Assembly (NCBI RefSeq): GCF_001907675.1
Contig: NZ_MPNT01000031.1
Location: 6,489 to 70,488, forward strand
Length of the DNA: 64,000 nt
Source: Mycobacterium paraffinicum
GTDB lineage: Bacteria > Actinomycetota > Actinomycetes > Mycobacteriales > Mycobacteriaceae
Direction of reading: 5' to 3'
Part shown: positions 1-64,000 of the stretch, piece by piece
Numbering within the stretch: the stretch's first letter is position 1
How the letters are laid out: the number at the start of each line of letters is the position of its first letter
Program-made: the position numbers and the translations under genes
Notes under the pieces: model-generated
Database searches by the model: none
Seen by the model: only the letters and a program-made list of their open reading frames with translations
What the model was told of the DNA's origin: nothing

Positions 1-53
1 TGACCGACTACTGGAACCACTTCTCCCTGTGGGTTGCCCACCTGGTGAGCTAG
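1..53 (+). CDS. steA: 3' end of SteA-like protein (partial)
   Basis: Only the last 16 codons are present, reading from base 3 and ending in TAG at 51-53 (C-terminus ...LWVAHLVS). The identity rests mainly on position: in mycobacteria and corynebacteria the gene directly before mctB/steB is steA (Rv1697 in M. tuberculosis), a membrane-associated protein linked to cell envelope work. The stop lies 9 bases before the mctB start, which suggests one transcript. The fragment is too short for an independent family call. Confidence 0.55.
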   Translation, partial: TDYWNHFSLWVAHLVS

Positions 54-62
54 GCCGCCGCC

Positions 63-1007
63 ATGATCTCGCTCCGCCAACACGCGTTATCGCTGGCCGC
101 CGTCTTCCTGGCGTTGGCCGTGGGAGTCGTGCTCGGTTCCGGCTTCCTGTCCGACACCCTGCTGTCCAGCCTGCGTGACGAGAAGCGGGATCTGCACACC
201 CAGATCGACGGGCTCAACGACCAGAAGAACGTGCTGAACGAAAAGCTCAGCGCGGCAAACAACTTCGACATCCAGCTGGGCGGCCGGATGGTGCACGACG
301 CGCTCGCCGGCAAGTCGGTGGTGGTGTTCCGCACCCCGGACGCCAAGGACGACGACGTCGCCTCGGTGTCGAAGATCGTCGGGCAGGCCGGCGGCGCCGT
401 GACCGGAACCGTGTCGCTGACCCAGGAATTCGTCGAGGCCAATTCCGCGGAGAAATTGCAGACGGTGGTGAACTCGTCGATCCTGCCGGCCGGTCAGCAG
501 CTCAGCACCAAACTCGTCGACCAGGGCTCGCAGGCCGGCGACCTGATGGGCATCGCGCTGCTGATCAATTCCAACCCGGCGGTCCCACCGGTCGACGAGC
601 CCCAGCGCGACACCGTGCTGGCGGCGCTGCGCGAGACGGGTTTCATCACCTATCAGCCCACCGACCACCTGGGCGCGGCGAATGCCGCGCTGATCGTCAC
701 CGGCGGCTCGCTGCCCCAGGACGCCGGCAACCAGGGTGTCAGCGTCGCCCGGTTCGCCGCCGCGATGGCGCCGCACGGCTCGGGAATCCTGCTCGCCGGG
801 CGGGACGGTTCGGCGACCGGGGGTGCCGCCGTCGCCGTGACGCGCGCCGACGCCGCGATGAACTCGGCGGTCAGCACCGTCGACGACGTCGACACCGCGC
901 CCGGACGGATCACCGCCGTGCTGGGCCTGCACGACCTGATCAACGGCGGTCATCCGGGCCAGTACGGCACCGGCCACGGCGCGACGTCGATCACGGTGCC
1001 CCAGTAG
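63..1007 (+). CDS. mctB: MctB/SteB family outer-membrane-associated copper transport protein
   Basis: The 314-residue protein closely matches what I recall of Rv1698 (MctB), needed for low intracellular copper in M. tuberculosis; the corynebacterial homologue is SteB. One hydrophobic helix spans about residues 7-27. A charged heptad-like stretch (about 38-66) is probably coiled coil, and the remainder is a soluble extracytoplasmic domain ending ...GATSITVPQ. The ATG at 63 follows the steA stop by 9 bases. Length agrees with the family. The copper role is taken from the M. tuberculosis protein; the sequence itself shows only a membrane-anchored envelope protein. Confidence 0.9.
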   Translation: MISLRQHALSLAAVFLALAVGVVLGSGFLSDTLLSSLRDEKRDLHTQIDGLNDQKNVLNEKLSAANNFDIQLGGRMVHDALAGKSVVVFRTPDAKDDDVASVSKIVGQAGGAVTGTVSLTQEFVEANSAEKLQTVVNSSILPAGQQLSTKLVDQGSQAGDLMGIALLINSNPAVPPVDEPQRDTVLAALRETGFITYQPTDHLGAANAALIVTGGSLPQDAGNQGVSVARFAAAMAPHGSGILLAGRDGSATGGAAVAVTRADAAMNSAVSTVDDVDTAPGRITAVLGLHDLINGGHPGQYGTGHGATSITVPQ

Positions 1008-1090
1008 CGGGCGTGTTCGCCGCGACACGTCGGTCGCGGATGTTAGGGTGGGTTTCCGTGGGTCGGCAGGCCCAACTAGTTATTCGCTAG

Positions 1091-3493
<2,403 letters not shown>

Positions 3494-3497
<4 letters not shown>

Positions 3498-4435
3498 CGA
3501 CGGCGGCCCTGGACACCCAACTGCAGGGCTACCTCGATCACCTCACGATCGAGCGGGGCGTGGCGGCGAACACCCTCAGTTCCTATCGCCGCGACCTGCG
3601 CCGCTACACAAAGCACTTGTCGGACCGCGGGATTCACGACCTGGCCAAGGTCGGCGAGGACGACGTCAGCGAGTTCCTGGTGGCGCTGCGCCGCGGCGAC
3701 CCCGACTCGGGAGCCGCGGCGCTGTCCGCGGTGTCGGCGGCGCGGGCCCTGATCGCGGTGCGCGGCCTGCACCGGTTCGCCGCCGCCGAGGGGCTCGCCG
3801 AGCTGGACGTGGCCCGCGCGGTCCGCCCGCCGACCCCGGGCCGTCGGCTGCCCAAGAGCCTGACCATCGACCAGGTGCTGGCGCTGCTGGAGGGCGCCGG
3901 CGGCGACAGCTCGTCCGACGGCCCGCTCACGCTGCGCAATCGGGCGCTGCTGGAACTCCTGTACTCCACCGGGGCGCGGATCTCCGAGGCCGTCGGCCTC
4001 GACGTCGACGACATCGACACCCGGGCCCGGTCCGTGCTGCTGCGCGGCAAGGGCGGCAAGCAGCGGCTGGTGCCGATAGGGCGGCCCGCCGTGCAGGCCC
4101 TGGACGCGTATCTGGTGCGCGGCCGCCCCGACCTGGCCCGGCGCGGCCGCGGGACGCCGGCCATCTTCCTCAACGCCCGCGGCGGGCGGCTGTCGCGGCA
4201 AAGCGCGTGGCAGGTGCTGCAGGACGCCGCCGAGCGCGCCGGCATCACGTCGGGCGTCTCGCCGCACATGCTGCGCCATTCGTTCGCGACCCACCTGCTC
4301 GAGGGCGGCGCCGACGTCCGGGTGGTGCAGGAATTGCTGGGGCACGCGTCGGTGACGACCACGCAGATCTACACGATGGTCACGGTGCACGCGCTGCGCG
4401 AGGTGTGGGCCGGTGCGCATCCGCGCGCGCAGTGA
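3494..4435 (+). CDS. xerD: Site-specific tyrosine recombinase XerD
   Basis: This is the chromosome dimer-resolution recombinase acting at dif with XerC. The 313-residue protein has the N-terminal SAM-like core-binding domain (about 1-110) and the catalytic domain with a complete set of active-site residues: R162, K186, H258, R261, H284 and nucleophile Y293 (QIYTMV). ATG at 3494 overlaps the Nudix gene by 4 bases. The sequence is core-like in composition and the gene sits in its usual mycobacterial place (Rv1701), so it is not the integrase of the downstream island. Confidence 0.96.
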
Positions 4436-4447
4436 TCCGCGCCAATC

Positions 4448-5200
4448 TCAGCCCAAAAACTCGGATTCCAGGACGAGGTCTGACACCAGCGACTGGTATT
4501 CCAGGTGCGCCTTGTGCTCGACGGTGTTCCACTGCTTGCCCTGCTGGTGGCGCATGTACTCGCGGTACTTCGGTGCGCCCGGCACCCGGACGTTGTCGGC
4601 GACCACGATCGCGCCCGGGCGCAGCCAACCCCGCGTGATGATGCTGTGCAGGTCGTCGAGGTAGGCGTCCTTGTCGTGGTCGAGGAACGCGAAGTCCAGG
4701 CCGCCGGGGGCGAAGCCGTGCTGGTTGGCCAGCGTGTCCAGGGTGCGGCCGCCGTCGCCGATGGTGCCGACGACACAGGTCACCCGGTCGGCGACGCCGG
4801 CGTGCGCCCAGATGCGCCGGGCGTTGGCGGCGTTGGCCTCGGCGAGCTCGGCGGAGTAGACGCGCGCGTTCGGGGCGGCCCTCGCGATGCGCAACGCGCC
4901 GTACCCGACGTAGGTGCCCAACTCCAGCGCCACCGCCGGGTCGGCGCGGCGGACGGCCGCGTCGAGGAGCTGCCCCTTCTCGTCGCCGACGTTGATCAGC
5001 ATCGACTTCTCGTAGGCGAACTTGTCGATGGTGGCCAGCACGTCGTCGATGTCGCCGGCCTTGGCGTTCCGCAGGACGTAGTCCACCGCGGCGGCCTCGC
5101 GGCCGTCGCCGATCTGACCCGTCGTGGTGATGTTGCGTGCCCCGGTCGCCATCCGCCAGACCGACCATCGCAGCAGGGGAATCCGTCGTTTGAGGTCCAT
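4448..5200 (-). CDS. SAM-dependent O-methyltransferase, catechol O-methyltransferase-like
   Basis: Class I methyltransferase fold, about 250 residues. The SAM-binding motif is LELGTYVGYG, and DHDKDAYLDDL matches the metal/substrate segment of catechol O-methyltransferases; GAIVVADNV follows as expected. It corresponds by position to Rv1703c, annotated as a catechol O-methyltransferase. I chose ATG at 5200 (MDLKRRIPLL) because the longer open frame to 5326 reads through low-complexity, intergenic-looking sequence. It is convergent with xerD, with only 12 bases between the stops. The physiological substrate is unknown. Confidence 0.85.
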   Translation of the reverse strand: MDLKRRIPLLRWSVWRMATGARNITTTGQIGDGREAAAVDYVLRNAKAGDIDDVLATIDKFAYEKSMLINVGDEKGQLLDAAVRRADPAVALELGTYVGYGALRIARAAPNARVYSAELAEANAANARRIWAHAGVADRVTCVVGTIGDGGRTLDTLANQHGFAPGGLDFAFLDHDKDAYLDDLHSIITRGWLRPGAIVVADNVRVPGAPKYREYMRHQQGKQWNTVEHKAHLEYQSLVSDLVLESEFLG

Positions 5201-5420
5201 GACGCCACAGTAGTGCGGACGGCCGCGGGGTCGAGTTTGAAATCCGTGGCCCATCTCCCCGGTGGTGCTGGTGTGACTGCTGTTAACGATGAGCGCGATT
5301 AGGCGCGCTACCAGCGCAAATCCCACGAAATTGGCTGGTGAATTGCCTGCGGGTCGCCCGGGTTCGTCGCGTCAACCGGTTAGACTTTCGGTCGATGTTC
5401 ACCTCCCGAACACCCCCGCC

Positions 5421-6284
5421 ATGACCGAGCAGCCGGACACCGGCGTCGAGCTCGGCCTGACCGGGCGGCCGCCGCGGGCGATCCCGGAACCGCAGCCGCG
5501 CACCTCGCACGGCCCGGCGAAGGTCGTTGCGATGTGCAACCAGAAGGGCGGGGTCGGGAAGACCACGTCGACCATCAACCTGGGCGCCGCGCTCGCCGAA
5601 TACGGCCGGCGGGTCCTGCTGGTGGACATGGACCCGCAGGGTGCGCTGTCCGCGGGCCTGGGCGTCCCGCACTACGAGCTGGAGAAGACGATTCACAACG
5701 TGCTCGTCGAGCCGCGGGTGTCGATCGACGACGTGCTGCTGCAGACCCGGGTCAAGTACATGGACCTGGTGCCGAGCAACATCGACCTGTCGGCCGCCGA
5801 GATCCAGCTGGTCAACGAGGTCGGGCGCGAGCAGACCCTGGGGCGGGCGTTGCACCCGGTGCTGGACCGCTACGACTACGTCCTGATCGACTGCCAGCCG
5901 TCGCTGGGGTTGCTCACGGTGAACGGGCTGGCGTGTTCGGACGGCGTGGTGATTCCGACCGAGTGCGAGTTCTTCTCGCTGCGCGGGCTGGCGTTGCTGA
6001 CCGACACCGTCGACAAGGTGCGCGACCGGCTCAACCCGAAGCTGGAAATCAGCGGGATCCTGCTGACCCGGTACGACCCGCGCACCGTCAACTCGCGCGA
6101 GGTGATGGCGCGGGTGGTGGAGCGGTTCGGCGACCTGGTCTTCGACACGGTCATCACCCGCACCGTCCGCTTCCCGGAGACCAGCGTGGCCGGTGAGCCG
6201 ATCACCACCTGGGCCCCGCGGTCCACCGGCGCCATCGCTTACCGCGCCCTGGCCCGCGAGTTCATCGACCGATTCGGCGCGTGA
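5421..6284 (+). CDS. ParA/Soj family ATPase
   Basis: A 287-residue Walker-type ATPase of the ParA family, used in chromosome or cargo positioning. The deviant Walker A motif KGGVGKTT is at residues 42-49, with LLVDMDPQG and DYVLIDCQPSLG (Walker B region) following. It matches Rv1708 in sequence and position, immediately before scpA/scpB, so a segregation role is likely. No parB lies beside it, so it is not the canonical parAB pair. The ATG at 5421 starts MTEQPDTG; the frame remains open upstream to 5289 and an earlier start is possible. The stop overlaps the scpA start. Confidence 0.93.
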   Translation: MTEQPDTGVELGLTGRPPRAIPEPQPRTSHGPAKVVAMCNQKGGVGKTTSTINLGAALAEYGRRVLLVDMDPQGALSAGLGVPHYELEKTIHNVLVEPRVSIDDVLLQTRVKYMDLVPSNIDLSAAEIQLVNEVGREQTLGRALHPVLDRYDYVLIDCQPSLGLLTVNGLACSDGVVIPTECEFFSLRGLALLTDTVDKVRDRLNPKLEISGILLTRYDPRTVNSREVMARVVERFGDLVFDTVITRTVRFPETSVAGEPITTWAPRSTGAIAYRALAREFIDRFGA

Positions 6285-7096
6285 CGGCCAGCGCGAACGG
6301 TGAGGCGCCACCCAAGAACGGCTTTCAAGTCCGCCTGACCAATTTCGAGGGGCCGTTCGATCTGCTGCTGCAGCTGATCTTCGCCCATCGCCTCGACGTC
6401 ACCGAGGTGGCGCTGCACCAGGTGACCGACGACTTCATCGCCTACACCCGCGAGATCGGCTCCCAGCTGGACCTGGAGGAGACCACCGCGTTCCTGGTGG
6501 TCGCCGCGACCCTGCTCGACCTCAAGGCCGCGCGGCTGCTGCCGGCCGGGCAGGTCGACGACGAGGAGGACCTGGCGCTGCTGGAGGTGCGCGACCTGCT
6601 GTTCGCGCGACTGCTGCAGTACCGCGCGTTCAAACACGTCGCCGAGATGTTCGCCGAGCTGGAGGCCACCGCGCTGCGCAGCTACCCGCGCGCCGTGTCG
6701 CTGGAGGACCGGTTCACCGAGCTGCTGCCCGAGGTCATGCTCGGCGTCGACGCGCAACGCTTCGCCCAGATCGCGGCGATCGCGTTCAGCCCGCGGCCCG
6801 TGCCGACGGTGTCGATCGGGCACCTGCACGAGGTCCAGGTGTCGGTGCCCGAGCAGGCCAAGAAGCTGCTGGCTTTCCTTCAGTCGCGCGGCACCGGCCA
6901 GTGGGCGACGTTCTCCGAGCTGGTCGCCGACTGCGAGGCGCCGATGGAGGTCGTCGGCCGCTTCCTGGCGCTGCTCGAGCTGTATCGGAGCCGGGCGGTA
7001 GCATTCGACCAGTCGGAGCCGCTGGGCGTGCTCCAGATTTCATGGACCGGGGAACGTCCGGCCAGCGAAGCCTTGGTAGAAGTGCGGGACGAATGA
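6281..7096 (+). CDS. scpA: Segregation and condensation protein A
   Basis: Kleisin subunit of the SMC-ScpAB condensin complex. The 271-residue protein begins with the characteristic ScpA segment FQVRLTNFEGPFDLLLQLI and continues with long helices, then the C-terminal winged-helix part (about 190-265). The GTG start at 6281 overlaps the parA-like stop (GTGA). The stop TGA at 7094-7096 overlaps the scpB start, a sign of coupled translation in a fixed stoichiometry. Length and order match Rv1709. Confidence 0.96.
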   Translation: MTASANGEAPPKNGFQVRLTNFEGPFDLLLQLIFAHRLDVTEVALHQVTDDFIAYTREIGSQLDLEETTAFLVVAATLLDLKAARLLPAGQVDDEEDLALLEVRDLLFARLLQYRAFKHVAEMFAELEATALRSYPRAVSLEDRFTELLPEVMLGVDAQRFAQIAAIAFSPRPVPTVSIGHLHEVQVSVPEQAKKLLAFLQSRGTGQWATFSELVADCEAPMEVVGRFLALLELYRSRAVAFDQSEPLGVLQISWTGERPASEALVEVRDE

Positions 7097-7803
7097 TGAG
7101 CGAAAACGGGGCGGACGTCGATCTCGACGCGGATCTTGACGCGGGCATCCCGGACATCGCCGAGGCCGCTCCCATGGAGCCCGAGGAACTCGGGTCCGTG
7201 CTGGAGGCGCTGCTGCTGGTGGTTGACACCCCGGTGACCGCCGAGGCGCTCGGCGCGGCCACGCAGCAACCCGTCTACCGGGTCGCCGCCCGGTTGCAGC
7301 AGATGGCCGACGAGCTCACCGAACGTGACAGCGGCATCGACCTGCGCCAGACCAGCGAGGGCTGGCGGATGTACACCCGCGCCCGGTTCGCGCCGTACGT
7401 GGAGAAGCTGCTGCTGGACGGCGCGCGATCCAAGCTGACCCGGGCCGCGCTGGAGACCCTGGCCGTGGTGGCTTACCGCCAGCCCGTGACGCGGGCGCGG
7501 GTCAGCGCGGTCCGCGGCGTCAACGTGGACGCCGTCATGCGGACGCTGTTGGCGCGCGGCCTGATCACCGAGGCCGGGGTCGACGACGACACCGGCGCGG
7601 TCACGTTCGCCACCACCGACCTGTTCCTGGAGCGGTTGGGCCTGACGTCGCTCGCCGACCTGCCCGACATCGCCCCGCTGCTGCCCGACGTCGACACGAT
7701 CGAGGACCTGAGCGCATCCCTGGACAGCGAGCCGCGTTTCATCAAACTCGCCGGCGGTCAGGCGCCCGACCAGGCGCTGACGTTCGACGTGGACCAGGAT
7801 TGA
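7093..7803 (+). CDS. scpB: Segregation and condensation protein B
   Basis: Partner of ScpA in the SMC condensin complex; two winged-helix domains dimerise and bind ScpA. The 236-residue protein carries the family signature TRAALETLAVVAYRQPVTR at about residues 115-133 and an acidic N-terminal tail. Two ATG codons stand in tandem at 7093 and 7096; either may be used. The gene overlaps scpA at ATGA and its own stop overlaps the following gene at TTGATG. Order matches Rv1708-Rv1711. Confidence 0.95.
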   Translation: MMSENGADVDLDADLDAGIPDIAEAAPMEPEELGSVLEALLLVVDTPVTAEALGAATQQPVYRVAARLQQMADELTERDSGIDLRQTSEGWRMYTRARFAPYVEKLLLDGARSKLTRAALETLAVVAYRQPVTRARVSAVRGVNVDAVMRTLLARGLITEAGVDDDTGAVTFATTDLFLERLGLTSLADLPDIAPLLPDVDTIEDLSASLDSEPRFIKLAGGQAPDQALTFDVDQD

Positions 7804-8546
7804 TGGTGGAGGTCGAAGGGATCCGGCTGCAAAAGGTGTTGTCGCAGGCCGGAATTGCGTCGCGGCGGGCCGCCGAGAAGTTGATCATCGACGGCCGCGT
7901 CGAGGTCGACGGTCAGGTGGTGACCGAGTTGGGCACCCGGGTGGATCCGGGCGCCTCGGTGATCCGCGTCGACGGCGCCCGCGTGGTTCTCGACGAGTCG
8001 TTGGTGTACCTGGCGCTGAACAAGCCGCGGGGCATGCACTCGACCATGTCGGACGACCGTGGCCGGCCGTGCATCGGCGACCTGGTGGAACACCGGGTGC
8101 GCGGCAACAAGAACCTCTTTCACGTCGGGCGGCTGGACGCCGACACCGAGGGGCTGATCCTGCTGACCAACGACGGCGAGCTGGCGCACCGGTTGATGCA
8201 TCCCTCCCACGAGGTGCCCAAGACGTACCTGGCGACGGTGACGGGGACGGTGCCGCGCGGCGTGGGAAAGACACTGAAGGCGGGAATCGAGCTGGACGAC
8301 GGCCCCGCGCGCGTCGACGATTTCGCGGTGGTGGACGCCATCCCGGGCAAGACGCTGGTGCGGGTGGTGTTGCATGAGGGGCGCAACCGCATCGTGCGCC
8401 GCCTGCTCGGCGCCGCCGGCTTCCCGGTGGAGGCGCTGGTGCGCACCGACATCGGGCCCGTGTCGCTCGGCAAGCAGCGGCCCGGCAGCATCCGGGCCTT
8501 GAGCCACGGCGAGGTCGGGCAGCTGTACAAGGCGGTCGGGCTGTGA
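7803..8546 (+). CDS. rRNA pseudouridine synthase (RsuA/RluB family)
   Basis: A 247-residue protein with an N-terminal S4 RNA-binding domain ([22 protein letters not shown]..., about 5-65) followed by the pseudouridine synthase domain. The catalytic aspartate lies in the motif [16 protein letters not shown], and the family segment [12 protein letters not shown] is present near residue 195. It is the counterpart of Rv1711 and probably modifies 23S or 16S rRNA; RluB and RsuA types are not separable by eye. ATG at 7803 is preferred over the overlapping TTG at 7800. Confidence 0.92.
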
Positions 8547-8607
8547 GCGAAGCGAGCGGAACGAACGCAGTGAGTGACGGGAGTGGAGCGAACCATGGGG
8601 CTGTGAG
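8538..8607. repeat. 60-bp insertion-like unit bounded by 10-bp direct repeats
   Basis: The decamer GGGCTGTGAG occurs at 8538-8547 and again at 8598-8607, exactly 60 bp apart. The first copy holds the stop of the pseudouridine synthase gene and a GTG. The second holds the GTG that fits the usual start of cmk. The segment between, rich in GAGCG/GAACG steps, encodes 20 codons in frame. The arrangement resembles short mycobacterial interspersed repeats that insert at overlapping stop/start junctions and keep the frame. Whether further copies exist elsewhere in the genome cannot be seen here. Confidence 0.5.
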
Positions 8608-9286
8608 GGACGTCGTGGTGGCCATCGACGGGCCCGCCGGAACCGGAAAGTCCTCGGTGTCAAGGCAATTGGCGCGGGCCATGCGGGCGCGCTACCTGGA
8701 CACCGGCGGGATGTACCGGATGGTGACCCTCGCGGTGCTGCGCGCCGGCATCGACCCCGCCGACGCCGAGGCGGTGGCGCGGATCGCGGAGACCGTGCAG
8801 ATGTCGGTGGACTACCAGCCCGACGGTGATCGGTTTTTCCTTGCGGGAGAGGACGTCTCGGTCGAGATCCGCGGTGACCGGGTCACCGGCGCGGTGTCGG
8901 CGGTGTCGTCGGTTCCCGCCGTGCGAACCCGGCTGGTGGCACTGCAGCGCGAAATGGCCGGCGGGCCGGGCAGCGTCGTGGTCGAGGGCCGCGACATCGG
9001 GACCGTGGTCCTGCCGGACGCGCCGGTGAAGATCTTCCTGACCGCGTCGGCCGCAACCCGTGCGCGGCGGCGCAACGACCAGAACGTCGCATCGGGGTTG
9101 GCCGACGACTACGAGGCGGTGCTCGCCGACGTGCGCCGCCGCGACCATCTGGATTCCACCCGCGCGGTGTCGCCGTTGCGCGCGGCCCCGGACGCCGTGG
9201 TCGTCGACACCGGCGAGATGACCGAGGCGCAGGTGATCGACCACCTGTTGGAGCTGGTCAACCAGCGAAGCGGGGCGGTGCGATGA
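8603..9286 (+). CDS. cmk: Cytidylate kinase
   Basis: Phosphorylates CMP and dCMP with ATP. The P-loop GPAGTGKSS lies at about residues 8-16, followed by the family segments YLDTGGMYR and [11 protein letters not shown]. From the GTG at 8603 the protein has 227 residues, the usual size for mycobacterial Cmk (about 230). An in-frame GTG at 8543 would add 20 residues of composition unlike any Cmk, encoded by an inserted 60-bp unit, so the real start may be either. The stop overlaps the der start by 4 bases. Confidence 0.94.
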
Positions 9287-10683
9287 CGCAGGACGGCACC
9301 TGGACCGACGAAAGCGATTGGGACTCGGTCGAATCCGAGCTCGAGGAGCACGGCGAGGCCGGGCCCGCACCCGTCGTGGCGGTGGTCGGTCGGCCCAACG
9401 TCGGCAAGTCGACGTTGGTGAACCGGATCCTGGGCCGGCGCGAGGCGGTGGTGCAGGACATTCCGGGCGTGACCCGCGACCGGGTGTCCTACGACGCGCT
9501 GTGGACCGGCCGCCGGTTCGTCGTGCAGGACACCGGGGGCTGGGAGCCCGACGCCCGAGGCCTGCAGCAGTTGGTGGCCGAACAGGCGTCGGTGGCGATG
9601 CGCACCGCCGACGCGGTGATCCTGGTGGTCGACGCCACCGTCGGCGCGACCGCGGCCGACGAGGCGGCCGCCCGGATCCTGCTGCGCTCGGGCAAGCCGG
9701 TTTTCCTGGCCGCCAACAAGGTTGACAACGAGAAGGGTGAAGCGGACGCGGCGGCGCTGTGGTCGCTGGGGCTCGGCGAGCCGCACCCGATCAGCGCGAT
9801 GCACGGTCGCGGCGTCGCCGACCTGCTCGACGAGGTGCTGGCCGCGTTGCCGGAGGTGTCCGAGGCGGCGCCCAAGGCGGGCGGTCCGCGCCGGGTGGCG
9901 CTGGTCGGCAAACCGAATGTGGGCAAGAGTTCGCTGCTGAACAAGCTGGCCGGCGATCAGCGTTCGGTGGTGCACGAGGTCGCCGGGACCACGGTCGACC
10001 CGGTGGACTCGCTGATCGAATTGGGCGGCAAGGTATGGCGTTTCGTCGACACCGCGGGCCTACGGCGCAAGGTCGGCCAGGCCAGCGGGCACGAGTTCTA
10101 TGCGTCGGTGCGCACCCACTCGGCGATCGACTCGGCCGAGGTGGTGGTCGTGCTCATCGACGCCTCGGGGCCGCTGACCGAACAGGACCAGCGCGTGCTG
10201 TCGATGGTGATCGAGGCCGGCCGGGCGCTGGTGCTGGCCTTCAACAAGTGGGATCTGGTGGACGAGGACCGGCGCGAGCTGCTGGAGCGCGAGATCGACC
10301 GCGAGCTGGTGCAGCTGCGGTGGGCGCAACGGGTCAACATCTCCGCCCGGACGGGGCGCGCGGTGCAGAAGCTGGTGCCGGCGATGGAGACGGCGCTGGC
10401 GTCGTGGGACATGCGCATCCCGACGGGCCCGCTGAATTCGTGGCTCAAGGAGGTGGTGGCGGCGACGCCGCCGCCGGTGCGCGGGGGCAAGCAGCCGCGC
10501 ATCCTGTTCGCCACCCAGGCCACCGCCCGCCCGCCGACGTTCGTGTTGTTCACCACCGGTTTTCTGGAGGCCGGGTACCGGCGCTTCCTGGAGCGGCGGC
10601 TGCGCGAGACGTTCGGGTTCGAGGGTTCGCCGATCCGGATCAACGTGCGGGTGCGCGAAAAGCGCGGCACCAAGCGGCGCTGA
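9283..10683 (+). CDS. der: Ribosome biogenesis GTPase Der (EngA)
   Basis: Essential double-GTPase needed for 50S subunit assembly. The 466-residue protein has two tandem G domains: the first with GRPNVGKST (about 36-44), DTGGW and NKVDN, the second with GKPNVGKSS (about 209-217), DTAGL and NKWDL. A C-terminal KH-like domain ends in the basic tail [12 protein letters not shown] at 9283 overlaps cmk. Matches Rv1713 in length and position. It closes the long plus-strand run; the next 195 bp carry regulatory-looking sequence. Confidence 0.97.
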
Positions 10684-10800
10684 GCTTCGGGGTCTCTCCC
10701 GGACCAATCGGCGATTCTCGAAAGCGATAGCGCCCGCGATATCGTTCTCCGCAAAATCCCGCGATACAGAATCTGAAAGCTACATCACAGGATAAGTCCG

Positions 10801-10830
10801 TTGACTTCGGCGCCGAATTCTCCTTACGGT
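10801..10830 (+). promoter_or_regulatory. Candidate promoter for the SDR/cyclase/IclR operon
   Basis: TTGACT at 10801-10806 and TACGGT at 10825-10830 are separated by 18 bases, an acceptable SigA-like arrangement. The pair lies 49 bases before the GTG start at 10879, and an inverted repeat follows directly downstream. This is visual pattern matching; no transcription start is known. Confidence 0.4.
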
Positions 10831-10839
10831 ACTCGTATG

Positions 10840-10857
10840 ACGGGCTATTCTGCCCGT
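10840..10857. promoter_or_regulatory. Candidate operator (6-bp inverted repeat)
   Basis: ACGGGC (10840-10845) and GCCCGT (10852-10857) form a perfect inverted repeat around TATTCT. It lies just downstream of the candidate -10 element and 22 bases before the first gene of an operon that ends with an IclR-family regulator. That placement is what an autoregulated repressor would use. Binding is inferred. Confidence 0.4.
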
Positions 10858-10878
10858 ATCGCGGGATCTGGAGGAGTC

Positions 10879-11664
10879 GTGAACATCGCACAGGAAGCGC
10901 CCACCGCCGCGCGCTTCAGCGTCGAGGGCAAGTCGATTTTGATCACCGGCGCCACCGGCGCTTTGGGCAGCGTCGCGGCCCGGGCACTCTCCGAAGCCGG
11001 TGCCCGCCTGACGCTGGCCGGCGGGAACGCGGCGGGATTGGACGCACTCGGTATCGACGACGCCGCGATGGTCGCCCGCCGCCCCGACACCCCGGCCGAC
11101 GCCCGGGCCATGGTGGAGGCGGCGGTCGCCCGGCACGGCCGCCTCGACGGGGTGCTCGTCGCCTCGGGCATGAACCACGTCGCGCCCATCACCGACATGG
11201 CCGTCGACGACTTCGACAAGGTGATGGACGCCAACGCGCGGGGCGCCTGGCTGGTCTGCCAAGCGGCCGGCCGCGTCCTGCTCGAGCAGGGGACCGGCGG
11301 CAGCGTCGTGCTCGTCTCGTCGGTTCGCGGCTCCCTCGGCCACCCCGCCGGCTACAGCGCCTACTGCCCGTCGAAGGGCGCCACCGACCTGTTGGCCAAA
11401 AGCCTGGCCGCCGAGTGGGGTCCGGCCGGCATTCGGGTAAACGCGCTAGCCCCAACGGTTTTCCGCTCAGAGCTGACGGAGTGGATGTACGCCGACGACG
11501 AGAAGGGTCGCGCCACGCGCGAAGCGATGTTCGCCCGAATTCCGTTGCGCCGCTTCGCCGAGCCTGAGGATTTCGTCGGCGCGCTGATCTATCTGCTGAG
11601 TGACGCGTCGAGTTTCTACACCGGCCAGGTGATGTACCTGGACGGCGGATACACGGCGTGCTGA
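10879..11664 (+). CDS. SDR family oxidoreductase
   Basis: Short-chain dehydrogenase of 261 residues, classical type. The cofactor loop TGATGALG is near residue 20, an NxxG-like segment SGMNH follows, and the catalytic YCPSK (Y-x3-K) lies at about residue 160. The C-terminus has the usual TGQVMYLDGG. It resembles Rv1714 in sequence and context (downstream of der). The GTG start at 10879 is chosen for the GGAGGAG motif 3-9 bases upstream; the frame is open to 10801 but without a comparable ribosome site. The gene overlaps the cyclase gene's open frame and is probably co-transcribed with it and the IclR gene. Substrate unknown. Confidence 0.85.
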   Translation: MNIAQEAPTAARFSVEGKSILITGATGALGSVAARALSEAGARLTLAGGNAAGLDALGIDDAAMVARRPDTPADARAMVEAAVARHGRLDGVLVASGMNHVAPITDMAVDDFDKVMDANARGAWLVCQAAGRVLLEQGTGGSVVLVSSVRGSLGHPAGYSAYCPSKGATDLLAKSLAAEWGPAGIRVNALAPTVFRSELTEWMYADDEKGRATREAMFARIPLRRFAEPEDFVGALIYLLSDASSFYTGQVMYLDGGYTAC

Positions 11665-11675
11665 AAGGAAACCGC

Positions 11676-12506
11676 ATGAGCATCGACTGGCCGCTTGGTG
11701 AAGCCGAATCCAAGCTGGAGTTCTACGACCTGTCGCATCCGTGGGGTCACGGCGTGCCGGCCTGGCCGTACTTCGAGGACGTCAAGATCGAGCGTTTGCA
11801 CAACATGGCCAAAAGCCGGGTGCTGACCCAAAAGATCACCACCGTAATGCATTCCGGCACCCACATCGACGCCCCCGCGCACGTCGTGGAGGGCACCCCT
11901 TTCCTGCACGAGATCCCGCTGAGCGCCTTCTTCGGCACCGGCGTCGTGGTGTCGATCCCCAAGGGGAAGTGGGGAGTGGTGACCGCCGAAGACCTGGAGA
12001 ACGCCAGGCCCGAGATCCGGCCCGGCGACATCGTCGTCGTCAACACCGGCTGGCACCACAAGTACGCCGACAGCGCTGAGTACTACGCCTACTCCCCGGG
12101 GTTCTACAAGGAGGCCGGGGAGTGGTTCGCCGCCAAGGGCGTCAAGGCCGTCGGCACCGACACCCAGGCGCTGGACCACCCGATGGCGACCTCGATCGGG
12201 CCGCACGGACCGGCCGAGCACACCGGCGGGCTATTGCCCTGGGCGGTAAGGGAATACGAGGAGGAGACCGGCCGCCGGGCGCTCGACGACTTCCCGGAAT
12301 GGGAGCCGTGCCACCGCGCGATCCTGTCGAAGGGCATCTACGGCTTCGAGAACGTCGGCGGCGACCTGGACCAGGTGACCGGCAAGCGCGTCACCTTCGC
12401 CGCGTTCCCGTGGCGCTGGGTGGGCGGCGACGGCTGCATCGTGCGGCTGGTGGCCATCGTCGACCCCGCCGGGAGCTACCGCATCGAGACGGGCCGGGTG
12501 GCGTGA
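11676..12506 (+). CDS. Cyclase/kynurenine formamidase-like metal-dependent hydrolase
   Basis: A 276-residue protein of the cyclase family (PF04199 type). The metal-binding motif HSGTHIDAPAH is at about residues 59-69, as in bacterial KynB and related hydrolases, but the protein is longer than KynB (about 210) and lacks tryptophan-pathway neighbours, so the substrate is open. It matches Rv1716 by context. ATG at 11676 follows GAAAGGAAACCGC; the gene lies 11 bases after the SDR stop. Its stop overlaps the IclR start (GTGA). Probably the SDR and this hydrolase act on one ring-containing metabolite. Confidence 0.8.
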   Translation: MSIDWPLGEAESKLEFYDLSHPWGHGVPAWPYFEDVKIERLHNMAKSRVLTQKITTVMHSGTHIDAPAHVVEGTPFLHEIPLSAFFGTGVVVSIPKGKWGVVTAEDLENARPEIRPGDIVVVNTGWHHKYADSAEYYAYSPGFYKEAGEWFAAKGVKAVGTDTQALDHPMATSIGPHGPAEHTGGLLPWAVREYEEETGRRALDDFPEWEPCHRAILSKGIYGFENVGGDLDQVTGKRVTFAAFPWRWVGGDGCIVRLVAIVDPAGSYRIETGRVA

Positions 12507-13246
12507 GTTCCGACGGCGCCGGGATTCAGGTCATCGCCCGCGCGGCGGACATGCTGCGGCTCCTGCAGGCGCACCCGGGCGGCCTCAGCCAGGCCGAGAT
12601 CGGCGACCGGCTGGGCATGGCGCGCTCCACGGTCAGCCGGATCCTCAACGCGCTGGACGACGAGGGCCTGGTCGCCTCGCGCGGGGGCCGCGGCGGGTAT
12701 CGGCTGGGGCCCGAGATCGCGCGGATGGCCGGCACCGTGCGCCTGGGCGTCGTGATGGACGTGCACCCGTTCCTGGAGGAGCTGTCGCGCGAGCTGGGGG
12801 AGACGGTCGACCTGTCGATCCTGGACGGCGATCGTGCGACCTTCGTGGACCAGGTGGTCTCCCCGCACCGGTTGCGGGCGATCAGCGCGGTGGGCGAGTC
12901 GTTTCCGTTGCATTGCTCCGCAAACGGCAAGGCCATGCTGGCCGGCCTGCCGCCCGAGCACCTGCCGAGCCGGCTGGCCCGGCTCACCCCGAACACCATC
13001 ACCAGCCCCGCGGCGCTGCGCAAGGAGCTCGAGCGGGTGCGGGCCGAGGGCGTCGCGTATGACCGCGAGGAGCAGACCGAGGGTATCTGCGCGGTGGGCG
13101 CGGTGCTCAAGGGCGTGACGGGCCACACGGTGGCGGTCAGCGTGCCGGTGCCGGCGCAGCGGTTCTATGGGCGTGAGTCGTCTCTTGCCGCTGCGCTGCT
13201 CGCGTGGGTGGAGAAGGTCAACGCCTGGTTCGCGGCGCAGGGGTGA
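12503..13246 (+). CDS. IclR family transcriptional regulator
   Basis: A 247-residue regulator with an N-terminal winged helix-turn-helix (about 5-65, LSQAEIGDRLGMARSTVSRIL) and a C-terminal IclR effector domain with the segments VGESFPLHCSANGKAML and EGICAVGAVL. It resembles Rv1719. The GTG start overlaps the cyclase stop, so it is the third gene of the operon and probably controls it through the inverted repeat near 10840. The effector is unknown. Confidence 0.9.
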   Translation: MSSDGAGIQVIARAADMLRLLQAHPGGLSQAEIGDRLGMARSTVSRILNALDDEGLVASRGGRGGYRLGPEIARMAGTVRLGVVMDVHPFLEELSRELGETVDLSILDGDRATFVDQVVSPHRLRAISAVGESFPLHCSANGKAMLAGLPPEHLPSRLARLTPNTITSPAALRKELERVRAEGVAYDREEQTEGICAVGAVLKGVTGHTVAVSVPVPAQRFYGRESSLAAALLAWVEKVNAWFAAQG

Positions 13247-13257
13247 AGTCGGGCCGC

Positions 13258-14106
13258 CTACGAGCTCCGGGTGTCGATTTTCTTGTCGACAGCGTTCACG
13301 AACTGTGGCACGGCAGAGCCAGATACGTTTCGTCCGCAGAGATCGAGGTCGATGACGACGTTGTTCCGTGCGCTGAGGGCGCGCTGGCAGTTCCAGCCCT
13401 GAGCCTCTTGAACCATGTCCATCGCGAGAATGCCCCAGGCCCGCGACACCGATCCCGTCTTCCAAAACACATTGCGGGGATCATCGTTGTTGACGTTTCG
13501 GGTGTTCAGCTCGCGATTTGCGCACCTCTGCCAGTCCGCCGCGGCATTGCCGACGAAGTTGCTCGCGGATTGCGCGTCCGGAAAGGACACGACCGCTTGA
13601 ATCAATCGCCATCCCTTGGCATCACCGTCGCCGAGCTCCTGGGTTCGAACCGCAGTCCAACCGGTCGTCCCGTACGCCTTCTGCTCGGCCGCTTTCAACA
13701 CACCCACGCAGTCCTCGTCGACGATGGGTGTGTCGGCCAGCTTGTCTTGGACCGATTCGCCGGACAACGTTTCGGCGCCCACGGCATGGGCGGCTTCCTC
13801 CGCACTCAGTAGAACGTCCGGGAGTGCGGAGGCGGCCACGGTGCCGCCGCCCGAGTGGGCCGGCTGGTACACGATCACCGCGATCACTAGCCCGACCGTC
13901 AGCGCCGCGGCGGCGCCGGTCAGCCACCACCACCGGGCGAGCGACCCACCGGGACGGACCGGGGGCGCCGCCTGGTTCGGCCAGAAGGCGGGGCCGGGCG
14001 GGGGTTGGTGTCCGGGCGCGCTCTGGTAACCGAACGGGGGCGCATAACCCGGGCCTGTGGGTTGCCTGCCTTCCGTGCCGCTGCCCCAGTCGCCTGGAGC
14101 GCTCAT
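13258..14106 (-). CDS. Membrane-anchored PknH-like extracellular sensor domain protein
   Basis: The 282-residue protein has a proline/glycine-rich cytoplasmic N-terminus (about 1-55), one transmembrane helix (about 60-80, WWWLTGAAAALTVGLVIAVIVY) and an extracytoplasmic domain. That domain shows the pattern of the PknH C-terminal sensor fold, including four well-spaced cysteines (DCVGVL, RCANRE, NCQRAL, DLCGRN) expected to form two disulfides. There is no kinase domain, so it is a stand-alone sensor-type protein common in mycobacteria. It is convergent with the IclR gene (11 bases) and has a paralogue just upstream. Ligand unknown. Confidence 0.82.
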   Translation of the reverse strand: MSAPGDWGSGTEGRQPTGPGYAPPFGYQSAPGHQPPPGPAFWPNQAAPPVRPGGSLARWWWLTGAAAALTVGLVIAVIVYQPAHSGGGTVAASALPDVLLSAEEAAHAVGAETLSGESVQDKLADTPIVDEDCVGVLKAAEQKAYGTTGWTAVRTQELGDGDAKGWRLIQAVVSFPDAQSASNFVGNAAADWQRCANRELNTRNVNNDDPRNVFWKTGSVSRAWGILAMDMVQEAQGWNCQRALSARNNVVIDLDLCGRNVSGSAVPQFVNAVDKKIDTRSS

Positions 14107-14125
14107 GGCTTACCTCCTGGGCTGT

Positions 14126-15031
14126 TCACGAGGTGGGAATCCGGGAGGCGACTTTGTTGACGAGTTCGGGGGCTTGATTGCTGCCGCCGTAGTCGCACAC
14201 CCTCATGTCGATCACGACATTGCTGCGCGGCATCAAGGCGCGCTGGCAACCCCACCCGGTCCCGCCGGTCTTGTCCCAGGAGACCAGCAGCGTGTTGTCG
14301 ACGACTCGAGGGTCGCCGACGGCGATGGTGCCGCCCTCGTGGCGGTTCACCAAGACCTCGGTTCGAGCGCAGTGATCCCACTTCTTCGTGAGGTCCTCGA
14401 AGACGGCGCCGGCGTCTTTCGCGGTCGGGAAGGCCACCAGCGACTGCAGGGTCAACTTCACGTACACGTCACCCGGCCCGTGCAGTTCTGACGACTGCGC
14501 GTCGATGAAGCGTGTGTCGCGATAGACCTGCGCCATGCCCGGGGCCCAGATGCCCGCACAGTCGGGCGGGTCGGCGATATCCATGAACAGGCCGTTGTTG
14601 CTCTGGTAGAGCGCCATTCCCTGCACGTGCAGGACGTCGCCGACCTCGGCGGGACTCAACAGAAGATTCTTCAGATCTTCCGGGTGGACCAACCCCGGTG
14701 TCGTAGGCACCGACAGCCCGGGCGGCTCGCGGTGTGACGACGCCGATGCATCCGAGGTCATCACACGGCTCATGAGAATGATGGCCAACACGGTCGAGGC
14801 GACCGCGAGAATGGCCGTCGTCACCATCAACCATCGTTTGGCGGGTGGGGCTGGCCGCGGGCTTGGAGGCCACGTGGGCGGCGCGCCGCCGGGCCGCGGC
14901 TGGTAGCCGCTCCATGCAGACTGTCCGGGCGCATAGGGAGCGCCGGGCGGCCCGAAGTGGTAGCCGCCAGGCGGCGGAGCCGGCGCATTGCCCTGATTCG
15001 GCGGCGGTTCGCTACCTGCCACGCGCCGCAC
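14126..15031 (-). CDS. Membrane-anchored PknH-like extracellular sensor domain protein (paralogue)
   Basis: A 301-residue paralogue of the neighbouring gene with the same plan: a long proline-rich cytoplasmic tail (1-65), one transmembrane helix (about 68-90), then a sensor domain with cysteines in PDCAGIW, HCARTE, GCQRAL and VCDYGG. It is 19 bases from the downstream paralogue, so the two are probably one transcript and a tandem duplication. The start is GTG at 15031; an in-frame GTG three codons later is possible. No kinase domain is present. Confidence 0.82.
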   Translation of the reverse strand: MRRVAGSEPPPNQGNAPAPPPGGYHFGPPGAPYAPGQSAWSGYQPRPGGAPPTWPPSPRPAPPAKRWLMVTTAILAVASTVLAIILMSRVMTSDASASSHREPPGLSVPTTPGLVHPEDLKNLLLSPAEVGDVLHVQGMALYQSNNGLFMDIADPPDCAGIWAPGMAQVYRDTRFIDAQSSELHGPGDVYVKLTLQSLVAFPTAKDAGAVFEDLTKKWDHCARTEVLVNRHEGGTIAVGDPRVVDNTLLVSWDKTGGTGWGCQRALMPRSNVVIDMRVCDYGGSNQAPELVNKVASRIPTS

Positions 15032-15242
15032 CGTTCGCCATCATTGCGGTCGTCCCCCCGGAGTTTGTGATCGAGCACAGCAGCCCCTCTGCGTTCGTGA
15101 ACAGGAGTCTAGATCGCGACGGGGACTGGCGTTTACGGTTTCTCGGCCCGCCCGACCGCCGGGTCGGGCGGAGGCCGCTTCGCCGAGTTGCGGGTTGTCT
15201 GCGGTAGGCTGTCGACCTGCTGCCGCCGATACGGGCGGCATC

Positions 15243-15316
15243 CGGGCTGTGGCGCAGTTTGGTAGCGCACTTGACTGGGGGTCAAGTGGTCGCAGGTTCA
15301 AATCCTGTCAGCCCGA
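15243..15316 (+). tRNA. tRNA-Pro (GGG anticodon)
   Basis: A 74-nt cloverleaf. The acceptor stem CGGGCTG pairs with CAGCCCG, the D arm is GCGC-AGTTTGGTA-GCGC, the anticodon stem CTTGA/TCAAG encloses the loop CTGGGGG (anticodon GGG, reading CCC/CCU), and the T arm has GGTTCAAATCC. The discriminator base is A; CCA is not encoded. Its 3' 19 bases are the left part of a 22-bp direct repeat whose second copy lies at 60,358, so the gene was used as an integration target and remained intact. Confidence 0.96.
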
Positions 15317-15319
15317 CAA
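15298..15319. repeat. attL-like direct repeat at the tRNA-Pro 3' end
   Basis: A 22-bp sequence, TCA followed by AATCCTGTCAGCCCGACAA, covers the T-arm and acceptor 3' half of tRNA-Pro and three bases beyond it. An identical copy is at 60358-60379; the flanking bases differ (T/A before, G/A after). An integrase remnant begins 44 bp inside. This is the classic geometry of tRNA-targeted integration by a tyrosine recombinase. Confidence 0.88.
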
Positions 15320-15362
15320 GAAGATACAGCCCCTGAGCTGCAGTGATGGCTTGGGCGTCCGC

Positions 15363-15557
15363 TCAGACGATCCGGAGCTTGGGACCATTTTGGGACCACA
15401 AGTGCTTCGACAGCAGCTCGTCAGCGCCTGCAACGGGCTGGCGATCTGGGTGCAGATACGGCTGCGTCGTGCTCAGGTCAGCGTGCCCGGAGATCTTCCG
15501 AAGGACATGAACGGGCACGCCGGCGTCAGCCATCCACGTCAGCCCCGTGTGCCGCAA
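15363..15557 (-). pseudogene. Tyrosine recombinase (integrase) C-terminal remnant
   Basis: Sixty-four codons match the C-terminal catalytic end of actinobacterial phage/island integrases: RHTGLTWMADAG (the HxxR box region, with the preceding HxL lost), LRKISGHADLSTTQPYLHP (the second catalytic H and the Y). The order is right but the catalytic core N-terminal to RHTG is absent: upstream codons on this strand run out of frame or into unrelated sequence. The remnant points toward the tRNA and lies 44 bp from the 22-bp repeat. It is therefore probably the broken integrase that inserted the island. Confidence 0.75.
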
Positions 15558-15954
15558 GCTGTCGCTTCAGCTCGCCTTGGCCGAGCTTGGTGACCCTCTC
15601 GTGCGCGCTCATCGCTTAGGCATTTCTTGGTATCAGCAGCCCTTCGTATGCAGTCTCCTGCGTGGCGGCCTCTCGAAAGTCTTGCCAGAAGCGACCACTG
15701 AGGAATGCAGGTAAGACGTCGGCATCGGCGCGACGCGGGGCATCGAACCCGCACAGATGTCAGTTATTGACATTTGGCACTATCTGCACTTTTATGGACA
15801 GGGTGAGCATCGCCCATTCTCGTTCAGCCGTGAAAAGGCGTGAGAGACTTCTAGATGACCCGACATTCTGGTGCCGGCCGCGCCACCGGAGATTGGCCGG
15901 CATCACTGGTGGCTGCTGCGCTACGACACGATTCACGCACAACGCAAGCACGTC
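15558..15954. other. Non-coding or degenerate stretch next to the integrase remnant
   Basis: I see no convincing gene here. Short open frames exist on both strands, none with family features. On the minus strand a 28-codon frame from 15610 reads out of phase into the integrase remnant, compatible with decay by small indels. The composition is mixed and lower in G+C than the core. Confidence 0.4.
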
Positions 15955-16569
15955 ATGACGGGCAGTGAGAAGGCGAGTCCCTCCTCTGCAATGACTGAGT
16001 CCGTCGACGTAGCGCCCGAACTGGGTCGATTCATGACCGCGATGCGCCGCCTACAAGACGCCGTCGTCTCGACCAGTCCGAGCAACGAATTGTGGAGCGA
16101 CGCGGCTGGTGAGATCGATGATCTTTGCGAACGCCTCGAACTTCATCGAGTGCCAGCGGGTTTCACGCTTGAAGGACGTGGAGCACATCTGCCCGGACTG
16201 GGCCATCCGCTTATGCCACCGTGGTTTATGACCGAATACGGTCCTGACGGAGTAACCATGGAGGGGCACTTCAGTCGGTTCCACGTGGGCAGCAACGACG
16301 TCGTCAACGGTGGTGTGATTCCGCTTCTGTACGACTGGCACTTCGGGATGATTGTCTCGGCGGCAGATCGTCGCAACAGCCGAACAGCCTACTTGCACAT
16401 CGAGTATCGTAAGATCACGCCCATCAATCAGCCGCTGACTTCCCGCGGACAGATAGACAAGCTCGACGGGCGAAAAGCTTTCGTCACAGCACAAATGACC
16501 GATGCCCAAGGCAATGTTCTATCTGAGGCTAGTGCCTTGATGATCCAATTAACGCCGGAACAACCATGA
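15955..16569 (+). CDS. Hotdog-fold PaaI-type acyl-CoA thioesterase
   Basis: About 204 residues from the ATG at 15955 (MTGSEKASPSS); ATG at 15991 is an alternative. The C-terminal 130 residues carry the hotdog pattern: FHVGSNDVVNGGVIPLLYDWHFG (the helix after the usual HGG, here NGG) and YLHIEYRKITPINQPLTSRGQI, followed by KAFVTAQMTDAQGNVLSEA. This is typical of PaaI-like thioesterases that hydrolyse aryl- or acyl-CoA. The N-terminal 60 residues have no recognisable domain. It is the first intact gene in the island and stands upstream of a CoA-transferase. Confidence 0.72.
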   Translation: MTGSEKASPSSAMTESVDVAPELGRFMTAMRRLQDAVVSTSPSNELWSDAAGEIDDLCERLELHRVPAGFTLEGRGAHLPGLGHPLMPPWFMTEYGPDGVTMEGHFSRFHVGSNDVVNGGVIPLLYDWHFGMIVSAADRRNSRTAYLHIEYRKITPINQPLTSRGQIDKLDGRKAFVTAQMTDAQGNVLSEASALMIQLTPEQP

Positions 16570-16788
16570 GCGCTCAACGATTTAGCCTTATGGAAGCGAA
16601 GCGCGCCGAACCTCGTATGGGCGGAATCGTTCTGCGCCGTGGTGCGCGATGACTTGGACACCCTCCTCGGTGAAGGTCCGCCGCGCACCCGTCAAGCAGC
16701 TCTCGAGGCCGTCCCGTTGGGCTGCGAGCCTGCGATCGTGGCGTAGGGGAGGAGCCCCGGCGTCACCGGCTGTGATGAGAGAGGCGCT

Positions 16789-18015
16789 TTGATCAAAGTA
16801 ATGGAGGGCGTTCGCGTCCTGGAGGTTGCTCAGTTCACGTTCGTTCCGGCAGCGGGAGCAATACTGGCTGACTGGGGTGCTGACGTCATCAAGGTGGAGC
16901 ACCCGTTACGAGGCGACACCCAACGCGGCTTCGTCTTTATGGGAGGCATTGAACTCGACGCAGATCGGCACCCACTGATCGAACACCCGAACCGCGGAAA
17001 ACGCAGCGTCGGCATCGACTTATCGACACCCGGGGGTCAGCACGTACTCTACGAACTGGCCAAGTCTTCGGATGTGTTCCTCACCAACTACATGCCCCAA
17101 GCCCGCCAGAAGAACAAGTTCGACCTTGAGCACATTCGCGCCGCAAACCCAGACATCATCTATGCCCGGGGCAGCGCGTACGGCGATAAGGGGCCCGAGC
17201 GGATGGTTGGCGGGTTCGACGGCACCGCATTCTGGACGCGCAGTGGGGTAGGCCACGCCTTGACTCCAGAGGCCTTGGGTGGCGCCTTGGGGCAGGGCAT
17301 TCCCGCGTTCGGCGATTCGATCGGCGGGATGAACATAGCAGGTGGCATCTCGGCGGCGCTGTTCCATCGCGAAAAGACCGGACAGGCAGTGGAACTCGAT
17401 GTTTCGCTGCTCAGCACGGCGTGGTGGTCTGCGGGCGCCAGCGTTACCCAGGGCATGGAAACCGGCGAGATCATGCGCTCGACGATGCCCGACGAAGTGG
17501 CACCGACTGTCAACCCGTTTCTTGGGAATTACCTGACCTCCGACGGCGGGACGATCAATCTCTGCATCGTCAGTCCGACCGGATACATCCATGATGCATT
17601 CGAGCACCTGGATCTACCCGAGCTGGCGAGCGACCCGCGCTTCTCGGACGTTCTACCTCTGATTGAAAATGCTGCGGAGGCGGCGCAATTGATCGCCGAG
17701 TCGATCGCCAAAAAGCCCTTCGCATACTGGCGTGAACGGCTGAAGACAATGAAGGGGCAGTGGGCGCCCTTCCAAAGTCTGCTGGACCTCGCCTCCGACG
17801 AACAGGCGATCGCCAACGACATGATCGTTGAGGTCGAGGCCGCAGATGGCGGAGCGCCATTCAAAGTCGTCCGTGGCCCGGTCCAGTTCAATCACGAACC
17901 ACTCGAAACTACCCGGGCGCCGCAGGCATCCGAACACACGGAGATCGTTTTGATGGAGCTCGGCATGGACTGGGATCAGATCGAGGTGCTGAAGAACTCC
18001 GGCGCGATCGCTTGA
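16789..18015 (+). CDS. Family III CoA-transferase (CaiB/formyl-CoA transferase type)
   Basis: A 408-residue enzyme moving CoA between carboxylates. N-terminal VLEVAQFTFVPAAGAILADWGADVIKVEHP is the family signature, and the catalytic aspartate is D176 in PAFGDSIGG, equivalent to the formyl-CoA transferase nucleophile. The start is drawn at TTG 16789; ATG at 16801 is possible. A 219-bp gap precedes it. It is convergent with the aldehyde dehydrogenase. It probably activates a carboxylic acid intermediate or recycles CoA from a product; the acceptor is unknown. Confidence 0.9.
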   Translation: MIKVMEGVRVLEVAQFTFVPAAGAILADWGADVIKVEHPLRGDTQRGFVFMGGIELDADRHPLIEHPNRGKRSVGIDLSTPGGQHVLYELAKSSDVFLTNYMPQARQKNKFDLEHIRAANPDIIYARGSAYGDKGPERMVGGFDGTAFWTRSGVGHALTPEALGGALGQGIPAFGDSIGGMNIAGGISAALFHREKTGQAVELDVSLLSTAWWSAGASVTQGMETGEIMRSTMPDEVAPTVNPFLGNYLTSDGGTINLCIVSPTGYIHDAFEHLDLPELASDPRFSDVLPLIENAAEAAQLIAESIAKKPFAYWRERLKTMKGQWAPFQSLLDLASDEQAIANDMIVEVEAADGGAPFKVVRGPVQFNHEPLETTRAPQASEHTEIVLMELGMDWDQIEVLKNSGAIA

Positions 18016-18050
18016 AGTGACGAAAAGCAGGGTCCGACAGGGATACTGAG

Positions 18051-18066
18051 CGAGGCTCCGGCCTCG
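18051..18066. terminator. Hairpin between convergent genes
   Basis: CGAGGC and GCCTCG form a perfect 6-bp stem around a TCCG loop, placed between the stop codons of the convergent CoA-transferase and aldehyde dehydrogenase genes. There is no T-tract, as is common for mycobacterial termination hairpins, so function is inferred from shape and position only. Confidence 0.35.
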
Positions 18067-18073
18067 ATGCAGG

Positions 18074-19552
18074 CTAGCGCTCGAATCTGTCGATCCGCCG
18101 CCGCGCCCGACGTCTTATCGATCGGACCCATAGATCGCCGGCGGCGACCTTTGCCCGTGAGAATGGCGGCGCGGCGATGCTCGTGATGCTGAAGGGCAAC
18201 TCGGATCCGACAACCGGGCGCTGGTGGCTGAAGGTATCAAAACCAGCTCTTCCGTGGTAGGCGCCCATGCCGCTGTGGCCCACGCCGCCGAACGGCACCT
18301 GCGGAAGGCTCATGTGCAGTGCGAAATCGTTTCGTGATACCGAGCCACTTCTAGTGGACGTCACGAAGTGCCGGAATTCCTCGTCGTCGGGGCCGTACCA
18401 GTATGCAATCAGAGGGGAGGGGCGCCGGTTGATGTAGTCGATGGCCTCGTCGTTGTGCTCGTAACCCATCACGACCAACACCGGTCCAAAGATTTCCTCA
18501 CAGGTGATGCGCATCGAGCTGTCGACGTTGGTCACCAGGGTCGGGGCAATGACGCGCCGCTCGCTGTCGGGCAGTTGTTCGTGCGGGGGCGCCACGGAGA
18601 TCACGTCTGCGCCCTTGCTCTGCGCATCCTCCACGAGAGCTATGACCCGCTCGTAGTTCGCGTCATTGATCGACGAGCACATGTCCTCGTTGCCGAGGAT
18701 CGACGGCAGGATGTCGCGAATGGCCGAAACGGTGGCACGGCAGAAGTTTTCGACGGCGTGGGAGGGGACTAGTACGTAGTCCGGGCAAAGACATGTCTGT
18801 CCGCCGTTGACCAGGCGGGAGCGCGCCACGCGGCTGGCCGAACGAGCGATATCAGCCTTCGGGCCGACTACGACGGGGTTCTTGCCGCCGAGTTCCAGCG
18901 TCACCGGAACGAGATTCGCTGATGCGGCACGATGAATGTGGCGACCCACCGCGGGCGAGCCGGTGAAAAATAGGTGGTCGAATGGCAGGCTGGCGAACTG
19001 TTGCGCTACCTCGACATCTCCGACGACGACGTCCAACTCGACAGCATCGAAATACTTGGGCGCGGTTTGGGCGAATGCGTCGGTAGTTCTTGGGGTCAAC
19101 TCTGACATCTTGATCATGACGCGGTTGCCTGCGGCGAATGCGTCGGCAGCGGGCAGGACGACGAGGTTGAGCGGGAAATTCCACGGGCCGATGATTCCGA
19201 CGACGCCTTTGGGAGTGGGTTGCACTTCGGCACTCAGTCCCAGGAATCTCGCAGCGGTGGCCGGTCGACGTGGACGCATCCAACGCGCGACGTTCTTGCG
19301 GGAGTATTCAATGGTCGAAGCGACGCCCACCATTTCGGTGAGGATCGAGGCGGTCCGGGAACGGGTGCCGAAGTCCGCGGCCAGCGCCGCCGCGAATGTC
19401 TCTGCGTGCTCGAACAAGAGCGCAAGCAGACGATCGAGGCGGTGACGCCGTACGTCCGCCGATGGTGCCCCCGCGGCTTGAAACGCCGCTTGCTGGGCGG
19501 CGAGCCGCTCGTCGAGAGAACTAGGGAGCGAAATTTGAGCCGCCTCTGTCAC
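18074..19552 (-). CDS. Aldehyde dehydrogenase, coniferyl-aldehyde-dehydrogenase-like
   Basis: NAD(P)-dependent aldehyde oxidation to the acid. The 492-residue protein has N125 (GPWNFPL), K148 (MIKMSEL), E220 (LELGGKNP) and the nucleophile cysteine C254 in GGQTCLCPDY. The short N-terminus and segments such as LPFDHLFFTGSPAVGR and PQVPFGGVGHSGMGAYHG fit the class 3/coniferyl aldehyde dehydrogenase branch. The C-terminus has an extra basic tail. GTG start at 19552 overlaps the acyl-CoA synthetase stop by 4 bases, so acid produced here could be activated directly by its operon partner. Confidence 0.9.
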   Translation of the reverse strand: MTEAAQISLPSSLDERLAAQQAAFQAAGAPSADVRRHRLDRLLALLFEHAETFAAALAADFGTRSRTASILTEMVGVASTIEYSRKNVARWMRPRRPATAARFLGLSAEVQPTPKGVVGIIGPWNFPLNLVVLPAADAFAAGNRVMIKMSELTPRTTDAFAQTAPKYFDAVELDVVVGDVEVAQQFASLPFDHLFFTGSPAVGRHIHRAASANLVPVTLELGGKNPVVVGPKADIARSASRVARSRLVNGGQTCLCPDYVLVPSHAVENFCRATVSAIRDILPSILGNEDMCSSINDANYERVIALVEDAQSKGADVISVAPPHEQLPDSERRVIAPTLVTNVDSSMRITCEEIFGPVLVVMGYEHNDEAIDYINRRPSPLIAYWYGPDDEEFRHFVTSTRSGSVSRNDFALHMSLPQVPFGGVGHSGMGAYHGRAGFDTFSHQRPVVGSELPFSITSIAAPPFSRAKVAAGDLWVRSIRRRARRRIDRFER

Positions 19553-21084
19553 GGTGTGCGGTCCCCTCTGGTATAGAGATTGCGTAAATCGGCTTTGCGC
19601 AACTTGCCAGCTGGGGTGCGAGGCAGTTCTTCGAGGAACTCAATCGAACGCGGGCACTTGAAATTTGCCAAACGTAGCCGCGCGAACTCGATGAGGTCCT
19701 CGGCCAGCTCGGGCGTTGGGTAGACAGTGGGCTTCAACTCGACGGCGGCTTTGACCTCTTCGCCGAATTCGGGATGTGGAATGCCGAATACGGCCACGTC
19801 CTGTACCGAAGGATGGAGTATCAGTACGTCTTCCGCCTCGCGCGGGTAAATGTTGACACCGCCGGAGATGATCGTGAATTCTTTGCGATCGGTGAGATAG
19901 AGGAAGCCGTCGCGATCGAGATACCCGATATCGCCCATGGTCGACGCCTCGCCATTGCGGCGTGACCGTCTGGTTTTTTCGGGATCACCCTTATACACGA
20001 AGCCGGGATCGCCGGTGAAATAGACGGTACCCGTTTGGCCTGGCTCGACAGCGCGGTCGGTCTCTTCGTCGATGATCTGGATCGGACCGGTCAGCGAGCG
20101 CCCCACCGAACCGGGGTGGGCAAGCCAGTCGGCCGAATCGATCATGGTGAAGCCGCCGGCGTCGGTTCCGCCGTAATACTCGACCAGTATGGGACCCCAC
20201 CAATCGATCATCTGCCGCTTGATCTCCGGTGGGCATGGCGCGCCGGCGTGCAGCGCCAGACGGTGCGTACTGAGATCGGCGGACTGCTTCTCGGTCGGCT
20301 CCAGAGCGAGCATCCGGACGAACATCGTGGGAACCCACTGGCTATGGGTGACTCGGTGCGATTCGATCGCGTTCAGCGCATCACGGGCGTCGAACTTCTC
20401 CATCAAAACGACGGTGGCTCCGACGCGGTGGGCAGCGATGGTGAAGTTCAATGGCGCAGCGTGGTACTGCGGTGCCGGGGACAAGTACACCGCCTGTTCG
20501 TCGATGCCGAAGAGGGCGGCCAGCCCCGACGACGCTGGGTCGCCGTCCCTGGGCGCGGAAGTGGGAAGCGGTCGGATCACTCCCTTGGGGCGTCCCGTGG
20601 TGCCCGAGGTGTACAACAACGTCGCACCGCTGAGCTCTTCGGCAGCGTCCACCGCATGTTCGAGGGCAGCTTCGTAGGGTTGGAATCCTGCGGTGATGTC
20701 ATCGGCCATGAGCCGGGTCTTCAGCGACGGAAGTGTGTCCCAGTCGATTTGAGTGATGAATTCTTGTTGTCTGACTGAGGTGCAAAGCGCCTTGGCCTCA
20801 CAGTCATTGAGGATGTAGGCGATCTCATCAGGCTTCAGATGCCAATTCACCGGCGTGACATATATCCCGGAACGCAAAGCTGCCCAGAGCATTTCGAAAT
20901 ATCGCAGATCGTTGTGCAGCAGGATGGCCATGTGGTCACCGCGAGTCAGTCCACGTGACCGAAAGAAGCTGGCCAAACGACGAGACCGCCGGTCCAGCTC
21001 GCCATAGGTGAGTGTGTCACGGGTAGAAGCCATTACGGCGGCCGGATGATCAGGTTTGATAGCCGCCCAATGCCCTGGATACAT
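19549..21084 (-). CDS. Acyl-CoA synthetase (FadD/AMP-binding family)
   Basis: A 511-residue adenylate-forming ligase that activates a carboxylic acid to its CoA thioester through an acyl-AMP. The nucleotide motif LLYTSGTTGRPKGV is at about residues 153-166, then YYGGTDAGG, the hinge motif GDIGYLDRDGFLYLTDRKEFTI, and the C-terminal catalytic lysine in RTPAGKLRK. It is first in a two-gene operon with the aldehyde dehydrogenase. ATG at 21084. The pairing suggests aldehyde to acid to acyl-CoA processing. Substrate (fatty, aromatic or terpenoid acid) cannot be told. Confidence 0.92.
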   Translation of the reverse strand: MYPGHWAAIKPDHPAAVMASTRDTLTYGELDRRSRRLASFFRSRGLTRGDHMAILLHNDLRYFEMLWAALRSGIYVTPVNWHLKPDEIAYILNDCEAKALCTSVRQQEFITQIDWDTLPSLKTRLMADDITAGFQPYEAALEHAVDAAEELSGATLLYTSGTTGRPKGVIRPLPTSAPRDGDPASSGLAALFGIDEQAVYLSPAPQYHAAPLNFTIAAHRVGATVVLMEKFDARDALNAIESHRVTHSQWVPTMFVRMLALEPTEKQSADLSTHRLALHAGAPCPPEIKRQMIDWWGPILVEYYGGTDAGGFTMIDSADWLAHPGSVGRSLTGPIQIIDEETDRAVEPGQTGTVYFTGDPGFVYKGDPEKTRRSRRNGEASTMGDIGYLDRDGFLYLTDRKEFTIISGGVNIYPREAEDVLILHPSVQDVAVFGIPHPEFGEEVKAAVELKPTVYPTPELAEDLIEFARLRLANFKCPRSIEFLEELPRTPAGKLRKADLRNLYTRGDRTP

Positions 21085-21276
21085 TCAACCCATCCGGTGA
21101 TTGCGTCGAGGGCGATGCGGCCGACGCCGACCGCGGAACCCCGTTGTCCTGTGAGACCGGCTCGACCTTATGGCGTGTGGTGAAATTTGTCAATAACTGA
21201 CAGACCGCCCGGCGCCATGGCAAGCCAGGCCGATCGGCGTGCTGTGAAGAGCGGATATGCCACAGACTCGGGCTGC

Positions 21277-21942
21277 TCAGCGCCGGCTGGAAGGGCCCTT
21301 TCGGGTCCGCGTGACCTTGGTGGCGCCACTGCGGCGAACCGCCCGTCTGGGAACCGCAACCTTGCCCTTGCCGAATGCGGCGCAGACACGATCGACAATG
21401 TCCTGCAACGCGACGAGGTCGAATGACTCCTCGGAGACGAACCACCGGCGAAACGCAGCGCTCGTACTTGACACCAGCACTGAGGCGAAGACCGATGCCT
21501 CGAGTGACGGATCCTCACCCCAGTCCTCGGCAATGGCTGCCGTGAGGCTTTCTTGGTAGCCCTCTCCGATACGCAGGAATTCGGCCAGCAATGGCGGAGT
21601 GTCGAAGATGGCGCGCATCCGTGTGCGCATCTCCGGCGTGTCCATCAGGGGCAGTGTTTCGTTGCGGAAGTTTCGCCAGCAAGAAACAGCATCGGTGTCG
21701 CGGTCGACCAAGAGTGCGCGGAATGCTTGCAGCATGTCATGTTCGGCGGCGAGAGCGAGCGCTTCTTTGGTATTGAAGTACCGCAGAATCGTACGGACCG
21801 ACATGACGGAGGCGTCGGCGATTTGCTCTAGTGTCACCGCGTCATAGCCGTGCTCGCGGAACATCATGTTCGCCACGTGGACCACTTGGCGCTTGGTGTC
21901 CTGCTTTTTGCGTTCCCGCAAGCTCACCCGAGGTTCGGCCAC
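21277..21942 (-). CDS. TetR/AcrR family regulator
   Basis: A 221-residue regulator from GTG 21942 (VAEPRVSLRERKK); the frame extends upstream to 21996 but into less protein-like sequence. The N-terminal helix-turn-helix shows AVTLEQIADASVMSVRTILRYF at about 35-56. The C-terminal ligand domain is not specific. It ends in a very basic tail (RRAVRRSGATKVTRTRKG). It sits upstream of the acyl-CoA synthetase/aldehyde dehydrogenase operon on the same strand, 192 bp away, and may control it or the amidohydrolase gene behind it. Confidence 0.88.
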   Translation of the reverse strand: MAEPRVSLRERKKQDTKRQVVHVANMMFREHGYDAVTLEQIADASVMSVRTILRYFNTKEALALAAEHDMLQAFRALLVDRDTDAVSCWRNFRNETLPLMDTPEMRTRMRAIFDTPPLLAEFLRIGEGYQESLTAAIAEDWGEDPSLEASVFASVLVSSTSAAFRRWFVSEESFDLVALQDIVDRVCAAFGKGKVAVPRRAVRRSGATKVTRTRKGPSSRR

Positions 21943-22184
21943 GCGATCATCGTAGCAGGCTGAAACTACCGAACTATGCTTTTCGCAACCCCCCATGCGC
22001 CAGATCCGCTCGACGCACGGCTGTCGGATGATTGTGTGTAATCCCGTTCTTTGTACCGATTCTCGCCGCGGACCTGCAGTGCGTCGGATAGATCTTACGC
22101 AAGCTTGAACTGCGCCCGGGCGCGTGCGCCCGCCGGGTTAGTTACGCTATCTTCGCTTCCGCGGCCGAATGTGTAGTCGTCGAT

Positions 22185-23477
22185 TCAGTCTTTGTTGCCG
22201 GTGAGTTCCTTGGCCCTGGCGTTGAAATCGGACACGCTTGGCCCGTCGTGCTGGTGCTTTGACAGTGCTTGAATCGAAACGTCATGGCCCTCGGCGGCTT
22301 TGCGCAACGCGCCGACGGTGGCTTGCGCCTCGGTGATGTGGCTGAACGGGTCGAAGGAGTACCAGCGCATCGCGTTCTGGTACGACATCTTCTCGATCTC
22401 GTCGTCCGGAACGTTGTTCAGCGCCAACACATCCCACAGTTCCTCGGGGGCGCTCGGCCACATCGAGTCGCTGTGCGGATAGTCGGCTTCCCAGCAGATG
22501 TTGTCGATGCCGATCTCATTGCGCAATGCCACCCCGACCTTGTCGCTGATGAAGCAGGTCAAGAAGTGCTCGCGGAACACCTCGCTGGGCAGCTTGCCCT
22601 TGAAGTCCTGGTGCGTCCACGCCGAGTGCATCTCATAGGTGCGGTCGGCGCGCTCGAGGAAGTACGGGATCCATCCGGTTCCGCCCTCGGACAGCGCGAT
22701 CTTCAGGTCGGGGTATTGCTTGATCGGCTTGGACCATAACAGGTCCGCCGCGGCCTGCACGATATTCATCGGCTGAAGGGTGATCATCACGTCCATCGGC
22801 GCGTCGGGTGCCGTGATCGCGAGCCGGCCCGAGGAGCCGATGTGGACGTTCATTACCGTGTTGGTGTCGCACAACGCATCCCACAGTGGCTTCCAGTAAT
22901 CGTCATGGAAGCTGGGGTAACCCATCGCGGCCGGATTCTCGGTGAAGGTCAGCGCGTGCACGCCTTTCTTGGCCACCCGCCGCACTTCCTTGGCGCACTC
23001 CTCGGCGTCCCAGATCACCGGGATCGCCATCGGGATGAATCGTGCCGGGTACGCCCCGCACCACTCGTCGATGTGCCAGTCGTTATAGGCCTGCACCAAC
23101 GCGATCGAGAAATCGCGGTCCTCGGTGGCGAACAGCCGCCCGGCGAAGCCGGGGAACGACGGGAAGCAGATCGACGCCAGGATCCCTCCCGCGTTCATGT
23201 CTTTGATCCGCTCGTCGACGTTGTAACAGCCGGGCCGGATCTCATCGAGCCCCTGCGGCTCCAGGCCGTATTCCTCTTTCGGACGACCGGCGACCGCGTT
23301 CAGCGCCACGTTCGGGATGATCGTGTCGCGGAACTGCCAGGTGTCCGAGCCGTCCTCGTTGTGCACCAGGTGCGGCGCATCGTCGATGTACTTCTTCGGC
23401 AGGTGGTTCCTGAACATGTCGGGTGGCTCGACGGTGTGGTCATCGACGCTGATCAGAATCATGTCGTCTTTGTTCAC
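22185..23477 (-). CDS. Amidohydrolase-family (PF04909) metal-dependent hydrolase or decarboxylase
   Basis: A 430-residue TIM-barrel protein of the ACMSD/amidohydrolase-2 family. The first metal motif is ISVDDHTVEPP (D-x-H) at about residues 9-19, and the final conserved aspartate is in CWEADYPHSDSMWP near residue 330. Members hydrolyse C-C or C-N bonds or decarboxylate ring acids. GTG at 23477 is chosen because GAGAGGACCGGGCA precedes it; the frame is open further upstream to 23666. It stands alone, 188 bp from the TetR gene, with a 400-bp upstream region. It is a distant paralogue of the pair at 41.9-44.2 kb. Confidence 0.85.
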   Translation of the reverse strand: MNKDDMILISVDDHTVEPPDMFRNHLPKKYIDDAPHLVHNEDGSDTWQFRDTIIPNVALNAVAGRPKEEYGLEPQGLDEIRPGCYNVDERIKDMNAGGILASICFPSFPGFAGRLFATEDRDFSIALVQAYNDWHIDEWCGAYPARFIPMAIPVIWDAEECAKEVRRVAKKGVHALTFTENPAAMGYPSFHDDYWKPLWDALCDTNTVMNVHIGSSGRLAITAPDAPMDVMITLQPMNIVQAAADLLWSKPIKQYPDLKIALSEGGTGWIPYFLERADRTYEMHSAWTHQDFKGKLPSEVFREHFLTCFISDKVGVALRNEIGIDNICWEADYPHSDSMWPSAPEELWDVLALNNVPDDEIEKMSYQNAMRWYSFDPFSHITEAQATVGALRKAAEGHDVSIQALSKHQHDGPSVSDFNARAKELTGNKD

Positions 23478-23880
23478 TGCCCGGTCCTCTCCATTGAAGC
23501 CGCCGCGCATCGAGCATTGCCTCGAAGCCGGAACGCTTCGGTCGTTGTGTCCACCGTAGCGCGTCAACAGCGATACTGACCATAGGTGACAAATTGCGCT
23601 CAATGTCATCCTGGGCGGTAGGCCAGCTGGAACTGGCGGCCGTTGACAACTGTCATTAATGGTCACTAGTTTGTGAGTGCGGTACGGCGTCGTCCGCAGA
23701 GTGCTTTAACGGAAACCGAGCGCATGGGCGACGTCCCAAACGAGGTCTAGAGATGTCGGCGATCGGAAGAAGCGTGGCGGCGTTGCGTAATACGAGCAGA
23801 TCAGACGACAGATCGGTGCCCCTCCAGCGCAAGGACCGCGCCTTGATGCGCTGCACTTTCGAGAGGTGGAAGCCCCAAAG
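23478..23880. promoter_or_regulatory. Divergent intergenic region (403 bp)
   Basis: This region lies between the amidohydrolase gene (minus) and a plus-strand SDR operon, so promoters for both are expected here. Open frames across it have poor composition and no family features. I could not identify a clear -35/-10 pair or a strong inverted repeat. GAGAGGTGGAAG at 23861-23872 is the likely ribosome site for the SDR. Confidence 0.4.
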
Positions 23881-24660
23881 ATGAACGCGCAGCGCAGAAC
23901 AATCGTGGTTGGTGCCGGATCGGGAATTGGTGCGGCGACTGCCGCCCATTTCCATGCCGCGGGCGATCACGTACTCGCCGTCGACCGCGACAACCGTGAC
24001 GTGACGGCCTCAGAATACGCCGAACTCGATTTGCGGGACTCCTCCTCGATCGCGGACCTCGCGGCGAGATTGGATCAGGGTTGGGACGTCCTTGCGCACG
24101 TCGCCGGGGTTCCAGGAACATTGCCTGCACAGGACGTCCTGACGATCAACTACCTGGGATTCCGGCTGATGGCTGAGGGATTACTGCCGCTGATGCGGCG
24201 CGGAGGGTCCATCGTCGCTGTAGCCTCAACGGCCGGAGCGGCTTGGGCGCAACGTACTTCGGAATTGTCGGGTCTTCTTCAGTGCACCACCTCGCTGGAG
24301 ATCGCCGACTGGTATTCCGACCAAGACCACGGATATCCCGCATACAACACATCCAAGGAGGCGCTGATCCTCTTCGCGAAAAGCTTCGCGTCTCGGGCGT
24401 GGGCACAGCACGGCGTGCGGGTGAACACCGTGAGCCCCGGGCCCGTTGAGACACCGATCCTCCACGACTTCGAGGTCTCGATGGGTAAAGAGATTTTGGA
24501 CATGGCGCGAAGTGCCGTCGGTCGCCATGCGACGGTTGACGACATCGCACCGGTCATCAGCTTTTTGGCTTCGCCGGCATCCAGTTGGGTTGTCGGCCAG
24601 GACATTCAGGTGGATGGCGGATTCGCCAACTCGATCATGACGCCCGCCGCGATCGCGTAG
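23881..24660 (+). CDS. SDR oxidoreductase, 3-alpha-HSD/coniferyl alcohol dehydrogenase-like
   Basis: A 259-residue short-chain dehydrogenase of the short-N-terminus type: the cofactor loop VVGAGSGIGAATAAHF starts at residue 9 and the middle section is compact (LDQGWDVLAHVAGVPGTLPAQ...INYLG), a layout shared with bacterial 3-alpha-hydroxysteroid dehydrogenase and coniferyl alcohol dehydrogenase. The catalytic YPAYNTSKEAL (Y-x3-K) lies near residue 162. ATG at 23881 is preferred to GTG at 23866. It begins a plus-strand series with a ferredoxin, a crotonase and another SDR. It probably oxidises a secondary or allylic alcohol. Confidence 0.85.
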   Translation: MNAQRRTIVVGAGSGIGAATAAHFHAAGDHVLAVDRDNRDVTASEYAELDLRDSSSIADLAARLDQGWDVLAHVAGVPGTLPAQDVLTINYLGFRLMAEGLLPLMRRGGSIVAVASTAGAAWAQRTSELSGLLQCTTSLEIADWYSDQDHGYPAYNTSKEALILFAKSFASRAWAQHGVRVNTVSPGPVETPILHDFEVSMGKEILDMARSAVGRHATVDDIAPVISFLASPASSWVVGQDIQVDGGFANSIMTPAAIA

Positions 24661-24740
24661 GAGGTCGAACAATTGCTGCGACCAGGGAAGTCAACCTGCG
24701 ACACCGTGATGTCGGGTCCGCACGCAGTGGCGTTCCGCTG

Positions 24741-24935
24741 ATGCGTATCGAATTCGACCGCGAATCGTGCATCGGCAGCGGAATCTGTGAGTCGATCGCC
24801 GAGGACATTTTTCGCGTCGCCGGTGATGGCCTGATGGAACTCGTCGCTGACGAACTTGATGAGGGCCGCCGACAGGTCGTCGAGAACGCGGTATCCCGTT
24901 GTCCGACGGCAGCTATCCGCATCGCAGAAGACTGA
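24741..24935 (+). CDS. P450-type [3Fe-4S] ferredoxin
   Basis: A 64-residue single-cluster ferredoxin with C10-x2-S13-x2-C16 and C54-P. The fourth cysteine of a [4Fe-4S] cluster is replaced by serine at the variable position, as is usual for mycobacterial ferredoxins that deliver electrons to cytochromes P450. ATG at 24741, 80 bp after the SDR. No P450 is adjacent, the nearest being at 33 kb, so it may serve one of the island's four P450s at a distance. Confidence 0.88.
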   Translation: MRIEFDRESCIGSGICESIAEDIFRVAGDGLMELVADELDEGRRQVVENAVSRCPTAAIRIAED

Positions 24936-25010
24936 AACCTGACTCCGGGCCGTACAGGCGTCCCGGAACGTGCGCCCGGCACGGTGCCTGGCGGGAACGA
25001 AAGGATATAC

Positions 25011-25772
25011 GTGGTAGACGAGGTGTTGGTGGAGCGCCGTGGACGCACTCTGATCATGACCATCAATCGACCAGAAGCGCGCAATGCTGCGAATCTCGCC
25101 GTGAGCCAGGGATTAGCCGACGCTGTCGACGAGCTCGACGCCGACCCTGCTCTGTCCGTAGGTATCCTCACGGGCAGCGGCGGTAACTTTTGCTCCGGCA
25201 TGGACCTCAAGGCTTTTGCTACGGGGGAGTTTCCCGCCCTTGAAGGTCGCGGGCTCGGCTTCACTGAGCGTCTTCCACGGAAACCGATCATCTCCGCTGT
25301 CGAAGGGTACGCCCTGGCTGGCGGAACAGAGCTGGTGCTGGCCACCGACCTCATTGTGGCCGCTCGGTCGGCGAAATTCGGTCTGCCGGAAGTCAAGCGC
25401 GGCTTGGTCGCCGGCGGTGGCGGGTTACTACGCCTGCACCACAGAATTCCGTACCAGAAAGCGTTGGAACTCATCCTCACCGGTGACTCTTTCACTGGTG
25501 AGGAAGGACTGACTATGGGTTTCGTGAACGTGTTGGCCGACGATGGCAAGGCCCTCGAAGAAGCAATCACGCTTTCAGAGCGGATTTCCCGAAACGGCCC
25601 GCTCGCCCTGGCAACCAGTAAAGCAATCGTCGTCGAGTCGTCGGAGTGGTCTTCCGCCGAGATGTGGCAGAAACAGCGGGAGTTACTCGCCCCGGTGTTC
25701 GGCAGTAAAGACGCCCAGGAGGGCACCCGTGCATTTGCGGAGAAGCGCGAACCGCAGTGGACCGGCACGTGA
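25011..25772 (+). CDS. Enoyl-CoA hydratase/isomerase (crotonase)
   Basis: A 253-residue crotonase, probably hydrating an enoyl-CoA in side-chain or ring degradation. The first oxyanion-hole segment is GSGGNFCSGMDLKAF and the second is VEGYALAGGTELVLATDL, with candidate catalytic glutamates in GGTELV and GLPEVKRG. GTG at 25011 follows GAACGAAAGGATATAC. It stands 75 bp after the ferredoxin and 51 bp before an SDR that resembles 3-hydroxyacyl-CoA dehydrogenase, so the two could perform consecutive beta-oxidation steps. Confidence 0.9.
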   Translation: MVDEVLVERRGRTLIMTINRPEARNAANLAVSQGLADAVDELDADPALSVGILTGSGGNFCSGMDLKAFATGEFPALEGRGLGFTERLPRKPIISAVEGYALAGGTELVLATDLIVAARSAKFGLPEVKRGLVAGGGGLLRLHHRIPYQKALELILTGDSFTGEEGLTMGFVNVLADDGKALEEAITLSERISRNGPLALATSKAIVVESSEWSSAEMWQKQRELLAPVFGSKDAQEGTRAFAEKREPQWTGT

Positions 25773-25823
25773 TCTTCCCGCCGGCGGCGATGCGACGAGC
25801 TGCCATCGAAAGGAAAATGGCGA

Positions 25824-26597
25824 ATGTCGTTTGCAGGTAGGGCCGTAGTCGTCACGGGTGGGGCCGGCGGGCTCGGCGAAGCCACCGTCAGGCGGTTGCA
25901 TCAGGCCGGCGCGGCGGTCGTGATCGCCGATCTCGCCGACGACAAAGGCAAGGCACTCGCCGCAGACCTTGGAACCTCAGCGGCTTACGTGCACACCGAC
26001 GTGCTGGATGATGATTCGGTCGCCGCAGCCATCGACAGGGCCACCGAGCTTGGTGAGTTCCGTTACGCCATCATCGCGCACGGTTCGTTCGGCGTCGCGG
26101 AGAAGATCGTCAAACGAGATGGAGAACCGGCGTCTATCGCCGAATTCAAGAAGACGATTGATCTGTACTTGACGGGCACCTACAACGTGCTGCGCCTCGC
26201 GGCGGCGCGAATCGCAGCGCTCAGCCCCGTCAGTGAGGACGGCGAGCGCGGTGCAGTGGTCATGACGGCGTCGATTGCTGGATTCGAGGGCCAGATGGGT
26301 CAGTCAGCGTATTCATCGGCCAAGGCCGGGGTGATCGGCCTGACTTTGGTCGCCGCACGCGACTTGGCCGCCTGCGGCATTCGGGTGAATACCATTGCGC
26401 CGGGCACGATTCGCACTCCGCTGATGGAGTTGGCCGGCGAGGAACTTCTGCAGAAATTCGCATCAGGCGTGCCTTTCCCGAAGCGGTTAGGGAACCCGAC
26501 CGAATACGCAGCACTTGCTCAGCACCTGCTTGAGAATTCCTACGTCAACGGAGAAGTTGTTCGAATGGACGGGGCTCAACGTTTCCAGCCGAAATAG
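25824..26597 (+). CDS. SDR, 3-hydroxyacyl-CoA dehydrogenase type-2-like
   Basis: A 257-residue short-chain dehydrogenase with VVVTGGAGGLGEATVRRL at the N-terminus, catalytic SAYSSAKAG (Y-x3-K) and the segment IAPGTIRTPLM. The long loop before the active site (RIAALSPVSEDGERGAVVMTASIAGFEGQMGQ) is typical of the HSD17B10/type-2 3-hydroxyacyl-CoA dehydrogenase group. ATG at 25824 follows GAAAGGAAAATGGCGA. Placed directly after the crotonase, it is suited to oxidise the resulting 3-hydroxyacyl-CoA. It is convergent with the thioesterase gene. Confidence 0.88.
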   Translation: MSFAGRAVVVTGGAGGLGEATVRRLHQAGAAVVIADLADDKGKALAADLGTSAAYVHTDVLDDDSVAAAIDRATELGEFRYAIIAHGSFGVAEKIVKRDGEPASIAEFKKTIDLYLTGTYNVLRLAAARIAALSPVSEDGERGAVVMTASIAGFEGQMGQSAYSSAKAGVIGLTLVAARDLAACGIRVNTIAPGTIRTPLMELAGEELLQKFASGVPFPKRLGNPTEYAALAQHLLENSYVNGEVVRMDGAQRFQPK

Positions 26598-26659
26598 GCG
26601 GCGCTCCTGCGGCGGCACTTGCAGGCCCTAACCGCAACGCGGCGGTCGCCGGTGTCGGG

Positions 26660-27148
26660 TCACATTGCTGTGCGGCTGTCGTGACCCATGTCTTCCGGTG
26701 ATCGGTCGAAGCGCCGCACCATTGCCTGAACCGAATAGGACGCGGCTAGCCGACCGTCGCGGGTGTGGACTCGTCCCTCACCTTGTACGAGGCCGCGGCC
26801 CGACCAGAGGGCGCAGTTTGAGTACAGGAGCCAATCTGAAACGTCGACGTCGTCGTGAAAAGCGATTGTCGCCTTCATGACTCCCGTTGATAGTGTGCGA
26901 TGAGCGTCGGCCTCGCCGAATCCACGATGCGGGAGCATTCCCGCCGCGATCGTCCAGTGCGTGGTGGACTGGGCGAGGAGCGCTTGATGTAGGTATCCTT
27001 CGCGGGGTGTGTCGGCCTGACCGGTGAACCGGCACGGTGAGATATCGACCCGGTAATCGGGATACGACGGCCAAGCTGACTCGACGTGTGTGGTCACGGC
27101 CTCACCCCGGCTGATGGGAACGCTGTCATCGGAGAGGAGCCCGCTCAT
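26660..27148 (-). CDS. Half-length TesB-type acyl-CoA thioesterase
   Basis: The 162-residue product matches only the C-terminal hotdog half of TesB/acyl-CoA thioesterase II, ending VHTRDGRLAASYSVQAMVRRFD. The conserved glutamine of the D-T/S-Q catalytic set is in YSVQAMV and an acidic residue is in FHDDVDVSD; the complete family has two hotdog domains and about 280 residues. ATG at 27148 overlaps the stop of the upstream SDR gene (ATGA). It may be a genuine single-hotdog enzyme that dimerises or a truncated gene; clean start and coupling favour a functional product. Confidence 0.65.
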   Translation of the reverse strand: MSGLLSDDSVPISRGEAVTTHVESAWPSYPDYRVDISPCRFTGQADTPREGYLHQALLAQSTTHWTIAAGMLPHRGFGEADAHRTLSTGVMKATIAFHDDVDVSDWLLYSNCALWSGRGLVQGEGRVHTRDGRLAASYSVQAMVRRFDRSPEDMGHDSRTAM

Positions 27149-27900
27149 ACGCTCATCGGGGCGGCGGGAGATCTGAGTGTGAGGTGGTCGACTCCGACGT
27201 TCGGATTGTCTAGCGCGCTGGCGAAGACGCCCGCCATGGTGTCGGCGACGCCCTCTGGGGTCATGTGCACCGTCGGGACAAGACCCCGCGAAATCCACTC
27301 TCCCGCGGCAACTCCGAGCAACTCAGGGTCGAATTCGGAGACGAAGTCAGTCGGGACGGTGGCTCCGATCTCCACGCAGCTGAATCGAAGTCCCGGGTGT
27401 TCGAGCCGCCAGGCAACCAAGCTTCGCTCCAAAGCGGCCTTGCTGGCGGAGTAGGCCCCAAGCGCGCGGTACGGATGACGAACCGAGTCAGATGACAACA
27501 CCGCGACAACGGCGGAGGGAGCTAGTACGGGAAGGTGCGCCTGGATCACTTGATGAACGCCGATCACATTGGTGGTGAGCACTTTGGTCCAGTCGTCCGC
27601 GTCGACCTCGGAGAAAGGCCGCAACGGCGCGTATCCCGCCGTGATCAACAGCAGATCCACTTCGCCGAGCGCATCGGACGACGTTTGCCCAATGCGTGCG
27701 CAGTCGCCCGGTATCCGGATGTCGGCGGAGATCGACGTCGCAGCGACCGCACCGGCCAGTAACTCAGCAGGCAGTTCGCGGCGCGCTGCGACGACCAGTC
27801 GAGCGCCCCTTGCTATCGCGCGCAAAGCGAAAGCCCGTCCAATTCCCGCGGAGGCGCCCACCACAACGATGCGCCTACCTTCCAGCTGGGGACCGTTCAT
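27145..27900 (-). CDS. SDR family oxidoreductase
   Basis: A 251-residue short-chain dehydrogenase. The cofactor loop VVVGASAGIGRAFALRA is at about 11-27 and the active site is GAYSASKAALERSLVAW (Y-x3-K). The region after the active site is unusual (FSCVEIGATVPTDFVSEFDP) compared with classical SDRs. It is the first gene of a two-gene unit with the half-length thioesterase, overlapping by 4 bases. The TetR gene behind it begins 151 bp upstream on the same strand. Substrate not assignable. Confidence 0.85.
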   Translation of the reverse strand: MNGPQLEGRRIVVVGASAGIGRAFALRAIARGARLVVAARRELPAELLAGAVAATSISADIRIPGDCARIGQTSSDALGEVDLLLITAGYAPLRPFSEVDADDWTKVLTTNVIGVHQVIQAHLPVLAPSAVVAVLSSDSVRHPYRALGAYSASKAALERSLVAWRLEHPGLRFSCVEIGATVPTDFVSEFDPELLGVAAGEWISRGLVPTVHMTPEGVADTMAGVFASALDNPNVGVDHLTLRSPAAPMSV

Positions 27901-28051
27901 CGGGAGAGCTCGGTCGACGGCGGCGCTTTGCAGATGATGGTGTTCATGTCTCTTTTGACCTCGCCGATTCGTGCACGGAAGACTTCCGCAACTTCAAAGA
28001 GACAGTAAACCAAACTTTGTTTCGCCGTCTTGAGTTTGCGTCGGGCCGAGA

Positions 28052-28666
28052 TCAGCGCAGACCGTTGACCGCAAACGTCTCGACATACTTGCCGACCGCG
28101 TCAGGCTCGGCTATGTCGAAAGTCTGCGCCCTGTCGACTGCCGAGAACGAGTAGATGATGCGTGCCAACCACTCGCTGGCGGCCCTTACGTCGACTTTCG
28201 GGCCGACCTCACCGCGCACTTGCGCTTTACTGACATAAGGAATCAGAAATTCGGTCGAGCGACGGACCGCGGCGTCACCGTCGGTAATCAGGTGACGCAT
28301 TAATTCGGTGTCCTCGGACATGAGACCGCTGCGGGTTCGGTGGTCACGAAGAATGGTGGCGTGGACCTGCGCCATGGCGCCCATTTGCTCAGCAAGCGTT
28401 GCTTTTTCCGCCATCGCTTCGGCGACCCGCCGATAGAACCTTTCACCCCCGAACCTGAGCGCGGCCTCCACGAGTTGCTTGCGGTCTTCGAAATAGCGGT
28501 ACACAGTTGCGCGCGACAGATTGGCCACCCGTGCCACGTCCGCGATGTTTGTGCGCTGGACGCCCAGATGGCCGAAGCACACGGACGCGGCCTCAAGGAT
28601 CTGATCGCGCCGGTGATCCCGTTCGTCCTGATTCTCGACCTCTGCCGCTGCCTGTGAAGTCGCCAT
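28052..28666 (-). CDS. TetR/AcrR family regulator
   Basis: A 204-residue regulator with HTH residues TNIADVARVANLSRATVYRYF at about 39-59, a good TetR match. The ligand domain is unremarkable. It is divergent from the E1/lipoyl/crotonase operon across 328 bp that contain the palindrome ATAAG-T-CTTAT (28951-28961), so it is the likely controller of that operon. ATG at 28666. Confidence 0.9.
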   Translation of the reverse strand: MATSQAAAEVENQDERDHRRDQILEAASVCFGHLGVQRTNIADVARVANLSRATVYRYFEDRKQLVEAALRFGGERFYRRVAEAMAEKATLAEQMGAMAQVHATILRDHRTRSGLMSEDTELMRHLITDGDAAVRRSTEFLIPYVSKAQVRGEVGPKVDVRAASEWLARIIYSFSAVDRAQTFDIAEPDAVGKYVETFAVNGLR

Positions 28667-28994
28667 TACTTTCCTTCATCGTTTCGGATGCTGCTGCATG
28701 CCACCCCGCACCGTTCGCATCGTACGCGGTGCGGGTGCATTTCTGCCCTTTCGGCGGAACCGCGGAATGGTCAATGGTCGGCCATTTAGCTGCCCGTCCG
28801 GCCGGGCGACGTAATCCCGGACCTTGCGCAACCGTCGAGAAAACGACCGAGTCGGCCATCCCGCGCTGGTGAGCCGCGATGACCTTGTTCCGCGCCGGTT
28901 GGGCGTGAAGCTGCGACCCACGAAAGCACCGACTGCGACGATGATACATGATAAGTCTTATTGTAGAGCACTTGTGGACTATCGAGGAGTGTGA
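28667..28994. promoter_or_regulatory. Divergent promoter region of TetR and E1 operons
   Basis: The 328-bp region has no convincing gene. Its last 60 bp are A+T-rich and contain the 11-bp palindrome ATAAG-T-CTTAT at 28951-28961, followed by TATTGT (28959-28964) as a possible -10 and CGAGGAG (28982-28988) as ribosome site for the ATG at 28995. The rest is unremarkable. Confidence 0.45.
28951..28961. promoter_or_regulatory. Candidate TetR operator (11-bp palindrome)
   Basis: ATAAG and CTTAT flank a central T, 34 bp before the E1 start codon and overlapping a possible -10. A related half-site, TAAGAC, occurs upstream of the P450 at 33040 (32995-33000) and as a full inverted repeat at 47804-47822. 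The neighbouring divergent TetR gene is the natural candidate protein. Confidence 0.4.
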
Positions 28995-31016
28995 ATGACA
29001 ACTCGGTTAGACGCCGAACCGTCGTCGAGGGCGGGCGATCGGGCGGTTGCGCTGTACCGATTGATGAGCAGGGTCCATCACGGTGACAAACGTGTCCGCA
29101 GGGCTCTGTCTTCGGGTGAGGCTGCCATGAGTTACTGGCCGGTCGAGGGTCAGGAAGCGATGTCGGCTGGTGCGATGCTTGCCCTGACAGAGGGTGATCG
29201 GCTCGTCACTACTTACCGTGGTTTGGGCGACGTCCTCGCGAAGGGCATCGAGCTGCGCGGGTACTTCGCCGAGATTCTCGGTCGTCGTGACGGGTTGTCT
29301 CGTGGTAAGGCCGGCGCGATGGGCATCTGCGACCCCGATCACGGCATCGCGTGGACTACCGGGATCGTTGGTGCCGGACCTTTGATCGCGAACGGTGTTG
29401 CCCTAGCGGCCAAGCGCCGCAACACGGGGCAGGTGGTGTTGGTCAGCTTCGGTGACGGCGCCACCAGTATCGGCTATGTCCACGAGGCGATGAACATGGC
29501 GGCCTTGTGGTCGCTGCCGGTGATCTTTTTGTGTCAGAACAATTCTTGGGCCGAGGGCACCGCTTTCGATCGCTACACCCGCGTCACGAGACTCTCTGAT
29601 CGGGCGTCGGGGTATGGCATGCCCGGTGTGACGGTCGATGGCACCGATCCAGACGCGGTCTATGAGGCTGTCGCCGCCGCTGCTGAGCGGGCGCGCGGCA
29701 AGCAAGGGCCCACGTTCGTCGAGGCGGTCGGCTACCGACTTCAAGGGCACTACTTCGGTGATGCGATGGCCTACGCCGATCAAGATGAACTCGCGGCCAA
29801 GCGGGCTGATCCGCCGTTCGCCCGCTATCGGCGGCGCCTCATCGACAACGCGACGGCCAGCGCCGCAGAGCTTGAGGCAATCGATGCGCAGATCGCTGCG
29901 GACCTGGACGCGGCGTTCGCCGCGGCGGTCGCCTCTGCGCCGCCGGACGTCGACGAGCTGACTCGAGATGTGTTCGCCCATCACGGTTCGGAACTGTCGA
30001 AGACCGCTCAGGTGGTCGTCGATTTGCCGGGTGGTGAGACCGAAGAGTTGGGGTTGGTGCAGGCCATCAATCGCACGTTAGACCGCGCCATGGCCGCCGA
30101 CGAATCGATCATCCTGCTCGGAGAGGACATCGGAGATCGGTCTGGCGGTGGCATGTTCAAGATCACCGCAGGTCTGTCGGGTAAGTACGGCGAGGATCGG
30201 GTGCTTGACACCCCGATCGCGGAGTCCTCGATCATCGGGGCCGCGCTCGGGGCTGCACTTGCGGGCCTGCGCCCGGTAGCCGAGTTGATGTTCATGGACT
30301 TCCTCGGCGTCGCCATGGATCAGATCGCCAACCACGCCGCGAAGGTGCGCTACATGTCGGGAGGGCGGCAGGGAGCGCCGATGGTGATCCGGACCATGGT
30401 CGGAACGGCTGCCGGTCCGCAACATTCGCAGGCTGTCGAAGCGTGGGCGATGCACACGCCCGGATTGAAGGTGGTGTGGCCCAGCACCGCCGCGGACGCG
30501 GTCGGGCTGCTCGGCGCCTGCCTCGCCGATGACGACCCCTGTCTTTTCGTGGAATCGATGAAGCTGTATTACGGCGGAGGCAAAGGACCTGTGCCGCTCG
30601 CCGACTACGTCATTCCGCTCGGCGTGGCAGACGTGAAACGTGAGGGTAGCGACGTCACCGTCGTCAGCTACGGCGTCATGGTGCACGCCGCATTGGAGGC
30701 AGCCGAACAACTTGCGGCTGACGGCATTTCGGTGGAAGTGGTCGATCTGCGCTCGCTTGTGCCACTCGATCTGGCCACGGTACTCGCGTCGGTGCGAAAG
30801 ACGACGCGTCTTGTGGTCGCGCACGAGTCGGTCGGATTCTGCGGTCCGGGCGCCGAGATCGCTGCTGCGGTCGGTGCAGAACTCTTCGGCGTGCTCGCCG
30901 CCCCTATCCAACGTGTCGCCGGCACCTATACCCCGGTGCCCCGTGCCGCCACGTTGGAGGCGGCTTGCCGACCAGGCGCAGCGCAGCTACAGGAAGCCAT
31001 TAGGAGGATCGTGTGA
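28995..31016 (+). CDS. 2-oxoacid dehydrogenase E1, alpha and beta subunits fused
   Basis: Thiamine-diphosphate enzyme decarboxylating a 2-oxoacid and passing the acyl group to a lipoyl domain. The 673-residue chain joins an alpha domain (about 1-335), with the ThDP motif GDG at 153-155 and its NN at 182-183, to a beta domain (about 350-673) with LLGEDIGDRSGGGMFKIT and the PQHSQ segment near the phosphate loop. Fusion of the two is uncommon; acetoin and branched-chain E1s are normally separate genes. It overlaps the lipoyl gene by 4 bases, and no E2 acyltransferase or E3 gene is in the window. Confidence 0.9.
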   Translation: MTTRLDAEPSSRAGDRAVALYRLMSRVHHGDKRVRRALSSGEAAMSYWPVEGQEAMSAGAMLALTEGDRLVTTYRGLGDVLAKGIELRGYFAEILGRRDGLSRGKAGAMGICDPDHGIAWTTGIVGAGPLIANGVALAAKRRNTGQVVLVSFGDGATSIGYVHEAMNMAALWSLPVIFLCQNNSWAEGTAFDRYTRVTRLSDRASGYGMPGVTVDGTDPDAVYEAVAAAAERARGKQGPTFVEAVGYRLQGHYFGDAMAYADQDELAAKRADPPFARYRRRLIDNATASAAELEAIDAQIAADLDAAFAAAVASAPPDVDELTRDVFAHHGSELSKTAQVVVDLPGGETEELGLVQAINRTLDRAMAADESIILLGEDIGDRSGGGMFKITAGLSGKYGEDRVLDTPIAESSIIGAALGAALAGLRPVAELMFMDFLGVAMDQIANHAAKVRYMSGGRQGAPMVIRTMVGTAAGPQHSQAVEAWAMHTPGLKVVWPSTAADAVGLLGACLADDDPCLFVESMKLYYGGGKGPVPLADYVIPLGVADVKREGSDVTVVSYGVMVHAALEAAEQLAADGISVEVVDLRSLVPLDLATVLASVRKTTRLVVAHESVGFCGPGAEIAAAVGAELFGVLAAPIQRVAGTYTPVPRAATLEAACRPGAAQLQEAIRRIV

Positions 31017-31240
31017 CCGAAGTGCGTTTGCCCAAACCCGGTGACGCTATTGACGAGGCCGAAATCACCAAGTTCTTGATCGAGGAAGGTGCGACGGTCA
31101 GCGAAGGTGATCCGCTGTATTCGCTGGCCACCGACAAAGTGGAGATGGACATTGAGGCGCCGTCATCGGGGACGGTGGCGTGGAAGGTCGAAGAGGGCGG
31201 CACCTACGACATCGGCACCTTGGTCGCGGTGATCTCATGA
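31013..31240 (+). CDS. Stand-alone lipoyl (biotinyl-lipoyl) domain protein
   Basis: Seventy-five residues constitute just one lipoyl domain: PKPGDAIDEAEITKFLIEEG, then the modified lysine K42 in ATDKVEMDIEAP, and GTVAWKVEEGGTYDIGTLVAVI. There is no peripheral-subunit-binding or acyltransferase domain, so it cannot act as a complete E2. The lysine context DKVEMDI is typical of lipoylated domains of 2-oxoacid dehydrogenases rather than biotin carriers (MKM). GTG start overlaps the E1 stop and its stop overlaps the crotonase start, so it is made with them. Confidence 0.88.
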   Translation: MTEVRLPKPGDAIDEAEITKFLIEEGATVSEGDPLYSLATDKVEMDIEAPSSGTVAWKVEEGGTYDIGTLVAVIS

Positions 31241-32091
31241 CGCAGCTGCCAACACACGTTGACCTCCACGCCCGCGAACTGTCCGCCGGAATCGACGGCG
31301 ACGTACTAACCGTGACGATTAACAGGCCCGAGAAGCGCAACGCCGTCACCGTCGACGGCTATCACGGAATCAAGCGAGCCGCGATGATCGTGGCCGAGGA
31401 ACCCGCATTGAATTTCCTGGTGATCACGGGCACCGGCGACGCGTTCTGCACTGGCGGTGACATGGGCTCGGACAACAATCCAGACCGGCGCTGGGATCTG
31501 TTCACTGAAACCTACGACGCCACACCGTTCGAGACGCTGGGGAAAATCCCGAAGATCGTCCTGTGTGCGATCAACGGCCTAGCGCTCGGCGGCGGCCTTG
31601 TCATGTCGCTCTACGCCGATCTGGTGATCGCCTCCGATCAAGCTCGCTTGCGTGTTCCGGACCTGACACGAGGGGTGTACGAAGCGTTCGTCGCCGCACG
31701 CATTCCTCAGCGCATCGGCACTCTGAGGGCGAATCACTTGATCTACGGCAACGATTGGATAGACGCGGCCGAAGCCGAGCGGTTGGGTCTCGTCGGCAAG
31801 GTGGTGCCGCACGACTCGCTCGCCGCCGAAACCGCCGCGCTCCTCGATAGGGTGCGCAACACCGGTCCCGCGGCTCGCGCGGCGATGAAGCGGGAGATGG
31901 CCCGGGCGCTACCCGCGGTGGATGTGTCCGGCTACTGGTCATCGATGGGAACCGCCGAGCAAATCGAGGCGTTCAGTGCGTTCCTCGAGAAGCGGCAGCC
32001 GAACTGGCCCGTGACCAACGACCGCACAGTGTTTGCGGCACGCCGGCGATCGAGCTGGGCACCCGGGCATAAGGACTCCGGGAAAGGCTGA
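31237..32091 (+). CDS. Enoyl-CoA hydratase/isomerase (crotonase)
   Basis: A 284-residue crotonase, third gene of the E1/lipoyl operon. Oxyanion-hole segments are GTGDAFCTGGDMG and INGLALGGGLVMSLYADL. The usual second glutamate region reads DLTRGVYEAF, so the reaction may not be plain hydration. A long C-terminal tail after the trimerisation helix is basic (ARRRSSWAPGHKDSGKG). ATG at 31237 overlaps the lipoyl gene by 4 bases; the frame is open to 31180 but inside the lipoyl coding region. Its coupling with an E1 is unusual. Confidence 0.88.
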   Translation: MTQLPTHVDLHARELSAGIDGDVLTVTINRPEKRNAVTVDGYHGIKRAAMIVAEEPALNFLVITGTGDAFCTGGDMGSDNNPDRRWDLFTETYDATPFETLGKIPKIVLCAINGLALGGGLVMSLYADLVIASDQARLRVPDLTRGVYEAFVAARIPQRIGTLRANHLIYGNDWIDAAEAERLGLVGKVVPHDSLAAETAALLDRVRNTGPAARAAMKREMARALPAVDVSGYWSSMGTAEQIEAFSAFLEKRQPNWPVTNDRTVFAARRRSSWAPGHKDSGKG

Positions 32092-32121
32092 AACCTTGTG
32101 ATCACGACAAATTTCGTGCAC

Positions 32122-32934
32122 TTACACGCGGTCCGCCGGCTTGGCGGCCTTTTGCATCAGTTCGGCCATGTAGTCCAAAAACTCTTTCGAGCCCGTCACG
32201 ACCGCCTGCAGGTCGTTGCTGGCTTGCTGATGCGTCCTGAAACCCATGTTCTCCCAGGCACGTAAGATTCCGGCCTTGGTCGCCTGCAGAGTGATCAGAG
32301 GCGCCTTCGCGATCTTCGCCGCCAAATCCTCGACCTCGGCCTCGAGTTGATCCCTCGGTACGACTCGGTTCACCAGTCCGAACTCAAGTGCCTGCGCAGC
32401 GGTGATCTTCTGTGCGGTGTAAAGGTATTCAGCGGCACGCTTGTAGTTCATGAACACCCACGGCTCGAACATGGTTTCCGACCCGGGAAGCCCGAAGCCG
32501 GGAACAAGCGGCATCTGAAACCACGCGTCGTCGCTGCACACGGTAATTTCTGGAATGAGGGCCCACGTCGTGCCGCCACCGATGGCATACCCGTGTACCT
32601 GCGCGATGACCGGCTTGGGAAACTCCCACAGTTTCAGCACCGGCCACAAGAACAACTGCGCCGCCGAACGCCACACTTTGCCCGAGGCCTCGATCTCGGC
32701 TTTGAACTCCGGGTAGCTGCCCTCGGGAATGTGGCCTGAACAGAATCCCTTGCCGTTCGCTTTGATGATGACGACCTTGATGTCGTAGTCGTACTGCGCG
32801 TCGTCGAGCGCCTCGTTGACGCCGTGCACCATCTCAGACGTTTGGGCATTGGCGCGATCGGCGTTATCCAGGATGATGCGCGCGATCGCCCCGTCCTTCT
32901 CGTAGACGACGTGGTCCAGCTGTCGCGTCTCCAC
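32122..32934 (-). CDS. Enoyl-CoA hydratase-related protein (crotonase)
   Basis: A 270-residue crotonase. The first oxyanion segment is NGKGFCSGHIPEG and the second VHGYAIGGGTTWALIPEITV. At the position where hydratases have a glutamate, GGGTTW has threonine, and the segment after it (QMPLVPGFGLPGSETMF) is atypical, so it may be a lyase or isomerase rather than a hydratase. GTG at 32934. It is divergent from the P450 at 33040 across a 105-bp promoter region and convergent with the previous crotonase. Confidence 0.85.
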   Translation of the reverse strand: METRQLDHVVYEKDGAIARIILDNADRANAQTSEMVHGVNEALDDAQYDYDIKVVIIKANGKGFCSGHIPEGSYPEFKAEIEASGKVWRSAAQLFLWPVLKLWEFPKPVIAQVHGYAIGGGTTWALIPEITVCSDDAWFQMPLVPGFGLPGSETMFEPWVFMNYKRAAEYLYTAQKITAAQALEFGLVNRVVPRDQLEAEVEDLAAKIAKAPLITLQATKAGILRAWENMGFRTHQQASNDLQAVVTGSKEFLDYMAELMQKAAKPADRV

Positions 32935-33039
32935 CTGATTACCTCCCGCTGTTGGTCTGCCTGGTGTTGAGAATGCTAACGCATGATGATGCCATAAGAC
33001 ATTTTCTGTAATACTGTTTCAGATGGAAGGACGGTGCCG
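32935..33039. promoter_or_regulatory. Divergent promoter region, crotonase and P450
   Basis: The 105-bp A+T-rich region contains TAATAC (33009-33014), a good extended -10 (CTGTAATACT) for the P450 gene, and the half-site TAAGAC at 32995-33000 that recurs elsewhere in the island. GGAAGG (33025-33030) is the ribosome site for ATG 33040. No -35 match is evident. Confidence 0.4.
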
Positions 33040-34236
33040 ATGACAACGACGGATCTGCGCTGGGATCCCTACGATCGCGCTCTGCACGCCGAACCGTACT
33101 CGGTGTGGAAACGGATGCGGGACGAAGCGCCTGTGTACTACAACGCGGAGCACGACTTTTACGCACTGAGCCGATTCGACGACGTCATGGCGGCGTCGTT
33201 GGACACCGAGACATTCTCATCTGAACACGGCATCATCCTCGACACCATCAGCCAGGAAGCACTGCCTGCGCCCCAGCCGATGATCATGATGGATCCACCC
33301 GACCACACCTGTCTGCGAAAGATGGTCAATCGCACGTTCTTTCGCAGCCGGATCGCCGGGCTTGAGGATCACATCCGCGAGCTGTGTAAGGGCTATCTGG
33401 ACCGCTACGTCGGATCCGGTGGATTCGACTACGTCGAAAGCTTCTCTGCCAAACTGCCGGTGATGGTGATCAGCTCGCTACTCGGCTTCCCCGAACAGGA
33501 TCATGACAACCTGCGCGAGTGGTCGGACGCACAGTTGCACCGCGACGAGGGGAGCACGGAACTCAGCGCGGAGGGAATCCAGGCGTCAGCTAATCTCTTC
33601 GGCTATTACCAGCAGCAGATCGAACTGCGTCGCCAACAGAGTGCGACCGATATCGTCAGCGACCTGATGACGTCGGACCTTGTGCTGCCCGACGCGAAAC
33701 CCCGTCGGCTTGACGACGGAGAGCTGCTGATGTTCATCGCGATGATCAACGTCGCGGGCAACGAAACGGTGGCGAGGCTTCTCGGGTGGGCAGCGCTCAC
33801 GCTGGCGCGCAATCCCGAGCAGCGTGCGAAATTGGTTGCGGATCCTGGATTGATCGGCGGCGCAGTAGAAGAGCTCCTCCGGTACGACGCACCGTCTCCG
33901 GTTCAGGGACGGTTCGCCCTGCGCGACGCTAGCTACCACGGCAACGTCATTCCGGCTGGAGCGAAGGTCGTCCTACTGACCGGCGCGGCCGGCCGTGACG
34001 AGCGTCAGTACGAGCGGCCGGACGACTTCGACGTGACACGAACCGGCATCCGCCACATCAGCTTCGGGCACGGCTCGCATTTCTGCTTGGGTGCTGCGCT
34101 GGCCCGGCTAGAGGCCAGGGTGGCTTTGGAAGAGACGTTGAAACGGTTCCCCCAGTGGGCCGTCGACGAGACCAGCGTCAAATTCGTCCACACCAGCTCG
34201 GTGCGCGGTCCGTCGAGCGTACCGATCTCGTTGTGA
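33040..34236 (+). CDS. Cytochrome P450
   Basis: A 398-residue soluble bacterial P450. The I-helix motif AGNET is at 239-243, the ExxR pair E278/R281 in EELLR, and the heme-ligating cysteine is C349 in FGHGSHFCLG. ATG at 33040 sits 9 bases after GGAAGG. Electron supply probably comes from one of the [3Fe-4S] ferredoxins in the island, since no reductase is fused. It faces an SRPBCC gene tail to tail and lies 0.9 kb from a Rieske oxygenase. CYP family number not assigned. Confidence 0.93.
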   Translation: MTTTDLRWDPYDRALHAEPYSVWKRMRDEAPVYYNAEHDFYALSRFDDVMAASLDTETFSSEHGIILDTISQEALPAPQPMIMMDPPDHTCLRKMVNRTFFRSRIAGLEDHIRELCKGYLDRYVGSGGFDYVESFSAKLPVMVISSLLGFPEQDHDNLREWSDAQLHRDEGSTELSAEGIQASANLFGYYQQQIELRRQQSATDIVSDLMTSDLVLPDAKPRRLDDGELLMFIAMINVAGNETVARLLGWAALTLARNPEQRAKLVADPGLIGGAVEELLRYDAPSPVQGRFALRDASYHGNVIPAGAKVVLLTGAAGRDERQYERPDDFDVTRTGIRHISFGHGSHFCLGAALARLEARVALEETLKRFPQWAVDETSVKFVHTSSVRGPSSVPISL

Positions 34237-34259
34237 CGTCGAGCTGACGACTGGACCAA

Positions 34260-34694
34260 TCAGTCTGCGATACGGGTCGTGGCGACATCAGCAAGCCATC
34301 CTGCCATCATCTCGTACACGGCTTCGACGGCATCGCGAGCAGCCTGCGCGTCGGCATCGGTCGAACCCAGCGGTTCGTAATCTACTTCCCAGCTGATAGC
34401 GGAGCCAGCCCGCGTGGGCCGCACAGCGACGACCGCGTCGAACCGAGCAACCGGTAGCGGATTGTTAGCGATTGAATAGCCAACCTCCATCCGTTCGGGA
34501 TTGAGATATGTCAATGTCTCGATTACCGGTTGATCCCCGGCACCGTGAATTAACCGCCGCATCCCGACGCCGTCACCATCGACGTCAACCCGATCTGCAA
34601 CCGGTATCCAGCTGACATCACCAAAGTTGGCGAGGAGTTTCCACACCGCCGAGGCTGTTGCGTCGAGTTCCTTCGTGACGACAATTTTGGGCAT
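34260..34694 (-). CDS. SRPBCC family protein (polyketide cyclase/START-like)
   Basis: A 144-residue helix-grip protein of the SRPBCC superfamily: ATASAVWKLLANFGDVSWIP at the N-terminus, ETLTYLNPERMEVGYSI in the middle, and a long C-terminal helix. Such proteins bind hydrophobic ligands in a deep cavity and may shield or cyclise them. ATG at 34694 (MPKIVVTKEL) is chosen over 34724. Convergent with the P450 (23 bp). It could chaperone the hydrophobic substrate; no catalytic residue can be asserted. Confidence 0.78.
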   Translation of the reverse strand: MPKIVVTKELDATASAVWKLLANFGDVSWIPVADRVDVDGDGVGMRRLIHGAGDQPVIETLTYLNPERMEVGYSIANNPLPVARFDAVVAVRPTRAGSAISWEVDYEPLGSTDADAQAARDAVEAVYEMMAGWLADVATTRIAD

Positions 34695-35123
34695 GGCGAA
34701 CCCTAACAGATTCGACACTGACACGGGGTTTGTCTCGCAGTTTCATTCCATCGCGATGAGGCCTATAGTTAGACAGTCCGGGTCGTTAGCCGTCGAACAT
34801 CCCGTTGAGCAGCGCTTAAAGGCCGCGCCCGGTCGCTACCGGCGGTCAGGGTGGTTCAGATCGGAAATGCGTCATAACACCAGGTATACATTTTGCGTTT
34901 CTCTGTTCTGTATGATCGCCTGTCGACGAACCTTGAGGAGCGGTGATGGGTTTTCGCGGAGTCGATCTGTCGGGATTGCGGGAGCCGCTGACGCCGTGGA
35001 CGGCATCGACGGTTCACCGACGACCGCTCGCATCGGTCGAAAAGTCGTCACACCAGCGGCCATCGCCTCCGATGACAATGTCGAAAAAGCATGCGCCGAT
35101 GAGCACATCGAAGGAGGTAGTTG
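34695..35123. other. Upstream region of the Rieske oxygenase, with a possible decayed small ORF
   Basis: A start with a good ribosome site (GAGGAG at 34934-34939, ATG at 34946) opens a 64-codon frame (MGFRGVDLSGLREPL...) ending at 35137 inside the next gene. After about 20 codons its composition becomes basic and gene-unlike, while the frame one base over becomes more protein-like (ARIGRKVVTPAAIASDDNVEKA...) and stops at 35124. This looks like a small gene broken by a frameshift, or a leader. ATACA/TGTAT half-sites flank the stretch at 34884-34913, a weak operator candidate. Confidence 0.35.
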
Positions 35124-36527
35124 ATGACCATCGTTGACGGCTCTGCCAACACTGAAACGGCCGGCGTCGTCCCCCGTCGGTACGCGTGCGGGGAGACATT
35201 CGTGCCGAAGGGACGCTACATCGACCCGGAATTCCTGCACCTCGAACTTGAACACCTGTTCACCCAGGTGTGGCAGCCGGCCTGTCGCGAAGAAGAGATC
35301 CCCGATCCGGGGAACTTCTGCGAGTACACCATCGGTCGGCAATCCATCATGGTGGTGCGCCAAAACGACGGCACTATCAAAGCCTTCTACAATGCGTGCA
35401 CTCATCGCGGCATGAAAGTGGTGCGGGGTCGAGGGTGCGCAGACGACGGCGTCCTGCGGTGCGGATTCCACGGCTGGCGTTACACGCTTGATGGTCGCTC
35501 GCAATTCGTCCCGAATCGCGACGAATTCCTGAATCGGCCACGAGAGCAGTGGGCGCTGCGTCGGGTGACGGTCGGCGCCTGGGGTGGCTGGGTGTTCATC
35601 ACGATGGCCGAGAACCCGCCGGAGCTGCTCGACTGGCTTGACCCGCTTCCGACGGCACTGGCACCGTTCCGGTTGGAAGACATGCGCTTCCGGTGGCGCA
35701 AGCGAACCGCTTTGGCCGCCAATTACAAGACCGTCATCGACGCTTTCATCGAGGGCTACCACTCGCCCGGCACGCACCCGCAGACGGTGCGGAGCGATCA
35801 GGGCGTGCGACCGTCCACGGCGCCTGCGGCACCCAACGAGTTCATTTACGCCCCGTACACGCCGACCACTGTGTACCGGAACCACTCGCGGTTCACGTAC
35901 ACCGTGCGGCCCGACAGCAACGGCGGCGCGGCACGCGCGGAACGGGAATCGTCACCAACGATCTTCGCCAACGGGATGCAATACCAATTCCTTGAGGTCA
36001 GATCCCTTGTCAGCGAGCGTGATTACCGGGTTGCGCAGCAGATGGCCGAGATGGAACCCGGTCCCATCCCGCCATTCATGGTGTATCACCAGATGTGCGA
36101 GGAATTGGCCATCGCCGAGGGCGTCGACTACCCGAAGATGTCGATGGAGGAGTACTTCGCGGGCAACGGCGACTGGCATGTCTTTCCCACCTTGGTCATT
36201 CTCGTGGAGAAGTCCTGCGTGCTCGGCTACCGCATGCTCCCTGATGCCGAGGACCCCAATCGCTGCGTGTTCGAGATGTTCTCGCTGGAACACTTCGCGC
36301 CTGGTGAGGTTCCGGAGACCAGCTGGCTCGAGTTCGAACGTTGGCAGGACCATGACGGCTGGGGGGAACTACCCACACAGGACCTCATGAACATCGATGC
36401 GATTCACGCGGGTATGCACTCGCGCGGATTTGACGGGCTGTGGCTCAACATCAATCAGGAGATGTCGATCCGCAACGAGCATCGGATCGCCGACCGCTTC
36501 ATTTTCGGCGTCGACGACCCCGCGTAG
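35124..36527 (+). CDS. Rieske-type ring-hydroxylating oxygenase, alpha subunit
   Basis: A 467-residue oxygenase. The Rieske [2Fe-2S] site is C92-x-H94 (CTHRG) and C113-x2-H116 (CGFHGW). The catalytic domain has the mononuclear iron motif with H213 and H218 in EGYHSPGTHP. The domain order and length are those of aromatic-ring or steroid Rieske oxygenases. ATG at 35124 follows AAGGAGGT by 6 bases. No beta subunit gene is present, suggesting a homo-oligomeric type. Electrons could come from the Rieske ferredoxin/NuoF-like pair at 40-41.8 kb. Substrate unknown. Confidence 0.92.
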   Translation: MTIVDGSANTETAGVVPRRYACGETFVPKGRYIDPEFLHLELEHLFTQVWQPACREEEIPDPGNFCEYTIGRQSIMVVRQNDGTIKAFYNACTHRGMKVVRGRGCADDGVLRCGFHGWRYTLDGRSQFVPNRDEFLNRPREQWALRRVTVGAWGGWVFITMAENPPELLDWLDPLPTALAPFRLEDMRFRWRKRTALAANYKTVIDAFIEGYHSPGTHPQTVRSDQGVRPSTAPAAPNEFIYAPYTPTTVYRNHSRFTYTVRPDSNGGAARAERESSPTIFANGMQYQFLEVRSLVSERDYRVAQQMAEMEPGPIPPFMVYHQMCEELAIAEGVDYPKMSMEEYFAGNGDWHVFPTLVILVEKSCVLGYRMLPDAEDPNRCVFEMFSLEHFAPGEVPETSWLEFERWQDHDGWGELPTQDLMNIDAIHAGMHSRGFDGLWLNINQEMSIRNEHRIADRFIFGVDDPA

Positions 36528-36547
36528 TTGAGACACGTCAGGCACCT

Positions 36548-36770
36548 GAAGATAGTGCCACGGGGTAATATGTGAACTGGCAATGCGTTTCGTCCATAGC
36601 CATGTGCGAGCGGAGCGCGGAGTGGCCCAGTACCGCGCCCGACGGGTGCGCAATCAGTTCCGGGCAGATGACAAAGGGCGTCAGGTGGCGGCGGCGACCC
36701 TGCGGCAGCCTGCCGAGCGCCGCGAGATCGATGCCGAGCGGGACTGGTAAAGGGGCCGTAGCGGCGACTT
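36548..36770 (-). pseudogene. Coding-like fragment without a start, unidentified
   Basis: On the minus strand a frame ending in TGA at about 36546-36548 reads ...GIDLAALGRLPQG, then LTPFVICPELIAHPSG, and HMAMDETHCQFTYYPVALSSGA. It has strong G/C preference at third positions and protein-like composition, but no ATG/GTG/TTG start until the late HMAMD, and upstream it runs into the end of the TetR gene in another frame. I cannot identify the family. It may be the 3' remnant of a deleted gene. Confidence 0.3.
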
Positions 36771-37448
36771 CTAGCCTTTGGGCCGCTTGGCTGGGGACAG
36801 CAGAACGGTCAGGTGGTCAACCAATTCGTCAGCGACGGTTTCGATTGGTACCCCTCGGTCGGTGACGACCCAATCGGTGAGCCAGACTTGCAACGCGGAG
36901 ACGATGAGACCTGCCACGACCGACGGTCTGGCCGGTGCTATCTCGTCTGCGGCCAGCGCCGCTTCGACGCCGCGAGTGAGCATTTCCAAGCCAGCACGCA
37001 TGTTCATTCGTTGGCTGCCGCGACCGGCGTCGGTGCCAACGATCGCGGTCGCCCAGCTGAAGCCTTCTCGTATGTGAAGCGCGAGGAAATTCGGATTATT
37101 GCCGAAGAACGTCACCTGTGCGCGTACGCCGGCCAAGAGGTTTTCCAAAGCGGTGGTGCAGCCCGCAGTGGCGTTCCTGACCGTGTCGAGTAACTCGTTC
37201 ATTCGTTGGGCCTGTAAAACGTCCCAAATCTCGTCTTTCCCCTTGAAGTTCTTGTAGACGGTGGCCAACGAGACGTCAGCCGCCGCAGCGATCGCATTCA
37301 CCTTGGCGCCGGCGAAGCCGTCCTTAGCGAATTCGAACTCAGCGGCGATGAGAATCCGTTGCCGGTACAACTGTCGTCGAGACTCGCCGGTGCTTGGCCC
37401 AAGCGAGCCTCGTGCAGCAGTTCTCACCCCAGAATCCCCACTCGTCAC
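36771..37448 (-). CDS. TetR/AcrR family regulator
   Basis: A 225-residue regulator. The HTH is AKVNAIAAAADVSLATVYKNF at about 47-67, preceded by a long disordered N-terminus. The C-terminal domain is generic. It lies downstream of the Rieske oxygenase (opposite strand) and 104 bp upstream of nothing but the promoter-less 3' end of the EBP-like gene, so its target is uncertain; the Rieske and EBP-like genes are the closest candidates. GTG start at 37448. Confidence 0.87.
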   Translation of the reverse strand: MTSGDSGVRTAARGSLGPSTGESRRQLYRQRILIAAEFEFAKDGFAGAKVNAIAAAADVSLATVYKNFKGKDEIWDVLQAQRMNELLDTVRNATAGCTTALENLLAGVRAQVTFFGNNPNFLALHIREGFSWATAIVGTDAGRGSQRMNMRAGLEMLTRGVEAALAADEIAPARPSVVAGLIVSALQVWLTDWVVTDRGVPIETVADELVDHLTVLLSPAKRPKG

Positions 37449-37552
37449 CGCGGATTGCGTGCTGACACGATAGCCGCACCGAGTAAACGCAGCCCGCCGC
37501 CCCGAAGGGGATGAGGCCGGCGCGCACTTTGCAGGCTCTCCCCACGCACGTG

Positions 37553-38368
37553 CTATGTGCCCACGGAAGTGGAGGCGGCGGCGCCGCGTGAGGGCGTGCT
37601 CGAAGCTGGCGGGCTAGTGCGCACGAGGTACATGATCTGCCTGGCTACAAACGGCAGGCTGACTACCGGGGCGATGAGCCAAGGGAGGTTCTCGAAGCCG
37701 AGAATCACCGTGATCTCCCAGAAGCCGAGTTGGAAGTCGCTGAATCCGTGGCGCACCTCCATCAGAAAGTAAGTGACGAAGAGTGCCAGCATGCCGGCCA
37801 TCGAAAAGAATGCCCACCATAGTGCGTTGATTCGTTTGGGATCGTGGTTGCCGGCCTTTCGGAGGCGGAACCATTGCACGAGCAGAATGACAGCCAGGGT
37901 GACGACGGCTAGTTCCAAGCCCCACAGTGCGCCATCGCTGGTGAGATAGCGTCTGTCGACGTCGCCGTAGTACCACCAGGCGAAGCCCCACGTGTCCTGT
38001 GGCGTCAGATGCATCCAGCCCATCACGTCACCTATCAGCCACGGTGTCTCCCAACTGATCTCGCTGCCGGCGGCGGCGGCGAAGAACCAGATCATCTGGA
38101 ACTCGTTGGCTCGTTCCAGCACCGTCCGATTCTCACCGGGCGCGTCGCGCCAGGCCGTGATGAAGATGATCATCATCGGGATGGTGAATACCGTGCAGGC
38201 AATGACACCCGTCGCGCGCACCATCGGAATGAGTCCTACCCCGGCAGCGACGACAGCTCCGGGAAACGCGATCATCATGACGACGGCGCACCAAAGATAT
38301 ACGCGCTTCCGTTCCTTCGCCCACGGGCGGGTGAAGTTGTGTTGCTCTGCGTCTGGCAGCTGGAACAT
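37553..38368 (-). CDS. EBP/EXPERA-like multi-pass membrane protein (sterol isomerase-like)
   Basis: A 271-residue membrane protein with about six hydrophobic helices. Two stretches line up with emopamil-binding protein, the sterol delta8-delta7 isomerase of eukaryotes: YYGDVDRRYLTSDG (EBP EYAKGDSRYILGD) at about 133-146 and TYFLMEVRHGFSDFQ (EBP LYFLTEHRDGFQHGE) at 199-213, followed by ENLPWLIAPVVSL (EBP NALWLVLPGVLVL). E151 in GLELAV corresponds to the catalytic-site glutamate region. ATG at 38368 is chosen over TTG 38371. The match is from memory of EBP, so the family is likely and the reaction is inference. Confidence 0.65.
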   Translation of the reverse strand: MFQLPDAEQHNFTRPWAKERKRVYLWCAVVMMIAFPGAVVAAGVGLIPMVRATGVIACTVFTIPMMIIFITAWRDAPGENRTVLERANEFQMIWFFAAAAGSEISWETPWLIGDVMGWMHLTPQDTWGFAWWYYGDVDRRYLTSDGALWGLELAVVTLAVILLVQWFRLRKAGNHDPKRINALWWAFFSMAGMLALFVTYFLMEVRHGFSDFQLGFWEITVILGFENLPWLIAPVVSLPFVARQIMYLVRTSPPASSTPSRGAAASTSVGT

Positions 38369-38870
38369 CAATTCGTTCCCTTCGTCGGTGGCACGGTGCC
38401 GAGGGATCGACCATCGTGTCCGATACTCTTCAATCGCAGAATCCTAATTCTGCTAAATCGGTCGAGTCAACCCTCGATATACGCCTTGTGATTCGAAGGT
38501 CGGATTGATCGGCCTCGCGTTGTATTGTGGCCGCTGCCGCTCGACGGCCGCTAATATGCGGGCGCTCAGCATGACCGGCCCGACTGGGCGCGGCACGTGC
38601 TCAGCCTCGTCGTGCCGCGGCTCTTGACGAGCGCGGCCTCTGGACCGCCTTGTGGCAGAATCACCGTTATACCGCAGACCGGGCGCCCGGCACGATTCGA
38701 CGAGCGAAGTCGCGAACGACTGGATTCGGGATGGTCGATTCGAGATTCGCTGCCTGCCTAGAGCTCTTATCTCCGAGCGGCCTAGCGGCAGGGATGGTGT
38801 GTACGGATCGATCGTGACCGGGCAGCCGGGACGGTGCCTGGCTCTTCCGGAGTGTTGGGCCTGGCGTTGG
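38369..38870. promoter_or_regulatory. Intergenic region upstream of the EBP-like gene (502 bp)
   Basis: There is no convincing gene: the open frames present are arginine-rich or serine-rich shadows. The region holds a perfect 7-bp inverted repeat at 38436-38453, 68 bp before the EBP-like start, and A+T-rich sequence around it that could be the promoter. The part beyond 38500 shows nothing I can name. Confidence 0.4.
38436..38453. promoter_or_regulatory. Candidate operator (7-bp inverted repeat)
   Basis: GCAGAAT and ATTCTGC are perfect inverse complements separated by CCTA, 68 bp upstream of the EBP-like gene and in A+T-rich sequence. Its size and symmetry suit a TetR dimer; the TetR gene at 36771 is the nearest candidate. 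No second copy was noticed. Confidence 0.4.
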
Positions 38871-39734
38871 TCAGCCGAGCACGCGATCTGTCCAGGCCAC
38901 GATTTGGGGCGCAAGCTGCTTCCAGTTCGCCCAGACTGACACTCCATGATCCCGGCTGGCTTCGAATCGGTCGAGGAATTCACGGTCTCCCCACACGGGA
39001 TCGATGATATGTGCATTCTGCAGATTGGCAGCGAGACGTTCCGAAGTAGCGCGAGTGTGGTAGTAATCGCTTTTACCGCTGCGGAACACGAGTATCGGGA
39101 GGGTGATGGCTCCAGCCTCCTCGTCCGACAGTCCTGCCACGAGCGGGTCGCCGCAGGCACAGTAAACGTGCGCCCAGCGTTCCATCGTTTCGATGAAAGT
39201 TTGTTTGTCCTGCGCGAGGAATCGTTCGCGGTTGCGGGGATTCCGCTCGGTGACCTCCGCCCAGGTAGGCAGGTCCGCTACGTCGGCCATCGTGCCGTTC
39301 CATGCTGCCCGGATCGAAGGGAAGTTGTACACCTCGGCTAGCGACATGCTGCCGAACGCACCGCCGCTGACCCACCACATGACAACGGCGCGGGCGATAT
39401 CCGGGTGTCGCGCTGCGGCGAGCAATGAGATCCGCGCTCCGCCGGAGCCACCTACGAGCACCGTCGGGCCGAGATCAAGATCTACAACGAGCCTCGCAAG
39501 CGATTCGGCCTGCATCACCGACTCCGAGCTTCCTTCGAAACAGACAGCAGAGGCACCGCAGTTGAGCCGGTCGTAGATCACGACCTTCTTACCGCGCTCC
39601 GCGATCGCTTCGGCCAGCTCGCGTACGCCCCCGGCGTCCTTGCTGAATCGGCCACCGCCGGTAAGGATAAAAGGCTCACCTTCGCCGATGATCTCGTAAG
39701 CGATCTCGAGATCGCCTTGCATCACCACTGGCAT
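38871..39734 (-). CDS. Alpha/beta hydrolase
   Basis: A 287-residue alpha/beta hydrolase. The nucleophile elbow is VGGSGGAR with serine at about residue 96, the segment YDRLNCGASAV resembles the oxyanion region of meta-cleavage-product hydrolases and related enzymes, and an acidic residue/histidine pair follows later. The histidine expected near the C-terminus is less certain (HIIDPVWG or RDHGVSVW). It is the last gene of the six-gene minus-strand operon beginning at 44157, 45 bp after the ferredoxin. It may hydrolyse an ester or C-C bond of the pathway intermediate. Confidence 0.82.
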   Translation of the reverse strand: MPVVMQGDLEIAYEIIGEGEPFILTGGGRFSKDAGGVRELAEAIAERGKKVVIYDRLNCGASAVCFEGSSESVMQAESLARLVVDLDLGPTVLVGGSGGARISLLAAARHPDIARAVVMWWVSGGAFGSMSLAEVYNFPSIRAAWNGTMADVADLPTWAEVTERNPRNRERFLAQDKQTFIETMERWAHVYCACGDPLVAGLSDEEAGAITLPILVFRSGKSDYYHTRATSERLAANLQNAHIIDPVWGDREFLDRFEASRDHGVSVWANWKQLAPQIVAWTDRVLG

Positions 39735-39779
39735 AATTACCCTCTCAGATAAAGGAATTCGTTAAATAATGCCATCGCG

Positions 39780-40091
39780 TCAGCGGATGAAACTTGAAAA
39801 AGCTTCGTTGTCTTCGGACTTGGGGTGAGGCTCGGGCGCCACGGTCGGCTCGGGTTGCTGAGCCGAGTCTTCGGGTGGCCGACTTTCCCCCATAGAGGTG
39901 ATCGCGTGCACGGGACAGTCGAGCAGTGCGCGCATCACGGCGTCGCGATCCTTTTCGGGGACGCTGCCGTTCCCGACCAGCGACGCGTACCCCCAGTCGT
40001 CCAAGGAAAAATATTCGGGTGCGTGCCTGGCGCAGATCCCGAAGCCGTCGCACAGGGTTCGATCGAGTCGAATTCGCAAGCCGTCAGTCAC
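39780..40091 (-). CDS. P450-type [3Fe-4S] ferredoxin with C-terminal extension
   Basis: The 103-residue protein begins with a single-cluster ferredoxin domain: C14-x2-G17-x2-C20 and C59-P. Glycine at the variable position instead of cysteine is typical of P450-partner ferredoxins. The last 35 residues are an acidic, proline-rich tail (PPEDSAQQPEPTVAPEPHPK) not normal for the family. GTG at 40091 is preferred: GGGGGCGAGG precedes it and it overlaps the NuoF-like stop by 8 bases. Coupled translation suggests it is the direct electron acceptor of the NuoF-like protein. Confidence 0.87.
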   Translation of the reverse strand: MTDGLRIRLDRTLCDGFGICARHAPEYFSLDDWGYASLVGNGSVPEKDRDAVMRALLDCPVHAITSMGESRPPEDSAQQPEPTVAPEPHPKSEDNEAFSSFIR

Positions 40092-41412
40092 GACAATGCC
40101 TCGCCCCCACTTCATATGGCCGCTCGGCGGTGAATGCGACAACTTCGCAGGTTGGGCATTCGTTTGCTAAGTGGCCTGCCACCAACTGCGGGAACTGGCG
40201 CAGCAAACTTTCGGCGATGTTGGTGGCGCCGTCGAGGGTGCCGCAGGCGCCACGGCCGTGCAACACTACCGACCAGCGTTCCAACCGCTTCACATCGTCC
40301 TGTGTTGCCACCCCGTCACGTAATGCCGACATGACGTCGGCCATTGCCGCGGTGCCGTTGAAACACGAACCGCACTGACCGGCATTCTCCCGGTCGAAGT
40401 AGGACATCACCGAAGCAGCCACCGCGACGGGACAATCGTCAGTCAGTATTGAGATCGCGCCGCACCCCAATCCACTGCCGAGCCTGCGGATCGTCTCGTG
40501 GTCCAGTGTCGCATCGAGAATGTCGGTGTTCACCAGGCCAGCGAAATAGCCGCCCATCAGCGCGCCGCGCACCGTGTTGGCGACCACGCCGTGAGCCGCT
40601 AGCAGCGTGGAAAACGCTGCACCGTAGGGGATCTCGTAGAGCGTCGCGGGCTTCCCAGCGCCGGTGATCGTCGCCAGAAATGTGCCGGGTGACATCGGTG
40701 TACCGACGTCGCGGAAGCTCTTCGCGCCGTACTGATGGATATACGGGAGGTTAGCCAGCGTTTCGACATTGCTGACCATCGTCGGAAGACCCGAAACGCC
40801 TGCTTCAAACGGCCTGGGCGGTTTGTCGGTGGGCTTGGCCGGCCCTCCGTTGATGCGGCGCACCGCCGCGGTCTCCTCGCCGGCTACGTATCCAGGTTCG
40901 ACGGTCTGCACTGTGACGGCGACGTGACCGAACGTCTCGACGGTGAGTTCGGCCAGCGCGGCCCTCACGGCGCTGGCCGACTGGACATCTGACACGTACA
41001 CGTACGCGCGCCGCGCGCCGACCATCGCCGTGGCCAGTCGGAGCCCGTCGAGCACAAGGTGAGGCCGGTGGCGCAACAGCCAGCGATCCTTGATCGAGGC
41101 AGGCTCCCCCTCTTCACCGTTCGCGACGACGACGGTGTCGAGACCGCGGCGCCCCGCATCGCGCACCGTGCGCAACTTCGTTGCGATCGGGAACGCGGCG
41201 CCGCCGCGACCGAGAAGGCCAGACAGCTCGATCTGATCAAGCAGCGTGTCGGCGTCGGCGAGCGCACGGTAGCCGCCCGCGTTCGAGTAGTCGGCGTAGT
41301 TTTCGGGACCGGCGACCGGCGGACGCAATAGTCGGGGAGTGCAGTTCGGCCATAGAGCAACGATGACATCGGTTGCTGTGCAGGTCCGCTCGCCTTCCTC
41401 AATAGATGTCAT
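40084..41412 (-). CDS. Stand-alone NuoF-like NADH:acceptor flavoprotein
   Basis: A 442-residue homologue of the 51-kDa NADH-binding subunit of complex I. The FMN/NADH loop GLLGRGGAAFPIATKL is at 65-80, GEEGEPASIKDR at 99-110, an SLBB-like segment follows, and the iron-sulfur region is at 345-391. That region has C347, C350 and C390, but the third cysteine of the C-x2-C-x2-C motif is replaced by glycine (QCGSCFNG), so a normal N3 cluster is doubtful. No other complex I subunits are present. Flanked by a Rieske protein and a ferredoxin with overlaps, it is probably an NADH:ferredoxin reductase. Confidence 0.88.
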   Translation of the reverse strand: MTSIEEGERTCTATDVIVALWPNCTPRLLRPPVAGPENYADYSNAGGYRALADADTLLDQIELSGLLGRGGAAFPIATKLRTVRDAGRRGLDTVVVANGEEGEPASIKDRWLLRHRPHLVLDGLRLATAMVGARRAYVYVSDVQSASAVRAALAELTVETFGHVAVTVQTVEPGYVAGEETAAVRRINGGPAKPTDKPPRPFEAGVSGLPTMVSNVETLANLPYIHQYGAKSFRDVGTPMSPGTFLATITGAGKPATLYEIPYGAAFSTLLAAHGVVANTVRGALMGGYFAGLVNTDILDATLDHETIRRLGSGLGCGAISILTDDCPVAVAASVMSYFDRENAGQCGSCFNGTAAMADVMSALRDGVATQDDVKRLERWSVVLHGRGACGTLDGATNIAESLLRQFPQLVAGHLANECPTCEVVAFTAERPYEVGARHCRD

Positions 41413-41819
41413 GCCTGCACCAACACCTCGTTGCCGACCACCTGCACCGGGTAGGTTCGAATGCTCCACTCGGGCTTTACCGCCGTTGTACCGGTGGCAA
41501 GTTCGAAACCCCACTGGTGCCACGGGCAATAGATGTATTCGAGATCGCGCACCATCACCGCGTCGCCGGGCACGCTCTCGTCGACGACGGTGCGGCCGCG
41601 GGCGCGGCCCGAGCACAACGGACCTCCCTCATGGGGGCAGTAGTTTGCGATCGCGTAGAACGTGCCGTTGACGTTGTAGACGCCGACGCCATGCCGGCCG
41701 ATTGGCACGAGCTTGTGCTTGCCGGGCGGGATTTCGTCAACCGTAGCCACGACGTGCAGGCGCCCCTGCGCCAGCCGGGGCACCTTCTGCTGTTCGCTCA
41801 CCGGGCCAGCAACCCCCAT
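41409..41819 (-). CDS. Rieske [2Fe-2S] ferredoxin-like protein
   Basis: A 136-residue single-domain Rieske protein with cluster ligands in CPHEGGPLC (C and H) and YCPWHQWGF (C and H). It lacks a catalytic domain, so it is an electron carrier rather than an oxygenase. Its linker between the two ligand pairs is longer than usual (about 25 residues, RARGRTVVDESVPGDAVM). ATG at 41819; the stop overlaps the NuoF-like ATG by 4 bases. It probably hands electrons to the Rieske oxygenase at 35124 or another oxygenase of the island. Confidence 0.88.
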   Translation of the reverse strand: MGVAGPVSEQQKVPRLAQGRLHVVATVDEIPPGKHKLVPIGRHGVGVYNVNGTFYAIANYCPHEGGPLCSGRARGRTVVDESVPGDAVMVRDLEYIYCPWHQWGFELATGTTAVKPEWSIRTYPVQVVGNEVLVQA

Positions 41820-41871
41820 CGTCTCCCCGCGCGTTGCGGAGCCGGCGCGCCCCGCGATCCTGCCCTCCCCA

Positions 41872-43014
41872 TCAGAACACCCGGACCTGGCCCTCGAGCG
41901 CCGGCACTGTCTCGGGCAGGTGATAAGTCGCGATGCCGTTCCTGAACATCACAGCCTCCCTTGCGTGTTCGGGCAAATGCTTGAGCAGCCAGCGCGGGTC
42001 GTCGAAAGTCCAGTGCGGGTAATCTGAGGAGAACAGCAGGATCTTCTCGCACTCCATCCACTCCAGCGCACGGGTCAGCTCCGTCTTGTCCTCGGGGTAA
42101 TCCAGCGGTTGCGTGGTGAACTTGATGTGGTCCTTGACGTACTCCGACGGCTTGCGCTTGATGTCGAGCCATGACTTGCGCGCCTCATAGATGGCGTCCA
42201 TCCGCCACATCAAAGGCAGGATCCAGGTGAATGCGTGTTCCACCAGCACAATTCGCAGTGTGGGGAAACGGTCAAACAGGCCGTCGAAGACCATGCTCAT
42301 CACTTGATTGGCGGCCAGCAGGGAGTACGTGACCATGAAATCGTGGTTGTAGCTGGGGAACCCGACCGGCGGGATTGGTAGCTCCTCGTGATGACTGCGC
42401 GAAAGGTGGCAGGTCACGGTGATGTCGTGCTTGGTTGCCGCTTCCCAGACGGGATTATATTTGGGATTGCCCCACGCGGGCCGGGGCTCCGCCTTGATGA
42501 GGACCTGGGCCATGTAGGGATGGCCGGCCCAGCGTTCGATCTCGCGGGCGGCGTCATCGGGCGCCTCGATTGCGGCGCAGATGGATCCGCGCCAACGCTC
42601 GTGCCAGTTGTTGTGGCCATCGAGCCAGTGATTGACTTGCCACTCGTTGAGCGCGCAACTCATCGCGTGGTTGGCCTCGGGGAGGCGCGCGGGGTACGAG
42701 CCCGGCTCGAGAATCGCTATGTCGGACCCGGCTGCCATGATTAGCTGCTTGAACGCGAGTTCTGGATCGCTGCCCGCGAACTCACCGTCGGTGGGAAAAG
42801 AATCCACCCGCATCGCGTACGCGTGCGCGTAGTCCGGTGCGTCGTAGTAGATCTGGTCACCGACTCGGCGCGACAAGAAATACTTGCTCCGCCAAGGCTC
42901 CGGGATGTACTGAGTCAGCTCACCGGTCTTCGGCACCGGGTGCACATCGGAGTCGACGCAGCGAACGGCCACCCGCTCCGCGGCGGGCTTCCGCTCTGTC
43001 ACCTTCACAGCCAT
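41872..43014 (-). CDS. Amidohydrolase-family (PF04909) protein with intact metal motifs
   Basis: A 380-residue TIM-barrel amidohydrolase. The first metal motif is VDSDVHPVPK (D23-x-H25), a histidine-bearing strand TVTCHLSRSHHEE lies mid-barrel, and the last conserved aspartate is in FSSDYPHWTFDDP. This is the arrangement of ACMSD-type decarboxylases and C-C hydrolases. ATG at 43014 follows GGGGAGGCCACG. It lies 51 bp after a paralogue and 52 bp before the Rieske protein, in the six-gene operon. The tandem arrangement suggests a heteromeric enzyme or successive reactions. Confidence 0.87.
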   Translation of the reverse strand: MAVKVTERKPAAERVAVRCVDSDVHPVPKTGELTQYIPEPWRSKYFLSRRVGDQIYYDAPDYAHAYAMRVDSFPTDGEFAGSDPELAFKQLIMAAGSDIAILEPGSYPARLPEANHAMSCALNEWQVNHWLDGHNNWHERWRGSICAAIEAPDDAAREIERWAGHPYMAQVLIKAEPRPAWGNPKYNPVWEAATKHDITVTCHLSRSHHEELPIPPVGFPSYNHDFMVTYSLLAANQVMSMVFDGLFDRFPTLRIVLVEHAFTWILPLMWRMDAIYEARKSWLDIKRKPSEYVKDHIKFTTQPLDYPEDKTELTRALEWMECEKILLFSSDYPHWTFDDPRWLLKHLPEHAREAVMFRNGIATYHLPETVPALEGQVRVF

Positions 43015-43065
43015 CGTGGCCTCCCCAATCGTTGCTTTTCGAGTGGCGCCTCTTCGCAAGTCCCG

Positions 43066-44157
43066 CTACGTTGCGCTGACAGCGACACCAACGTCTATCC
43101 CATAGAGCTCTGCAGCATTTCGCCAGCACAACTTGTCGCGCTGCTCCGCCGAGTATGCGCTGGGCACCGTCAACTCGTTGAGCTGCCAGTGCGGATAGCT
43201 CGACCCGTACATCACCATGTCATCCTTGCCGGTGAAACCCAGCCATTCGCCGGCGAATTCGGTGTCGCCCGGACCGTCCATCGCGCCTTGGATGAAGAAC
43301 GTGTGGCCAGGCAGATAATCGCTCGGCATCTTCGGCGCCCATGGTGTCTGCTCGAGGTGAGGACGGCCGAAGCAGTCCATCCGCCAAATGAGAGGCGTCA
43401 GCAGGTCAGCTGCTCCGTCAGCCCAGACAAATTTCAATGCGGGCAAGCGCTCGAAAACACCCTCGGCAATCATGTTCATCAGGTGATACAGGTAGTTCAA
43501 GGCCATGAAGCCGACGTAGTTCTCGTACGTTCGAGGCACCCCGGACGGTGTCGGCGCGAACTGCACCCCTGCGCCCACCTCGATGTGCACAGCGACCGGT
43601 AGGTTCGCGGCGACAGCCGCTTCCCAGATCGGCCAGTACTGCGGCTTGCCGTAAACCTCACGCGACTGCAACGGCACGCCGATCTGAACAACGCCGGGGT
43701 GGTCCCCGTACTTATCGATCTGTTGCAATGCGCCCGTGACGTCGTCTGGGTTCACTCGGATGGTTCCGCGGAAGCGCTCCGCGTACTTGTTGTCCGTCAG
43801 CCACCGCGACACCATCATCTCGTTGTGCGCCGCCGCGATCGCGGAGCCGAGGTGACGGTCGGGCATGATGCCACGCGTCATGGGGTGCAGGATCGCGACG
43901 TCGACGCCGCGCTCTTCGAATAGCTGCCGGCCAACGAATTCGGGATCGGACCCAGGATATTTTTCATCGGGACCCCAGGTTTCAAAGGCGTATTCGCCGC
44001 CGGGCGCCCCATACCAATCCATTTCGTAGTCAGGAAAGCCGCGACTCTTGAAAGGCTCACGCAGGAAGTTTTGACGCAGGTCCACATTGGACTTGCTGAA
44101 GATGTGCACGCTGGCATCGACGAGGGGCGTCGTCGTCCCATCCGGGTGTCGCATCAC
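43066..44157 (-). CDS. Amidohydrolase-family (PF04909) protein with altered metal site
   Basis: A 363-residue paralogue of its operon neighbour. The expected D-x-H motif is changed to VDASVHIF, with an extra residue between D14 and H18, and the aspartate of the late SDYPHW motif is replaced by serine (GSSYPHW, about S320). It may bind metal differently or act as a non-catalytic partner. Starts TTG 44160, GTG 44157 and ATG 44154 lie in series after GGAGG; GTG has the best spacing. First gene of the operon 44157-38871. Confidence 0.82.
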   Translation of the reverse strand: MMRHPDGTTTPLVDASVHIFSKSNVDLRQNFLREPFKSRGFPDYEMDWYGAPGGEYAFETWGPDEKYPGSDPEFVGRQLFEERGVDVAILHPMTRGIMPDRHLGSAIAAAHNEMMVSRWLTDNKYAERFRGTIRVNPDDVTGALQQIDKYGDHPGVVQIGVPLQSREVYGKPQYWPIWEAAVAANLPVAVHIEVGAGVQFAPTPSGVPRTYENYVGFMALNYLYHLMNMIAEGVFERLPALKFVWADGAADLLTPLIWRMDCFGRPHLEQTPWAPKMPSDYLPGHTFFIQGAMDGPGDTEFAGEWLGFTGKDDMVMYGSSYPHWQLNELTVPSAYSAEQRDKLCWRNAAELYGIDVGVAVSAT

Positions 44158-44425
44158 CAAGGCGGTCCTCCGATGTCATCCGGCCGACGGTATGGCCCAC
44201 GAAATCCGCGCTTGCGGGTGCTCGACTGCCGGATCCATGGCGCTGATGTGGCCCTAACTTCGGCCCCCTGTGGTCGCCAACGACGCCTCTGCGCATGTGC
44301 GGCATGTCGCAGGTGCATGCTGAACAATGCTGCAGCACTGCATGTCTCATCGTTAAGATACGGCGCGGCAGAAGGCAGCAGACTTTGAATGAAAGGAAAA
44401 CGCGTACTGACTCTTGGCATGTGCA

Positions 44426-45697
44426 TTACACTCGCTTGATCGGCATTCTCTTGATGCCGTGGATGACGCTGCTGCCGTTGAGGTACTCGGGAGGGCCGAC
44501 GGCGACTTCCGGTAAGCGGGTGAGGAGCTCGAAGAAGAGGCTGCGCAACTCCATTCGGGCGAGTTGACTGCCTAGACAAAAGTGTGTGCCGCCACCGCCG
44601 AAACCGAAGTGATTGTTCGGTGTTCGATCCAGGCGAAACTGGTGCGGATCGTCGAACACCGCGGAGTCGCGATTGGCTGAGCAATAAAACAGGCCTAGCT
44701 TGTCGCCGGCCCTCACTGGAGTTCCGCCTACTTCGGCGTCGACGGCAGCATGCCGCGCGAAAGATAGGACGGGTGTTGCCCATCGGACAAATTCGTCGAT
44801 CGCCGTGTCTATTCGATTGTCGAAATCCGCCATCAGCCAGGCCAGTTGCTCGGGGCGGTCCATTAACGCCTTAAGGGTGTGAGACGTTGCCTGCTTAGTC
44901 GTATCACTACCAGCCACCGACAAAAGAACGAGAAAAGCTCCTATCTCCTCATCGCTCAGCCGGTGGCCATCGACTTCAGCATTGACGATGTTGGTCATCA
45001 GGTCGTCGCGGCCTTCCACGCGACGTCGACGAGCCAGGTCGATGCCTGCTTGGGTCAGCACCCCGAACTGCGTCATCATGTGGATGGCTTTGTCCTCCGA
45101 CGCGGTGTAGTCGTCGTCGCTCGCGCCGGACAACGCCTCTGCCGCAGCCAAGATGGTGTCTCGGTCGGAGCGATCTATGCCGATCATGTCGGAGATGGTG
45201 TGCATCGGCAGCTTGCAGGCACATTCGGCTACAAAGTCGATCTCCTGCCCGTCTTGCAGAACGGCGATCAGGTGGTCGACGATCTCGCGGGCATTGTCTC
45301 GGATCTGCTGCTCAATCTTGCGCACCTGCCGCGGGGTGAATGCGGCGCTGATCAGTCGCCGGTACCGCGTGTGCTCAGGAGGATCCATAGTCAGGAAAAA
45401 GGCCGTCGCTCGCTGGATTTCGGCGGGCATCGGTTCGATCGAGATACCCTCGCTTGAGACGAACATGTCGCTGTTCATGCTCACGTATTTCACGTCGGCA
45501 TGCTTGGTGACCGCCCAAAAGCCGGTCTCTTCGTGCGGGAAGGGAGAGTTGAACGGCTCGTGCCAGGTCAGTCCGTCTTCGGCGCGAAGTTCGGCGAAGA
45601 CGCTATCGCGTTCCTGGAAAGGCAAATCCCAGAAGGTCGGCGATGAGATTTTGTGCCGATGGTATTGCTGCGCTGAACTCGATGTCGAGGTAGAAAT
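44426..45697 (-). CDS. Cytochrome P450 (probable ATT start)
   Basis: From 45697 the protein has 423 residues: HRHKISSPTFWDLPFQERD near the N-terminus, I-helix VAGSDTT, ExxR in DEFVRWA, and the heme cysteine in FGGGGTHFCLGSQLAR. The size and N-terminal pattern resemble CYP125/CYP142-like mycobacterial P450s. At the expected start there is ATT, 6 bases after AGGAGA, and no ATG/GTG/TTG in frame nearby; the next upstream start (ATG 45844) would add 49 residues of poor composition. The gene may use ATT, may begin upstream, or may be impaired. The frame is open to 46126. Confidence 0.85.
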   Translation of the reverse strand: MSTSTSSSAQQYHRHKISSPTFWDLPFQERDSVFAELRAEDGLTWHEPFNSPFPHEETGFWAVTKHADVKYVSMNSDMFVSSEGISIEPMPAEIQRATAFFLTMDPPEHTRYRRLISAAFTPRQVRKIEQQIRDNAREIVDHLIAVLQDGQEIDFVAECACKLPMHTISDMIGIDRSDRDTILAAAEALSGASDDDYTASEDKAIHMMTQFGVLTQAGIDLARRRRVEGRDDLMTNIVNAEVDGHRLSDEEIGAFLVLLSVAGSDTTKQATSHTLKALMDRPEQLAWLMADFDNRIDTAIDEFVRWATPVLSFARHAAVDAEVGGTPVRAGDKLGLFYCSANRDSAVFDDPHQFRLDRTPNNHFGFGGGGTHFCLGSQLARMELRSLFFELLTRLPEVAVGPPEYLNGSSVIHGIKRMPIKRV

Positions 45698-46139
45698 CGC
45701 TGTTCTCCTAGCGTGAAGGACTTTCTGCGCGACTGTCAGTCGAGCGTCAGCCGCGGCATCGTGGGGCCTAGGTGATGCCCTGGTAACAGATGTAGTCGGC
45801 GAACTGAACTCCTCTTTTGGGGCGCACAGACGAGACACCATGGCGTTGACAACGTTCGGCTCCCAATCGCCACCGTGTCGCTTGAGCTCGGCCTCAATAA
45901 GAGACAATAATTCATAAAATGTCTCACCGTCAACTAGTGGTGTTGAAGGTCGGTCTCCGGTGGAGTCCCGCCGGTCTGCACCGGACGTCACCGAGCGCAA
46001 GCCGGTATGGTGTGGGCTCAGTCGCTTGGCCATGTCCCGAACATGTGCGTCGCGACGATCTCGCGGTTGAGCTGCGCTGTGTTGCCACGGTTTCCGGCCG
46101 TGCACGACTTGGCGTAGTCGTCCCATTCGGGCCCCTGAG
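45698..46139. other. Degenerate region between P450 and broken acyl-CoA dehydrogenase
   Basis: The 442-bp segment contains remnants. Minus-strand frame shifts from the acyl-CoA dehydrogenase give ...GEPLVTQGPEWDDYAK and AQLNREIVATHMFG before a stop at about 45958, the latter resembling an acyl-CoA dehydrogenase C-terminal helix. Further on, an A+T-rich block carries a 25-bp inverted repeat at 45901-45925. No intact gene is seen, although the P450 reading frame stays open through it. Confidence 0.45.
45901..45925. promoter_or_regulatory. Candidate operator (GAGACA-N13-TGTCTC)
   Basis: Perfect 6-bp inverse complements GAGACA and TGTCTC flank 13 A+T-rich bases, about 205 bp upstream of the P450 start at 45697. 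The block is much richer in A+T than its surroundings, as promoters in this island are. It could be a regulator site for the P450; binding is inferred from symmetry alone. Confidence 0.35.
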
Positions 46140-46541
46140 TCACGAGCGGCTCGCCGGCGCGCGGGTATTTTGGGACGCGATGCACCAGCGCACTGAGCCG
46201 GAGATCAGCCCGGGTCGAAGCTCAGCGCGCTGTCGATCAGAGCCGCAACGGTGCAGGGCGTGAATGAGGTTGCTGACCCCTGTAATCGACGGGGCGCCGA
46301 CCCGACCGATCTCCTCGTGCAGTGTTGCCTCGAAGGTCAGTGGCAAGCCGCGGCCACCGTCGTCGACGGGAAGGGACAGACCGATGTATCCGGCACTGTA
46401 AAGATCTCGGTGCCAGGAGTTTTGCGCTTCCTCGCTGCGCACACCGTGTCTCGCCAGCTGCCCCTCGCCGGCACATTCGCGTAGCCATTTCCGCAGTCGA
46501 CGGCGAAAGGCAACTTGTTCTGTCGTGTCGTTGAAGTCCAC
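46140..46541 (-). pseudogene. Truncated acyl-CoA dehydrogenase (N-terminal third)
   Basis: The first 115 codons are a good acyl-CoA dehydrogenase N-terminal domain: DFNDTTEQVAFRRRLRKWL, YIGLSLPVDDGGRGLPL, EIGRVGAPS and RAELRPGLISGSVRWC. After that point, where the FAD-binding EP-x-AGSD segment should follow, the frame reads CIASQNTRAPASRS and stops. A shifted frame continues with fragments. The gene has lost its middle and C-terminal domains by deletion and frameshift. It followed its partner gene by under 5 bases, so the two formerly encoded a paired (heteromeric) dehydrogenase. Confidence 0.8.
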
Positions 46542-46544
46542 GAA

Positions 46545-47573
46545 TTACGCCGGTTCGTCACATGCCAGACGCGTTGTCGCGATGGATTCGTATTGAATCG
46601 ACTCATCGCCGAACAGGCGCCGGTCGAGCAACATCCGGCGCACCCTCAAATGCGAAGCCCGCTTACCCGAGATGGCTTGTTCGGCGGTAATCTCCATCGC
46701 GGTTTCCACGACATCGCGGCCTGCTTCAGAGGCATACGCCTTCGCTGTCATCGCGGCCAGAAAAGCCTCCTCAGCCGCCAAATGGTCGATGGCCCAGGCG
46801 GCATGCCACAAGCAACTCCGTGCGCCCTCGACACGAAACAGCGAGTCGGCAAGGGAGTATTCATTCGCGGTTGACGTTCCGAGCATAGAACTCTGCCTGC
46901 ACTCCCTGACGTGCTGGACGGCGTCATCCAGTGCCCCTTGCATCACACCCACCAGATCTGCTGCAGCGGCGATCAGGGCGACAGCCTCGACGCGTTGCCA
47001 TCGTCGTGGGCTGATCGGCTTTCCGATCAGGGTGACATCGGAGTCAGCGTGCCCAGGCGCTGTCCGCAATTCGCGCGTCCGGTCAAGCCCAATCAGAGTC
47101 CCGCCACTCGGCACGCGGGCGAGGCTCCGCCATCCATCCGATGTCGCGGTCGACAACAGGTGCGTCGCGCCAGCGGTGTCGAACGCGACGCCTGGCGAAT
47201 CCCACGATCCGAAGCCGGACAAGTTCGGAGATAACACCGGTGCCAGCCGTAACGAGCCGTCGGCGACGAGTGCAAGCTCTTGCCGGGCCTCGGCGGCATC
47301 AAGAAGCTCGGTCGCCAAGACGGCCTGACCTAGCACGGGGACCGGGCAGACACGTTTGCCGAATTGCTCTATGACAATGGCCGTTTCGACCCCACTTGCG
47401 ACTTTGTCGCAAAGGGCGGGCAAGCGAAGCGCGGGCACACCTATATCGACTAGTTGATCCCAGAACCTATCGACGTTGCTGCCGTCGGATCTGTCGGCTG
47501 CAGCGATATTCGCGGCAACTCGCGCGGCCGCGCTCTGCAGCTGCAGCTGTTCATTTGTGAGCTCAACGTTCAT
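46545..47573 (-). CDS. Acyl-CoA dehydrogenase family protein (alpha/beta-type subunit)
   Basis: A 342-residue acyl-CoA dehydrogenase, shorter than standard (about 380) and weakly conserved in the FAD loop, as in one subunit of the heterotetrameric FadE pairs (ChsE-type) used for steroid side chains. Features: ELTNEQLQLQSAAARVAANI, VIEQFGKRVCPVPVLGQAVLATELL, and a helical C-terminal domain ending with AEQAISGKRASHLRVRRMLLDRRLFG. ATG at 47573 (MNVELT) is chosen over 47669. Its presumed partner directly downstream is broken, so activity is doubtful. Confidence 0.82.
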   Translation of the reverse strand: MNVELTNEQLQLQSAAARVAANIAAADRSDGSNVDRFWDQLVDIGVPALRLPALCDKVASGVETAIVIEQFGKRVCPVPVLGQAVLATELLDAAEARQELALVADGSLRLAPVLSPNLSGFGSWDSPGVAFDTAGATHLLSTATSDGWRSLARVPSGGTLIGLDRTRELRTAPGHADSDVTLIGKPISPRRWQRVEAVALIAAAADLVGVMQGALDDAVQHVRECRQSSMLGTSTANEYSLADSLFRVEGARSCLWHAAWAIDHLAAEEAFLAAMTAKAYASEAGRDVVETAMEITAEQAISGKRASHLRVRRMLLDRRLFGDESIQYESIATTRLACDEPA

Positions 47574-48025
47574 CTTGCGCGTGACCCAATCAATCGTGTG
47601 GCAGCCTGCGCGCGACCCTCGCTGCCGGGACGCGTAGTGGGTCGCGGCAATGGCCGGCGGATACCTCATCGGTCACGGAGTGGGCGGATTCACTGCCGAC
47701 GTCGGGATGTCTTGGGTGATTGTCGCCGTCAGGTCGCATCCTGCACTCCTCCTGCGCTCCGCTGGATGCGAAGGACCACCCCACCGGCCCGATACTGAGA
47801 TAGTAAGACATCTCGCGTCTTAGTGTATTACGCCGGTGCATGGCTGCCTCGAAGGGACCATATAAACGATGTCAGACTCGACTTCGCTGGCCATAGCCAG
47901 ACGGGACCGAACGGTGTCGCCGTCCGTGACCTCAGGCCCGGATCAATGGCCATGCTTAAGGGGGTCGACGGCGCCGCCCGCGGAACCTCTATGTCACTTG
48001 GGAGGTGAGGTGAAGCTGGCCAGCT
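47574..48025. promoter_or_regulatory. Intergenic region with TAAGAC inverted repeat (452 bp)
   Basis: This lies between the acyl-CoA dehydrogenase start and the 3' end of a TetR gene. No gene is convincing. A perfect inverted repeat is at 47804-47822. The rest has serine/arginine-rich shadow frames only. Confidence 0.4.
47804..47822. promoter_or_regulatory. Candidate operator (TAAGAC-N7-GTCTTA)
   Basis: TAAGAC (47804-47809) and GTCTTA (47817-47822) are perfect inverse complements around ATCTCGC, about 230 bp upstream of the acyl-CoA dehydrogenase start. The same hexamer occurs singly before the P450 at 33040 (32995-33000), and a TAAGTCTTA variant before the E1 operon (28952-28960), hinting at one regulator or related regulators. 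Confidence 0.42.
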
Positions 48026-48577
48026 TCAATCGCCATTGAACGATGCACCGAGAAACCGCTCTACCAGTGCGTGCTGGGCGGCGCTGTCTCTGACAGGCCA
48101 GCACAATAGAGCTAGGAAGACCCGGATGAGCCATTGCGCCGCGAGAGGGTCTTGATTGTCCTCTCCGAGCATCTCGGCGGCAAAGCCGGCGATCACGGGC
48201 GAGGTGGTCACCCAATCAACGTCGGGCGCTATCTGGAAGGATGACATCGACTCGACCACGGGATCTGACTGGATGCGTTGTAGCGCCGAAAGCGTTGCTT
48301 TGACAACGCGATCCGAACCCCTAAGTCCGGCGATGGCGTCACGCACAGAATGCAGGATCCGGGTGGCCTGGATCGCTACGACGGCATCGCGAATGGCTGC
48401 CTTGCCGCCAGCGCGCCGATAAATAGTCGCGGGCGAGCAATGGATCCTCGCGGCCAGCGCTTCGATAGTGAAAGCGTCATAACCGACCTCGGCGATGAGG
48501 TCGGCGGCCGCGGCGTAGATCTTGTCCGCGGCGGCGCTATTCCTGTCTGCCCCAACCAGCCAATCAATCTTCGGCAT
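48026..48577 (-). CDS. TetR/AcrR family regulator
   Basis: A 183-residue regulator with the HTH FTIEALAARIHCSPATIYRRAG at about 36-57 (TIYRR in place of the common TVYRYF/TLYYHF). Divergent from the SDR/esterase operon that begins at 48772, which it may repress; alternatively it acts on the acyl-CoA dehydrogenase genes whose promoter region contains an inverted repeat. ATG at 48577. Confidence 0.87.
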   Translation of the reverse strand: MPKIDWLVGADRNSAAADKIYAAAADLIAEVGYDAFTIEALAARIHCSPATIYRRAGGKAAIRDAVVAIQATRILHSVRDAIAGLRGSDRVVKATLSALQRIQSDPVVESMSSFQIAPDVDWVTTSPVIAGFAAEMLGEDNQDPLAAQWLIRVFLALLCWPVRDSAAQHALVERFLGASFNGD

Positions 48578-48771
48578 GGGTCAATGCTGCCTGCAAATGC
48601 GACCAGATGGAACGCTTCTCTCACAGTGAGATGGCGCCGGAGGCAATCCTCACCGAAAGTGCCTGTTCGAAGATCGATGCTGAGGAGAGAGACTCGCTCC
48701 GGCTCGCGACTCGGTTATCAACTTCGCCGCACGTCATTGACCTCACTGGCGATCTTCATCAGCCTGATCGC

Positions 48772-49701
48772 ATGGTTGCCGCGCAGAAACGGAAGTGGAC
48801 CGAGTCGGACATACCCGACCAGACTGGGCGACTGGCCATTGTCACCGGCGCGAATACTGGGCTTGGCTACGACACTGCACGCGCGCTCGCCGAACATGGC
48901 GCCTCGGTAGTTCTCGCAGTACGCGATGTCGACAAGGGAGAGGTCGCCCGCAAGCGCATTCTCGAAGTGGCGCCGGATGCCGACCTGAGCGTCCAAGCGC
49001 TCGATCTGAGCTCGTTGCAGTCGGTGCGTGCGGCTGCCCGGGCGTTGAGGAACGAGCACCCCCGCATCGACTTGCTCATCAACAATGCCGCGGTGGCGTT
49101 CCCACCCAAGACGACGACACCTGACGGGTTCGAGTTGCAGTTCGCCACAAACCACCTTGGCCACTTTGCGCTCACGGGACTGTTGCTCGAAAACATGCTC
49201 AGCGTCGACGCGGCTCGAGTGGTTGTCGTGGCGAGCTTGGACCACAAGCTGGGCGGCGCCATCCATTTCGACGATCTCCAGTGGGAACGCCGGTACAGCA
49301 GTGCACTGGCCTACGCTCAGTCGAAGCTGGCGAACCTGATGTTCTGCTACGAACTACATCGGCGGCTAGCCAAATCGGGCGCGCCGCTGATGACGGTGAC
49401 TGCCCACCCCGGCTATACGAAGTCCGACCTCTTCCGCAACATTGGGAAACCGGTCCAGACGATGATGAAGTTTTCGGACGTTTTCATCGGCCAGGATCCC
49501 GCCAGGGGCGCACTGCCACAGCTATACGCCGCGACGATGCCTGAAGTGCAAGGTGGCCAGTACTGGGGACCCGACGGATTCCTGGAGATGGCGGGCCACC
49601 CAACGCTGGTCCGTTCCAGCAAGAAGTCCTACGAGCAACAGGTGCAGAAACGGTTGTGGACTGTGTCCGAGGAGTTGACCGATGTCACGTATCCGATCTG
49701 A
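48772..49701 (+). CDS. SDR, retinol dehydrogenase/protochlorophyllide reductase-like
   Basis: A 309-residue extended-loop SDR: cofactor loop TGANTGLGYDTARAL, then NNAAVAFPPKTTTPDGFELQFATNHLGHF, a serine in VVVVASLDHK and the catalytic LAYAQSKLANL (Y-x3-K). This pattern is that of retinol dehydrogenase/RDH13-like enzymes, which reduce or oxidise lipophilic alcohols. ATG at 48772 (MVAAQKRKW) is chosen; the upstream open frame to 48607 has intergenic character. It overlaps the following esterase gene by 20 bases. Confidence 0.88.
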   Translation: MVAAQKRKWTESDIPDQTGRLAIVTGANTGLGYDTARALAEHGASVVLAVRDVDKGEVARKRILEVAPDADLSVQALDLSSLQSVRAAARALRNEHPRIDLLINNAAVAFPPKTTTPDGFELQFATNHLGHFALTGLLLENMLSVDAARVVVVASLDHKLGGAIHFDDLQWERRYSSALAYAQSKLANLMFCYELHRRLAKSGAPLMTVTAHPGYTKSDLFRNIGKPVQTMMKFSDVFIGQDPARGALPQLYAATMPEVQGGQYWGPDGFLEMAGHPTLVRSSKKSYEQQVQKRLWTVSEELTDVTYPI

Positions 49702-50581
49702 CCACTACCACCCGGACTTGAGAAGTATCGCGCGGGTGCTTCCCCGGTCGGCGTTCAACAAAGTGACGCTGCCGGCGATCCGCAGCCTGACCCGATTCGC
49801 CCCGTCCGCGCGTGAGGGTGTCGAGGTCCTCACAATCACACCAAGCGCGGGGGTCAGGCTCCACCGCCCCCAGCCTGAGTGCACGCACGGCGGCGCACTG
49901 CTGTGGATCCACGGCGGCGGATACGTCATCGGAACGGCAGCACAGGACGACAAGCTGTGCCGACGATTCGCTCGCCGCGTGGGCGTTCCGGTCGCATCAG
50001 TCGACTACCGGCTCGCCCCAAAAGATCCCTTTCCAGCCGCACTGGAGGACTGCTACTCCGCGTTGACATGGTTGGCCCGGCTGCCCGGCGTGGATCCGGG
50101 CCGGATCGCGATCGGCGGCGCCAGTGCGGGTGGCGGTCTGGCAGCTGCGCTGGCACTGCTGGCGCGCGATCGCGGAGAAGTGACACCTTTGTTCCAGTTG
50201 CTGGTCTATCCCATGGTCGACGATCGCCCGTCAAGTCGCCCCGGCCTTGAGAGTCCGCATTACCGGATGTGGAGCGAAAAGAGCGATCGGCTGGGGTGGC
50301 ATGCGTACCTCAAGGGTGCCGACCGCCAGTCTGCTGTGCCGGCGCGGCGCGACGACCTGTCCAATCTGGCTCCCGGGTGGATGGGCGTGGGAACGGTGGA
50401 TCCGCTCTACGGCCAGGATGTGGAATACGTGCATAGGCTGCGCGACGCGGGTGTGAGCTGTGAGCTCGACGTAGTCGAAGGAGCCTTCCACGGATTCGAC
50501 ATCATCGCCTCCAAAACTCCAGTGGCGCAGAGCTTCTTCGCCCGGCAATGCGCGGCGCTCGAAAAGGCGTTCGCTAGTTGA
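49682..50581 (+). CDS. Alpha/beta hydrolase, hormone-sensitive lipase family
   Basis: A 299-residue esterase of the HSL group: the oxyanion motif HGGGY in LLWIHGGGYVIG at about 75-79, the nucleophile serine in GGASAGGGLAA, aspartate in the GTVDPLYGQ segment and histidine in GAFHGFDI. ATG at 49682 lies within the end of the SDR gene, so translation is probably coupled. It likely hydrolyses an ester or lactone derived from the SDR product (for instance after Baeyer-Villiger chemistry), which is inference. Confidence 0.9.
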   Translation: MSRIRSDHYHPDLRSIARVLPRSAFNKVTLPAIRSLTRFAPSAREGVEVLTITPSAGVRLHRPQPECTHGGALLWIHGGGYVIGTAAQDDKLCRRFARRVGVPVASVDYRLAPKDPFPAALEDCYSALTWLARLPGVDPGRIAIGGASAGGGLAAALALLARDRGEVTPLFQLLVYPMVDDRPSSRPGLESPHYRMWSEKSDRLGWHAYLKGADRQSAVPARRDDLSNLAPGWMGVGTVDPLYGQDVEYVHRLRDAGVSCELDVVEGAFHGFDIIASKTPVAQSFFARQCAALEKAFAS

Positions 50582-50640
50582 GGATTGGCATCCTCAACTA
50601 GCGCAGAATCGGTGCGCCGTGGAGTGCCTGCAGCCCGGAT

Positions 50641-51948
50641 TCACTTGCTAGTTGCCGCTTTTAACGTTAACGGCAAGAGTGTGGGTCCGCGTAGCGAGCT
50701 GTTGGTCGACCACGTCGGGGGAGCGGTCGGAGTGATCTGCGAGACCCGGTTGGTGAGTTCCCTCAGCACCGCGTGTGCCTCGAGCCGGGCCAATGGCGCG
50801 CCGAGACACATGTGGGCGCCGTAGCCGAATGCGACATGCATTCGCTGATTGCGGTCGACTCGGTAGGTGTCCGGGTCGTCGAAAACAAGGGGATCGCGAT
50901 TGGCGGCGCCGAAGGACAACAGCACACGTTCACCCTTCGGGATCGTTACCGACCCCACTCGGTAGTCCGCCCGGGTGTACCTATAGAGGTTTTGGATGGG
51001 GGTGGTGTAGCGAAGCTGTTCTTCGATGGCCATGGGAATCAGCCCAGGTTCGGCTCGGAGTCTGTCGAACAGGGCCGGATCGTTGGCCAAGGTATCGAGC
51101 ATGCCGCCGAGAAGGTTTGTGGTGGTCTCGTTTCCGGCAATGAGCAACAGGATAGCGATGAGAAACAGCTGGTCGTCGGTCAACGAACCCTCGGTGCTGT
51201 GGTCGATCAAGCGGCCCAGCACGGTGTCGGAGTCTTTGAGGTGTCCCGCGGCGAGTTGCTGTAGGAAATAGCGCCGCAGCGCCATGGCGCCGCTCAATGA
51301 TTTCGCAACCTTCAGCATTCCCTTTGGCGTGGGAACGAAGTCGATCACCTGCACACTGCGTTCGGACCAACGACGAAAATCAGCGATGTCGCTGTCGGGG
51401 ACGCCGAGTATGGCGGCGATGACCCGCAATGGCATGGGGATCGTCAGCAGCTGCACCGCGTCGCCGCCGGGATTGGCGATCATCGTGTCGACGAGTTCGA
51501 CGGCAAGCTTGTCGACGATGCTGTGCCAGCTGTCGAGGGCGCGCTTGGTGAACGCCGGCTGGACCTGTTTGCGTAATCTGCTGTGTTGCTCACCGTCGGT
51601 GACGACGACCAGATCAGCGGCTATCCGCATTCGCGTCACACCCTGGCTGCTGGTGACGCAGTCGGTGTCGCGTAAGGCGGCGCGCACGTCCTCGAGGCGA
51701 TGCAGGATCCAAGTAGCGCGGCGAGGGTTGTAATGCACCCGTCCACCGTCGTGCAGGGCTCTATAGGCATCGTGAGGCTGCGCGGCAGTTGCCGGGTCGA
51801 GCGGGTCGTAATCGGTGTTGACGGCTCCGGTCCAACCTCGAACGCCCCGCCTGCGGGTGCGAACGGCCCCGGCGACGTTCATCCGGATGGCGCTGGCCAG
51901 CGGATCGGCTAGCGCCGCCGCATTTCGCGCCCTGGCAGCGATACTCAC
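50641..51948 (-). CDS. Cytochrome P450
   Basis: A 435-residue P450 with an N-terminal extension of about 40 basic residues before the usual fold. I-helix IAGNETT, ExxR in EEQLRYT and heme cysteine in FGYGAHMCLGAPLAR. GTG at 51948; a later start near NTDYDPLDP cannot be excluded. It is convergent with the esterase gene (59 bp) and divergent from the P450 at 52526 across 577 bp. The FGYGAHMCLG core is a standard bacterial CYP; family number not assigned. Confidence 0.92.
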   Translation of the reverse strand: MSIAARARNAAALADPLASAIRMNVAGAVRTRRRGVRGWTGAVNTDYDPLDPATAAQPHDAYRALHDGGRVHYNPRRATWILHRLEDVRAALRDTDCVTSSQGVTRMRIAADLVVVTDGEQHSRLRKQVQPAFTKRALDSWHSIVDKLAVELVDTMIANPGGDAVQLLTIPMPLRVIAAILGVPDSDIADFRRWSERSVQVIDFVPTPKGMLKVAKSLSGAMALRRYFLQQLAAGHLKDSDTVLGRLIDHSTEGSLTDDQLFLIAILLLIAGNETTTNLLGGMLDTLANDPALFDRLRAEPGLIPMAIEEQLRYTTPIQNLYRYTRADYRVGSVTIPKGERVLLSFGAANRDPLVFDDPDTYRVDRNQRMHVAFGYGAHMCLGAPLARLEAHAVLRELTNRVSQITPTAPPTWSTNSSLRGPTLLPLTLKAATSK

Positions 51949-52525
51949 GCAAAAGCAACCAATCTGCTTACGCCGTCATGTGACTGTCGGTGCACCGTTC
52001 GTTGTCGAGTCATCGGTGAGCAAGCCAAGAACGGGTCTTCACCGCCTCAGGTTCTCGGGGTGTCGCGGCGAAATCAATACGCGGAGGCAAAGATGCGAAC
52101 CTAGCGCTGCGCCGAGCGGCCTCGTTTTTCGCAGTCAGGGCCGCTGACCATTGCTTACCGATGCGATTGACAGTGCCCTTTTCTCATCGCGACAATTTCG
52201 CGGGAGTGCTTTCGGCCGCGTACCCGTGGCAGTCATCACGAGTGGCGGCAGAGGTGATGAGGTCGCGGGCTATCGGAGGTTTCAACCGCCGACGTGATAG
52301 TGCTGGAGGCTCCGCCGGCTGGCTGATCGCCGCGGCTCACGCCACCGCGTCAGACAATTTTGGGGGCTATCTCTCTCAATGTGAGGAGCCGGAACCCAGT
52401 TTCCTCAAGCAACGCGCTGGTCCTGGGCACTCGGTGAGAGTTGGTGGGGTCAACTGCTGGCGCCGGCGTTTTCAACATGGGTTCCGAATATTGATTCTGT
52501 CTCGGCAGACCCCCACCCTGAATCG
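51949..52525. promoter_or_regulatory. Divergent intergenic region between two P450 genes (577 bp)
   Basis: A 122-codon plus-strand frame (52161-52529) overlaps the next P450 start but has no family features and ends within it, so I treat it as a shadow. Promoters for both P450s must lie here; no clear -35/-10 pair or strong inverted repeat was found. Confidence 0.4.
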
Positions 52526-53740
52526 GTGACAGTTCTCGCTGAACCGAGCAGCTTCTTCGGCGCCGAGGCGTTGCAGGATCCGTATCCCCTCTACGACCGG
52601 ATGCGATCAGAGAGCCCGGTGCACCGCATCGGTGACTCGGAGTTCTATGCCGTGTGCGGGTGGGACGCGGTCATCGAAGCTGTCGAGCGGGTCGAAGATT
52701 TCTCCTCGAACCTGACCGCGACGATGGTGTACCAGGAGGACGGATCCGTAGGGCCGTTTCCCATGATGGAGGCGGGCAACCCGGGCCACGCCTTGGCCAC
52801 CGCCGACGATCCCGTGCACGCGGTACACCGAAAGATTCTGCTGCCACATTTGTCGGCAAAGCGCGTTCGCGTCATCGAAGATTTCGCCTGTGACGTCGCG
52901 CAAGAACTGTGGGATCAGAATGTGCATGACGGACACATCGAATGGATGAGCGCGATCGCCAACCGGCTCCCCATGATGGTCGTCGCCAAGCTGCTAGGTC
53001 TGCCCGCAACCGACGTCGACGATCTCATCCGGCTGGGATTTGCGACCACCACCCTGCTCGACGGCGTCGTCACGCAAGCTCAATTGGAGGAAGCCGGGAT
53101 CGCGGCCTTCGAGTTGGCGAACTACGTCATGCAGCATTTCGAGAAGGCAACCGGCAGTGATGAGCCCGGACTGATATCGGATATGGCGGCGCGTTACTCA
53201 TCCGGCGAGGTCGACCAGGCCGTGGCCATGAACATCATGCTCACTCTGTTCAGCGCGGCCGGTGAATCGACTGCCTCACTGCTAGGCAGCGCCGCCTGGA
53301 TCCTCGCCGAACGCCCGCAGATCCAGAAGCAACTGCGCGACCGCCCAGAGTTGTTGAACGCCTTTATTGAAGAGGCGTTGCGCTACGAACCTCCGTTTCG
53401 CGGTCACTACCGACACGTCTGGCGGGACACCGTACTTGGTGGCGTTGCGGTGCCGGCGAATTCACACCTGCTGTTGATGTGGGGTGCGGCCAACCGCGAT
53501 CCGGCGCACTTCGAGGCGCCGGACGAATTTCGACTCGACCGGACCGGCGCGAAGGGGCACGTGACCTTCGGCAAAGGCGCGCACTTCTGCATCGGCGCGG
53601 CGCTGGCGCGGCTGGAAGCCCAGATCGTGTTCCGGACCGTACTGGAGCGCACCACCTGGATTGAAGCGGTCGAGGTGGGGGAGTGGCTGCCGAGTGTTCT
53701 GGTGCGGCGACGCAAGCGCCTGCAGCTAACGGTGCGCTAG
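52526..53740 (+). CDS. Cytochrome P450
   Basis: A 404-residue P450 with N-terminal FFGAEALQDPYPLYDRMR, I-helix SAAGESTA (glutamate and serine in place of the common D/E-T), ExxR in EEALRYE and the heme cysteine in FGKGAHFCIGAALAR. The N-terminus and AGES helix recall mycobacterial CYP144, though this is only an impression. GTG at 52526. No ferredoxin is adjacent. It stands alone with long flanking non-coding DNA. Confidence 0.92.
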   Translation: MTVLAEPSSFFGAEALQDPYPLYDRMRSESPVHRIGDSEFYAVCGWDAVIEAVERVEDFSSNLTATMVYQEDGSVGPFPMMEAGNPGHALATADDPVHAVHRKILLPHLSAKRVRVIEDFACDVAQELWDQNVHDGHIEWMSAIANRLPMMVVAKLLGLPATDVDDLIRLGFATTTLLDGVVTQAQLEEAGIAAFELANYVMQHFEKATGSDEPGLISDMAARYSSGEVDQAVAMNIMLTLFSAAGESTASLLGSAAWILAERPQIQKQLRDRPELLNAFIEEALRYEPPFRGHYRHVWRDTVLGGVAVPANSHLLLMWGAANRDPAHFEAPDEFRLDRTGAKGHVTFGKGAHFCIGAALARLEAQIVFRTVLERTTWIEAVEVGEWLPSVLVRRRKRLQLTVR

Positions 53741-54364
53741 CCGTCGCCGAATGGTTATGCGCCAACGTCTTTGACCGACTTCTCTGACCGATTACAGCAA
53801 ACCACGTGATAGCACAGCGACTTTCGTAACCCCCGGTGGTGTCGTTACCCGTTTCGATGGACGGTGTTACACCGACCATCGCGTCGGGCTTCCTTCAAGA
53901 CCGGATGGGCGACGACCGCACAAGCTACCGCGACGCGTCGGCAGAAGACGACATTCCGAAGCATCGCATACCTACTAACATCTGTCAGCTCGTCGCGAGG
54001 CGACCGATACCAGGCGGTTGTGGCTCTCTCACCAGGACGCCACAGGAGTGCACTCCAACCTTCAACGCCAGTCGGGCCTCGGCGGTCACTGCGCCCAAAA
54101 GCGCGTCACTGCTGCGCGCGTCAACCGACGACATCGGCAAAAAGAACATGAAGGCCGCCGGCCCGCGCGCGGGCCATCACCGCATCCTCGGGCTTGTGGG
54201 TCGGCGGCGGCGATCGCACCCCGATTATTGCTTTTCAAGCAAGACTGCTTTGCCTTTCGCGCGACTTCCTGCCCAGCGTTATCGGTTAGCGTGGAAGTGA
54301 TAGCGGCCCCGGGGCGGGCACCGTCCCACCGCAAACCTTTGGCCCCTCAGAGGAAAATCTTCAG
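53741..54364. other. Non-coding stretch (624 bp)
   Basis: I see no supported gene. Frames on the plus strand overlap one another and have basic, low-complexity composition. The last 15 bp hold GAGGAAAATCTTCAG, the ribosome site for the ATG at 54365. A deleted gene is possible given the length, but nothing recognisable remains. Confidence 0.35.
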
Positions 54365-54676
54365 ATGACATACCACCTGATTGTTCAGTTCGTCGTGCCC
54401 GCAGACAGGCATAACCACTTCATCGAGCAGGCTCAACGTGATGCCGAAGAGTCACTCCGGAATGAACCTGGCACCCTTGCGTTCTCGGTTCTCCGGGACG
54501 AGCGCGACCCGCAGCGCTTTTTCCTCGATGAGGTGTATGAGGACGAAGCGGCATTCGAATACCACACCAAACAGGCGGCATTTAATAACTTCATCGAGGC
54601 GGTGCAGCCCTACGCTGACGGCCCTACTTTCTTGGTGCAAGGTCTTTCCCTGGCGCCCAGCGCAATAACCAGATGA
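54365..54676 (+). CDS. ABM-domain protein, quinol monooxygenase-like
   Basis: A 103-residue ferredoxin-like-fold protein of the antibiotic biosynthesis monooxygenase family: IVQFVVPADRHNHFIEQAQRDAEESL, then EPGTLAFSVLRDERDPQRFFLDEVYEDEAAFEYHTKQ, matching YgiN-type quinol monooxygenases and similar small dimers that oxidise polyphenols without cofactors. ATG at 54365 follows GAGGAAAATCTTCAG. It is 104 bp before a secreted DUF296 protein, possibly in one transcript. Confidence 0.83.
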   Translation: MTYHLIVQFVVPADRHNHFIEQAQRDAEESLRNEPGTLAFSVLRDERDPQRFFLDEVYEDEAAFEYHTKQAAFNNFIEAVQPYADGPTFLVQGLSLAPSAITR

Positions 54677-54780
54677 GGGGCGGTGACGGTGGGCCGGAAA
54701 GTCAGGCACCGTAACGTCGTTCACCCCTGAGTCGCCGCGGCAGCGCGGCGGCTCGACGTCCCAAAAGGAAGCCGCCTCGC

Positions 54781-55371
54781 ATGTCAACCGAAATCGCTTC
54801 ACGCCGGTCGTTTCTCGTTGCTTCGGGAGCCATCGCCGGGGGATCAGCACTCGTTTCCAGTTGCGCCCGCGGCTACGGCGACAGTCGTGCCGACGCGAAC
54901 GCGCAATATCTCAGCGCCGCCGAGGCTGGGCCGCAGGGAACGGCGCCGTATGCCCGCACCCACCGTCTGTCGGGGGGCGCCTACATGCTGGTGCTCCGTG
55001 ACGGAGACGAACTGTTCACCGCGCTAAACGATTTCGCTAACGCCTATCACATCACCGCGGCTAGCTTCAGCGCCATCGGAGCGCTTCGAGATGTCCGAGT
55101 CGGTTGGTATGACCTACACCGGAAGAAGTACAAGGTGATCACTGTCGACGGTCAGGTCGAGGCGGCGTCCATCATTGGCGATATCGGCACCTTCGGTGGC
55201 AAGCCCGTGGTGCACACCCACCTGGTGGTGGCCAGGCAGGATGCGAGCACGTCGGCCGGACACCTGTTACACGCCGTAACATCGCCCACCATCGAAGTGT
55301 TCATCCATACTTATCCAGAGACCCTGGCGAAGAAAGCTGATGACGCTACCGGGCTCACTCTGTTCGACTGA
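54781..55371 (+). CDS. Exported PPC/DUF296-domain lipoprotein
   Basis: A 196-residue protein beginning with a twin-arginine signal (ASRRSFLVASGA, residues 6-17) and a lipobox-like SSC at about residues 26-28, so it is probably exported folded and anchored to lipid. The rest is a PPC/DUF296 domain: YMLVLRDGDELFTALNDFA, FSAIGALRDVRVGWYD, and the metal-binding motif PVVHTHLVVARQDAS with a histidine in AGHLLHA. Prokaryotic DUF296 proteins are normally cytoplasmic and of unknown function; the export signals are unusual. ATG at 54781 after AAAGGAAGCC. Confidence 0.8.
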   Translation: MSTEIASRRSFLVASGAIAGGSALVSSCARGYGDSRADANAQYLSAAEAGPQGTAPYARTHRLSGGAYMLVLRDGDELFTALNDFANAYHITAASFSAIGALRDVRVGWYDLHRKKYKVITVDGQVEAASIIGDIGTFGGKPVVHTHLVVARQDASTSAGHLLHAVTSPTIEVFIHTYPETLAKKADDATGLTLFD

Positions 55372-55398
55372 CCTTCCCGTAAGCACGCCGTCGGCGCA

Positions 55399-56310
55399 TT
55401 AGCTATCAGACACCGACCCGATCCGAGGTCCTAGCCTGCCGGCCAAGTGGGCGATGAGTTCGCGTACACGGCGGGGCAAACGGGCGTCGGCAGAGTACAC
55501 CGCGTAGATGTCGGCGCTCGGTGTCGGGATGTGCGGCAGAACCTGAACCAATACGCCGTCCTGCAGCAGCGGACCGATGTGCCAGCTCGAGCGCATGATC
55601 AGACCGCGGCCTTCAATGCACCACTGCGTCGTCACCTCGCCGTCATTGCAGGTGAGATTTCCACTCACCTTGACAGCGGTCTGATCATTGTCGGTTCCGA
55701 AACGCCACAACGCGAAGTCGCCGTCGTCCTGACGCAGCACGATGCAGTTGTGCTGCTGGAGGTCCTTCACGTGGCGCGGCGTTCCGTATCGGGCAAGGTA
55801 ATTAGGGCTCGCGCAGACCACGCGGCGATTCAAACCCAGTCGTCTGATGGCCAGCAACGAGTCCTGCACCCTTCCCACGTGAACACCAAGATCGAAGGTC
55901 GTCCCGGGGATATTAAGAGGCAGCGGAGAAAGCTCAAGCTCGACCTGGACGCGCGGATACTGTTCGAGGAACTCAGCCACCAGCGGGCCGATGTGGTGGC
56001 GGCCCAGGCCCAGACTGGCGTGCACGCGAATCCGACCAGAAAGCTCGCCGCGTTCGGCGATGGAATCCTCCAACTCAATGAGCCCGTTGGTGATCGTTGC
56101 CGCACCGGCGGCATAGCGTTCCCCCTCTGAGGTGAGCGTCAGACGGCGCGTGGTCCGTTCGATCAGGCGCACGTTGAGGCGACGCTCGATACCCGCCAGC
56201 CGCTTGCTGACCGACGAAACGGACAAACCCAACTCTCGGGCGGCCTGAGTCAAGCTCGGTGATTTTGCCAGTACGTCGAAGAACAGGACGTCGTCGGCAG
56301 ATGAAGTCAT
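55399..56310 (-). CDS. LysR family transcriptional regulator
   Basis: A 303-residue LysR regulator: the N-terminal winged HTH FFDVLAKSPSLTQAARELGLSVSSVSKRLAGIERRLNVRLIERTTR at about 9-53, then a periplasmic-binding-protein-like effector domain (DLGVHVGRVQDSLLAIRRLG, HNCIVLRQDDGDFALW). ATG at 56310 (MTSSADDVLFF) is chosen. Convergent with the DUF296 gene (27 bp). LysR proteins usually control a divergent neighbour; upstream lies a cupin gene in the same direction, so the target is unclear. Confidence 0.9.
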   Translation of the reverse strand: MTSSADDVLFFDVLAKSPSLTQAARELGLSVSSVSKRLAGIERRLNVRLIERTTRRLTLTSEGERYAAGAATITNGLIELEDSIAERGELSGRIRVHASLGLGRHHIGPLVAEFLEQYPRVQVELELSPLPLNIPGTTFDLGVHVGRVQDSLLAIRRLGLNRRVVCASPNYLARYGTPRHVKDLQQHNCIVLRQDDGDFALWRFGTDNDQTAVKVSGNLTCNDGEVTTQWCIEGRGLIMRSSWHIGPLLQDGVLVQVLPHIPTPSADIYAVYSADARLPRRVRELIAHLAGRLGPRIGSVSDS

Positions 56311-56583
56311 GTGACCCCCACTTCGGTGCACGTTGCCCAAGATTTTGTGTAGCGCTGATGCGTCGGTACTCGTGCACCAGCGCTTCGGTAGTTACGAATG
56401 GGCTTGGCCGGCATCACGTGGTCGGGTACGAAACGCCTCAACCTCCTCGTCGAGTTCAGCGGCCACCACTGAAACTTCGGACTTCGAAGCCCTGTCAGGC
56501 CAAGGGATTTGATCAGACGCTGCACCCGCCGCGCCGCTGCGCGCAGGAGATAGCCGGCCGCCACGGCGCCGCTCAATGCCCGC

Positions 56584-57015
56584 TTACTGGTTGTTGCGGG
56601 CCATGAATGCCTTCGCGTCGCCGTCGGCGGGATCGACGAACACGATGTCAGCCGGATGGCGACGGGGGACGTCAACCGATAGCACCACGAAGGGATGGTT
56701 GGTGATCGTCGGAAAGCCATGGACCTGGCGACGTGCGAATCGCAGGAACGTGCCGGGTCCCGCGTTGCTTTCCTCGCCGGCAAGGTGGAAGACGCCCTCG
56801 CCGCTTATGACATATAAGAACTCGTCGCAGTCGTTGTGATAGTGCAGCGGCAGGGTCCGATAGATCCTGAAGATCCTGCTACTGGCTTCGGGAAAGTCGC
56901 TGAAGTAGACGTCGGTCAACATTGAGTCTGATGTCTCAGGAAGTTGGCGGAACTCGTGGAATACGTCGAAAATTTGTCGCTTGTTGTCTGTCTGCGGAAT
57001 GTACTCAGCACTCAT
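56584..57015 (-). CDS. Cupin-domain protein
   Basis: A 143-residue single cupin. Motif 1 reads PLHYHNDCDEFLYVISGEGVF (H, H, E) and motif 2 GTFLRFARRQVHGFPT (H), giving a complete metal-binding set. The overall form is close to small dioxygenase or isomerase cupins of the 3-hydroxyanthranilate-dioxygenase type, but a sensor or storage role cannot be excluded. ATG at 57015 (MSAEYIPQ). The 273 bp between it and LysR contain nothing convincing. Confidence 0.82.
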   Translation of the reverse strand: MSAEYIPQTDNKRQIFDVFHEFRQLPETSDSMLTDVYFSDFPEASSRIFRIYRTLPLHYHNDCDEFLYVISGEGVFHLAGEESNAGPGTFLRFARRQVHGFPTITNHPFVVLSVDVPRRHPADIVFVDPADGDAKAFMARNNQ

Positions 57016-57412
57016 AGTTGGGAGGCTACCAAGGGGAGGACAAGGCTGCCGCTCAGCCGTTTTCGATGGAGCTAGTCGAGCGGCAAACATCGCGAGACGC
57101 GAGATAACTTGGGCGCAGGATTTGTCGCTACATCGCGTCGGTGGGCAACGTAAATCGCCGCAGGAGCCGCTCGCGGAAGGCGCCGGGCGGACCCTCAAGC
57201 AAGGGCGAAATTCCACCCGCGGCGGATTGCCCGTTCGCGGCGAGGACTCGGTAGCCGCCCGCCAACTGACGCCCAGGCCGATGAACCTCGGTGATCGGCA
57301 CGCGGATGCGGCGGCGGCGCGTTGGCCGCAAGCCCTGGCCCCAGCGGGCGGGCCGCGGCGCTGCATAATTGCGAACGTTGGGTTCAGTTACTTGCTTTTG
57401 TAAGGGGTTGAG
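57016..57412. other. Divergent intergenic region, with a coding-like fragment
   Basis: The region separates the cupin (minus) from a TetR gene (plus). On the minus strand 57128-57331 is a 67-codon frame, strongly G/C-biased at third positions, reading TEVHRPGRQLAGGYRV and ISPLLEGPPGAFRERLLRRF before its stop. It has no clear start or family and may be a gene remnant. The last 50 bp before the TetR gene are A+T-rich and probably its promoter. Confidence 0.35.
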
Positions 57413-58000
57413 GTGGCTGAGGATCCGAGGTCTCGTCCGGGGCGGCCACGCAGCGAGCAGTCCCGGTCGGCGGTTCTGCGCGCCACGTCGGAGTTGATCA
57501 ACGAGGTAGGCCTGCGTGCGATGACGACCGATCAGATCGCCACCCGTGCCGGCGTGAGCAAGGCGACGATCTACAAGTGGTGGCCGAACAAATATGCGGT
57601 TGCGGTCGAGGCGTTCCTGTCGGAAATGGCGAAGGAGTCACCGGACCCGGACACCGGGTCGGCGGAGGAAGACTTCCGCCGCGCACTGCGGGGCCTGATT
57701 CGCTTCTACCGCAGCAAAAGTGGCCGAGCGTATGCCCAACTCATCGGGGAAGCGCAGTTCGATCCCCAGATCGGCAAGGAGCTGCGGGAGCACCTTGTCG
57801 GTTCCCGACGGGCATTGGTGCGGGCGATATTGGACCGCGGTGTCGCGCGGGGGGAGCTGCGGCACGACGTGGATTCAGAGGTCGCGATCGACCTGATCTT
57901 CGGGCCCGCGATGTACCGGCTCGTCGCCGGTCACGCTCCGCTGGACCGTAACGCCGCCGACGCGATCGTGGACGCGGCGATGCGCGGCCTGGCGCGCTGA
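57413..58000 (+). CDS. TetR/AcrR family regulator
   Basis: A 195-residue regulator: basic N-terminus (RSRPGRPRSEQ), HTH MTTDQIATRAGVSKATIYKWW at about 37-57, and a C-terminal domain of the TetR_C type found with RPGRPRS-start repressors. It lies 93 bp before the aquaporin gene on the same strand, and a near-perfect 18-bp palindrome sits between them, so it probably controls the aquaporin and perhaps itself. GTG start at 57413 after AAGGGGTTGAG. Confidence 0.9.
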   Translation: MAEDPRSRPGRPRSEQSRSAVLRATSELINEVGLRAMTTDQIATRAGVSKATIYKWWPNKYAVAVEAFLSEMAKESPDPDTGSAEEDFRRALRGLIRFYRSKSGRAYAQLIGEAQFDPQIGKELREHLVGSRRALVRAILDRGVARGELRHDVDSEVAIDLIFGPAMYRLVAGHAPLDRNAADAIVDAAMRGLAR

Positions 58001-58060
58001 GACTGACGTCACAGATCCCACGGGATCGAAACCGCAAAGCCGCGCGTAGTCTCAATTTGG

Positions 58061-58078
58061 AAACTAGACGTTCAGTTT
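58061..58078. promoter_or_regulatory. Candidate TetR operator before the aquaporin gene
   Basis: AAACTAGACGTTCAGTTT is an imperfect palindrome (14 of 18 positions symmetric; arms AAACT/AGTTT, centre ACGT), of the AACTGNACGTNCAGTT type often bound by TetR repressors. It ends 15 bp before the aquaporin ATG, so binding would block transcription or initiation. Confidence 0.55.
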
Positions 58079-58081
58079 TAG

Positions 58082-58783
<702 letters not shown>

Positions 58784-58936
58784 CGGCGACCGATGATGGG
58801 CTAAATACGTAGGCGGCCAGCGGATTTCGTGGGCCTGCCGGCGGCCGCCAGTCTCCTGCTGACGATGAGAGAGCGCCGGAAACCTCTAGAAAAGGCGCGC
58901 AACGCAATGTGCGATCAAAAATGAGGTAGTACAGCA

Positions 58937-59099
58937 ATGGATTTCGCGATATTTTTGCCGGAAATCAACTCCGCGCGAATATATATCCGCCCCGGGCTCG
59001 GGGCCGTTGCTGGCCGCCGCGGCGGCCTGGGACGAGCTGGCCGCCGGATGTAAACCGGCGGCGGCCTCACTTCGGCGCGCAAACCGGGTGCCCGTATGA
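58937..59099 (+). pseudogene. PPE family gene remnant (frameshifted N-terminus)
   Basis: From ATG 58937 the frame reads MDFAIFLPEINSARIYIRP, the PPE opening (family form MDFxxLPPEINSARMYxGPG). Within the CCCC run near 58991 one base is in excess, after which the PPE sequence continues in the next frame as GSGPLLAAAAAWDELAAG, then diverges and stops at 59097-59099. Both halves are unmistakable PPE motifs. The remainder of the domain (about 130 residues) is missing. A related paired PE gene is not seen. This supports a mycobacterial origin for the right end of the segment. Confidence 0.8.
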
Positions 59100-59156
59100 G
59101 ACGTACCGCCATGTCCACCGCAAATGCATTCATGTTGGCAAGGCACAATTGCGCTA

Positions 59157-60254
59157 ATGACCACTCCCCAGGAGCCCTCGCGCGGCGATTCGCCAGGATG
59201 GAATCGCCCCTCCGAGCCGCCTGGCCGCCGCAGGGATTCGGTACCTCCAACACCGCAACCGGCGCCTCCATCGGGATCTCCGACCCGACAGATTCCGCAA
59301 GGCGGTCGGCGATATCCGCCATCGCCGCCACCGAACCGACTACAGCCGCGCGGCCGTCCGCCCACTCCGCAGCCGTATCCGCCGGGGCGCCCACCGACCC
59401 CGCGCCAGCGTCAGCCCGGCCCCCCACCAAGACAGCCGGAGCCGGCCACCACTCAGCTACCTACCCAGCAGCCGGGGAGCGAGGGGCCGGCCCGAAGCCG
59501 ACGCCGCTTGTTGGGCAACCGGCGGTCGATGGCTCTGGTCCTGGCAACGGTGCTGGTGGTCATCCTGGCCGCCGTGGTCGGTGCCGAGCTGATCCTGCGC
59601 CACCTGGTCGGCAGCAAGGTGGCGAGCGCAGTGGCGTGCGAGGTGCAGGACAGCGCCACCGTGTCGTTTGCCTCCATGCCGCCAATGCTGTGGCAGTACT
59701 TCAGTGGCCAGTATCCGGACATCTCTGTGCAGACCGCCGGCAATCAGGTGCGTAGCGCCAAGGGCATGAAAGTCAACATCGATATCAAGGACCTCCGCCT
59801 GAACGACACCAACAACTCCAAGGGCACCATCGGCGCGCTCAACGGCACCATCACCTGGTCATCCCAAGGCATCAAGGAATCGATTCAGGACGCCATCCCG
59901 GTGCTGGGCAGTTTCGTGACCAGCAAAGTCACCACCAACCCCAGCGACGGAACCATCCAATTGAAGGGCCTCCTCGACAGCGCCACCGTCAAGCCGCAGA
60001 TCGCCAACAACGGGCTGTCACTTCAGGTGGTCAACCTGACCGCATTGGGCTCCAACATGTCGACGGAGAAGGTGCAGACGAATCTCGACGATCTCACGTC
60101 CAAAGCGACCCAGAACTATCCGTTGGGCATTCACGCCGACAACGTGAGGGTCACGGATGCCGGGGTGGAGGCTACGTTTTCCACCACCAACGCAACCATC
60201 CCGGCGGCATCGTCGTCGTCGCAGACCGGTCAGGACTGCTTCAGCGGAGTCTGA
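59157..60254 (+). CDS. Membrane-anchored DUF2993 (LmeA-like) protein with proline-rich tail
   Basis: A 365-residue protein: a long proline/arginine-rich cytoplasmic N-terminus (about 1-120), one transmembrane helix (about 125-150, MALVLATVLVVILAAVVGAEL), then a DUF2993 domain (about 160-350; segments such as VSFASMPPMLWQYFSGQYPDI and DIKDLRLNDTNNSKG). The domain is found in LmeA, which supports lipomannan elongation, but this protein adds the proline-rich tail. ATG at 59157 (MTTPQEPSRG) is chosen. It is the last gene before the right 22-bp repeat and has host-like composition. Confidence 0.8.
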   Translation: MTTPQEPSRGDSPGWNRPSEPPGRRRDSVPPTPQPAPPSGSPTRQIPQGGRRYPPSPPPNRLQPRGRPPTPQPYPPGRPPTPRQRQPGPPPRQPEPATTQLPTQQPGSEGPARSRRRLLGNRRSMALVLATVLVVILAAVVGAELILRHLVGSKVASAVACEVQDSATVSFASMPPMLWQYFSGQYPDISVQTAGNQVRSAKGMKVNIDIKDLRLNDTNNSKGTIGALNGTITWSSQGIKESIQDAIPVLGSFVTSKVTTNPSDGTIQLKGLLDSATVKPQIANNGLSLQVVNLTALGSNMSTEKVQTNLDDLTSKATQNYPLGIHADNVRVTDAGVEATFSTTNATIPAASSSSQTGQDCFSGV

Positions 60255-60357
60255 TCGGCAGGGCACGTCACGATGGGCGTGGGTGGAAGATTGCCGGAGG
60301 ACGGTCGGCTCGAGCCGGGGGAGCGTGGCCGGCCCGGAAACGAATACTTCCACTTGA

Positions 60358-60379
60358 TCAAATCCTGTCAGCCCGACAA
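60358..60379. repeat. attR-like direct repeat of the tRNA-Pro 3' end
   Basis: This is a perfect 22-bp copy of 15298-15319, embedded here in sequence that is not a tRNA: the bases upstream do not form the rest of a cloverleaf. It marks the right junction of the island. Beyond it a small conserved-type gene and a DUF4189 gene follow. Confidence 0.88.
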
Positions 60380-60498
60380 AGGTCGAAGGTTCGCCCAACC
60401 CGCTCGAAGGTCGTCGGGAAATCCGCCTGGCGAGTGGATGATGGCAACTGTGGGGACCAAACCGTGCGCACGATGCGTGGGGGCGTCGATGGGCGAGC

Positions 60499-60690
60499 GT
60501 GCCACTTAAGCGCGTCGACGAACTCAAACCCGGCGACCGGATCCGGATGAAGATCGGGCACGCGACCGTCGTCGCCACCGAGCCCCTTGACGACGACCAG
60601 ACGCTGCTCACGTTCCTCTACGGGACGAAGAGGCCCGCCGACAACTCGGTCACCGTAGATGTCCTCGACGATGACGAGTGGGGCTGGTAG
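60499..60690 (+). CDS. Small conserved-type hypothetical protein
   Basis: A 63-residue protein starting at GTG 60499 (MPLKRVDELKPGDRIRMKIG) with a short beta-rich pattern (HATVVATEPL, LLTFLYGTKR, VTVDVLDDDEWGW). The acidic/tryptophan C-terminus and strong third-position G/C bias support a real gene. It has no domain I can name and resembles a small SH3-like or Hfq-like barrel only in size. It is the first gene outside the island. Confidence 0.6.
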   Translation: MPLKRVDELKPGDRIRMKIGHATVVATEPLDDDQTLLTFLYGTKRPADNSVTVDVLDDDEWGW

Positions 60691-60700
60691 GACGGGGTGG

Positions 60701-61123
60701 CTACTGCGTGGCCACGAACGAGAAGTTCCCGGTGGAAATCAGGTCCGGGTCGACGACGCAGCGGGTGCCATCGACGTTCGGCTGCCCGGACACCACCTTG
60801 GCCGCCGCGGCGGCACCGGCGGCGCTGCGGTTGGGGCCCCAGCCCCCGACCAGGCCGTGACCGTTGTCCGAGAGGGCCACGCAGCCGCCCCGACCCTCGG
60901 CGAGGACGTGGCAGTCGGTTGCGCCGTGCTTCTCGGCGCAATGACTGACCGCGTACGCCTCAACGTCAGCCAGACTGGCGTGGGCGCCACCGACGGTGAC
61001 GTCGACGGCGTGGGTGGCGTCCGAGCCCACGATCACGATGAAGCCGCCCTGGGCTTGTGCCGGTGCGGCCAGTCCGACAGCACAGACAGCGAGGATCACC
61101 GCGGACGCAAGAGCCTTGAACAC
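60701..61123 (-). CDS. Secreted DUF4189 protein
   Basis: A 140-residue exported protein. From the GTG at 61123 a signal peptide is evident (FKALASAVILAVCAVGLAAPAQAQ, cleavage after AQA). The mature part shows DUF4189 features: an alanine-rich core around AAAAAKVVSGQPNV with cysteines in HCAEKHGATDCHV, GCVALSDN and TRCVVDPD that probably pair as disulfides. The family is common in mycobacteria (Rv1269c/Rv1813c-like), of unknown function. AAAGGGAACAT precedes the GTG. Longer frame to 61204 rejected. Confidence 0.85.
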   Translation of the reverse strand: MFKALASAVILAVCAVGLAAPAQAQGGFIVIVGSDATHAVDVTVGGAHASLADVEAYAVSHCAEKHGATDCHVLAEGRGGCVALSDNGHGLVGGWGPNRSAAGAAAAAKVVSGQPNVDGTRCVVDPDLISTGNFSFVATQ

Positions 61124-61367
61124 ATGTTCCCTTTCACATCGTGTTCCGGCAGAAGGGTGCCGTACTCCTACGGTGCTGCCTCGACGGCGGATGTGCGCTG
61201 TCATTTACAAAGCATTGACACGCGCGTAGCAAATCTTCACAGTTGCCGGCCGACGGCCACGCCACGCGGGCCCGCGCCGGTCGCCGGTAGTTCCGCTGAT
61301 GCTTTGCTCTGGCGCCTTCCCGGCCGTAAACGAGGAGAACGCCGGGCGAACGCTCCCATGGCCAAGG

Positions 61368-62282
61368 ATGATGACCGACATGGACGCTGAACTAGGACGC
61401 TGGCTGGCCGCCGGCGAGTACTTCGACTACCTCGGCTTCGACATCTTCTATCGGGTGGAGGGCAGCGGCCCGCCGCTGCTGCTGATCCACGGGTACCCGT
61501 TCAATTCGTTTGACTGGGCACCGATCTGGCCAAAACTCACGCAACGGTTCACCGTCATCGCACCCGACATGATCGGCATGGGGTTCTCCGACAAGCCGGT
61601 GGCCTACCAGTATTCGGTGACCGACCACGCCGACATGCACGAGGCTTTGCTGGCGCACCTCGGCGTCGGCAATGCGCACATCCTGGCGCACGACATCGGT
61701 GATTCCGTGGCCCAGGAGATGCTGGCTCGGCACGAGTTCGGTCAGCAAAGCTACGGCCCGCTGCGCATCGACTCGATCACCTGGCTCAACGGCGGAATGT
61801 TCATCGAGGCCTACAAACCCAGAACGGCGCAGAAGGTGATGTCCGGCACCCCGTTGGGCGACGTCTTCAGCCATGTCCAGAACAGCCCGGTGTCCCGTCG
61901 GCTGCTGGAACCGACGCTGCGCGAGATGTTCGGCCCGAACACCAAGCCGACCCGGCACATGATGGAGGTGTTCAACCAGATCCTGGACTACAACGACGGC
62001 CGTCGGGTGCTGCACAAGGTCGGCCGGTTCATCAACGATCGCAAAACGCACCGGAACCGCTGGGTGCGTGCCATGCGGCAGACCGCGGTGCCGATGCGGT
62101 TGATCGACGGGCCGGTCGACCCCAACTCCGGCGCCCACATGGCGCGCCGCTACGAGGAGGTCATTCCCGATGCCAACGTGGTGATGCTGGCCGACGACAT
62201 CGGACACTGGCCACAGATCGAGGCGCCCGAGGCGGTGTTGACGCACTTCCTCGCCCACATCGACCGCGTCGCCGCCGGCTGA
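61368..62282 (+). CDS. Alpha/beta hydrolase, epoxide hydrolase/dehalogenase-like
   Basis: A 304-residue alpha/beta hydrolase with aspartate as predicted nucleophile: HILAHDIGDSVAQEM, in place of the G-x-S-x-G serine, as in epoxide hydrolases, haloalkane dehalogenases and MEST-like enzymes. The oxyanion motif is LLIHGYPFNSFDW and the base histidine is in ADDIGHWPQIE. ATG codons at 61368 and 61371 are both possible (AAGG upstream). Mycobacteria carry several such hydrolases; substrate unknown. Confidence 0.87.
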   Translation: MMTDMDAELGRWLAAGEYFDYLGFDIFYRVEGSGPPLLLIHGYPFNSFDWAPIWPKLTQRFTVIAPDMIGMGFSDKPVAYQYSVTDHADMHEALLAHLGVGNAHILAHDIGDSVAQEMLARHEFGQQSYGPLRIDSITWLNGGMFIEAYKPRTAQKVMSGTPLGDVFSHVQNSPVSRRLLEPTLREMFGPNTKPTRHMMEVFNQILDYNDGRRVLHKVGRFINDRKTHRNRWVRAMRQTAVPMRLIDGPVDPNSGAHMARRYEEVIPDANVVMLADDIGHWPQIEAPEAVLTHFLAHIDRVAAG

Positions 62283-62297
62283 ACCCGAAGCGGCGGG

Positions 62298-62456
62298 CTA
62301 GCCGTGATGTGGCGGTTGCTCGTCACGCAGCCGGCCCTCGTCCGACGCGGCGCGCATCTGCTCCTCGTCGCCGAACCGCTCCAGATCCTCGGGTGTGATG
62401 CGCACCCGCGGGGGCTTCGGCGCGGCCGGTGGTCGATTCGGGGGTTCGGTGGGCAC
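62298..62456 (-). CDS. Small hydrophilic protein, hypothetical
   Basis: A 52-residue frame from GTG 62456 with a proline-rich start (MPTEPPNRPPAAPKPPRVRI) followed by TPEDLERFGDEEQMRAASDEGRLRD. Its composition and third-position bias are gene-like, and it lies 26 bp downstream of the DUF2510 gene on the same strand. No family recognised; it could be the C-terminal part of a longer frame in another phase, so it is tentative. Confidence 0.5.
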   Translation of the reverse strand: MPTEPPNRPPAAPKPPRVRITPEDLERFGDEEQMRAASDEGRLRDEQPPHHG

Positions 62457-62482
62457 GAGGCGATTATCCGCGCCCCGGCCCG

Positions 62483-63163
62483 CTACTGAAAGGCGGGAAG
62501 AATGGTGCCGGAATCGCGAATCTCCCAGATGCTGGCTTTGGTGATGCCGTCGAAGTTGATCTTGTTCAACGTTGCTCGCGAATACGTGAGGTCGATGGCG
62601 ACGCGCGTCGCGGTGTTGCCGTACGGGTCGGTCATCGGGAACGTGCCCTGGACGTTCACCGCGGCCGCGTCCGGGTAGGTCGCTCGCGCGTACCTGAGAA
62701 TGTCGATGGTGTCCGTCCGGGCGCCGTCCTTGATCATCTGCTCGGTGTAGTTGTCGCGGATGGCGAATCGTGCGTCGACCACGTCGCCGTCCGGCCCCGG
62801 GCTGGTGGTGAAGGTGACCCCCTCGGGTTTCTTGGGACCGGCCGGTGTCGACGGCGCGGCCGCGGTCGATTCCGGTGGTGCCGCCGCGGCCGAGCCGCTC
62901 GGAGGGGGCGATTGGCCGTCCCTCTTCGGGTCGAAAACCCAGCTCTTGCCGACGATGACCAGGAGAACCAGGACGCCCAGCGCCGCCAGGGCCAGGGCCG
63001 CCTTTCCGGGGGTGTCCTTCTTCGGCGGATCGGTGGAGAAGGCCCAATCGGTGGTCCAGTTGGTGCCGTCGAAGTACCGTTGCAGCCCGTGGCCCACCCC
63101 CGCGGGATCGGGGTACCACCCCGGCGCCGATTTAGGCGGGGGCGGCGCCTGTTCAGATGGCAT
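62483..63163 (-). CDS. DUF2510 membrane protein
   Basis: A 226-residue protein with an N-terminal DUF2510 domain (SAPGWYPDPAGVGHGLQRYFDGTNWT, about 12-37), one transmembrane helix (about 54-72, ALALAALGVLVLLVIVGKSW), a proline/alanine-rich linker and an extracytoplasmic C-terminal domain of unknown function (TFTTSPGPDGDVVDARFAIRDNY... ending SGTILPAFQ). The domain pair is typical of actinobacterial membrane proteins; role unknown. ATG at 63163. Confidence 0.85.
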   Translation of the reverse strand: MPSEQAPPPPKSAPGWYPDPAGVGHGLQRYFDGTNWTTDWAFSTDPPKKDTPGKAALALAALGVLVLLVIVGKSWVFDPKRDGQSPPPSGSAAAAPPESTAAAPSTPAGPKKPEGVTFTTSPGPDGDVVDARFAIRDNYTEQMIKDGARTDTIDILRYARATYPDAAAVNVQGTFPMTDPYGNTATRVAIDLTYSRATLNKINFDGITKASIWEIRDSGTILPAFQ

Positions 63164-63237
63164 CTATCCATTTTCGTCGTGGCGGGGACGTCTCGGCTAC
63201 CCGCAGCGCTGACCGCTGAAAACTGCCCCCTTTCCGT

Positions 63238-63372
63238 TCAGTCCTCGCGGTCGAGCTCGGTGAGCTCCGGCGCATTCTCGCGGGTCGCCATCCCGCCCTC
63301 GCGGCCGTGATCCGCGGGACCGGGAGGATCGCCCATGAGCTCGTCGTCGTCCTTCTTCGAATGCTTGCCCAT
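63238..63372 (-). CDS. Very small charged protein, hypothetical
   Basis: A 44-residue frame from ATG 63372 (MGKHSKKDDDELMGDPPGP) with a good ribosome site (GAAGGGAG, 6 bases upstream) and highly charged composition, ending ELTELDRED. Similar short acidic mycobacterial proteins exist but I cannot name a family. It is 74 bp upstream of the DUF2510 gene on the same strand. Confidence 0.55.
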   Translation of the reverse strand: MGKHSKKDDDELMGDPPGPADHGREGGMATRENAPELTELDRED

Positions 63373-63516
63373 CGCAACTCCCTTCGTCGACCGAGGGACT
63401 ACCCGCCGGGCCCCCAGTCGACGCGGTGTGAACCCGAGGTGGCTCCGGCGTGACGGTTCGGCGAGACGTCCGGCGTTCGACGCGTCGGTGTGCCCGATTC
63501 GGGCTTGAATCGAGGA

Positions 63517-63816
63517 GTGAGCAACCACCACGTGAACCTGACCCCGCAGGAAAGCAAGTTGATCGGCGAGAGTCACCCCGAGGCTCTCACGCGCATGGAC
63601 GAGAAGTCGTTGAAGGACTTGCAGAACCGGCTCAGGCAAGCGCGCGAGAAGAACTTCGGCTTGTTGCGGCGCCAGGGTGCGGCCCGGGTGGAGGCCGAAG
63701 CCGCCCGCGGCGCCGCCCAGCCCGCCAACGAGAAGCGCGGCGAAAAGGTGGAGATCTTCGACGAGGCGCTGGCCCGGGTGAGCGAGCGGCTGAGCGTGAT
63801 AGCTGACGCCGGGTAG
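63517..63816 (+). CDS. Small coiled-coil protein, hypothetical
   Basis: A 99-residue hydrophilic protein rich in lysine, arginine and glutamate: ESKLIGESHPEALTRMDEKSLKDLQNRLRQAREKNFGLLRRQGAARVEAEAARGAAQ, predicted long helix or coiled coil from about 15 to 75. GTG 63517 is one of three possible starts (63490, 63517, 63532); none has a perfectly spaced ribosome site. The frame has G/C-rich third positions. Function unknown. Confidence 0.6.
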   Translation: MSNHHVNLTPQESKLIGESHPEALTRMDEKSLKDLQNRLRQAREKNFGLLRRQGAARVEAEAARGAAQPANEKRGEKVEIFDEALARVSERLSVIADAG

Positions 63817-63823
63817 CGGCCAG

Positions 63824-64000
63824 CTAGCCGGTGCAGTGCAGCTCGACGACGCGGCCGTCGGAAACCATCGCCACTGGGGTCCTGATCGTCATCGACCCGG
63901 TGGCCAACGTCGAAACCGGCGCTGAAGTATTCGCCGCGGCCTGCGATCAACAGGACGCGGAGGGCGCTGTCGTCTGCGAAGGTGGAAATCGCCGTGCGCA
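63824..64000 (-). CDS. Crotonase-family fragment at the window edge (partial)
   Basis: Reading inward from 64000 on the minus strand, one frame gives AISTFADDSALRVLLIAGRGEYFSAGFDV, the first oxyanion-hole region of an enoyl-CoA hydratase. Past that the same frame becomes unlike a crotonase (GHRVDDDQDPSGDGFRRPRRR). A shifted frame gives TIRTPVAMVSDGRVVELHCTG and a stop at 63824. So the gene is either truncated/frameshifted or two genes abut here. The 5' end is outside the window. Confidence 0.45.

Follow-up and report, generated by a model that had tools for sequence, protein, structure and literature searches.

How did a long block of putative catabolic genes come to lie directly behind a proline tRNA gene in Mycobacterium paraffinicum? 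In the window, which means here the whole 64-kb stretch of DNA analysed, tRNA-Pro(GGG) is followed after 45 kb by a second copy of its 3′ end, and the initial annotation regarded the interval as an island acquired by site-specific integration. Integration at the tRNA 3′ end is well supported; a single arrival of all 45 kb between the two arms of a "perfect" att pair is not. We consider it likely that the locus is a decayed composite genomic island, assembled in steps at a genus-wide integration hot spot.

tRNA-Pro(GGG) and its direct repeats

The 22-mer TCAAATCCTGTCAGCCCGACAA is found in exactly two exact copies in the window, at the tRNA 3′ end and at the distal site (Table 1), as had been described, and a third copy is present on neither strand. 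Its makeup was given as 19 tRNA bases plus three on each side; it consists instead of 20 nt of the gene defined by ARAGORN and 2 nt downstream. When the tRNA plus 13 nt was compared with 60 random 64-kb sequences from a first-order Markov model, exact matches reached at most 14 nt, and in the rest of the real window the maximum was 11 nt. The 22-nt repeat is thus beyond chance, and the Markov comparison rules out a chance origin. A tRNA 3′ end with a flanking direct repeat is one of the features by which genomic islands are recognized.

Table 1. Features of the tRNA-Pro(GGG) locus, in window coordinates.
Feature	Position	Strand	Basis
tRNA-Pro(GGG), integration site, 3′ end intact	15243..15317	+	ARAGORN, genus search
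Proximal 22-bp repeat, attL side	15298..15319	+	exact match to 60358-60379
attL arm with TGAGCTGC	15320..15362	+	scripted listing of downstream arms
Tyrosine integrase 3′ remnant, 64 codons, pSAM2-like AICE type	15363..15557	-	PF00589 E 1.2e-8; PHROG integrase E 7e-11
Thioesterase-like, CoA-transferase III, aldehyde dehydrogenase, acyl-CoA synthetase, TetR, amidohydrolase, SDRs, enoyl-CoA hydratase	15871..27900		Pfam
Predicted catabolic core, first part: SDR, TetR, 2-oxoacid dehydrogenase E1 and lipoyl protein, enoyl-CoA hydratases, P450s	27145..50581		Pfam
Predicted catabolic core, rest: Rieske oxygenase, ferredoxin, NuoF-like protein, amidohydrolase pair, acyl-CoA dehydrogenase halves, SDR, esterase-like hydrolase	27145..50581		Pfam
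Segment also beside tRNA-Pro of M. scrofulaceum E3039 (L001), 94% identical	48002..52422		blastn
P450, ABM monooxygenase, PCC-domain protein, LysR regulator, cupin	52526..57366		Pfam
TetR and aquaporin module	57413..58783	+	Pfam, blastn
LmeA-like protein gene	59124..60254	+	PF11209 E 4e-20, blastn
Distal 22-bp repeat, putative truncated attR	60358..60379	+	exact repeat; aligns with L085 44-nt att copy
Right chromosomal flank: DUF4189, hydrolase, DUF2510	60390..63200		Pfam

Copies of this tRNA end are common in the genus. The 19-mer tRNA end is present in at least two copies in 44 of 148 genomes (counted by hand, the second copy of G078 being a full-length tRNA-like match), and a reversed-pattern control gave 0. 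Among the matches listed, all 38 extra same-contig copies (31 genomes) are located downstream of the tRNA on the same strand, at distances of 1.3–168 kb (median 10.7 kb); this set excludes the G078 match and copies on other contigs, and includes G040 although its own tRNA has no exact 19-mer. Furthermore, the relatives compared carry different content after the tRNA, another feature of genomic islands. The suggestion that the tRNA stays intact, with its 3′ end as the likely crossover site, is supported by the repeats, by this hot-spot use and by an att copy in L085 (see below). The proposed comparison across an empty site revealed no strict example, with the tRNA joined directly to position 60380, among the loci compared; the shortest tRNA-to-flank gaps noted are those of G064 (1.45 kb, reaching the flank at 62475), G002 (2.4 kb, at 60699) and G006 (3.5 kb, at 60420). 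A search of a limited body of open-access literature yielded no paper whose title or abstract treats a tRNA-Pro island or hot spot in mycobacteria, and absence from print is not claimed.

The distal repeat is short. Up to ...CCCG it matches exactly over 18 nt, one of the shortest runs seen, against 33–44 nt in 11 extra copies at other loci; other short exact runs are found in L017 (25 nt) and in two L087 copies (19 and 25 nt), and the L114 and L116 copies are long att copies interrupted by one altered base. An exact pattern for copies without T before TCAAATCC hits 2 of 148 genomes, both being long copies with one base altered, although short runs are also found in L017 and twice in L087; short att sites are not established as a class of their own. 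Alignment with the L085 copy (see below) suggests that the distal repeat is a truncated att site. No further att copy was detected in the interval from the integrase scar to the catabolic genes by the 22-mer search or by a 44-nt search, the latter tolerating 9 mismatches and by design blind to short copies, including the window's distal one. A tandem array would predict such copies.

An integrase remnant and its relatives

The integrase remnant reported beside the tRNA end was confirmed (Table 1). It is 92% identical over 64 aa to residues 347–410 of an intact integrase at the same tRNA-Pro of another Mycobacterium (L018), where the integrase gene is accompanied by those for an HTH_17 protein, RepSA (PF20199, E 8e-132) and FtsK_SpoIIIE (E 1.4e-11). 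The int end is 46 bp from the tRNA end in the island, with equal spacing in L018, and TGAGCTGC in the attL arm is common to L018 and L027; a similar arm is found in L017, L022 and L035. Probably, at least one former occupant of the site was a pSAM2-like actinomycete integrative and conjugative element (AICE) that left the 3′ end of its integrase gene. The likeness to such elements lies in tRNA 3′-end integration, in orientation and spacing, and in the integrase C-terminus. The island differs from them in its cargo, about 40–42 kb of putative catabolic genes, and in its missing core: of a site-specific recombinase it holds only the last 64 of 410 residues; the L018 HTH_17 protein, used as the excisionase query, and RepSA had no tblastn match in the window at E 1; no replication initiator, RepSA-type or other, was found by Pfam in the ORFs scanned; and for an FtsK/TraB-type translocase the one match, at chance level (E 0.34), lies outside the island. 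Since neither a complete integrase gene nor any gene for excision, replication or transfer was detected between the repeats, the island is expected to stay in place unless an integrase is supplied in trans. In a survey of AICEs, the Mycobacterium elements found there are described as encoding serine recombinases, Mkan24688 excepted (PMC3218068).

Viral sequences also carry this tRNA end. The 22-mer is found at 4 loci of viral contigs. Viral contig L106 encodes a 64% identical relative of the integrase, and its genes also include homologues of HTH_17, RepSA and FtsK; beside int lies a long stretch resembling tRNA-Pro from the anticodon onward, and no att pair was found in this contig. Because this stretch is long and the distal 22-bp copy is shorter than most, the distal copy is at most a candidate partner of the integrase scar.

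In the Gilesvirus Daegal, a 46-nt stretch identical to the tRNA end is located 105 bp from the integrase gene, and a Giles vector reportedly inserts close to the 3′ end of a tRNA-Pro of M. smegmatis (PMC11551767). The same tRNA 3′ end thus serves as the attachment site, and a Giles-like or other temperate phage might have made the site and the repeats, with the catabolic genes coming later. This prophage origin is nevertheless very unlikely, since at E 1e-5 or better the remnant matched only a single phage record, which is 37% identical, and the 611 phage records matched by the whole L018 integrase are all below 60% identity (the 12 matches listed are at 27%). Virion or packaging families are absent from the 43 ORFs scanned with Pfam, a PHROGs search of 8 window ORFs matched the integrase alone, and the intact relative in L018 adjoins RepSA and FtsK genes, not virion genes. 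The weak phage matches place the remnant outside the Gilesvirus family and rule out a Giles-like phage as the owner of the scar.

Gene content and the right edge

Composition changes in a sharp step at the left edge and gradually at the right. GC stands at 0.691 up to the tRNA, drops to 0.618 in 15871–57366 and climbs again to 0.649 in 57367–60357 and 0.667 beyond, and GC3 in the same four segments is 0.877, 0.734, 0.799 and 0.853 (ORFs of at least 100 aa, picked by codon-position score). This composition unlike the flanks is a further genomic-island feature. Pfam matches at E 1e-3 or better were obtained for 41 of the 43 ORFs scanned between the repeats. Their catabolic families and the fall of GC from about 0.69 to 0.62 agree with the earlier description of gene content unlike the flanks, and support a stretch foreign to the tRNA-Pro locus. 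The statement that no phage or conjugation genes are visible also holds for these 43 ORFs, among which the integrase remnant is the sole mobile-element gene. Two weak transposon/resolvase HTH matches belong to TetR proteins. The catabolic role is predicted from domain families; as 10 proteins gave no NCBIfam row above the curated cut-off (for one protein, among the best 25 of 102 rows), no substrate can be named. The Rieske oxygenase had only plasmid matches below 60% identity.

Parts of the block are found in relatives. The 4.4-kb segment beside tRNA-Pro of M. scrofulaceum E3039 is the longest match and the one closest to the island among those listed for the genus sample. In genome G044, from another mycobacterium, counterparts of 13 core proteins (63–92% identical) lie within C1:516161-532459, in the order of the island except for a reversed middle block of three; this cluster is more compact and far from tRNA-Pro, which in G044 is at 3.25 Mb.

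At the right end, L005 and L016 also carry the TetR-aquaporin module at the tRNA-Pro hot spot, and the stretches compared there show no match to the catabolic genes; the LmeA-like gene lies directly 3′ of tRNA-Pro in L005, L006 and L007. Module order differs among L005, L016 and the window.

The right flank is found near tRNA-Pro in relatives. In L085, the same flank is adjoined by an att copy of 44 nt (3 mismatches), located 3449 nt downstream of the tRNA, and the intervening 3.4 kb holds other cargo, with P450, SDR and TetR genes. This alignment, from one relative, supports the distal repeat as a probable attachment-site scar at a real chromosomal junction. The shared right junction is seen in one genome, L085. 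The island piece in L001 meets the flank at 60390 without an att copy, and in three further relatives (L006, L086, L095) the flank is similar only from 60699–60700 on; the right edge is therefore not uniform among relatives.

Could the core lying elsewhere in G044, and the differing module order, mean that homologous recombination, or some other route, brought in the catabolic genes, the att pair being a relic of an older, unrelated insertion? Such an entry is possible but unlikely: the block starts less than 0.6 kb from the tRNA, an address at which L001 has its piece of the island and L085 its P450-SDR cargo.

Or one pSAM2-like element might have carried the catabolic genes as cargo into tRNA-Pro and then lost its core genes by deletion, the 22-bp repeats being attL and attR. 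The scar at the expected end and distance from the tRNA, and the one att copy at the far end with none found internally, fit such a single capture. It is doubtful all the same, as no rep, xis or tra remnant was found by tblastn. One-unit arrival of the 45 kb is unsupported, since the right 3 kb consists of hot-spot residents that stand in relatives without a catabolic match, a 4.4-kb piece lies at the site in E3039, the core cluster is found elsewhere, and the distal repeat is short and apparently truncated.

Stepwise assembly and its meaning

In the favoured stepwise assembly, tyrosine integrases of several elements would recombine attP with the 3′ part of tRNA-Pro(GGG), restoring the tRNA, and each such integration would leave a tRNA 3′-end copy at the far junction. 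A pSAM2-like AICE was probably one occupant, with a deletion leaving its integrase 3′ end by the tRNA. The catabolic block (about 15.9–57.4 kb) would have come between this scar and the resident TetR-aquaporin and LmeA genes, and a truncated attR would mark the distal junction. We infer this order of events, the deletion of the element and the present immobility. The short distal repeat, the non-uniform right edge, the junction known from one genome, the missing strict empty site and the lack of an internal att copy count against this composite reading.

More tentatively, tRNA-Pro(GGG) of mycobacteria might be a long-lived exchange bay, where integrases of AICEs and prophages that use this site, acting in trans, insert, remove and exchange cargo islets among species, each islet being flanked by tRNA-end copies and having no integrase of its own; the catabolic genes here, MmpS-MmpL in L017 and P450-SDR in L085 would be such cargo. 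ICEMyc226 of Mycolicibacterium is likewise a mycobacterial mobile element with xenobiotic-degradation genes, but is described as an ICE with a T4SS conjugative module (PMC7478629), and none of that kind is found in the island ORFs scanned.

The locus ties a degradation block to one chromosomal address common to phages and conjugative elements across the genus, and so makes tRNA-Pro(GGG) a fixed place to ask how mycobacteria acquire catabolic genes. It also illustrates that repeats flanking an island at a tRNA can, taken alone, make its arrival look cleaner than it was.

Repeats and integrase remnant at tRNA-Pro

The DNA between the two 22-bp repeats is a real island, decayed and composite, that occupies a shared attachment site; any carrier of its catabolic genes is putative. 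The initial annotation had described a single 45-kb island bounded by perfect att repeats: its place and the kind of process hold, while its unity was claimed with overconfidence, the content being composite.

tRNA-Pro(GGG), detected by ARAGORN, is the single tRNA in the window. The 22-mer at its 3′ end has an exact second copy in the same orientation, both located correctly in the initial annotation, which divided the 22-mer slightly wrongly into gene and flank bases. No third copy was found anywhere else in the window, and the longest tRNA match in simulated sequences (n = 60, window length, first-order composition) was 14 nt. Among the loci fetched, the closest named relative at the left flank is Mycobacterium scrofulaceum E3039 (92.8% over 11.4 kb).

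Coordinates of features in the window and in comparison loci
Feature	Location	Position	Remark
Upstream of tRNA	window		GC 0.691
tRNA-Pro(GGG)	window	15243-15317	
Proximal repeat	window	15298-15319	
Integrase remnant	window	15363-15557	final 64 codons
Low-GC part	window	15871-57366	GC 0.618
Acyl-CoA dehydrogenase ORFs	window	46140-47669	two adjacent ORFs
E3039-like segment	window	48002-52422	94% identical
Right part	window	57367-60357	GC 0.649
Distal repeat	window	60358-60379	
Beyond distal repeat	window		GC 0.667
Integrase remnant	L033 (M. montefiorense)	13486-13956	residues 254-410
SIR2-like gene	L027 (M. gastri)	13530-14495	ThsA-like matches (PADLOC E 3e-31)
MmpS-type and MMPL genes	L017	11972-15495	PF05423, PF03176
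tRNA-end copies	G136	C4:943083-1110957	four including the tRNA, across 168 kb

The remnant of a tyrosine integrase adjoins tRNA-Pro. An intact integrase at the same tRNA-Pro in L018, a locus of the Mycobacterium metagenome-assembled genome bog_759, is 92% identical to it across its 64 residues (full length 410 aa, counted from the start codon chosen in the analysis). In L018, the tRNA is followed by this integrase, an HTH_17 protein, a pSAM2-type RepSA and an FtsK/SpoIIIE protein, which is the gene set that an AICE survey gives for actinomycete integrative and conjugative elements (AICEs; PMC3218068). The M. gastri locus carries an integrase 81% identical to that of L018 together with part of RepSA, and the M. 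montefiorense locus has another 3′ remnant of the same family near tRNA-Pro. Beyond the integrase remnant, no further parts of an L018-type element are detectable in the window. In the survey, serine recombinases were reported for all Mycobacterium AICEs found except Mkan24688 (PMC3218068), which makes the tyrosine-integrase family seen at tRNA-Pro a less common kind among them.

tRNA-Pro as an integration hot spot

The tRNA query matches 148/148 sampled Mycobacterium genomes (E 1e-3), although the best match is weak (E 1e-15 to 1e-10), and maybe to another tRNA, in seven (G008, G010, G013, G030, G073, G105, G128). Of these genomes, 44 have at least two copies of the exact 19-mer of the tRNA end, 96 have a single copy and 8 have none; the reversed control of the 19-mer matches none of the 148. 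Among the matches listed, all additional copies that share a contig with the tRNA lie downstream on the same strand (38/38, 31 genomes), at 1.3 to 168 kb from the tRNA. The copies in G136 are perhaps a very long insertion array.

Phages also share this site: in the Gilesvirus phage Daegal, 46 nt identical to the tRNA-Pro end lie 105 bp away from the integrase gene. In M. smegmatis, a Giles vector has been reported to integrate close to a tRNA-Pro 3′ end (PMC11551767). In M. gastri, a SIR2-like gene, judged by its matches a possible defence gene at the hot spot, lies between tRNA-Pro and the AICE-type integrase. In L017, tRNA-Pro and a short tRNA-end copy enclose the MmpS-type and MMPL genes, and that stretch showed no relative of the L018 integrase.

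The search for att copies used a 44-nt query (up to nine mismatches, blind to short copies) and covered 52 loci in which the tRNA is intact, some representing the same place twice. This gave 16 extra copies from 14 loci, 14 of them with 0-5 mismatches. The exact run up to ...CCCG is 33-44 nt in 11 copies versus 18 in the window; it is 25 in L017, 19 and 25 in L087, and 18 in L114 and L116 owing to one changed base. The seven bases preceding the window's distal copy, CACTTGA, are also present in the tRNA anticodon stem, which may reflect an internal deletion, or chance.

The right junction

The best evidence that the distal repeat is an att scar at a chromosomal junction comes from one genome, G006. 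Its locus L085 has different cargo after the tRNA (3.4 kb; SDR, TetR, P450), then a 44-nt copy of the tRNA end that carries three mismatches, and then the window's right flank; the distal repeat aligns with this copy over 22 nt with a single substitution (T to A). Some observations speak against such a simple picture: in M. scrofulaceum E3039 (L001) the right flank meets island DNA at 60390 without an att copy, and in L006, L086 and L095 right-flank similarity begins only at 60699-60700. The distal copy in the window is short as well.

Composite content and its origin

GC falls at the tRNA and rises stepwise on the right, and GC3 follows the same pattern. Pfam matches were obtained for 41/43 ORFs scanned between the repeats. 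Genes at 15.9-57.4 kb suggest, from their domains, oxidative, CoA-linked degradation: four P450s, a Rieske oxygenase, a ferredoxin and a NuoF-like protein; three enoyl-CoA hydratases, acyl-CoA dehydrogenase halves, an acyl-CoA synthetase and a family III CoA-transferase; three amidohydrolases, SDRs and a 2-oxoacid dehydrogenase E1 with a lipoyl protein; and four TetR and one LysR regulators. The two acyl-CoA dehydrogenase ORFs match the N-terminal and C-terminal domains separately. Because none of the NCBIfam matches listed for 10 catabolic-block proteins reached the curated cut-off, no substrate is assigned to the block.

Some of the content resides at the same hot spot in relatives, TetR-aquaporin in L005 and L016 and LmeA in L005, L006 and L007, in orders different from that of the window; no catabolic-block match was found in the stretches fetched for these four loci, which extend 5 to 9 kb beyond the tRNA. 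In M. scrofulaceum E3039, the E3039-like segment has tRNA-Pro on one side and the right flank on the other. In G044, 16 kb hold counterparts (63-92% identity) of 13 proteins from 27.1-50.6 kb, 2.7 Mb from its tRNA-Pro. Long DNA matches to island parts occur in 117/148 and 118/148 genomes (E 1e-150), with identities, among the matches listed, of 72-89% except for E3039 at 94%. In light of the hot-spot residents, the E3039 segment, the G044 cluster and these genus-wide matches, the catabolic block appears to be mycobacterial stock that was moved to the tRNA-Pro address.
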